From a virus, in the IMG/VR virus record IMGVR_UViG_3300030060_006292, positions 1 to 22,775 of that record: a stretch of DNA of 22,775 nt; one strand, written 5' to 3'. The notes beneath the pieces were generated by a model. It did no database searches and was not told the DNA's origin. It saw only the letters and a program-made list of their open reading frames with translations. The position numbers and the translations under genes are program-made. Positions 1 through 22,775 of this stretch are shown piece by piece. How positions within the stretch are numbered: position 1 is the first letter of the stretch; each line of letters opens with the position of its first letter.

Positions 1-1
1 C

Positions 2-2695
2 TGGTCAAAGCCACAAGGTCAAGCCAATCCCTATCCGGCTAAAATCTCAATGTCTGCATTTGCTTCTCATGGCTATGTGTTTGCAGCTGTATCAAGAGCA
101 TCGCAAGATCTTGCAGCGCTTCCGTTAAAGTTGATTCGCGGGCGCGGCGAGAATAGCGAAATCATTGAAGAGCATCCATTTTTAGAGCTTATGGATCAAC
201 CGAGTACGTATGTTGACGGCTTCTCTTTGCGTGAACAATTGATCGTGGATCTCATGTTGACCGGTGGATGTTATTGTCTTTTGGCCGGCACCAATGAAGA
301 GCCTGCCTCTCTTTTTCGTTTGCATCCAGAACAAACAAAGATTGTTACAGATCCGATCGTAGGCATCAAAGGCTTTGAATTTACAGATAGCGGTCAAAGC
401 GTAGAGTATCCGATCGATCGGGTTGTATTCGCGCAAAATGCGAGCTGGGGCGCGGGTGTAGAGGCGTTGTATGGTCTTGGCGGTATTCAGCCGCTACAAA
501 AAGAAATTAGTGCGGATCTGAGTGCGCAAAAGTTAGCCAGTGATGCCGCGAAGAAAGGCCGGCCTGACATCCTCATATCACCGGCAGACGAGGCCGATAT
601 ATGGGATTATGATCAACGCCGTGCAATCCTTGACGCGTATCGAGGAATGTCAAACGAAGGCGGTGCCATGGTGCTATCTGGTCAGGTCAAGATTGATCCG
701 TTGCAGGTATCACCGAGAGATCTTGAGTTTCAAGCGGTGCGCACGTACGCAAGAGAAGCAATTTCGGCCGTCTTTGGTGTGCCTCCGTCCATCCTTGGCG
801 CGGGCGATCTAAATTATGCGGTATCACGCCAACAGGCTCAAAACTACTGGGAGGTACAGACCAAGAGAGGAAAGAAATTGGCGCACCTTCTCACGCAGGT
901 TGCAAAGCGCTTTGATCCATCTTTTAGAGTAGAGATTGATTATTCAGGCGTTGAGGCATTACAGGCGGTTAGAGATGGTCAGATCGATCGCATCACAAAG
1001 CATATTCTTAATGGTATGGATACCGGATCCGCATATGCTTATGAAGGTCTTGCAGATGCGCCAGTAATACCGGAGGATCAAAGAGAGAGCGAAGCGGAAG
1101 ACGTAGGTGATGAAGAAGGCCAGAACGTGCGCGCCTTTGATGCACTCTTGCGATCGATGATGAAGGAGGATGTCGATCTTGGAAAAAAGAGCAACGCAAA
1201 AGAAGCAATGGAAGCACTAAGCGAATCCACACAAAAAGCTTTAAAAAAAAAGGCTGCCGATCATAACGAAGAATACGGCAGCGATCCAAAAAAAAAATTA
1301 ACAAACGGTAACTATCTCGCAGTCAGCTATCATCGAGGGTTGGCCGCGTACAATACAAACCCTGAAAGCGTACGGCCTTCGGTGTCTAGCTCAAATCAGT
1401 GGGCGATGGCGCGCGTTAACGGACTTCTTTATGCGTTGCGTACTGGCAAATTTAGACGAAAGCCGTACGATACCGACCTTCTACCAAAGGATCACCCGTT
1501 TTCAAATGCCGAAGATGATGACAAAAAGGAAAAAGCCGAGCTTACAAACTTCCCGAAACAGGGAGACGACAAAAAGATCAGTCTGAGAAATAGCAAATAT
1601 CGGGCTTTTGATGTTGATTTTGCGGAAGATCTCAAAGAGAATTGGCCGCAAATATGGAAAAGAGGCGGCAATATAGAGGGTAATAACCAGTATCGGCGGC
1701 TACTCCCAATCGTCAAACGAGACGACAAGAGCGCACAGACTGACACCGAAGAGATGGCGATCAAAAAGCGTGAGGCATGGGCGGCGCGTCACCTTCAAGA
1801 CTTTAGGTTGGCCGGTACGGTTGCGCAAATAAAATGGTTTGTCATCGGCGAAAAGGGCGAGCGCTACATGAAAGAGCTTATCAACGAGGAGAAGAGGCGA
1901 CTAACAAAAGCCCGTGATCGAACTTGGCGTGATTGGCTTGAGAAGCGACAAGCACCGGCAGAGAAGCGACTACAAAGATCCATACAGGCATATCTAAAAG
2001 AGGCCCGCAAGCGATACCAGACAAGAATCAAAGAATACGTATCCGCTGAAAAGATGGCCGGTGATTATATTGCAAAGGGTGTGCTTTCTTGGTCTGAGGT
2101 TTTAGCGGTAGGTGATGAAGCAAGCCGGATTATATCACAGTTCGGGCGTGATTGGTTGGCGGTTTGGGCGCTTGCAGGCAACGAAGAGCTTGACAAAGTT
2201 TATCGAAGAGCAGGCAAGACGAGGCCTCTTGATCTTATCTTTGGTGAGCGTGACCTTGCCAAAGAGGCGATCGACTTTGCCGCGTTTGACATCGCGCAGA
2301 CGACCGCGAAGAATGTGCAAGGCATTATCGAGCAAGGACTTTTAGCCGGTGCAAGCGTCAATCAGATCGCTATCGGGCTAGACAATGCCGCCGGTTTTGG
2401 TATCGGTAGATCGCGCATGATAGCGAGAACAGAATCGACAAAGGCGATCAATCTTGCGACAAACCAAAGTTATCAAACGGCAGCCAATGAAGGAATCAGC
2501 ATCCGCAAAGAGTGGCTATCCTCGAGAGATGACAAAGTGCGCGAGACGCATCGAGAGCTTGACGGTCAGGTAGTCGGAGTGCAAGAGGATTTTGTAGTGC
2601 CTTCAACGGGCGAAAAGGGGCCAGCGCCGGCGGCTTTTGCAAGTCCGGCCGAGTCGATCAATTGCAGGTGTACGATCGTGCCGGTGATTGACTAA
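2..2695 (+). CDS. Portal protein fused to Mu gpF-like (MuF) C-terminal domain, 5' partial
   Basis: The reading frame is open to the left window edge, and the residues before the first ATG (position 50) continue plausibly (...NPYPAKIS), so the true start lies upstream. The first part, to about nt 1080, is an HK97/SPP1-type portal: the dodecameric ring at the capsid vertex through which DNA passes, with typical stretches such as SHGYVFAAVSRASQDLAALPL and AISAVFGVPPSILG. It is followed by a lysine-rich linker with A9 and A10 tracts, a domain around nt 1207-1500 (QWAMARVNGLLYALRTGKF, DTDLLPKDHP) that I recall from other phage head proteins, a second block around nt 1615-1885 (IWKRGGN...NNQYRRLLPI, WAARHLQDFRLAGTVAQIKW), a charged helical region, and a MuF minor head domain near nt 2400-2690 (ARTESTKAINLA, ESINCRCTIVP). 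MuF proteins normally lie next to the portal and may enter the host with DNA; here they are one chain. Portal and MuF calls are firm; the middle blocks have no assigned function. Confidence 0.88.
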   Translation, partial: WSKPQGQANPYPAKISMSAFASHGYVFAAVSRASQDLAALPLKLIRGRGENSEIIEEHPFLELMDQPSTYVDGFSLREQLIVDLMLTGGCYCLLAGTNEEPASLFRLHPEQTKIVTDPIVGIKGFEFTDSGQSVEYPIDRVVFAQNASWGAGVEALYGLGGIQPLQKEISADLSAQKLASDAAKKGRPDILISPADEADIWDYDQRRAILDAYRGMSNEGGAMVLSGQVKIDPLQVSPRDLEFQAVRTYAREAISAVFGVPPSILGAGDLNYAVSRQQAQNYWEVQTKRGKKLAHLLTQVAKRFDPSFRVEIDYSGVEALQAVRDGQIDRITKHILNGMDTGSAYAYEGLADAPVIPEDQRESEAEDVGDEEGQNVRAFDALLRSMMKEDVDLGKKSNAKEAMEALSESTQKALKKKAADHNEEYGSDPKKKLTNGNYLAVSYHRGLAAYNTNPESVRPSVSSSNQWAMARVNGLLYALRTGKFRRKPYDTDLLPKDHPFSNAEDDDKKEKAELTNFPKQGDDKKISLRNSKYRAFDVDFAEDLKENWPQIWKRGGNIEGNNQYRRLLPIVKRDDKSAQTDTEEMAIKKREAWAARHLQDFRLAGTVAQIKWFVIGEKGERYMKELINEEKRRLTKARDRTWRDWLEKRQAPAEKRLQRSIQAYLKEARKRYQTRIKEYVSAEKMAGDYIAKGVLSWSEVLAVGDEASRIISQFGRDWLAVWALAGNEELDKVYRRAGKTRPLDLIFGERDLAKEAIDFAAFDIAQTTAKNVQGIIEQGLLAGASVNQIAIGLDNAAGFGIGRSRMIARTESTKAINLATNQSYQTAANEGISIRKEWLSSRDDKVRETHRELDGQVVGVQEDFVVPSTGEKGPAPAAFASPAESINCRCTIVPVID

Positions 2696-2721
2696 AATAA
2701 AAAGGCCGCTCAATGGCGGCC
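2694..2721 (-). terminator. Rho-independent terminator of the leftward 71-aa gene
   Basis: On the minus strand, a perfect 6-bp GGCCGC/GCGGCC stem (2704-2709 with 2716-2721, 6-nt loop) is followed by TTTTTATTTT. It overlaps the stop codon of the portal gene. The transcript-sense sequence begins CAACAACCGGCCGCC, the same module seen at 3051-3078 and 21289-21306. Confidence 0.7.
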
Positions 2722-2746
2722 GGTTGTTGGTTGTTTATGTCAAGAT

Positions 2747-2962
2747 TTACGCGATCTTTCTGTTGTAGTATGATGTCATTACCTCATCGAGCTTAGCGCG
2801 CTCTTTATCGGTAAGTACTACGCCGCATGCGGCATCCTGTAAGAATACGCAGGTATCAACGAACTTTAAGAACCCGTTTAGTGTTGTGAAGTCGTTTTGT
2901 GCTACATTAGCGCTTTTGTACTGACGGATTGTGTAGTTTGCAACTTTTTTGATTTTTTTCAT
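2747..2962 (-). CDS. Small hypothetical protein (71 aa), leftward accessory gene
   Basis: I do not recognise this family. The product begins MKKIKKVANYTIRQYKS, is basic at the N-terminus, has two cysteines in the middle (DTCVFLQDAACGVVL) and ends in a charged helix; no membrane segment or known motif is visible. The start is fixed by AAAGGA about 8 nt upstream in a 32-nt leader identical to that of the 103-aa gene at 3100-3411. It has its own promoter with the shared palindromic operator (2997-3025) and its own terminator (2694-2721), so it is an independent leftward unit facing the portal gene tail to tail. The complete unit of promoter, leader, gene and terminator argues it is a real gene, most likely an early or lysogeny-type accessory (moron-like) gene rather than a head component. 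Confidence 0.72.
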   Translation of the reverse strand: MKKIKKVANYTIRQYKSANVAQNDFTTLNGFLKFVDTCVFLQDAACGVVLTDKERAKLDEVMTSYYNRKIA

Positions 2963-2991
2963 TTTGTTTTCCTTTGTTTGTTGTTGTTATG
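2960..2991 (-). promoter_or_regulatory. Conserved CAA-repeat leader with AAAGGA ribosome site
   Basis: On the minus strand this reads CATAACAACAACAAACAAAGG followed by AAAACAAAATG. It is identical over 32 nt to 3409-3440 and closely similar to the leaders before 19532, 21005 and 22148. The unstructured CAA repeats and AAAGGA fix the start of the 71-aa gene. Confidence 0.8.
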
Positions 2992-2996
2992 TACTT

Positions 2997-3025
2997 ATAA
3001 TAGCATCAAGGTAATACCTTGTCAA
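2997..3025 (-). promoter_or_regulatory. Leftward sigma70-like promoter with 15-bp palindromic operator
   Basis: On the minus strand TTGACA (3025-3020) and TATTAT (3002-2997) are separated by exactly 17 bp. The perfect palindrome CAAGGTAWTACCTTG occupies 3007-3021, overlapping the end of the -35 box and most of the spacer. A protein bound there would block RNA polymerase. It drives the 71-aa gene. Confidence 0.8.
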
Positions 3026-3050
3026 CAAAATAATTAATTTATTTTAAAAG

Positions 3051-3078
3051 AAAACAAAAAGACCGCTTGAAGGCGGCC
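3051..3078 (-). terminator. Hairpin terminator of the leftward 103-aa gene
   Basis: On the minus strand a short GC stem (CCGC 3063-3066 with GCGG 3073-3076, extendable past one mismatch) is followed by TCTTTTTGTTTT. The upstream arm carries the same CAACAACCGGCCGCC sequence as the terminator at 2694-2721. Confidence 0.6.
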
Positions 3079-3099
3079 GGTTGTTGATTGTGATCTGGT

Positions 3100-3411
3100 T
3101 TAGAATACGAATGTATTCATGTCACCTTGAAGGTTATAGCCGCCGACTAATTTGATTGAAGAGTAAACCAGCGCGGTCTCTTTCATGAATACGTTATAAT
3201 CATCAACATGACAAGACTCGATACTCATTTCGCCTCTTCGGTTACAAAGAATGATGTAGTGACTATCCGCCTCTTGAAGCTCTAACCATTCACATGCGTC
3301 TTTGATTGCATTTTCAAGAGTCTTGCTTTTTCCGTATTCGCTCTTGCTTGTAGATGCGTAGAATGAGAAGTCATACTTGAAGGATTCTTTGAGTTCGATT
3401 GTGTTTTTCAT
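3100..3411 (-). CDS. Hypothetical protein (103 aa), leftward accessory gene
   Basis: No family is recognised. The sequence looks like a compact alpha/beta protein: a charged N-terminus (MKNTIELKESFKYDFSFYAS), a helix around TLENAIKDACEWLELQEA, a strand (HYIILCNRRGEM), and a C-terminal part rich in aromatic residues. There is no signal peptide or membrane segment. The start is fixed by AAAGGA in the same 32-nt leader as the 71-aa gene at 2747-2962, downstream of its own operator-bearing promoter (3446-3473) and ahead of its own hairpin (3051-3078). It therefore forms a second stand-alone leftward unit inserted between portal and protease genes. The regulatory signals make it very likely to be a true gene; the function is unknown. 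Confidence 0.72.
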   Translation of the reverse strand: MKNTIELKESFKYDFSFYASTSKSEYGKSKTLENAIKDACEWLELQEADSHYIILCNRRGEMSIESCHVDDYNVFMKETALVYSSIKLVGGYNLQGDMNTFVF

Positions 3412-3440
3412 TTTGTTTTCCTTTGTTTGTTGTTGTTATG
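3409..3440 (-). promoter_or_regulatory. Conserved CAA-repeat leader with AAAGGA ribosome site (second copy)
   Basis: This is an exact 32-nt copy of 2960-2991, covering the start codon, AAAGGA and the CAACAACAA stretch. The surrounding promoters differ in detail, so the leader is either under selection or recently duplicated with its cassette. Confidence 0.8.
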
Positions 3441-3445
3441 TTTTT

Positions 3446-3473
3446 ATTATATCATGGTATTACCTTGATGCAA
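3446..3473 (-). promoter_or_regulatory. Leftward sigma70-like promoter with operator (one mismatch)
   Basis: On the minus strand TTGCAT (3473-3468) and a perfect TATAAT (3451-3446) lie 16 bp apart. The spacer 3453-3467 is CAAGGTAATACCATG in sense orientation, the palindrome with one changed base. It drives the 103-aa gene. Confidence 0.72.
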
Positions 3474-3537
3474 GTATTATTTTAAAATATTTTTATTTAT
3501 CTGTTATATTGGCGATACAACTACATGAGAGACATAT

Positions 3538-3945
3538 ATGACATCTTTAATTATCGCGGCCGTTGTTGGTCTGGTTGTTGGTATCGGTGGCACCATTGGA
3601 ATTCAGCAAGCAACAAAACCCAAAGAAGAGACAAAGCCGCTGGTTGTTGCGGTCGGTGGTGACGAGGTCGCCAAAGGTCAAACAGAAGTTCAAAAGAAAT
3701 TGGTCGATCTCGATCTCTTGGTTGAGCCGTGTTCAAAGGAATTTATCAAGGATCAAAAAGACTCTCTTCTTTGCCGCGAGATGTTTTGCAGGATGCAACA
3801 ACGCGGCATCGATGCGCAGACGTCACAGACTGATTGCGAATCAATCAGCAATATCGCAAACACCAAAGCCATAAAGGACGCATGCAAGGATCTTGAGGGT
3901 GACGAGCTGACAGCATGCACCGAGCTATTTTTCCGCAGAAAGTAG
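3538..3945 (+). CDS. Small membrane-anchored cysteine-rich protein
   Basis: The 135-residue product has an N-terminal hydrophobic segment (residues 4-22, LIIAAVVGLVVGIGGTIGI) acting as a signal anchor or uncleaved signal, a short Lys/Pro linker, and a soluble domain with six cysteines (65, 79, 84, 100, 116, 127). An even number of cysteines spaced this way suggests a disulfide-bonded domain exported to the periplasm or cell surface. No holin, spanin or lysozyme signature is present. GAGAG precedes the ATG by about 7 nt. It lies between the leftward cassettes and the prohead protease, in a position where most HK97-like phages have no gene. Plausible roles are superinfection exclusion or an envelope function, but this is inference from topology only. 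Confidence 0.65.
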   Translation: MTSLIIAAVVGLVVGIGGTIGIQQATKPKEETKPLVVAVGGDEVAKGQTEVQKKLVDLDLLVEPCSKEFIKDQKDSLLCREMFCRMQQRGIDAQTSQTDCESISNIANTKAIKDACKDLEGDELTACTELFFRRK

Positions 3946-3985
3946 ATTCTTATAATTCTTGTTATTGTTGTATAGGTTATTATTA

Positions 3986-4016
3986 TTGCAATTCTTAAAA
4001 AATAACTGTATATAAT
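3986..4016 (+). promoter_or_regulatory. Possible promoter ahead of the prohead protease gene
   Basis: TTGCAA (3986-3991) and a perfect TATAAT (4011-4016) lie in an AT-rich gap, separated by 19 bp, longer than ideal. It could restart head-gene transcription after the leftward cassettes. No operator palindrome is present here. Confidence 0.4.
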
Positions 4017-4032
4017 AACTAGTGGAGTAGGT

Positions 4033-4809
4033 ATGCGGTACAGATCCCTAAATGCTGAAATAGTTAAAACAAAAGAGAAGAGCGCGCGGCCGGTCGTCTC
4101 TTTTGTAGCCAGTACGGCAAACCCTGATCGTTATGGTGATGTAATCAATCAAGCTGGTTGGTCATTAGCCAAATACCGAAAGAATCCCGTCATTCTACTC
4201 AATCACAACGCTAACCAGCTTCCAATTGGACGCGGTGAGGTTGATGTAATTGATGGTCAATTAATGGTTGATATTGAATTTGATATGGATGATCCGATTG
4301 CAGCTGAGGTCGCACGCAAGACAAAAGATGGTTTTATGGGTGCCGTATCGGTTGGATTTAATGCGATCGATTCAACGCCTCGCTCTATGCTATCCAAAGA
4401 CAGTCCACATTACGGCAAACGCGGCGAGTACTTCGAGCGCGCCGAGCTACTGGAGATCTCTATTGTGACTATACCCGCAAATGGTGAGGCCGTTGCCGCC
4501 AAAAACTTTATCGGTCAAAATCGTACATTTAAACTTTCGCAACTTAAACACATCATCGATGTTGAGATGGATGGCGACAGAGTAATCGTGACGTATCTCA
4601 TGCACGAGGACGAACGCCGCGAAGAAGATCCAGAGATGCCCGAAGAGGAAGAAAGTCACTATGATGATGGCGAAGAGCATGACAAAGCCAAGATCGAAGA
4701 AGATCACGAAGAGATGGCGGCCGGTGAGGATGACGACAAGGACAAAGAAAAAAGTTTTTTAACACAAACCGAGCGCGACCTTTTTGCGCTCTTTACTAAT
4801 GGAGAGTAG
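4033..4809 (+). CDS. HK97-type prohead maturation protease (peptidase family U35/S78)
   Basis: This serine protease cleaves the scaffold-like N-terminal part of the capsid protein during prohead maturation and digests itself. The N-terminal half matches the family: VSFVASTANPDRYGDVI, then the catalytic His in ILLNHN (His58) and the catalytic Ser in GAVSVGF (Ser106), followed by ELLEISIVTIPANGEA near residues 137-152. The last 60 residues are extremely acidic and low in complexity, a common feature of proteases that double as internal scaffold. It starts at ATG 4033 with GGAG 5 nt upstream and lies directly before the major capsid gene, the canonical order. The family and both catalytic residues are seen in the sequence; the cleavage site in the capsid protein cannot be fixed here. 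Confidence 0.9.
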   Translation: MRYRSLNAEIVKTKEKSARPVVSFVASTANPDRYGDVINQAGWSLAKYRKNPVILLNHNANQLPIGRGEVDVIDGQLMVDIEFDMDDPIAAEVARKTKDGFMGAVSVGFNAIDSTPRSMLSKDSPHYGKRGEYFERAELLEISIVTIPANGEAVAAKNFIGQNRTFKLSQLKHIIDVEMDGDRVIVTYLMHEDERREEDPEMPEEEESHYDDGEEHDKAKIEEDHEEMAAGEDDDKDKEKSFLTQTERDLFALFTNGE

Positions 4810-4813
4810 CGAT

Positions 4814-6295
4814 ATGAGCAACGAAGATCGCGCTATGGTTGCCGAGGCTAAGAAAATCCTCGAGGGCATCCGTACACATCAAAAAAATTCTGACAACAAA
4901 TTGAGTCAGTTCGAAAAACAAGTCGATGACCTGAAGAAAGCCCAGCGCTTGATCCAAGAGTCGCAAACAGTCGTGCGCGATATGACGCATCTCAATCAAG
5001 ATGATCGCGAATTAAAAAGCTTCGTTGAGGCTGATGGCGTTCGATGGAATAGCAAGAGCGTTGACGTTGCCGTAACAGGTCGCGGCACTATCTCAACAAA
5101 GGTTGAGGGGCTTCTTGACTCAAAAGATCCCGTCAATGAGTGGCATGCGGATCTCATCAAAATGAATCGTGATCGTTCCTTTGCGCGCATGCTTATGAGT
5201 ACACCACACACACCAAAAAGTGACCTTGCTCTTTGGAAACACCTACAAAAAGCGCCTCGCTTCATGCGTTCAGCTATTCAGAAGGCTTTCAACGATAGCG
5301 CTGGAGCCGGTGCGGGGTGGATCCCTGACCAGTTTGCCAGTGAGCTTTATTATAACCTCGAGGATCAAATTCAATTACCTCGCGTTGTAGCTGACAACAT
5401 GCAGCGTCAACAAGTAGAGCGTAACACTATCCTAGTTCCTCGCATGTCTCGCGGTGGCCGTCCTTACATCAAAGGAAGTGTAACCAGCGACAACCCTGCG
5501 CAGTACACACCTTCAACGATTTCAACCTCTCAGAAGTCTATCACAATGACCGGCCTCGCGTCTCGTTACGTGATTGACGATCAAGCCGCTGAAGACAGCG
5601 CAGTATTGGCGATCCCAACTTTGCAACGTCAGATTGTTATGGACCTCAATGACGCGATGGAGGATGCACTAATCAATGGTGATTCAGCGGCCACACATCA
5701 AGATGACATCGCCAATTGGAACATCCGAGAGCGTTGGGGCACTTCTCCGGCTTTGGGTGGCTCTAGCGACCACAGACGAGCGTTTACCGGCCTACGTGCG
5801 GCGGCTGTTGATCGTGCATGCACCGATGATCATGGCGGCTCAGGATACAACTTCACCGACTTCTTAAGTGCAAAATCCAAACTGGGTGAGATCGGAATGA
5901 TGGATCTTGTTTGTATTGCATCTCCAGAAGCGATTATTGCAAACCTTCTTGGATTGTCTGAGGTCAAGACTTTGGATGTATTCGGGCCACAGGCCACCGT
6001 GCGCACCGGTCAACTCGGATCTCTTGCGGGCGTACCAATTATTATGTCTCGTTTTATGGGTGCCGATCTTGCCGCTACTGGTTTATACACCGGAGCAGGT
6101 GCGTTGACTGGGCTTCTCTTGGTTCATACAAACTCATGGCGCATCTTTGAACGTAGAGGGATCCTTGTTGAGTCCCAAAGAAAGATCGATGTCGGTGCAA
6201 CCGAGCTTGTAGCTACACGCAGAGCAACGCTTGATACTCTTGATTTGGACGCCACAAAGAACGTTTGTTATCAATTCAACATGCTCTCATCATAA
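4814..6295 (+). CDS. Major capsid protein, HK97 gp5 fold
   Basis: This forms the icosahedral shell. The N-terminal 60 or so residues are charged and helical (AKKILEGIRTHQKNSDNKLSQFEKQV), resembling the delta scaffold domain removed by the protease encoded just upstream. The HK97-type body follows: a GAGAGWIPDQFASELYYNL strand-helix, TILVPRMSRGGRPYI, SITMTGLASRYVIDDQAAED, a long spine helix with MDLNDAMEDALINGD, and a C-terminal RRGILVESQRKIDVGATELVATRRA. At 493 residues it is longer than HK97 gp5, leaving room for an inserted loop. The frame opens earlier, but ATG 4814 has GGAGAG at the right spacing and avoids overlap with the protease gene. Confidence in the fold is high from position and sequence pattern. 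Confidence 0.9.
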   Translation: MSNEDRAMVAEAKKILEGIRTHQKNSDNKLSQFEKQVDDLKKAQRLIQESQTVVRDMTHLNQDDRELKSFVEADGVRWNSKSVDVAVTGRGTISTKVEGLLDSKDPVNEWHADLIKMNRDRSFARMLMSTPHTPKSDLALWKHLQKAPRFMRSAIQKAFNDSAGAGAGWIPDQFASELYYNLEDQIQLPRVVADNMQRQQVERNTILVPRMSRGGRPYIKGSVTSDNPAQYTPSTISTSQKSITMTGLASRYVIDDQAAEDSAVLAIPTLQRQIVMDLNDAMEDALINGDSAATHQDDIANWNIRERWGTSPALGGSSDHRRAFTGLRAAAVDRACTDDHGGSGYNFTDFLSAKSKLGEIGMMDLVCIASPEAIIANLLGLSEVKTLDVFGPQATVRTGQLGSLAGVPIIMSRFMGADLAATGLYTGAGALTGLLLVHTNSWRIFERRGILVESQRKIDVGATELVATRRATLDTLDLDATKNVCYQFNMLSS

Positions 6296-6308
6296 TAGGA
6301 GATTGAAA

Positions 6309-6680
6309 ATGGAAATTTGTATACCTTACCACTTAGAAGTAGCTGCCGCCGGTAGTGATGCCGAGTATGTACCGCTCTATCGCAAGCTAACATTAAAGCA
6401 TGCTAAGATTGTCGCAAATAAAGCGCTGACTGCACATGATACCAACTATTACACCTTTACTCTGGTTAATGGTTCTACTACTCTTGCATCCAGAAAAACA
6501 CAGGTTGCAGACGGTAGTATGGCAGAGGGTGTGTCAGAGTCTATGACTTTGAGCGGTGGCGAAGGTCTTGACTTTTCCGATCTAGGGGAACTCAAGATTA
6601 ATTGTGCAGCTAGCGGATCATCTAGTGAGCCGGTTGACCTGACCTTTTTGTTTGTATTTGAGCCAAGAAGAGAATCCTAG
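6309..6680 (+). CDS. Probable capsid decoration or head accessory protein (123 aa)
   Basis: The start is ATG 6309, preceded by TAGGAG; the frame extends further upstream only inside the capsid gene. The product (MEICIPYHLEVAAAG...) appears rich in beta strands and has a Ser/Gly-rich C-terminal half (GGEGLDFSDLGELKINCAASGSSSEP). No named family is recognised. Its position immediately after the major capsid gene, high-yield ribosome site and small beta-rich character are those of capsid-stabilising decoration proteins such as lambda gpD, but there is no direct sequence match that I can see. It could instead be a minor head protein. Confidence 0.5.
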   Translation: MEICIPYHLEVAAAGSDAEYVPLYRKLTLKHAKIVANKALTAHDTNYYTFTLVNGSTTLASRKTQVADGSMAEGVSESMTLSGGEGLDFSDLGELKINCAASGSSSEPVDLTFLFVFEPRRES

Positions 6681-6683
6681 TCA

Positions 6684-7292
6684 ATGGCAATGGTAAGCGC
6701 CGCAACGCTAAAAACATATCTTCCAGAGGTTACGGGATCCGGTGCTGACACCGATCTTTCTAACCTCTTGGAGCGTGTTGAATGTGCGATCGCTCGATAC
6801 TTTGGCTGGGTCAAACCAGACGCATCGGCCGATCCGCAGTTGCTTGCGGCGACTTACACTTTTTATTTAAATGGCCCGACTTTCGGCAATCACGCAGTTT
6901 TGCAATTGCCGATACAGCCAACAAACTCAATTACCTCTATCCATAGCGATGTAAATCGACAATATACGGCCGATACACAGCTTGATAGTGGTGATTATGA
7001 TCTGGATGGTTTGCTTGGTCAAGCCATACTGGATCCCGTTAATGCAAACGATGGTTTTGATCGTGGTTTTCGTGCGATCAAAGTCGTTGCTAATTGCGGA
7101 TACACAGCACTTCCGGCAGATCTTGAGCATGCTGTTTGTGTGTGGGCGAGTCAGCTGCAACGCAACAAGGCGAGTCAAGGTAAAGACTCAATCACACAAA
7201 GAGCGGCAACGGTGAGCATATCACCGAAGAGTATGCCGCCGGAAGTTAAGCAGTTACTCGCGCCGTTTCGTGGCCCTTATCGTATAATGTGA
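6684..7292 (+). CDS. Head-tail connector (HK97 gp6 / SPP1 gp15-like adaptor)
   Basis: Connector proteins bind under the portal ring after packaging and join head to tail. The N-terminus (AATLKTYLPEVTGSGADTDLSNLLERVECAIARYFG) has the typical helical start of gp6-like connectors, followed by a beta portion (LPIQPTNSITSIHSD...YDLDGLLGQAIL) and a helix with LEHAVCVWASQLQRNKAS, as in the family. At 202 residues it is longer than HK97 gp6 but within the range for this group. It follows the capsid module and precedes a gp10-like gene, the canonical order. The start could also be ATG 6690; no strong ribosome site precedes either. Confidence 0.75.
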   Translation: MAMVSAATLKTYLPEVTGSGADTDLSNLLERVECAIARYFGWVKPDASADPQLLAATYTFYLNGPTFGNHAVLQLPIQPTNSITSIHSDVNRQYTADTQLDSGDYDLDGLLGQAILDPVNANDGFDRGFRAIKVVANCGYTALPADLEHAVCVWASQLQRNKASQGKDSITQRAATVSISPKSMPPEVKQLLAPFRGPYRIM

Positions 7293-7301
7293 GGGTGTGA
7301 G

Positions 7302-7694
7302 ATGGCTGGACAATTGACATTTGATGATTTTATTAAGCGCATAGACAAAGCCGATAACCGGCTTTTAAAGACGCTCAGAAAGAAGCTAACGATTATTGCG
7401 TTAAAGTCTGAGAGAGAAGCAAAGAAAAACGCGACCGATTACCCGAAAGTGCGCACCGGTCGCCTGCGTTCTTCGATTACTGGCATCGTTGATGCCAAAG
7501 ACGGCAACCCGCGCGCCGTTCTTCGTGCCGGTGGCAATAGTGGCGGTGTTCCGGTTCTCTATGCGAAATATGTAGAGTTTGGCACGCGCAAGATGGCGCC
7601 CAGGCTCTTTATGAAAAGAGGTATCGAGACCGCACTAAAAGACGCAGATAAAGAGCTTAGAAACCTTCTGTCGTTATCGTTACAGGTGCAATAG
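7302..7694 (+). CDS. HK97 gp10-like head-tail joining (neck) protein
   Basis: The 130-residue protein matches the HK97-gp10_like pattern: an N-terminal helix (FDDFIKRIDKADNRLLKTLRK), a second helix with SEREAKKNATDYP, the diagnostic VRTGRLRSSI turn, a strand ending in YAKYVEFGTRKMAPRLFMKRGIE, and a C-terminal helix. Members are needed to attach tail to filled head, probably at the head-tail interface. GAGGG lies upstream of ATG 7302, and its stop codon overlaps by one base with the GTG start of the next gene (TAGTG), indicating translational coupling. Confidence 0.85.
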   Translation: MAGQLTFDDFIKRIDKADNRLLKTLRKKLTIIALKSEREAKKNATDYPKVRTGRLRSSITGIVDAKDGNPRAVLRAGGNSGGVPVLYAKYVEFGTRKMAPRLFMKRGIETALKDADKELRNLLSLSLQVQ

Positions 7695-8146
7695 TGGCAG
7701 ACTCTAAAATAAGACAGATTGCCGATGCGATAAAAAGCAAAGTTGCGGTTAGTTACGCAGGCGAGACCAGTGAGATCGATCTAAGCAATCGCGTTGTGAT
7801 GGGTGCGATTATTGAGCCGCCATATCTCCCCTATGGATGCGTTGTATTTTTACAAAGCACCTCAGATTATGGTCAGACGATGGGAAGATATCGCATCACT
7901 GCAAACTTTGAGGTTTATGGTTTTGTCGGTGGTGCAAACGTATCGGAGCGAACATTAAACGCGATGGATCTTGCAAGCGATATGATTAAGGCACTTACGG
8001 CCGATCGTCAGCTCGGCATCCCTTCGATCGTTGATGACATAAAATGCGCCTTTACCGCCGAAGATGGTGATCGATATGGTATAGAGGGCACCGGTATCGG
8101 TTATATACAAATAGAGGTATTTTATCAAACGGATACAGGATCATGA
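7694..8146 (+). CDS. Probable tail terminator / tail completion protein
   Basis: The start is GTG 7694 overlapping the preceding stop, with AGGTG about 6 nt upstream. The 150-residue product has an N-terminal helix (IRQIADAIKSKV), a beta sheet (GAIIEPPYLPYGCVVFLQS, GRYRITANFEVYGFVGG), and a helix with RTLNAMDLASDMIKALTADRQL, the alpha-beta layout of the gpU/gp17-type tail terminators encoded just after the gp10-like gene. These cap the tail tube and provide the joining surface to the head. The assignment depends on gene position plus fold pattern. The end overlaps the next gene by ATGA. Confidence 0.6.
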   Translation: MADSKIRQIADAIKSKVAVSYAGETSEIDLSNRVVMGAIIEPPYLPYGCVVFLQSTSDYGQTMGRYRITANFEVYGFVGGANVSERTLNAMDLASDMIKALTADRQLGIPSIVDDIKCAFTAEDGDRYGIEGTGIGYIQIEVFYQTDTGS

Positions 8147-8901
8147 CGTGGTATGATGCAAATTACAAACAACGGCAACCGGTGGCGATTGATGCGCTCA
8201 CCGGTGACGGATCCCAACAAAACAAGGATGTGCAACTGACCATCCCGAAAACATGGGATATTTTTTGGGATAATATACAAAGCAACCTTTATGATGTTGT
8301 ACCGGTGTCAAATGACGGTACTCTTTTGACTTTTGAGAGAACAACCGAAAACCATGCAACAAGAACTCTCGTGATTACATTGGATAATCACAGTGTAAAA
8401 ACGCAAGCGATCAACTTTATATATCTGTATTTCCAAAACCCAGATCAGTCGAGCGATCCCGCTACACCGTTTACGCCGAGTTCGCCGATCAATGCTTACA
8501 TAGACATATCACAGGCCGGCGGCTTTATTGTGCGACAACCTCTCAATAGACCGGCAACCGCCGAGCCTCTTCAAGCCATCGTTAAAGCCTCTACAGATAT
8601 CATCGATGTTTATTTTGCGATATCTGGATTGTTTCGATCGATGCTTTCACCATACGCGCAACGCGTTGATTTTGAGGGCGTAAATTACGTTAATATATAC
8701 AGCCTCAATAGTAGCGGCACCAATGACACCGGACGTTATGAAGAGGCCGACACACGCTTTATTAGTGGCTTTGTAAGAGCAAGAGCCAAAGGCGGGTCGG
8801 ATAGTACAGATTACGCTTTGGTGTGTCGTGTAGTCACTAGCACAGAGCAACAAATTGATATAAGATGTTTAGTACAGGTACGGGATCAGCTTCCGACCTA
8901 A
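8143..8901 (+). CDS. DUF2341-like beta-sandwich protein in the tail module
   Basis: It overlaps the tail terminator gene by ATGA, so it is coupled to it. The N-terminal half (residues 1-105) follows the pattern of DUF2341 domains: WYDANYKQRQPVAID at the start, a D/V-rich strand, NDGTLLTFERTTEN, and IYLYFQNPD corresponding to the family's IYLYYGNP. DUF2341 domains are found in secreted bacterial and archaeal proteins, often next to lectin-like beta-sandwich domains. The second half (residues 140-250) also looks beta-rich. A gene of this type between tail terminator and tail tube genes is unusual; it may decorate the tail or bind surface glycans. Evidence is by pattern only. Confidence 0.45.
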   Translation: MTWYDANYKQRQPVAIDALTGDGSQQNKDVQLTIPKTWDIFWDNIQSNLYDVVPVSNDGTLLTFERTTENHATRTLVITLDNHSVKTQAINFIYLYFQNPDQSSDPATPFTPSSPINAYIDISQAGGFIVRQPLNRPATAEPLQAIVKASTDIIDVYFAISGLFRSMLSPYAQRVDFEGVNYVNIYSLNSSGTNDTGRYEEADTRFISGFVRARAKGGSDSTDYALVCRVVTSTEQQIDIRCLVQVRDQLPT

Positions 8902-8912
8902 GGAGTTTTTAA

Positions 8913-9854
8913 ATGGCTTTGGTTTTTGGTAGAACGGCGTATATCGCGCTTAATGAAGAAAGCACATACGGCACCGCAAATGGGTCGCCGTTTGGCGTTA
9001 ATAATCGTGTCTTTTCGGTATCTATGGCGCGCAACCAAGAGAGGGAAAGAACAACGCATTTATCGCAGTCAAGCGCGGCTTTTGCGGTCAATACCTTTGA
9101 CGGCTTTGAGATTGCAGGCGGCACGATTGAGACACCGCTGACCTATAAGGGTCTTGGTTTGCTCCTTAAGGCGTCAATTGGATCAGTAGCAACAACCGGA
9201 TCCGGTCCATATACGCACACATTCAACCCATCGGCATCATTGCCGAGCCTAACGGTTGCAGTTCAACGCGGTACAGGCAAGAGTGAGCAGTTTGAGGGCT
9301 GTATGATTTCAACGATGACACTTTCCTGTGAGAGTGGCGAAGAGGGTCGGGCATCGTTTGAGGTTATTGCAGAGACAGCAACCGCACGCGCGGCGGCACT
9401 TGGCTCTCCCGGTTTTGGAGATGGCGCGCAGATCTTTCACTTTCAAGCGTCCACTCTTAGTTACAATAGTGCTACATACAAAATGCGATCTATGGAATTG
9501 ACACTCGATAACAAACTCGAGAGAATCAACTATCTTGGATCAAAGTTGACGTCAGAACCACAGATCAGCGATGTGAGAGAAGTGACATTGACGGCTACAT
9601 TCGATCTTGAGGATGCGGATCTATACAATGCGCAGCTCGCGGGTACGGCGTCAAATGTTGAGGTCTCATTTACGAATGGATCGGATAGCTTTAATGTTTT
9701 GTTACGTAATGCCGAGATAACCGAGTATAGTGACGATGTTAATAGTTTTGGGCGCGTAGAGCGCACAGTAACGTTTTTCGGTATCTCAGGGAGTTCGGAC
9801 GAGGCGCTAAGAATCGAGATGATAAACGATAACGCTAGTGCAGTAAGCAACTAG
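8913..9854 (+). CDS. Major tail tube protein
   Basis: Strong AAGGAG precedes ATG 8913. The product (313 aa) starts GRTAYIALNEESTYGTA, a typical opening of the phage tail tube family, and continues with FEIAGGTIETPLTYKGLGLLLK, GPYTHTFNPSASLPSLTVAVQRG, EGCMISTMTLSCESGEEG and repeated beta strands (MRSMELTLDNKLERI, VTLTATFDLEDADLYNAQL), all characteristic of this family. It builds the hexameric rings stacked into the non-contractile tail. Placement before the chaperone and tape measure genes supports the call. No sheath protein gene is present, consistent with a siphovirus. Confidence 0.87.
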   Translation: MALVFGRTAYIALNEESTYGTANGSPFGVNNRVFSVSMARNQERERTTHLSQSSAAFAVNTFDGFEIAGGTIETPLTYKGLGLLLKASIGSVATTGSGPYTHTFNPSASLPSLTVAVQRGTGKSEQFEGCMISTMTLSCESGEEGRASFEVIAETATARAAALGSPGFGDGAQIFHFQASTLSYNSATYKMRSMELTLDNKLERINYLGSKLTSEPQISDVREVTLTATFDLEDADLYNAQLAGTASNVEVSFTNGSDSFNVLLRNAEITEYSDDVNSFGRVERTVTFFGISGSSDEALRIEMINDNASAVSN

Positions 9855-9855
9855 T

Positions 9856-9876
9856 AACCAACAACCAACAACCAAC
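9856..9876 (+). repeat. Three tandem AACCAAC units
   Basis: Three perfect 7-bp copies of AACCAAC lie between the tail tube stop codon and the GAGG ribosome site of the chaperone gene. They resemble the CAA-rich unstructured leaders elsewhere in the window and may keep the ribosome site single-stranded. Confidence 0.75.
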
Positions 9877-9891
9877 AAAAGAGGTATTGCG

Positions 9892-10404
9892 ATGAGTGGA
9901 GACATTCTTAAGGAGATCGCAGATGCCGCAAAGTTTGAAATGATAATCTTTGACGGTGCATTAAGAATAGAGGGGCGTATTTTATCGCCTTCAGAAGTAG
10001 AGGCGGCGGGACTTGCAAGTGCTTTGCTCGCTTCTCAGGTCATAAAGGGCAAGAGTCAAGAGCAACTCAAGGCGATGCAAGAGGCGGCCGAAAAAGCGCA
10101 AGATGGCGAGAGCGAAAACATCGAGATGCTTTTGCAGATGGCAAATACAATAAACCCGCGAATGCTTGAAGAGATGAGCGTCAAAGAAGATCAGCTGATT
10201 ATCAAATGCGTCAAAAGATGCTCTAAGGATGGCGTAAAATGGGAACCGTTGCATCTGGTTGATGCGGTTGAGCGTCAGGATCCAAGACAAAATCGTCTAT
10301 GGGTGGGTATGCTCCTAGCCGAAGATAGAAAGGCCATCCTTGATCGTGCCATGAAAGGACACAAGGAGGCAGGCGAACGCCTTAAATCCTTTCGTGGAGG
10401 ATGA
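9892..10404 (+). CDS. Tail assembly chaperone (lambda gpG-like)
   Basis: The 170-residue protein lies directly between the tail tube and tape measure genes, the position of gpG-type chaperones that coat the tape measure during tail assembly. It is mostly alpha-helical and strongly charged (EQLKAMQEAAEKAQDGESENIEMLLQMANTI), with an N-terminal strand-turn part (FEMIIFDGALRIEGRILSPSEVEAAG) typical of tape-measure chaperones. GAGG lies 7 nt before ATG 9892. The 3' end overlaps a second open frame (10394-10615), the usual gpG/gpGT arrangement. Confidence 0.7.
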   Translation: MSGDILKEIADAAKFEMIIFDGALRIEGRILSPSEVEAAGLASALLASQVIKGKSQEQLKAMQEAAEKAQDGESENIEMLLQMANTINPRMLEEMSVKEDQLIIKCVKRCSKDGVKWEPLHLVDAVERQDPRQNRLWVGMLLAEDRKAILDRAMKGHKEAGERLKSFRGG

Positions 10405-10615
10405 ACAACTTGTGCATCTATACGACATCATAGGGCGCACATACGGCAAACTACCGAGCGAGATCGCGCGCCTGCCTTGGTCTGATCTTATGATCTGTTT
10501 TAAGTGCGTAGCCGCACGATCTGATCGTGTTAAAGATATACTTAAACGAGGCAAACGTAAAAAGGATATGGTATTTCCGAACATATCCCTTTTAGATCTG
10601 GCGGATATGATATGA
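10394..10615 (+). CDS. Second tail assembly chaperone frame (gpT-like), frameshift or GTG start
   Basis: This 73-codon frame (EDEQLVHLYDIIGRTYGKLPSEIARLPWSDLMICFKC...) overlaps the end of the chaperone gene and ends in an ATGA overlap with the tape measure gene. It lies in the +1 (equivalently -2) frame and is open upstream only from 10355, so a fusion could form only within about 50 nt; a simple -1 slip would not reach it. It could start at GTG 10394, or at GTG 10412, which has GGAGGA (10396-10401) at 10-nt spacing. The sequence YGKLPSEIARLPWSDLM resembles the short second chaperone proteins in many siphoviruses. The product is certain enough; the way it is translated is open. Confidence 0.65.
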   Translation: MEDEQLVHLYDIIGRTYGKLPSEIARLPWSDLMICFKCVAARSDRVKDILKRGKRKKDMVFPNISLLDLADMI

Positions 10616-13026
10616 GCAATACGGTTGAATACGATATATTGGTTGATGTTTTGGATGCGGTCAAAGACCTCAAAAAACTACAACAGCAAACCAAGAAAAC
10701 CAAAGGCGGCCTTGATGATACCGGTAAAAGTGGCGTTGCTATGGCCGGTCAAATCGGTGCGGCATTTACGGGTCTAGTTGCGGCCGGTGGCGTGGTTGCC
10801 GGTGCAGTTCAAAAGGTAGCCGGTGCGTTTATTGATGCGGCACAGGCATCTTTTGAGCTTACGCGGGCAGTTGTCGATAACATTAACGATCTCAACGACC
10901 TATCAAATGTCAGTGGTATATCTGCTCAAAACATCGAGGCGCTTAAGTTGGCCTTTGTGTCTTCTGGACAAAGCGCAGAGTCAGCGAATACGATACTCCA
11001 GCAGTTCCCGCGTGTCCTTACGAGTATCCAAAAGGGTACGGGTGATGCCTCTGCGGCGTTTGAGGTTCTTGGCTTAAAATCCAGAGATGCATCTGATAAG
11101 TTCAAGGGCGCCGATCAGGTGTTCGGCGAGATTATCGGAAAGCTCCAAGGAATCAAGGATCAGACCACACAGGCACAGCTGGCGACCGCGATATTTGGGC
11201 GATCGGCGGCGGGGGTTGTGCAGGCGCTCGGGGCCGGTGAGTTTGACGAGTTTACCGATGCTATTGATCGATTCGGGACAAAAGCAACGCCAGAGGCAAG
11301 CGAGGCCGCTGCCGACTTTCAGAAAAATCTTGCTTTATTGCAATTTATAACGGAGAGAGTAAAGCAAACTTTCATAGATTCTTTTGGTGGTGTAGAGGGT
11401 TTTAATAATTTGCTGATAAAATCCGTTGCATCTCTTCAAGCTGTGAATGTGTTCCTTAAGAATGGATCAGGCGCTATAAAAGAGTTTGCTGGCGATGTTG
11501 TTGATTTTGGCATTGGGGCGATAAAAGCCTTAACAGAGACTCTTTTAAATTTGGTTTTTGATGGTCTTGGATCTGTAATACGCACAATAGACACATTCAG
11601 CGAGGCGGTCGGTCTTGGTGGCCTTAGCGGTCAGATAAAAGACGCGATCGGTGTTGCTGCAGATTTTAGCGTTGAAAAAATTGGACTAACCAGTGCAATA
11701 GAGGCGGCAACGGCAGCATATCAAAACGAGATTATACTTTTAACGGACAATACGAGCGCAACCGAAGAGAACAAAGATCAAGTTGACGCACAAGTTGAAG
11801 AGTATAAAAAACTAATAGATGCGTTCAACAAGCTTCTAAAGGGCCGCAAGAAAGATACTGACGAGACAGACAAGAATACAAAAGCAGTAAAAAAGAACAC
11901 GAAAGCCGAAAGTGATCGAAGAAAGCTAATAGCTTCTTCTTTGAAGCGTATGATACAGGTTACTAAAACTATATCTACAATACAACAGGATGCAAACGCC
12001 GATCTACTTTCGGATCTTGATAAAATCAATCAGTTTGAAAAAGAAAGACTTACGCAGCTAAAAAGAATAACGGCACAACAAAAAATCTCTACAGCGGAGG
12101 CACAAAAAGCCGTATCAGAAAGAGCGGCCCGAGAAAGAAGCGCAATAGCGGAAGCAGAGCGCGCAAGAGCATCACAGGCGGCCGGTACTGCGTTCGGTCG
12201 TGTAGCCGGTGCGGTTGGTGCGGTTTCGGATCCGTCTGCTCTTGTTGGTGCTATCGGATCTGCATTCGGGCCGGTCGGCATTGGTGTCTCTCAAGTTCTC
12301 AACGCGCTCGCTTCTCTTGGTGATACGTCTCAAATTAGCGAGGAAAGAATCGCCGCAGCTATGGAGAGTAGCGGAAAGAATCGAGACGCGGCAATTCGTC
12401 AAATCTTGATTGATGATAAAGTTTTGGAGTATCAGACTTTCTTCTCTGCTATCGTAGACGGTCTTAAGATTTTGCCGGATCTACTAGCAAAAGCTTTGCC
12501 GCCAATTCTAATCGAGGCGGTGTTTTTGATTCTGAGAGAATTGCAGGCTTTACCGTTTAAAATGGCCCTTTCGATTCTTGAGGGCCTCAAAAGTATCGGT
12601 GAGACTATTACCGAGTTCTTTTCTGGCAAAAACTTCTTTGCGGCTATTGGTCAAGCGATAGGTGACGGACTTGGTTTCCTGTTTGGGCCGATAATTGAAG
12701 GCATCAAGGGCATTATTGGGTTTTTTACTGGCGACAGCTTTGCATCTGGAGGCCGGTTTTTGTCCGGTCAAGGCGGTCTCAGATTTACCGGACAACAGCA
12801 AGGTCTCGCAATGTTACATCAAGGGGAGGCAGTTGTACCAAGATCCGGCCAAATGTCGTCATCGGTTGCGCGTGATGTAGAGGCACAAGCCGGCGGCGGT
12901 GGTGTTACAATAAATATCAATAGCGCCATAACCGAGCGATCGGCGGTTGATGCGTTGGTGCGAAAGATAGAAAGGCGATTCGGTGGTTTTGGTCAAAGCA
13001 CATCACCGCTCTTTGGGGGTTTATAA
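10612..13026 (+). CDS. Tape measure protein
   Basis: At 804 residues this is the longest complete gene. It fixes tail length; at roughly 0.15 nm per residue the tail would be about 120 nm. The N-terminal region is helical and Lys/Gln-rich (LDAVKDLKKLQQQTKKTKGG), followed by a hydrophobic Gly/Ala segment (residues about 42-72), a helical part, a strongly charged coiled-coil stretch (about residues 380-510), and more hydrophobic Gly/Ala blocks (about residues 525-570 and 640-710) that could insert in the cell envelope during DNA entry. It begins with ATGA overlapping the chaperone frame, and its TAA overlaps the next ATG (TAATG). No lysozyme-type or peptidase motif is visible in it. Confidence 0.88.
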   Translation: MSNTVEYDILVDVLDAVKDLKKLQQQTKKTKGGLDDTGKSGVAMAGQIGAAFTGLVAAGGVVAGAVQKVAGAFIDAAQASFELTRAVVDNINDLNDLSNVSGISAQNIEALKLAFVSSGQSAESANTILQQFPRVLTSIQKGTGDASAAFEVLGLKSRDASDKFKGADQVFGEIIGKLQGIKDQTTQAQLATAIFGRSAAGVVQALGAGEFDEFTDAIDRFGTKATPEASEAAADFQKNLALLQFITERVKQTFIDSFGGVEGFNNLLIKSVASLQAVNVFLKNGSGAIKEFAGDVVDFGIGAIKALTETLLNLVFDGLGSVIRTIDTFSEAVGLGGLSGQIKDAIGVAADFSVEKIGLTSAIEAATAAYQNEIILLTDNTSATEENKDQVDAQVEEYKKLIDAFNKLLKGRKKDTDETDKNTKAVKKNTKAESDRRKLIASSLKRMIQVTKTISTIQQDANADLLSDLDKINQFEKERLTQLKRITAQQKISTAEAQKAVSERAARERSAIAEAERARASQAAGTAFGRVAGAVGAVSDPSALVGAIGSAFGPVGIGVSQVLNALASLGDTSQISEERIAAAMESSGKNRDAAIRQILIDDKVLEYQTFFSAIVDGLKILPDLLAKALPPILIEAVFLILRELQALPFKMALSILEGLKSIGETITEFFSGKNFFAAIGQAIGDGLGFLFGPIIEGIKGIIGFFTGDSFASGGRFLSGQGGLRFTGQQQGLAMLHQGEAVVPRSGQMSSSVARDVEAQAGGGGVTININSAITERSAVDALVRKIERRFGGFGQSTSPLFGGL

Positions 13027-13901
13027 TGGGTAATGCAAAGTTCTGGTTTTATCCAGAGCCAGACGGGCGGCATTTGGTTGAGATTGATATGGGTGAGGCG
13101 CTCGGTGAGTTGTCTAGCTCGTTTTATCATGACGCCCTTGATGGTGTCACATACAGCGGAGGCATACAAAGATCGGTCGGTAGAGGCGGCGAAATCGTCA
13201 CAATACAAAGAGATAGAATGCAGCTCGGCGAGGATCTGGCACATAAGTTTGACGCGCTGCAAAATCACCTTGATCGAGGCTTTTCGGTGGCATTTACAAG
13301 CGACAGCGCGAAGGCGTGGGCGGCATCATGCCAAACATCACCGTCAGGCGGGTCTTTTAATTTACTTCTCAAGAATAATCCTTTTGAGGCACTCACAGGC
13401 ACAACAACGATCCCGACTGCAGATGATTATGTAGTACTTGAGACCGGATCGCCGGCATACACGAGAGAGGTTGTTGAGGTCGCCAGCGCAACATTAACAA
13501 GTGCAAGCGGTGGCAGCATTACAGCAAGAAACCGCATAAACTTTGACTATAACACGCGCAAGACCTTCGCAAGATGGTATCGGTTTTGGCCAATCCTCAA
13601 ACGGGCACAGAATGACGTAGGGCGCGCAATCATTACCAACGAGGGCGGTCGTTTGTGGTCTCTAAACGTAACGCTGGTACCCGATTATCAAGCGCTATTT
13701 GCATTTTTCAACGGCGACTTCTACCAGCATACAAATACTGGACTATCAACGGCACCGCCGGCAAGTGGAGCACTACCGAGCGGAGACGGTCAAAGTAGTC
13801 TCGATCAGGTTGCATCGGGTCTATCGGTTACCGGTGGCGGTGTTGAGGATGTGTTGTCAAATATAAACATGCGCGCATATAACGCGATTCGAGGCAGATA
13901 A
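13026..13901 (+). CDS. Distal tail protein candidate
   Basis: This is the first gene after the tape measure, where siphoviruses encode the distal tail protein that connects the tube to the tip. The 291-residue product is beta-rich with aromatic patches (AKFWFYPEPDGRH, FARWYRFWPILKR) and a Gly/Ser-rich C-terminal tail (SALPSGDGQSSLDQVASGLSVTGGGVEDVL). The order strand-rich domain, PFEALTG turn and LWSLNVTLVPDYQALFAFFNGDF fits a tail-tip ring protein. There is no strict motif to prove the family. Both ends overlap neighbours by one base, so it is translated in a coupled block with the tape measure and the 515-aa gene. Confidence 0.55.
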   Translation: MGNAKFWFYPEPDGRHLVEIDMGEALGELSSSFYHDALDGVTYSGGIQRSVGRGGEIVTIQRDRMQLGEDLAHKFDALQNHLDRGFSVAFTSDSAKAWAASCQTSPSGGSFNLLLKNNPFEALTGTTTIPTADDYVVLETGSPAYTREVVEVASATLTSASGGSITARNRINFDYNTRKTFARWYRFWPILKRAQNDVGRAIITNEGGRLWSLNVTLVPDYQALFAFFNGDFYQHTNTGLSTAPPASGALPSGDGQSSLDQVASGLSVTGGGVEDVLSNINMRAYNAIRGR

Positions 13902-15448
13902 TGTCTTGGTCTGCCGATTTTGTTGCCGCACTCTCAGCGCCATCGATCACGCCCCGTTATCGGGTGCGGTTTTGGCGACCGTCTGCAAACTCAGTCGGTG
14001 ACAACGTCACACTATACAGTGAGAGCGGTGCGCTTCGTATCGGTGCCGATGGCGTCAGGATACAAGGAACGGCGGTGATCCCGTCAAGATGGTCCGTCTC
14101 TTTCGGTGGTTTTGAAATGGATCTTGTTGGTGATCTCAGACCATATAAAGACCAGATCCAAAAAGGCGTCATGGCGATCGTTGAATGCTCTTTCATTGGT
14201 CTGACGCCATACGAGACGATCGGACTTGGTCAGCTTGATCAAATATCTGGTTTTCGTGGCGTATATCGGGCGACATTTAAAGACATCCTTAGCGCGTTTC
14301 AAAATCGCATTGATACGCGCTACTCTTCAACATTTGAATACAACAAGCTCTTTTTTACCGCCGGCCTCAATGTTCGCGTATCGGCTCCTTGGTCAACTGG
14401 TACAACGACATTAAACGTTACAAATGCGTCAATTTTTGAGAAAATGACCGGCTTCGATGGTGTTATCTATTGTGTACCGGCCAGCGGTAATGATCCTTTC
14501 TATATGCGATGGTCTGCATCTGACACAACCGCCAACACACTCACATTAACGACCGGCACGGCCTCACACCCATCAACGGCAAGCGCTTCGAATCTCGCAG
14601 CGGATGACCTGATCTATAACTGTGTGAGAATCGTTGGCACACCGTACAGCTTTTTGGCGCGCATCGTCACCTCGACCGGCACCGGTACAAACGGGCCGTT
14701 TGACTCCATGCCTGCAAACTGGAGCACAGGCGCACCGATACCGGCGGCAATGTATGACTATTCGGATGCGGCTGCAACAAGCGCATATCTCAAGCCGTCA
14801 AGTGGTACATTTTACAACTGGGATTATGTACGCAAAGAAGCAACAACAAACGGCATCCGCGATGTTTTAAACCAACTTGCAAACGCTGGACAATGGCCGG
14901 TATTTAGGCAAAACTCATTTAGTTGGAGAGGATGCACCGATCCAACCGGTCAATTTGATACGGTGCCACCGATTGCGGCAACGATACGAGACGCCGACAT
15001 TATCGATATTGAAGCTCATATCATGCACGATCCATCCTTGTCGGCCGTTTATGGTAGCACAAAGTTGATCTATGATGTAAGCGGCAACGCTGAAAGCAGT
15101 ACACAAAGCGCGGTGCCAACACTACCGGCACAAGGTCAAGTCTCGCGCGATATGGGTGCAATCTATGACGCTGGCGGCGATGAGGAGAAGATGGCCGAGG
15201 GTGACATTAAGAGGTTAAAGATCTGGGATCTCTACAACTGGAGTCGGCTAACATTACGCGTATCTTTAAAGCATGCGATCTTGGTTGCGGGTGATGTGGT
15301 TCGAATATCATCCGCATATCTCTATGATTTAAGTACACCGGCCGGCCGTACATACTCAAACCGCACCGGCATGATCATCTCAACCGAGTACAACATAAGC
15401 GGTCGTTTTTGTGTTATAGTTATTGCGATCCCGCCACTAATTTCATGA
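13901..15448 (+). CDS. Tail tip / baseplate hub-like protein
   Basis: The 515-residue product starts MSWSADFVAALSAPSITPRYRVRFW and follows the distal tail gene in the position of the tail hub. It has a beta-rich N-terminal domain (RWSVSFGGFEMDLVGDL, VMAIVECSFIGLTPYETIGLGQLDQI), a Thr/Ser-rich central region (TTTLNVTNAS, TANTLTLTTGTASHPSTASAS), and a C-terminal part (KRLKIWDLYNWSRLTLRVSLKHAILVAGDVVRIS) similar in layout to hub proteins where a final beta domain carries YLYDLS and RTGMIISTEYN. No peptidase motif is seen. The assignment is mainly positional. Confidence 0.55.
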   Translation: MSWSADFVAALSAPSITPRYRVRFWRPSANSVGDNVTLYSESGALRIGADGVRIQGTAVIPSRWSVSFGGFEMDLVGDLRPYKDQIQKGVMAIVECSFIGLTPYETIGLGQLDQISGFRGVYRATFKDILSAFQNRIDTRYSSTFEYNKLFFTAGLNVRVSAPWSTGTTTLNVTNASIFEKMTGFDGVIYCVPASGNDPFYMRWSASDTTANTLTLTTGTASHPSTASASNLAADDLIYNCVRIVGTPYSFLARIVTSTGTGTNGPFDSMPANWSTGAPIPAAMYDYSDAAATSAYLKPSSGTFYNWDYVRKEATTNGIRDVLNQLANAGQWPVFRQNSFSWRGCTDPTGQFDTVPPIAATIRDADIIDIEAHIMHDPSLSAVYGSTKLIYDVSGNAESSTQSAVPTLPAQGQVSRDMGAIYDAGGDEEKMAEGDIKRLKIWDLYNWSRLTLRVSLKHAILVAGDVVRISSAYLYDLSTPAGRTYSNRTGMIISTEYNISGRFCVIVIAIPPLIS

Positions 15449-15455
15449 GGTACCG

Positions 15456-16076
15456 ATGCAAATACGCACCTATTTTCTGGATGAGTTGCCGCCGATTTTG
15501 CGCCGATGTGTCGATCTCGGATATGCTATTTTTACAGATTACAACTACGATTTAAACCTGATTGCATGCCGATCACCGAGTAGAGTTAGCGGTCTCTTTG
15601 ACGATGTGTTCCATGTCGTTTATCGTATGGGTGATCGATACATTCAAGAGTCCTATCCATGTACGACAGACGCGGGTCTCTACTGGATGCACAACCCTTC
15701 GCGCGTTGAGGGTACAGCGATTCTTGTTGCAGGTCAGTATCGAGGCGTATACAAGCTCGATATGCACGCGGGTCGATACCTCGCTTTATGTCAGCGCAAC
15801 GGTGCTGTATCTGTATATAGGGACAATAATAGAGACGATATACTAGACCACGATCCAAATACGATACAGCTCGGCACCAATTTTGGTATTAATATACATC
15901 GAGCCAGTGCACACAGCACGGCCGAATCTGGCTTGACCGAAAATGTCGGCCGTTATTCTGCGGGTTGCATTGTAATACAGGATAGCGGTGATTTTGATCG
16001 ACTGATTGCATTGGCTAAAAAACAACGTGACACACTGGGTTATCACACATTCTCTCTGACTCTTCTAGAGGATTGA
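15456..16076 (+). CDS. L,D-transpeptidase-like protein, candidate peptidoglycan-acting lysis or tail enzyme
   Basis: The 206-residue protein carries GINIHRAS (His148) and, 20 residues on, YSAGCIVI (Ser168, Gly170, Cys171), matching the His...(S/T)xGC catalytic layout of L,D-transpeptidase (YkuD-like) folds, in which the Cys attacks a D-amino-acid carbonyl. The Arg after Cys found in classical enzymes is replaced by Ile, as also occurs in some phage relatives that I recall. No signal peptide is visible, as expected of a cytoplasmic endolysin needing a holin. The next gene, one base downstream, is a holin candidate, so a lysis role is likely; a tail-tip peptidoglycan enzyme is the alternative. 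It lacks usual lysozyme or amidase motifs. GAGG precedes ATG 15456. Confidence 0.6.
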   Translation: MQIRTYFLDELPPILRRCVDLGYAIFTDYNYDLNLIACRSPSRVSGLFDDVFHVVYRMGDRYIQESYPCTTDAGLYWMHNPSRVEGTAILVAGQYRGVYKLDMHAGRYLALCQRNGAVSVYRDNNRDDILDHDPNTIQLGTNFGINIHRASAHSTAESGLTENVGRYSAGCIVIQDSGDFDRLIALAKKQRDTLGYHTFSLTLLED

Positions 16077-16077
16077 G

Positions 16078-16434
16078 ATGGATCCAACAACGACACATGA
16101 GATATTTTTAAACCTAGCCACCAACAGCCCGTTTTTAGCGTTTGTTATGTACAACTGGTATAGCATGAGCAAACAAAACGAGGAATACAGAAAAGAAATG
16201 AAAGCCGATCGTGATGCGTATGAGGATAAGCGAGAAAAAGCAATTGAAGAGATACGAGGCAGGTATATAAAAGTGATTGACGATTTAAAAGAGGACAAAA
16301 AAGGCGGCATAGAGGATCGACTCGCAAGCATGGAAAAGGCGATCAAAAAACTCTTTGTGATGATCGACAAACTGAAAGAAGAGATCAACGATTTAAAAAT
16401 AAAAGAATCCGCGCGTGACTTGCGAGATCGGTGA
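16078..16434 (+). CDS. One-TM coiled-coil protein, BhlA/UviB-like holin candidate
   Basis: The 118-residue product has a moderately hydrophobic segment near residues 9-28 (IFLNLATNSPFLAFVMYNWY) followed by a long, highly charged helix (KQNEEYRKEMKADRDAYEDKREKAIEEIRGRY...) that looks like a continuous coiled coil with heptad character. The layout resembles BhlA/UviB-type bacteriocin holins, which are short, start with one membrane segment and continue with a charged helix. It begins one base after the stop of the L,D-transpeptidase-like gene, with AGAGG upstream, and is followed by a strong terminator. It could also be a spanin-like or tail-anchoring protein; sequence identity to a known holin was not testable. 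Confidence 0.55.
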   Translation: MDPTTTHEIFLNLATNSPFLAFVMYNWYSMSKQNEEYRKEMKADRDAYEDKREKAIEEIRGRYIKVIDDLKEDKKGGIEDRLASMEKAIKKLFVMIDKLKEEINDLKIKESARDLRDR

Positions 16435-16483
16435 TACAATAGAGTTTGCGGGGCTAATCGACCCGCGTGAGATATGTGAGGCG

Positions 16484-16513
16484 GCCCTATTGTGTAATGC
16501 AATAGGGCTTTTT
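16484..16513 (+). terminator. Strong rho-independent terminator after the lysis genes
   Basis: A perfect 9-bp stem GCCCTATTG/CAATAGGGC (16484-16492 with 16500-16508) with a 7-nt loop is followed by TTTTT. A smaller GC hairpin (CGGG/CCCG) lies just upstream near 16449-16465. This separates the tail-lysis block from the exonuclease-fibre block. Confidence 0.9.
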
Positions 16514-16533
16514 CGCAATTCAAGGAGCAATAT

Positions 16534-17169
16534 ATGAAATTTGTTATACTAGACACAGAAACGACCGGCCTGCGCTCGTATCATCATGAGATCGTAAGTT
16601 TTGCAGGTATCAAGGTAAATGCACAACTCCAAGAGATTGACAGGTTGGTGATAAAAATTAGACCGAAATACCCAGAAAGAGCAGACAAAGAAGCCATGAA
16701 AATCAACGGCTACTCTCCGGCACGGTGGGCGGGTGCGATGGATCCAGAGATTGCAGGCCCGAAGATAGCCGAATTTATGGCCGGATGTACGCCGGTCGCT
16801 CACAATTGGGCGTTTGATCGTGGTTTTATCTTGGCGCTCTTCAAGAGCATAAAAAGGCCGGATCTCCGTATCATGCGGCGCGGCATCGATACAATTGCGC
16901 TCTCTATTGCTGCTTTTGCACCGTATGGCGTTAAAAGCTATTCTCTTGATGCAATCGGCCAGCTTTTCGGATGGCCGAGACAGCTACACCGTGCCGAGGC
17001 GGATGCGGTGATGTGTCTCGCATTGTTTCGGACGATATACCCGACAAGCATAAAAACATCGATCAAGATACATGTATTGATGCTGTACGCCAAAGCGCGC
17101 GGCCTGATCAATCCTTTGGGTAGTGCGTTCGGCTTGATGGCCTCGTGGAGTCTGATATGTCAAATTTGA
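16534..17169 (+). CDS. DnaQ-like 3'-5' exonuclease (DEDDh family)
   Basis: All five signature residues are present: Asp7 and Glu9 in FVILDTETTG (ExoI), Asp95 in AHNWAFDRGF (ExoII), and His152 with Asp157 in HRAEADAVMC (ExoIII, DEDDh type). Such enzymes are metal-dependent 3'-5' DNA or RNA exonucleases, either proofreading subunits or free nucleases. This one has only the exonuclease domain plus about 40 residues, without a polymerase. AAGGAG lies upstream of ATG 16534, directly after a strong terminator, and no convincing promoter is visible in the short gap, so transcription likely reads through. Placement between lysis and fibre genes, away from replication genes, is odd. Family assignment is firm; substrate is unknown. 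Confidence 0.88.
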   Translation: MKFVILDTETTGLRSYHHEIVSFAGIKVNAQLQEIDRLVIKIRPKYPERADKEAMKINGYSPARWAGAMDPEIAGPKIAEFMAGCTPVAHNWAFDRGFILALFKSIKRPDLRIMRRGIDTIALSIAAFAPYGVKSYSLDAIGQLFGWPRQLHRAEADAVMCLALFRTIYPTSIKTSIKIHVLMLYAKARGLINPLGSAFGLMASWSLICQI

Positions 17170-17555
17170 ATCTTGCAGTTATGGCGAGCACCAACACCGC
17201 CACCGGTATCGGCACGGGCTACGATACAGCGAAAGCGGTCTCTTTAGAGCAGGATCTTTTTGCACGTAGTCAGATCAGCGTGCTTGCATCAATGCTTGAG
17301 GTGCAGTTTACAAATATATCAGGTGCAACCAAGATCAATTGCTGTCTGTCAAGAGATCCCGCCGGCGATGATTTTGTTTTAACGGACACACAAACCACCA
17401 TACAAACCGGCCTCACAACCGATTCAAAGGGGGCCGCATTGATTCGGCTTGATGTTGTTATTAAGGATTTGAACGACAACATTCTTTACTTGCATGTCAA
17501 GACTAATGCAGGTACATTAGATATAAATTCAGCCGGTCTAACGTTTAGGTATTGA
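17157..17555 (+). CDS. Small beta-rich structural protein (132 aa), fibre-associated
   Basis: The frame opens at GTG 17145, but ATG 17157 has GGAG (17147-17150) at 6-nt spacing and is the better start; it overlaps the exonuclease end by 13 nt. The product (SNLNLAVMASTNTATGIGTG...) has alternating polar and hydrophobic strands and Gly/Thr-rich turns (TDTQTTIQTGLTTDSKGAALIRL, AGTLDINSAGLTFRY), typical of small phage fibre or tip proteins. No named family is recognised. Adjacent genes encode another small beta protein and the tail fibre, so a receptor-binding or fibre accessory role is likely. Confidence 0.6.
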   Translation: MSNLNLAVMASTNTATGIGTGYDTAKAVSLEQDLFARSQISVLASMLEVQFTNISGATKINCCLSRDPAGDDFVLTDTQTTIQTGLTTDSKGAALIRLDVVIKDLNDNILYLHVKTNAGTLDINSAGLTFRY

Positions 17556-17562
17556 TCAAATT

Positions 17563-17850
17563 ATGGCTATTGCAAACGCATTTAATAGAGATGGTGGTAC
17601 CGGATCAGAATCAAGCGGATCCGGATTTGAGATTATACTCGAGGATCTGACGGCATCCGTCAACGGAGAGCGAACGCAATTTACTTGCTCGCAAAACTAT
17701 GACGCCAATAGTCTGATCGTTTACATCAACGGACTACGACAGCGACAAAATACGGTCGGTCAGGTTGGATTAAATCAATTTACACTCAGCCCCGCACCGG
17801 TATCCGGTGACATTCTTGAGGTTGAATACACGATCCAAACACAAAACTAA
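17563..17850 (+). CDS. Small tail-fibre-like module with NGL turn (95 aa)
   Basis: The protein has a Gly/Ser-rich N-terminal linker, then a compact beta domain: LTASVNGERTQFTCSQNYDANSLIVYINGLRQRQ...LNQFTLSPAPVSGDILEVEYTIQ. The order of strands with LxVYxNGLxQ and APxSGDxxxVxY is a recurrent module in phage tail fibres. The related VYVNGL sequence also occurs near the C-terminus of the fibre at 17864-19387. Only a weak AGG lies before ATG 17563, so translation is probably coupled to the upstream gene. Likely a fibre or tip subunit. Confidence 0.6.
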   Translation: MAIANAFNRDGGTGSESSGSGFEIILEDLTASVNGERTQFTCSQNYDANSLIVYINGLRQRQNTVGQVGLNQFTLSPAPVSGDILEVEYTIQTQN

Positions 17851-17863
17851 CGGAGGCCATAAC

Positions 17864-19387
17864 ATGGCAATTCAAATCAGAGGCGGTCAAATTAAATCCG
17901 CTACAATCACCGGCACGCAGCTTGCAACCGGATCCATAGACAACAGCAACCTATTCGCTTCAGCGGTCGTCAATGCGGCGGCTCTCGCGGCCGATTCGGT
18001 CGTATCGGCGAAAATCGCAGACGGGGCCATTGATAGCACCGCATACCTTGCAAATTCAGTCGTTACAGCGGCAAAGATCAACCTCACCGGATCGTTTGAT
18101 TTTTCAAGCGGTACCTTGAGAGCGAGCACACCGAGCGCAAACACAGACGTAGCCAATAAGGCATATGTCGACTCTATCCAGAGCGGAATTCATTGGAAAG
18201 AGAGCGTTATCTGTGCATCTACCGCAAATGTTGACCTCTCAAGCGCACCGGCCGCGATCGATGGTGTAACACTCTCTACAGATGATCGAGTATTGATTAA
18301 GTCTCAGACCACCGCAAGCGCTAACGGTATCTATGTTTTTGCTGGATCTGGATCTGCGATGTCACGCGCTACAGATGCCGACAGTGCGGCCGAATTGAAT
18401 GGTGCCGCTGTCTTTGTTCAACAAGGATCTACAAATTCGGATATGGGTTATATCCAGACCGCAGATATCACAAATCTTGGATCTGATACAATCACATTTA
18501 CCCAGTTTACCGGACTCGGACAGATTACGGCTGGTGACGGTCTCCAAAAAACTGCTAATACAATCTCGGTTGATCTTAGTGCGAACAGTGGTCTTCAGAT
18601 CTCCTCTGGAGAGCTTGAATTAAACGCGGGTCAAGGTGTTGAGCTTTCCGGTGGCGCTCTCAAAGCAAAGCTTGATGGATCAACGCTGGCTCTCTCTGCA
18701 TCTGGTCTTAAAGTTGGAACGATCACATCGTCCGAGATCGGTGCCAATGCGGTAACCGGTAGCGCCATCGCAGACGGCGCCGTTGGTGATTCTGCTATGT
18801 TAGCTGACTCGGTTGTTTCTTCGGCTAAAATTGCTTCAAATGCAATTACCGAGGCCAAAGTAGCGACAGGCGCGATCAGCCTTAATAAATTGGCTGCAAA
18901 CTCCGTTGACGCTAGTAAAATCGCAACAAGCGTTGCCGGTTCTGGTTTGAGCGGTGGCGGTGGATCTGCTCTTGCTGTTGATGTTGATGATAGTTCTATC
19001 GAGGTCGGTGGATCTGGTCTCAATATTAAAGCGAATGGTATCGCGGCGGCTATGTTGCAGAGTGCTTCCGTAGAGTCGGCCAAAGTGGCAGCAAACGCGA
19101 TCACAGTCGACAAAATCGGCGCTCGTTTTTATCAAGAGGGTTTTCAGGTCAGCGGATCAAGCACTTCCACTCTTGATCTTTCTCGCGCTGTGAATAGCGG
19201 ATTCTTTGCCGGTGTTCAAGTTTATGTTAACGGTCTGGCGATGCTCAATAACACCGCAACCGGCGACACACCAAGCAACAATTCTGATTTTGCTATCGCG
19301 AACAATGGAGCGGGATCAGTGGGGCGCGTTACATTCGGCGCGAATCTCGTAAATGGTGACGCTGTCGTCTGTGCTTATTTTACCTAG
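17864..19387 (+). CDS. Tail fibre protein with beta-repeat regions
   Basis: ATG 17864 is chosen over the earlier in-frame start at 17807 because CGGAGG lies 8 nt upstream and the earlier one overlaps the previous gene. The product (507 aa) has short repeats around ADSVVSAKIADGAI and ANAVTGSAIADGAV in two blocks (about residues 20-75 and 285-365), suggesting a triple-stranded beta fibre. Between them is a common fibre module: ANKAYVDSIQSGIHWKES, IDGVTLSTDDRVLIKSQTTAS, NGIYVFAGSGSAMSRATDAD, ending FTQFTGLGQITAGDGLQKTANTISV. The C-terminus contains VQVYVNGLAM and a final beta segment. It probably binds the host surface. A strong terminator follows. Confidence 0.82.
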   Translation: MAIQIRGGQIKSATITGTQLATGSIDNSNLFASAVVNAAALAADSVVSAKIADGAIDSTAYLANSVVTAAKINLTGSFDFSSGTLRASTPSANTDVANKAYVDSIQSGIHWKESVICASTANVDLSSAPAAIDGVTLSTDDRVLIKSQTTASANGIYVFAGSGSAMSRATDADSAAELNGAAVFVQQGSTNSDMGYIQTADITNLGSDTITFTQFTGLGQITAGDGLQKTANTISVDLSANSGLQISSGELELNAGQGVELSGGALKAKLDGSTLALSASGLKVGTITSSEIGANAVTGSAIADGAVGDSAMLADSVVSSAKIASNAITEAKVATGAISLNKLAANSVDASKIATSVAGSGLSGGGGSALAVDVDDSSIEVGGSGLNIKANGIAAAMLQSASVESAKVAANAITVDKIGARFYQEGFQVSGSSTSTLDLSRAVNSGFFAGVQVYVNGLAMLNNTATGDTPSNNSDFAIANNGAGSVGRVTFGANLVNGDAVVCAYFT

Positions 19388-19423
19388 TATCTGACATAAA
19401 AAACTTGCTCCTTGAGTTTTTGG

Positions 19424-19451
19424 CCCTGCCGTTATAACGGTGGGGTTTTTT
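19424..19451 (+). terminator. Rho-independent terminator ending the structural gene block
   Basis: CCC...CCGTTATAACGG...GGG forms a hairpin (centre near 19434; inner stem CCGTT/AACGG, outer CCC/GGG joined by two G-U pairs), followed by TTTTTTAT. It ends the fibre transcript before the early-type promoter at 19472. Confidence 0.82.
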
Positions 19452-19471
19452 ATGTTTTCTAAAGAAACTTG

Positions 19472-19500
19472 TTGACAAGGTAATACCTTGAAAGTATAAC
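19472..19500 (+). promoter_or_regulatory. Rightward sigma70-like promoter with perfect palindromic operator
   Basis: TTGACA (19472-19477) and TATAAC (19495-19500) lie 17 bp apart. The perfect 15-bp palindrome CAAGGTAATACCTTG fills 19476-19490, overlapping the -35 end and spacer. It drives the 105-aa gene and the replication initiator. Confidence 0.85.
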
Positions 19501-19531
19501 TAAAGAGAACAACAACAAAGGAGCATAAACA

Positions 19532-19849
19532 ATGTATTACATAAGAGTCAAGTATTACTTTCATCAAGGCACACACAACGCACCCAAAAGCGGCGCGCTT
19601 CGTATCGGCCTTAATGGTATCAAGGAGCTAACCACAGAGAAAAAGATTGGCGGCCGGTCTTGCCCGATCTACATGATGGAATCAAGACAAGAGGCGTTAC
19701 AGCAGATCGAACGGATTACGGGCGGCTCTTTGTACCAATACAGCAAAAGCACATATACAACTTATTCAGTCAATGAGCTTCGTTATGGTGAGTATAGTGA
19801 GCCAGAGTATACAATAATCAAAAAGACAACACAAAACAAAGGGGCATAA
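19532..19849 (+). CDS. Hypothetical protein (105 aa), first gene of the replication operon
   Basis: No family is recognised. The product is rich in Tyr and basic residues (MYYIRVKYYFHQGTHNAPKSG, LYQYSKSTYTTYSVNELRYGEY), with a probable helix at SRQEALQQIERI; it could be a small nucleic acid-associated or inhibitory protein. There is no membrane segment. The start is fixed by AAAGGAG in the common CAACAACAA leader, about 30 nt below the operator promoter at 19472-19500. It ends 3 nt before the replication initiator gene, with its own ribosome site (AAAGGGG) there for the next gene, so the two are co-transcribed. Confidence 0.7.
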   Translation: MYYIRVKYYFHQGTHNAPKSGALRIGLNGIKELTTEKKIGGRSCPIYMMESRQEALQQIERITGGSLYQYSKSTYTTYSVNELRYGEYSEPEYTIIKKTTQNKGA

Positions 19850-19852
19850 ACA

Positions 19853-20920
19853 ATGAGCAGCAATACAAAACCATTCACACAAATAAACCTCGAAGATCTT
19901 GCCGGCCTTCGAGGTTTGGGCGCATCTTCCATCCTGGTCTATATGGCTCTTCGCATTTATGGCGGAAAAGACAGCCGTGCATGGCCATCACAAGAGCGAA
20001 TCAGTAAAGATCTAAACATGCCAATTGGATCGGTTCGAAGAGCAATGGCACAGCTCAGAAAACAAGAGGCTATCATCAAGACCGATGCAAAAACAAAAAG
20101 CCCGACATATCAGATCCGAGATCTGAGTATCGCAGATATGCGATGTCAGAAAAAACCGGAGGATCTCAATTGTGAGATCCCAGTATCGCAGATACGAGAT
20201 GTCAATATCGCAGATACGAGATCTGAGGATCTCAGATCCGATCCCCTAATATATAAAGAATATATAAAAGAAAATATACATTTAATAAATAAAACGCATA
20301 GCACACCAAAACAGATCGATAGTACAGATAACAAAAAGAGGGAGTCTAGCGACTCGCTTGAGATGGACGAACTTGATCTCTTATTTGTAGAGCTTTGGAA
20401 TAAGCACAGTGTTACGCATGGTATGACAGCCAAGAGCGGCAACCCGATCCAAGACTGGAAACGGGTCAAGGAAAGAGTTGGAATTCATCAAGCAGAAAGA
20501 GGTCTTAAAACGCTTGATTTAAAAATGAGCGCATCCGGTCGGGCTTGGCAATCCTTCGCCGGTGGTCGCTGGGTTCTCAAATTAGAAGCATGGATCAAGA
20601 GAGAGGATGAGAAGCCGATCGATCGCCGTGATTCCAAATATTTATCCGGCTCGATAGAGGTTGACCGGCGCGATCTCAATAAACACCGGCAAGAGGCAAG
20701 AGAGGCCAAAGAGGCAAATGAAAGAGCGCAGGCTATCGCGCTAGAGTCGGACACCGCTTCGCGCGGGTTGTGGCGTGAGTTTCGGCTTAATAATCAAGAG
20801 TGGTCCGATCTTGTTGATGCGGTGCAAAAATGGAAGCAAACCTTTCTTACCGAAGAGCTGCGAAAGGAGATTGAGAACGATCCACACCTCGAAGATTTTG
20901 CAATGATAATAAATATTTGA
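19853..20920 (+). CDS. Winged-helix replication initiation protein candidate
   Basis: The 355-residue protein has an N-terminal winged-helix domain (residues about 18-95: SILVYMALRIYGG, WPSQERISKDLNMPIGSVRRAMAQLRKQEAI), as in phage replication initiators such as lambda O-type and DnaD-type organisers. Residues about 90-125 contain the protein repeat QIRDLSIADMR / QIRDVNIADTR, encoded by the DNA repeats of the putative origin. A low-complexity linker, a helical domain (LLFVELWNKHSVTHGMTAKS..WKRVKERVG; GRAWQSFAGGRWVLKLEAWIKRE), and a charged C-terminal helix follow; the WVLKLEAWI-type part resembles the C-terminal regions of helicase-loading phage proteins. GGGGC-containing ribosome site precedes ATG 19853. 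The initiator role is inferred from the fold plus embedded iterons. A transcription regulator is the alternative. Confidence 0.68.
   Translation: MSSNTKPFTQINLEDLAGLRGLGASSILVYMALRIYGGKDSRAWPSQERISKDLNMPIGSVRRAMAQLRKQEAIIKTDAKTKSPTYQIRDLSIADMRCQKKPEDLNCEIPVSQIRDVNIADTRSEDLRSDPLIYKEYIKENIHLINKTHSTPKQIDSTDNKKRESSDSLEMDELDLLFVELWNKHSVTHGMTAKSGNPIQDWKRVKERVGIHQAERGLKTLDLKMSASGRAWQSFAGGRWVLKLEAWIKREDEKPIDRRDSKYLSGSIEVDRRDLNKHRQEAREAKEANERAQAIALESDTASRGLWREFRLNNQEWSDLVDAVQKWKQTFLTEELRKEIENDPHLEDFAMIINI
20106..20296 (+). other. Putative origin of replication: iterons, palindromes and AT-rich tract inside the initiator gene
   Basis: TATCGCAGATACGAGAT occurs twice perfectly (20184-20200, 20206-20222) with variants at 20128 (TATCGCAGATATGCGAT) and 20108 (TATCAGATCCGAGAT). 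Two dyads lie among them: GGATCTCA/TGAGATCC (20161-20180) and GATCTGAG/CTCAGATC (20220-20238). Eight GATC sites fall within 20113-20243. An almost pure A/T stretch follows at 20246-20294, a candidate DNA unwinding element. The layout is that of lambda ori inside the O gene. Confidence 0.65.
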
Positions 20921-20939
20921 AAAAAGTTTTGTTATTTAC

Positions 20940-20968
20940 TTGACCAACGTAATACCTTGATATATATA
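20940..20968 (+). promoter_or_regulatory. Rightward sigma70-like promoter with operator (one mismatch)
   Basis: TTGACC (20940-20945) and TATATA (20963-20968) are 17 bp apart. The spacer holds CAACGTAATACCTTG (20945-20959), the operator with one changed base in the left arm. It drives the ArdC-like to ribbon-helix-helix operon. Confidence 0.78.
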
Positions 20969-21004
20969 TTAAGTACAACAACAAAACAACAAAGGAGCAA
21001 AACA

Positions 21005-21280
21005 ATGACACCAACAAACGCACTCACAGAAAGACAGTATCAAGGCGGCAACATCTTCACTCTTCTACAAACTGGATATGAAAATCAAATCTGGGCTACT
21101 TATCGCCAATGGAAGCAGCTCGGTAAGCAAGTACAAAAAGGTCAAAAGGGTGTGAGGCTTATCAAGATCGTTACAGTAGAGAATCTTAAAGCCGGCGAAA
21201 AAGTTACAAAGCAAGTGCCTCGAGGCTTTACGGTTTTTAATGTGGCGCAAGTCAAAGACATTGAAGAGAAAGCAGCATAG
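21005..21280 (+). CDS. Stand-alone ArdC N-terminal domain (DUF1738-like), putative antirestriction protein
   Basis: The start is ATG 21005, with AAAGGAG in the CAACAAAGGAG leader; the frame extends upstream only through the promoter. The 91-residue product matches the N-terminal domain of ArdC antirestriction proteins: YQGGNIFTLL, WATYRQWKQLGKQVQKGQKG, then GFTVFNVAQVKDIE at the C-terminus, corresponding to the family's fNvlLL, WlTfkQaxxlGgxVrkGekg and fNVfNveQ blocks. In ArdC proteins this part binds single-stranded DNA and a C-terminal metallopeptidase domain follows; here that domain is absent and the protein ends after the N-terminal block. Protection of incoming phage DNA is a possible role. 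A hairpin follows. Confidence 0.75.
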   Translation: MTPTNALTERQYQGGNIFTLLQTGYENQIWATYRQWKQLGKQVQKGQKGVRLIKIVTVENLKAGEKVTKQVPRGFTVFNVAQVKDIEEKAA

Positions 21281-21288
21281 AGACAACC

Positions 21289-21306
21289 GGCCGCCTTCGG
21301 GCGGTC
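21289..21306 (+). terminator. UUCG-loop hairpin after the ArdC-like gene (weak terminator or processing site)
   Basis: CCGCC-TTCG-GGCGG (21291-21304) forms a very stable hairpin with GG/TC closing pairs. It starts with the same ACAACCGGCCGCC module as the two leftward terminators, but only CATTT follows, so it may attenuate rather than end transcription. Confidence 0.5.
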
Positions 21307-21329
21307 ATTTACAACAAAGGAGCAAAACA

Positions 21330-21506
21330 ATGAGAGAATACAACCCACCGCTAGAGCAAAGAGCGCAGTATGCACGATGGCTTTTACATGTCGCGCTTGA
21401 TGTTCTTAATAGACTAGATGACTACAAAGATCCGAACAAAGCCAAAGCAAGCGCAATTCGTGCAATCGAGACAGCTATGAAAGAGTTAAAGGGAGCAAAA
21501 CAATGA
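21330..21506 (+). CDS. Small hypothetical protein (58 aa)
   Basis: The start at ATG 21330 is fixed by AAAGGAGCAAAACAATG; the open frame further upstream runs back into the ArdC-like gene. The product (MREYNPPLEQRAQYARWLLHVALDVLNRLDDYKDPNKAK...) appears as two amphipathic helices; no family is recognised. Its stop overlaps the next start (ATGA), with another GGAG ahead of that gene. Leader sequence and tight coupling support a true gene; a helical adaptor or small regulator is possible. Confidence 0.65.
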   Translation: MREYNPPLEQRAQYARWLLHVALDVLNRLDDYKDPNKAKASAIRAIETAMKELKGAKQ

Positions 21507-21760
21507 GAGTATATAATCTCGGAGATCGAGTGCTTGCAAAAACCGACATTATGCGGTGCAAGATTCTCGGAACGATACAACAAATACATAACGATAAAAT
21601 ACTGGTCGTTTTTGATCATGAAATTCGCGGCAAAGGTGAGGCTTGGGTCTCGCGTTCGCTGGTCTATCCATCTCAGACAGAAGAGCCGATCGAGGTTAAG
21701 AATCGCAAACTCAAACAACAAGCAAGAAAGGTTATAAATAACCTAGAGGTGATCAAATGA
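21503..21760 (+). CDS. Small SH3/KOW-like beta-barrel protein (85 aa)
   Basis: GGAGC lies upstream of ATG 21503, which overlaps the previous stop. The first 55 residues (VYNLGDRVLAKTD...ILGTIQQIHNDKILVVFDHEI...EAWVSRSLVYP) have the strand spacing of a Tudor/KOW/SH3-type small beta barrel: G-D-x-V start, GTIxxI, KxLVxFD, and a final strand. The C-terminal 30 residues are a basic helix. Such folds bind nucleic acid or peptides. The assignment is by pattern only. The gene ends with ATGA overlapping the 73-aa gene. Confidence 0.6.
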   Translation: MRVYNLGDRVLAKTDIMRCKILGTIQQIHNDKILVVFDHEIRGKGEAWVSRSLVYPSQTEEPIEVKNRKLKQQARKVINNLEVIK

Positions 21761-21978
21761 AAAAGAACTACAAAAACCGCGCGATGCGTACCGAAGCCAA
21801 TGAACCGATCCGACAGTCCAACTCTACCGGCAAGCCCGAAGAGAAGATCCGGATCTATCTTGGCGCGCCACATCGAGAGAAGGCCGAGCAAATTGCAAAA
21901 CGCCTTAACGTGTCCTTAGAGCAACTTATTGAGAGATATATTTGTCAAATGGTTGCAGATGGAAGATGGCCGCGATAG
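21757..21978 (+). CDS. Ribbon-helix-helix-like DNA-binding protein candidate
   Basis: The 73-residue product has a disordered basic N-terminus (MKKNYKNRAMRTEANEPIRQS) and then KIRIYLGAPHREKAEQIAKRLNVSLEQLIERYICQMV, which has the strand-helix-helix pattern of Arc/CopG proteins: a short strand RIYL, helix with EKAEQIAKRL, turn NVS, second helix EQLIERYI. Proteins of this fold bind DNA as dimers and often repress their own operon. It is the last gene of the operon driven by the operator promoter at 20940, so it could be the regulator of the shared operator, but no direct evidence links them. Start is in ATGA overlap. Confidence 0.5.
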   Translation: MKKNYKNRAMRTEANEPIRQSNSTGKPEEKIRIYLGAPHREKAEQIAKRLNVSLEQLIERYICQMVADGRWPR

Positions 21979-21983
21979 AATTA

Positions 21984-21998
21984 AAAGGATGATCCTTT
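21984..21998. repeat. 15-bp palindrome AAAGGATGATCCTTT
   Basis: This is a perfect dyad of 7-bp arms around one base, just after the stop codon of the ribbon-helix-helix gene. It is unlike the promoter operator in sequence and not near a promoter. It could be a protein site or an RNA hairpin. Confidence 0.45.
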
Positions 21999-22029
21999 CT
22001 GGGGATCGTTCCTTTGTAATTGTTGTTTA

Positions 22030-22070
22030 GAGCCGGTGTGTAATGACAAGCACCGGCTCTTTTCGTTTTT
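22030..22070 (+). terminator. Rho-independent terminator after the ribbon-helix-helix gene
   Basis: A perfect 9-bp stem GAGCCGGTG/CACCGGCTC (22030-22038 with 22051-22059), 12-nt loop, is followed by TTTTCGTTTTT. It ends the operon that starts at 20940. Confidence 0.88.
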
Positions 22071-22084
22071 CTGCAAAATAATCC

Positions 22085-22113
22085 TTGACCTTAAAGTATT
22101 ACCTTGATACAAT
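22085..22113 (+). promoter_or_regulatory. Rightward sigma70-like promoter with operator variant
   Basis: TTGACC (22085-22090) and TACAAT (22108-22113) are 17 bp apart. The spacer 22092-22106 is TAAAGTATTACCTTG, the operator with a perfect right arm and changes at the left end. It drives the 74-aa and SWIM-type genes. Confidence 0.75.
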
Positions 22114-22147
22114 ATAAGAGACAACAACAACAACAAAGGACAAAACA

Positions 22148-22372
22148 ATGCAGACTGTATCTATTACAATCAGAACCAAAAACGGCCACTACATGCGCGA
22201 CATTCGAGAGGTGTCCGGCACCGGTGAGCTTATCTATGTAATCAATGCGCATCTCTCAAACGGTGCGGAGGTTATCGCGGTCGAAGAGCTGGACGGTGAA
22301 GTGCTAGACTTTTACAGCAAGACTTTGACCGATGATGACCTTGACGCAATGGTCGCCGAGGTTGCATCATGA
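22148..22372 (+). CDS. Small hypothetical protein (74 aa)
   Basis: The start is fixed by AAAGGA in the CAACAACAACAACAAAGGA leader below the promoter at 22085-22113. The product (MQTVSITIRTKNGHYMRDIREVSGTGELIYVINAHLSNGAEVIAVEELDGEVLDF...) is acidic and beta-rich at its start with a helical acidic C-terminus (TDDDLDAMVAEV). No family is recognised; small acidic phage proteins of this sort are often protein inhibitors, but this is speculation. It overlaps the next gene by ATGA. Confidence 0.68.
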   Translation: MQTVSITIRTKNGHYMRDIREVSGTGELIYVINAHLSNGAEVIAVEELDGEVLDFYSKTLTDDDLDAMVAEVAS

Positions 22373-22626
22373 AGATCGAGCTTGATGCGATATACAAGCG
22401 GCTTAAAACACCGCACACGCACAAAGGACAAGGCGACACCTTGATCGATGCGCGTTGTACCGTACACAAAGATTTTATCACCTTTGTTGGCAAGTCTGGC
22501 GGCTATCACTGCACAATCTACGCCGGCGCATTTACCGGTGCAAAATGTGAGTGTACCGGCTACCAAATCAAAAAGAGATGCAAGCACCTTTTAGCGCTTG
22601 CGATGTGGGCAAAGGGCGAACGGTGA
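22369..22626 (+). CDS. SWIM-type zinc-finger protein (85 aa)
   Basis: The C-terminal half contains AKCECTGYQIKKRCKHLLALAMW, a SWIM pattern CxC...CxH (Cys60, Cys62, Cys71, His73), which binds one zinc ion and mediates protein or DNA contacts. The N-terminal part (residues 1-55) has a short helix, a basic loop, and strands with two more cysteines (30, 48). Stand-alone SWIM proteins of this size are uncommon; most SWIM domains lie in helicases or transposase-like proteins. The ATG overlaps the preceding stop (ATGA), and its TGA overlaps a GTG start of the next frame (22623), indicating a coupled set. Confidence 0.7.
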   Translation: MKIELDAIYKRLKTPHTHKGQGDTLIDARCTVHKDFITFVGKSGGYHCTIYAGAFTGAKCECTGYQIKKRCKHLLALAMWAKGER

Positions 22627-22775
22627 CACCTCTTTGGAAGCAGGCGATCCGGTTGGCGCGTGCTCTTGAGTATGCGAATCACGCAGGCAACCAACAAGCG
22701 GCCGAGCTGCACCATGCGGCTCTTTTGGCCATACTTAAACAACTAATGGAGAAAGACAATGATGAGGCACGGCGG
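22623..22775 (+). CDS. Small hypothetical protein, 3' partial
   Basis: A GTG start at 22623 overlaps the preceding TGA (GTGA), and the frame stays open to the window end for 51 codons: (M)TPLWKQAIRLARALEYANHAGNQQAAELHHAALLAILKQL... It appears helical (repeated Ala/Leu-rich faces). The coupling pattern matches its neighbours. No family is recognised, and the start is less certain than for genes with a clear ribosome site. A further ATG at 22759 with GGAG upstream may belong to a following gene. Confidence 0.5.
   Translation, partial: MTPLWKQAIRLARALEYANHAGNQQAAELHHAALLAILKQLMEKDNDEARR

Follow-up and report, generated by a model that had tools for sequence, protein, structure and literature searches.

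The 15-bp palindrome CAAGGTAWTACCTTG recurs in promoters of an uncultured phage (record IMGVR_UViG_3300030060_006292), which raises the question of which protein acts on it and with what effect. The reading favored here, to which we give a probability of about 0.76, is that the palindrome is the operator of K, a predicted ribbon-helix-helix (RHH, CopG/Arc-fold) protein that would serve as the autoregulated repressor of seven promoters.

Genome record

The window, meaning the whole stretch of 22,775 nucleotides that was analysed, is part of a full virus record of 30,017 bases. The last 99 to 100 bases of the record repeat its first ones with one mismatch. This end overlap indicates that the genome is most likely circularly closed, at about 29.9 kb, apart from an assembly gap of ten Ns at 22776-22785. 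Head and tail genes occupy most of the genome outside the seven operator units. The 881-aa ORF at window positions 50-2695 is likely a fusion, with an N-terminal part that matches portal proteins and a C-terminal part that matches head morphogenesis proteins. Amid the late genes, at window positions 16534-17169, lies an ORF for a DNA polymerase exonuclease-subunit-like protein; no DNA polymerase gene was seen in this phage.

Palindromes in core promoters

The window was scanned for CAAGGTAWTACCTTG with up to three mismatches allowed. Six matches were found, compared with an expectation of 0.37 from shuffled sequences, and none of 100 shuffles gave six. Five of the matches confirmed the coordinates given in a preliminary description of this DNA, each inside a core promoter. 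The sixth, at 22429, has three mismatches and is located within a gene; it is a chance match. The scan of the full record, which the preliminary description had proposed, gave two further sites beyond the window, and these are again promoter embedded. The phage has seven operator sites, every one in a core promoter, and the chance expectation for this is near zero. The promoters are as follows, with mismatches counted against CAAGGTAWTACCTTG.

2997-3025, minus strand: promoter 1, with TTGACA at 3025-3020, operator at 3007-3021 (CAAGGTATTACCTTG, no mismatch), TATTAT at 3002-2997 and a 17-bp spacer, driving the ORF at 2747-2962
3446-3473, minus strand: promoter 2, with TTGCAT, operator at 3453-3467 (CAAGGTAATACCATG, one mismatch), TATAAT and a 16-bp spacer, driving the ORF at 3100-3411
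19472-19500, plus strand: promoter 3, with TTGACA, operator at 19476-19490 (CAAGGTAATACCTTG, no mismatch), TATAAC and a 17-bp spacer
20940-20970, plus strand: promoter 4, with TTGACC, operator at 20945-20959 (CAACGTAATACCTTG, one mismatch), TATATA or TATATT and a 17-bp spacer
22085-22113, plus strand: promoter 5, with TTGACC, operator at 22092-22106 (TAAAGTATTACCTTG, two mismatches), TACAAT and a 17-bp spacer
26156-26170, beyond the window: operator ACCGGTATTACCTTG in TTGACA-17-TAGATT
29418-29432, beyond the window: operator CAACGTATTACCTTG in TTGACC-17-TATACT

The spacing of 16 to 17 bp described earlier holds for the five window promoters (17, 16, 17, 17 and 17 bp), but their boxes are not all well formed, as had been stated. 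The -35 box of promoter 2, TTGCAT, is poor, with only 3 of 6 consensus positions, and the -10 box of promoter 4 is ambiguous. Promoter 1 is the strongest sigma70-type match of the record (11/12). Counted from the first base of TTG in the -35 box, the palindrome starts 4 to 7 bases downstream. It therefore floats relative to this box, indicating an element separate from the promoter.

All seven operator promoters are followed by a CAA-rich leader, a Shine-Dalgarno-like AAGGA and an ATG. The leaders are at window positions 19509, 20975 and 22121 and, on the minus strand, 2987 and 3436, and at record positions 26186 and 29448. A similar CAA-repeat leader is kept in relatives with other operators.

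Genes of the seven units

The extent of each unit was inferred from gene order, and the following genes were assigned.

2747-2962, minus strand: unit 1, 71-aa ORF, no family found
3100-3411, minus strand: unit 2, 103-aa ORF, no confident family
19532-19849, plus strand: unit 3, first ORF, 105 aa, no family found
19853-20920, plus strand: unit 3, replication initiator-like protein (HTH_36; phrog_270)
21005-21280, plus strand: unit 4, first ORF, ArdC N-terminal-domain (anti-restriction-like) protein, with small ORFs in the same unit
22148-22372, 22369-22626 and about 22626-22766, plus strand: unit 5, the ORFs behind the 22092 operator, the last of them small, followed by K
26214-26480: ORF of the unit at 26156, with genes for a Dcm-like methyltransferase and another DNA methyltransferase behind it
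29476-29727: ORF of the unit at 29418

These assignments support the earlier proposal of a phage regulon that shares one operator and includes the replication initiator operon, and they widen it from five units to seven. The ORF at 22369-22626 encodes a SWIM zinc-finger protein, which is conserved upstream of K in the relatives L079, G003, G004, G002 and L117/L121.

A candidate repressor in an operator-controlled operon

K is encoded in the operon of the 22092 operator promoter.

22759-22944 of the record (L005:760-945), plus strand: K, proposed RHH regulator, 61 aa; its first 17 bases (22759-22775) are inside the window

The preliminary description saw no obvious repressor in the window. This is true of the window itself, but the likely repressor begins there. 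K escaped notice because only its first 17 bases are within the window and the 10-N assembly gap interrupts its N-terminus.

K of this phage scored 25.5 bits against the Pfam RHH_1 profile (cut-off, 20.5). Its orthologues in L079, G003, L132 and G004 scored 44.2, 32.3, 21.0 and 20.6 bits, respectively; the K proteins of L117 and L134 were just under the cut-off, and that of L126 had no RHH_1 match. K also matches CopG-like phage repressors, and its identity to the nearest K, that of G003, is only 36 to 45%. A profile of 13 K proteins aligned with P22 Arc (KMPQFNLRWP) at an E value of 0.003, and in this alignment the K strand preceding an invariant proline corresponds to the DNA-contact strand of Arc. 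In Arc, residues Gln9, Asn11 and Arg13 contact DNA. The AF2 model of the G003 orthologue, a monomer, has helices at 31-44 and 48-60 and no strand; an RHH strand would pair only in a dimer. The top Foldseek neighbours of the orthologue model were RHH antitoxins, Arc and CopG. These matches were weak, none with an E value below 0.001, as is expected for a 61-residue monomer.

In the proposed mechanism, K would be made from its operator-controlled operon, in which the 22092 promoter is followed by three small ORFs and then K. As K accumulates, K dimers would occupy the two half-sites through antiparallel beta-strands, and bound K, in a dimer-of-dimers geometry, would occlude RNA polymerase at each of the seven promoters, among them that of its own operon. 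The early units, comprising the replication initiator, the ArdC-like protein, the methyltransferases and small ORFs, would be shut down or dampened in one step. Direct binding by K, this geometry and the early timing are what we infer; it is the position of the site, by itself, that points to repression rather than activation. A site between normally spaced -35 and -10 boxes, also at the repressor's own promoter, gives repression in acr-aca operons (PMC9410906), and the RHH regulators of archaeal viruses work by promoter occlusion (PMC5569661).

Strand and operator in related phages

Relatives were gathered through the capsid, H and terminase proteins, and K proteins were collected by profile. 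Promoters were listed by the leader or by a Shine-Dalgarno-plus-promoter pattern, independently of K. Twenty phages, this one included, carry K, and their K strands fall into five types, paired with operators as follows.

SIK strand: CAAGGTAWTACCTTG, class 1
NLV strand: CAWGTTAWTAACWTG, class 2
SVV strand: CAATATASTATATTG, class 3
PVV strand: CATTATAWTATAATG, class 4
TTV strand: CATTCACATATAATG-like, class 5, a loose consensus

In 17 of the 20 phages, the operator of the phage's own type was at least as frequent as any other (counted at up to two mismatches; L131 ties). The exceptions were two overlaps between the SVV and PVV types and G001. The class 3 and class 4 counts overlap because the consensus sequences differ by two bases; in L123, for example, five class 3 and six class 4 matches were counted, the same sites being scored for both. 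In the list of exact palindromes, the SVV phages have CAATATASTATATTG and not the class 4 sequence. G001, of the NLV type, has four class 3-like sites versus two class 2 sites. The operator classes were named after inspection, so that the table documents a pattern rather than the outcome of a blind test, and several classes consist of few, related phages, so that it does not hold 20 independent observations. Relatedness accounts for part of the co-variation between strand and operator; a label permutation takes no account of it, and its value is therefore not read as a probability. A search for class 1 relatives among viral contigs through H, J and K gave one new locus only.

In G001 (L104/L105), several promoters carry a different palindrome, CAATATAATATGTTATTATATTG (23 bp), in addition to two class 2-like sites in that genome. 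This perhaps belongs to a second regulator or represents a longer site.

In the terminase tree, the phage L121 is placed among the SIK and NLV phages (starred support), and the other SVV phages are on the opposite side. Its K strand is identical to the SVV-type strands at 6 of 6 positions, versus 1 of 6 for its NLV relatives. Outside the strand, its K domain is equally close to SVV and NLV, and its promoters carry SVV-type operators. Two lineages that stand apart on this tree both have the SVV/CAATATA pairing.

Many early genes of the present phage are closest to those of G004 or G002 (NLV), including the upstream neighbour of K and the HTH protein O; identity to G002 is 78% for J2 and 43% for O. 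Its K, in contrast, is closest to those of G003 and L079, both of which share its operator. This contrast is suggestive only, because the terminase and gene N of this phage are also closest to those of G003.

We see an even chance that the repressor-operator pairs of these phages make up a natural series, with five specificities or more built on a single RHH scaffold; two or three residues of the strand would set the operator, and L121 would have switched strand type and operators together relative to its close relatives.

Alternative explanations

Two other proteins of the phage were considered as the regulator.

21757-21978, plus strand: H, a small helical protein whose conservation in relatives does not depend on their operator
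24378-24701 of the record: O, an HTH (Xre-like) protein

H is strongly conserved in close relatives (56 to 72%); YKNRAMR, near the N-terminus, is invariant, and the C-terminal part is helix-helix. That one of these two, rather than K, binds the operator is highly improbable, even though both are conserved and located in the same gene block, H has a helix-helix arrangement in its structure model and O has weak Xre-like matches. The product of 21757-21978 had been put forward as a candidate repressor in the preliminary description, but its putative DNA-contact strand hardly varies (KIRIYL or KIKIYL) among phages of three operator classes, and H had no RHH match in Pfam or PDB profiles. The recognition helix of O does not track the operator: it differs between G000 and G003, which have the same operator, and in G003 it resembles that of phages with other operators. 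It is also very unlikely that the palindrome is a part of an extended promoter for a phage-specific sigma factor or activator instead of a repressor site. Its constant position within the core promoter and the imperfect -35 or -10 boxes of several operator promoters would fit such a role, but it stands at distances from the -35 box that differ by 3 bases, the spacers are of normal length, and in several classes the operator is perfectly or almost perfectly palindromic. MerR-type activation, which involves spacers of 19 to 20 bp, was rejected in view of the 16- to 17-bp spacers.

A host-encoded regulator, whose promoter-operator the phage would have borrowed, has very little probability. The same palindrome is promoter embedded in five unrelated phage contigs, as would fit a host site, but between relatives the operator changes with the phage protein K, and one class occurs in two separate lineages, which is hard to square with a host protein. 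The five contigs, otherwise different phages, carry the 15-mer at L041:2885, L060:6619, L071:6528, L085:2354 and L088:1556. In most of them it extends to a 19-bp palindrome, TTGACACCAAGGTAWTACCTTGGTAATAT, upstream of an ORF of about 252 aa. No RHH protein was recognisable in these contigs by Pfam, which counts against K as the regulator; a protein near the look-alike promoters, MSSRKTIYLTDDSE...SGRIN..., is RHH-like by eye and had no Pfam match. A search for a cultured phage with the L041 look-alike promoter gave nothing useful.

The remaining alternative is that K acts as a lysogeny or immunity repressor in a temperate phage, for example an extrachromosomal prophage, with the early promoters silent in the lysogen, as with SSV1 F55 or a cluster A mycobacteriophage. 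This is unlikely. Operators at many promoters, including that of the replication initiator, are in its favor, the repressor-operator co-variation is akin to immunity groups (PMC6550527), and F55 is an RHH regulator of lysogeny (PMC5569661). However, the testable feature of temperate immunity, a prophage inheritance function (integrase or partition protein), was not detected: profile searches of this circular genome and five relatives gave no tyrosine integrase (PF00589) or ParA-type (PF01656) match, these being the two profiles used, and no integration gene was found among the proteins scanned. A search of about 85,000 genomes of bacteria and archaea gave no match to H and, for the terminase, nothing beyond a partial match of 31% in a Flavobacteriales MAG. 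The only evident promoter of K is, moreover, itself operator controlled. A match of the capsid to one Microcystis phage, at 24.5% and covering half of its length, is too weak to use. The likeness to temperate phages drawn in the preliminary description was not borne out, given six records without a tyrosine integrase or ParA-type match and no close relative in these genomes. For the same reasons, the role of K as a repressor leans towards early shut-off rather than a carrier state.

Relation to known systems

The K system would work like Arc, CopG, F55, SvtR and Aca, and by the tests made its membership is in the RHH family only. As with P22 Arc and CopG, K is a small RHH protein with a strand aligned by profile to the DNA-contact strand of Arc, and autoregulation from a promoter-embedded site is predicted. 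Unlike in those systems, seven candidate sites are spread around the genome, and the proteins have little sequence identity; nor did this phage show a P22-type immunity region. SSV1 F55 and SIRV1 SvtR (PMC5569661) are likewise virus-encoded RHH proteins acting at several viral promoters plus their own, as predicted for K, but at archaeal promoters in archaeal hosts. F55 also differs in using tandem repeats and in maintaining lysogeny, which is unsupported in this phage.

With the Aca repressors (PMC9410906), K shares an inverted repeat in the core promoter of its own operon (the operator at 22092), a candidate repressor gene within the controlled operon, and a regulon that includes genes of the counter-defence type (ArdC-N, methyltransferases). 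The Aca families are HTH proteins, whereas K is RHH; no acr gene is known in this phage, and one protein would serve seven units. With its different fold, K is not an Aca. The stoperators of cluster A mycobacteriophages (PMC6550527) are similar in their many sites per genome and in the joint divergence of motif and repressor between phages. Those sites, however, are asymmetric and mostly outside promoters, with an HTH-type repressor and in temperate phages. Here, the seven sites are without exception palindromes within promoters, and the stoperator arrangement, outside promoters and oriented with transcription, was not found.

A likely regulator, its operator and its regulon can now be named for a group of uncultured phages in which the analysis found no close relative in culture. 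A motif left unexplained by the preliminary description becomes a testable protein-operator pair. In these phages, early genes and counter-defence genes may be predicted from the operator, much as a shared regulatory sequence served for prediction in archaeal viruses (PMC11065993). With five matched strand and operator types, the DNA specificity of RHH proteins could be tested by small strand swaps. If true, the specificity series would constitute a readable RHH recognition code and would delimit groups of regulatory incompatibility among phages that show no evident lysogeny.

Follow-up and report, generated by a model that had tools for sequence, protein, structure and literature searches.

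The origin of bacteriophage lambda consists of four iterons of 18-19 bp and about 40 bp of AT-rich DNA (PMC3349717, PMC5043065, PMC4488673), and its iterons are bound by the O protein through the amino-terminal half (PMC4488673). Lambda-like phages such as P27 have six-iteron origins, in which the two outer iterons are weakly bound yet matter for efficient replication (PMC7466680). In iteron plasmids, initiator monomers mostly bind direct repeats that are devoid of dyads (PMC5043065). In Vibrio chromosome II, every RctB iteron contains a GATC site, and binding requires methylation (PMC2865523).

The locus described here shares traits with all these systems. As in lambda, the putative origin lies within the initiator gene, 3' of the part coding for the DNA-binding domain, which is the same position as in gene O, and it is made of dyad iterons in a direct array followed by an AT-rich stretch. 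Unlike lambda, it has six units with a 12-bp gap, arranged with a regular 22-bp period as compared to an irregular one of 20-24 bp; the iteron word is unrelated, no P gene was recognised and the initiator is weakly similar to O-like PHROG families. The number of six iterons is that of P27, which however has an O-type iteron sequence and an O-type initiator. With the iteron plasmids P1, F and RK2 and with Vibrio chromosome II, the locus has in common regular helix-phased repeats beside an AT-rich region (PMC5043065), whereas the fact that all units are dyads, and that the array is inside a coding sequence, sets it apart from the iteron plasmids. Judging from these comparisons, the layout is a known one, shared with lambda, and the iteron word is the phage's own and unrelated.

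The window, i.e. the whole stretch of 22,775 nucleotides that was analysed, comes from a virus record of 30,017 bases (IMG/VR record IMGVR_UViG_3300030060_006292). Bases 1-99 of the record agree with bases 29919-30017 in 98/99 positions, which corresponds to a terminal repeat with one mismatch, so that the record probably represents an entire genome of about 29.9 kb, either circular or terminally redundant. Rfam gave no match. The features of the locus are collected in Table 1. We consider, with high confidence, that 20106-20295 is a cis-acting replication origin embedded in the initiator gene, which would work through dimer binding, melting and helicase recruitment.

Table 1. Features of the initiator gene and of the putative origin (window coordinates, unless amino acids are indicated).
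Feature	Position	Strand	Sequence	Basis
Probable promoter upstream of the initiator gene	19471..19505	+	TTGACA ... TATAAC, word GTAATACCTTGA in spacer	by reading the sequence
Replication initiator gene, 355 aa	19853..20920	+		Pfam HTH_36, PHROG families
Initiator N-terminal winged helix	about aa 20-86
Initiator linker, whose encoding DNA is the putative origin	about aa 85-150
Initiator helical C-terminal module	about aa 172-355
Iteron U1	20106..20127	+	CATATCAGATCCGAGATCTGAG	sequence repeat/dyad analysis
Iteron U2	20128..20149	+	TATCGCAGATATGCGATGTCAG	sequence repeat/dyad analysis
12-bp spacer	20150..20161	+	AAAAAACCGGAG; closest relative has GAAAAACCGGAG
Iteron U3	20162..20183	+	GATCTCAATTGTGAGATCCCAG, arms GATCTCA/TGAGATC
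Iteron U4	20184..20205	+	TATCGCAGATACGAGATGTCAA
Iteron U5	20206..20227	+	TATCGCAGATACGAGATCTGAG
Iteron U6, degenerate	20228..20249	+	GATCTCAGATCCGATCCCCTAA
AT tract, probable DNA unwinding element	20249..20295	+		44/47 A or T (94%)

On the basis of its family matches, the product of the gene at 19853-20920 is a DNA-binding replication initiator with a winged helix. It matches Pfam HTH_36 (E=1e-7); the best PHROG match is PHROG_270, replication initiation protein (E=1.2e-7), and PHROG_186, DnaD-like helicase loader, is also matched (2.2e-5). The role that we attribute to the C-terminal module is suggested by family matches that are weak. Membership of the lambdoid O family by descent was considered and rejected, the matches to O-like PHROG families being weak (from 8.5e-5 for PHROG_678 to 0.0017) and no P-type loader being recognised next door; no helicase-loader gene was recognised among the neighbours of the initiator. 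Relatives of the initiator were found neither in phage and plasmid collections, at the thresholds used, nor in the genome contigs searched, and the phage matches obtained at E up to 10 showed weak HTH similarity only. No solved structure matched the initiator profile. The structure predicted from two sequences was poor (pLDDT 46), and a fold search gave no significant match.

Just after the DNA-binding domain, six 22-bp iterons are found at 20106-20249, arranged as two units, a 12-bp spacer and four units. The direct repeats that the initial annotation had placed inside the winged-helix gene are confirmed, in that the lag-22 self-identity over 44 bp is 35/44 at the array, as compared to 24/44 for the next best position in the 30 kb record. 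The word TATCGCAGATA occurs at 20128, 20184 and 20206 and is absent elsewhere in the window even allowing one mismatch; an exact TATCGCAGATACGAGAT is present twice (20184 and 20206), and the copy at 20128 differs from it by two mismatches. Two dyads had been noticed in this region, and both are present. That description was incomplete, since all six iterons are imperfect dyads in one register, with 5-7/9 pairs as compared to 2.2 expected and a consensus of about KATCKCAGATNYGMGATC. In 100,000 random draws of six, the six-unit dyad score was never equalled. The almost pure AT tract that had been noticed beside the repeats is also there: it adjoins the array directly and contains three near-repeats (AATATATAAAG/AATATATAAAAG/AAAATATACAT). 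Equally AT-rich stretches occur elsewhere in the genome.

The same architecture is found in two homologues. The initiator of L002 is 51% identical to that of the window, and the L002 array matches position for position (two units, the 12-bp spacer, four units and the AT tract), with 34 bp of the AT tract identical. Its lag-22 repeat is the strongest in its genome (37/44 vs. 23 for the next one). When a weight matrix was built from the window units, all six L002 units scored above background, and with a matrix built from the L002 units five of the six window units did; U6 was not above background in the cross-genome scan. The weight-matrix scan of the window phage and L002 genomes revealed no other iteron cluster. 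In L017, whose initiator is 35% identical to that of the window, comparison by eye and by dyad score only showed an AT tract and four units spaced 22, 23 and 22 bp. The dyads have 6/9 pairs and the same register, and they are kept, like the AT tract, in spite of a divergent linker peptide. A pattern match in another viral contig (L006) was rejected as a single chance match outside any array.

For the wider phage group, a search with the terminase gave 26 loci, and arrays were surveyed in those with an HTH_36 gene. In-gene arrays with other words are present just after the wHTH in L044, L046 and L048, with a period of 24, and in L045, L047 and L049, with a period of 23. In L050 to L052, where the HTH_36 match is weak, a convincing array was not found. 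The four initiators tested (those of L017, L046, L047 and L048) matched the same replication families. Two pairs behave as natural chimeras: the initiators of the window phage and L002 have N-termini 85% identical, C-termini 31% identical and the same iterons, whereas those of L046 and L048 have N-termini 40% identical, C-termini 83% identical and different iterons. From these swap patterns we conclude that the iteron word goes with the N-terminal domain and not with the C-terminal one, as expected if the iterons are recognised by the wHTH, and this suggests that the N-terminal domain is swapped together with its iterons, as a single cassette. The proposal of an origin within the initiator gene, with a lambda-like arrangement and an unrelated sequence, had already been made in the initial annotation; the architecture of L002 and L017 and the DNA-level constraint described below argue for it, and further support comes from the analogous arrays in unrelated initiators of the wider group and from the linkage of the iterons to the N-terminal domain. 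Replication very probably starts at 20106-20295.

Repressor operators, too, typically have dyad sites. We considered that the array may be an operator, or another site for the initiator, which controls the expression of its own gene or another process, while replication starts elsewhere; bound to the array within its gene, the initiator could be an obstacle to the transcription of that gene. We regard this explanation as unlikely. The array is located about 250 bp inside the gene, far from the promoter region, and is adjoined by a conserved AT tract, which an operator would not need. Moreover, because neither the genome of the window phage nor that of L002 has another iteron cluster, no other candidate origin of iteron type was found. 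GC skew, which had been proposed as a check of the origin, was analysed as well: it is monotonic in both the window phage and L002, with no turn at 20106-20295, but with nearly all genes on the same strand this carries no information.

The initial annotation had also pointed out eight GATC sites in about 130 bp, suggesting that methylation could control firing. The count was correct: the eight sites start at 20113-20240 (131 bp), and no other 140-bp stretch of the record contains more than 6. The origin reading might be refined by supposing that Dam-type GATC methylation gates the origin, on the model of E. coli oriC or of Vibrio chromosome II. If this were true, the phage's own adenine methylase or the host Dam would set the state, and the origin would fire only in one methylation state. 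Besides the density of sites, the RctB precedent (PMC2865523) speaks for such gating, as does the fact that the phage encodes an N6/N4 DNA methylase, whose similarity to CcrM-type adenine methylases is distant and far below family cut-offs. However, GATC is common throughout the record (308 in 30 kb, 1.15 times the second-order Markov expectation), and its density at the array is partly a by-product of the repeated word. In the three homologues the counts at the origin are 8, 5 and 3, with few sites keeping their position; the iterons U2 and U4 contain none, other stretches of L002 are denser in GATC than its origin, and lambda iterons have 0 GATC. The sites are not both dense and conserved in the binding sites, as they would be in a methylation-gated origin; gating is thus not supported, and we attach little probability to it.

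The repeats had moreover been read as protein repeats (QIRDLSIADMR/QIRDVNIADTR). If they were mere protein repeats in a flexible linker, the DNA repetition would simply follow the encoded peptide. The stretch is in frame, QIRD and IAD recur, and the 24-bp period of L044, L046 and L048 is in frame and gives 8-aa repeats. On the other hand, the period of 22 bp is not a multiple of three, and for this reason one DNA word, read in all three frames, gives different peptides. U1/U4, U2/U5 and U3/U6 have the same reading frame, which is where the apparent protein repeats come from. When the stretch was recoded in 20,000 trials, keeping the same protein and using the phage's own synonymous codons, the lag-22 repetition observed (45/66) was reached in 0/20,000 (26.1 ± 3.5 in the recodings), and the AT count of 44/47 in 1/20,000 (mean 36.0). 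The iterons of lambda O, used as a positive control, gave a mean pairwise identity of 0.80 as compared to 0.46 in the synonymous null (0/5,000). Synonymous codons are also kept more in the origin than elsewhere in the gene: of the residues identical between the window and L002, 36/40 have the same codon within the origin, as compared to 70/128 over the remainder of the gene (p=2.7e-5). This codon conservation of 0.90 is the top value among genuine window/L002 gene pairs, the next being 0.82, a margin that is real but not huge. Two higher values were discounted: the ORFs behind them are out-of-frame or antisense, so that a residue in common imposes a common codon. The repeats are elements of the DNA, on which selection acts in addition to that for coding, and what look like protein repeats result from the shared frames; that the encoded peptide alone accounts for the array is very improbable.

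Short direct-repeat arrays are also typical of centromere-like sites, but that this one is a partition (centromere-like), packaging or recombination site is scarcely credible, considering that none of the proteins tested was recognised as ParA/ParB-like, that the terminase genes are about 2.6-6 kb from the array, and that the word of the array goes along with the wHTH domain of the initiator.

For the replication origin embedded in the initiator gene, we infer the following course of events by analogy with known systems. Using the N-terminal winged helix, initiator dimers would bind the dyad-symmetric 22-bp iterons, which are spaced by about two turns of the DNA helix, and once bound they would bend the DNA, as in lambda (PMC5043065, PMC7466680). 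The nucleoprotein complex would then melt the adjoining AT tract, to which the C-terminal module would recruit the replicative helicase of the host in the way that lambda O does with P. Such an origin would give a precise, testable site for an uncultured phage group with almost no database relatives, in which the lambda solution, i.e. an origin within the initiator gene, would recur with several different iteron words. With the origin inside the initiator gene, protein and target would be inherited together, and the group may be useful for decoding site recognition by wHTH initiators.

Other features were observed around the locus. Upstream of the initiator gene, the sequence at 19471-19505, which a consensus promoter scan did not pick up, is a probable promoter, the transcription from which would cross the origin. 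A cassette with DnaQ-like exonuclease and tail-fibre-like genes (window 16534-19387, + strand) is inverted in L002 (5041-7886). In the window it is flanked by a 14-nt inverted repeat (AATTCAAGGAGCAA / TTGCTCCTTGAGTT, at 16517-16530 and 19405-19418), which may mark the boundary of the inversion; no invertase for the cassette was recognised. The phage also encodes an ArdC-N-like anti-restriction protein (window 21005-21280), a small SWIM zinc finger protein (window 22369-22626, Pfam E=5.4e-5) that is kept in L002 (10350-10607), and a C5-cytosine methylase in addition to the N6/N4 methylase (L003 7605-8468 and 8613-9902, about 26.6-28.9 kb of the record). Finally, the word GTAWTACCTTGA is present at window positions 3458, 19481, 20950 and 22097 and at record positions 26161 and 29423. 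In most cases the word has TTGAC on one side and a TATA-like hexamer on the other, upstream of early genes, and it resembles an operator common to a group of coordinated promoters.
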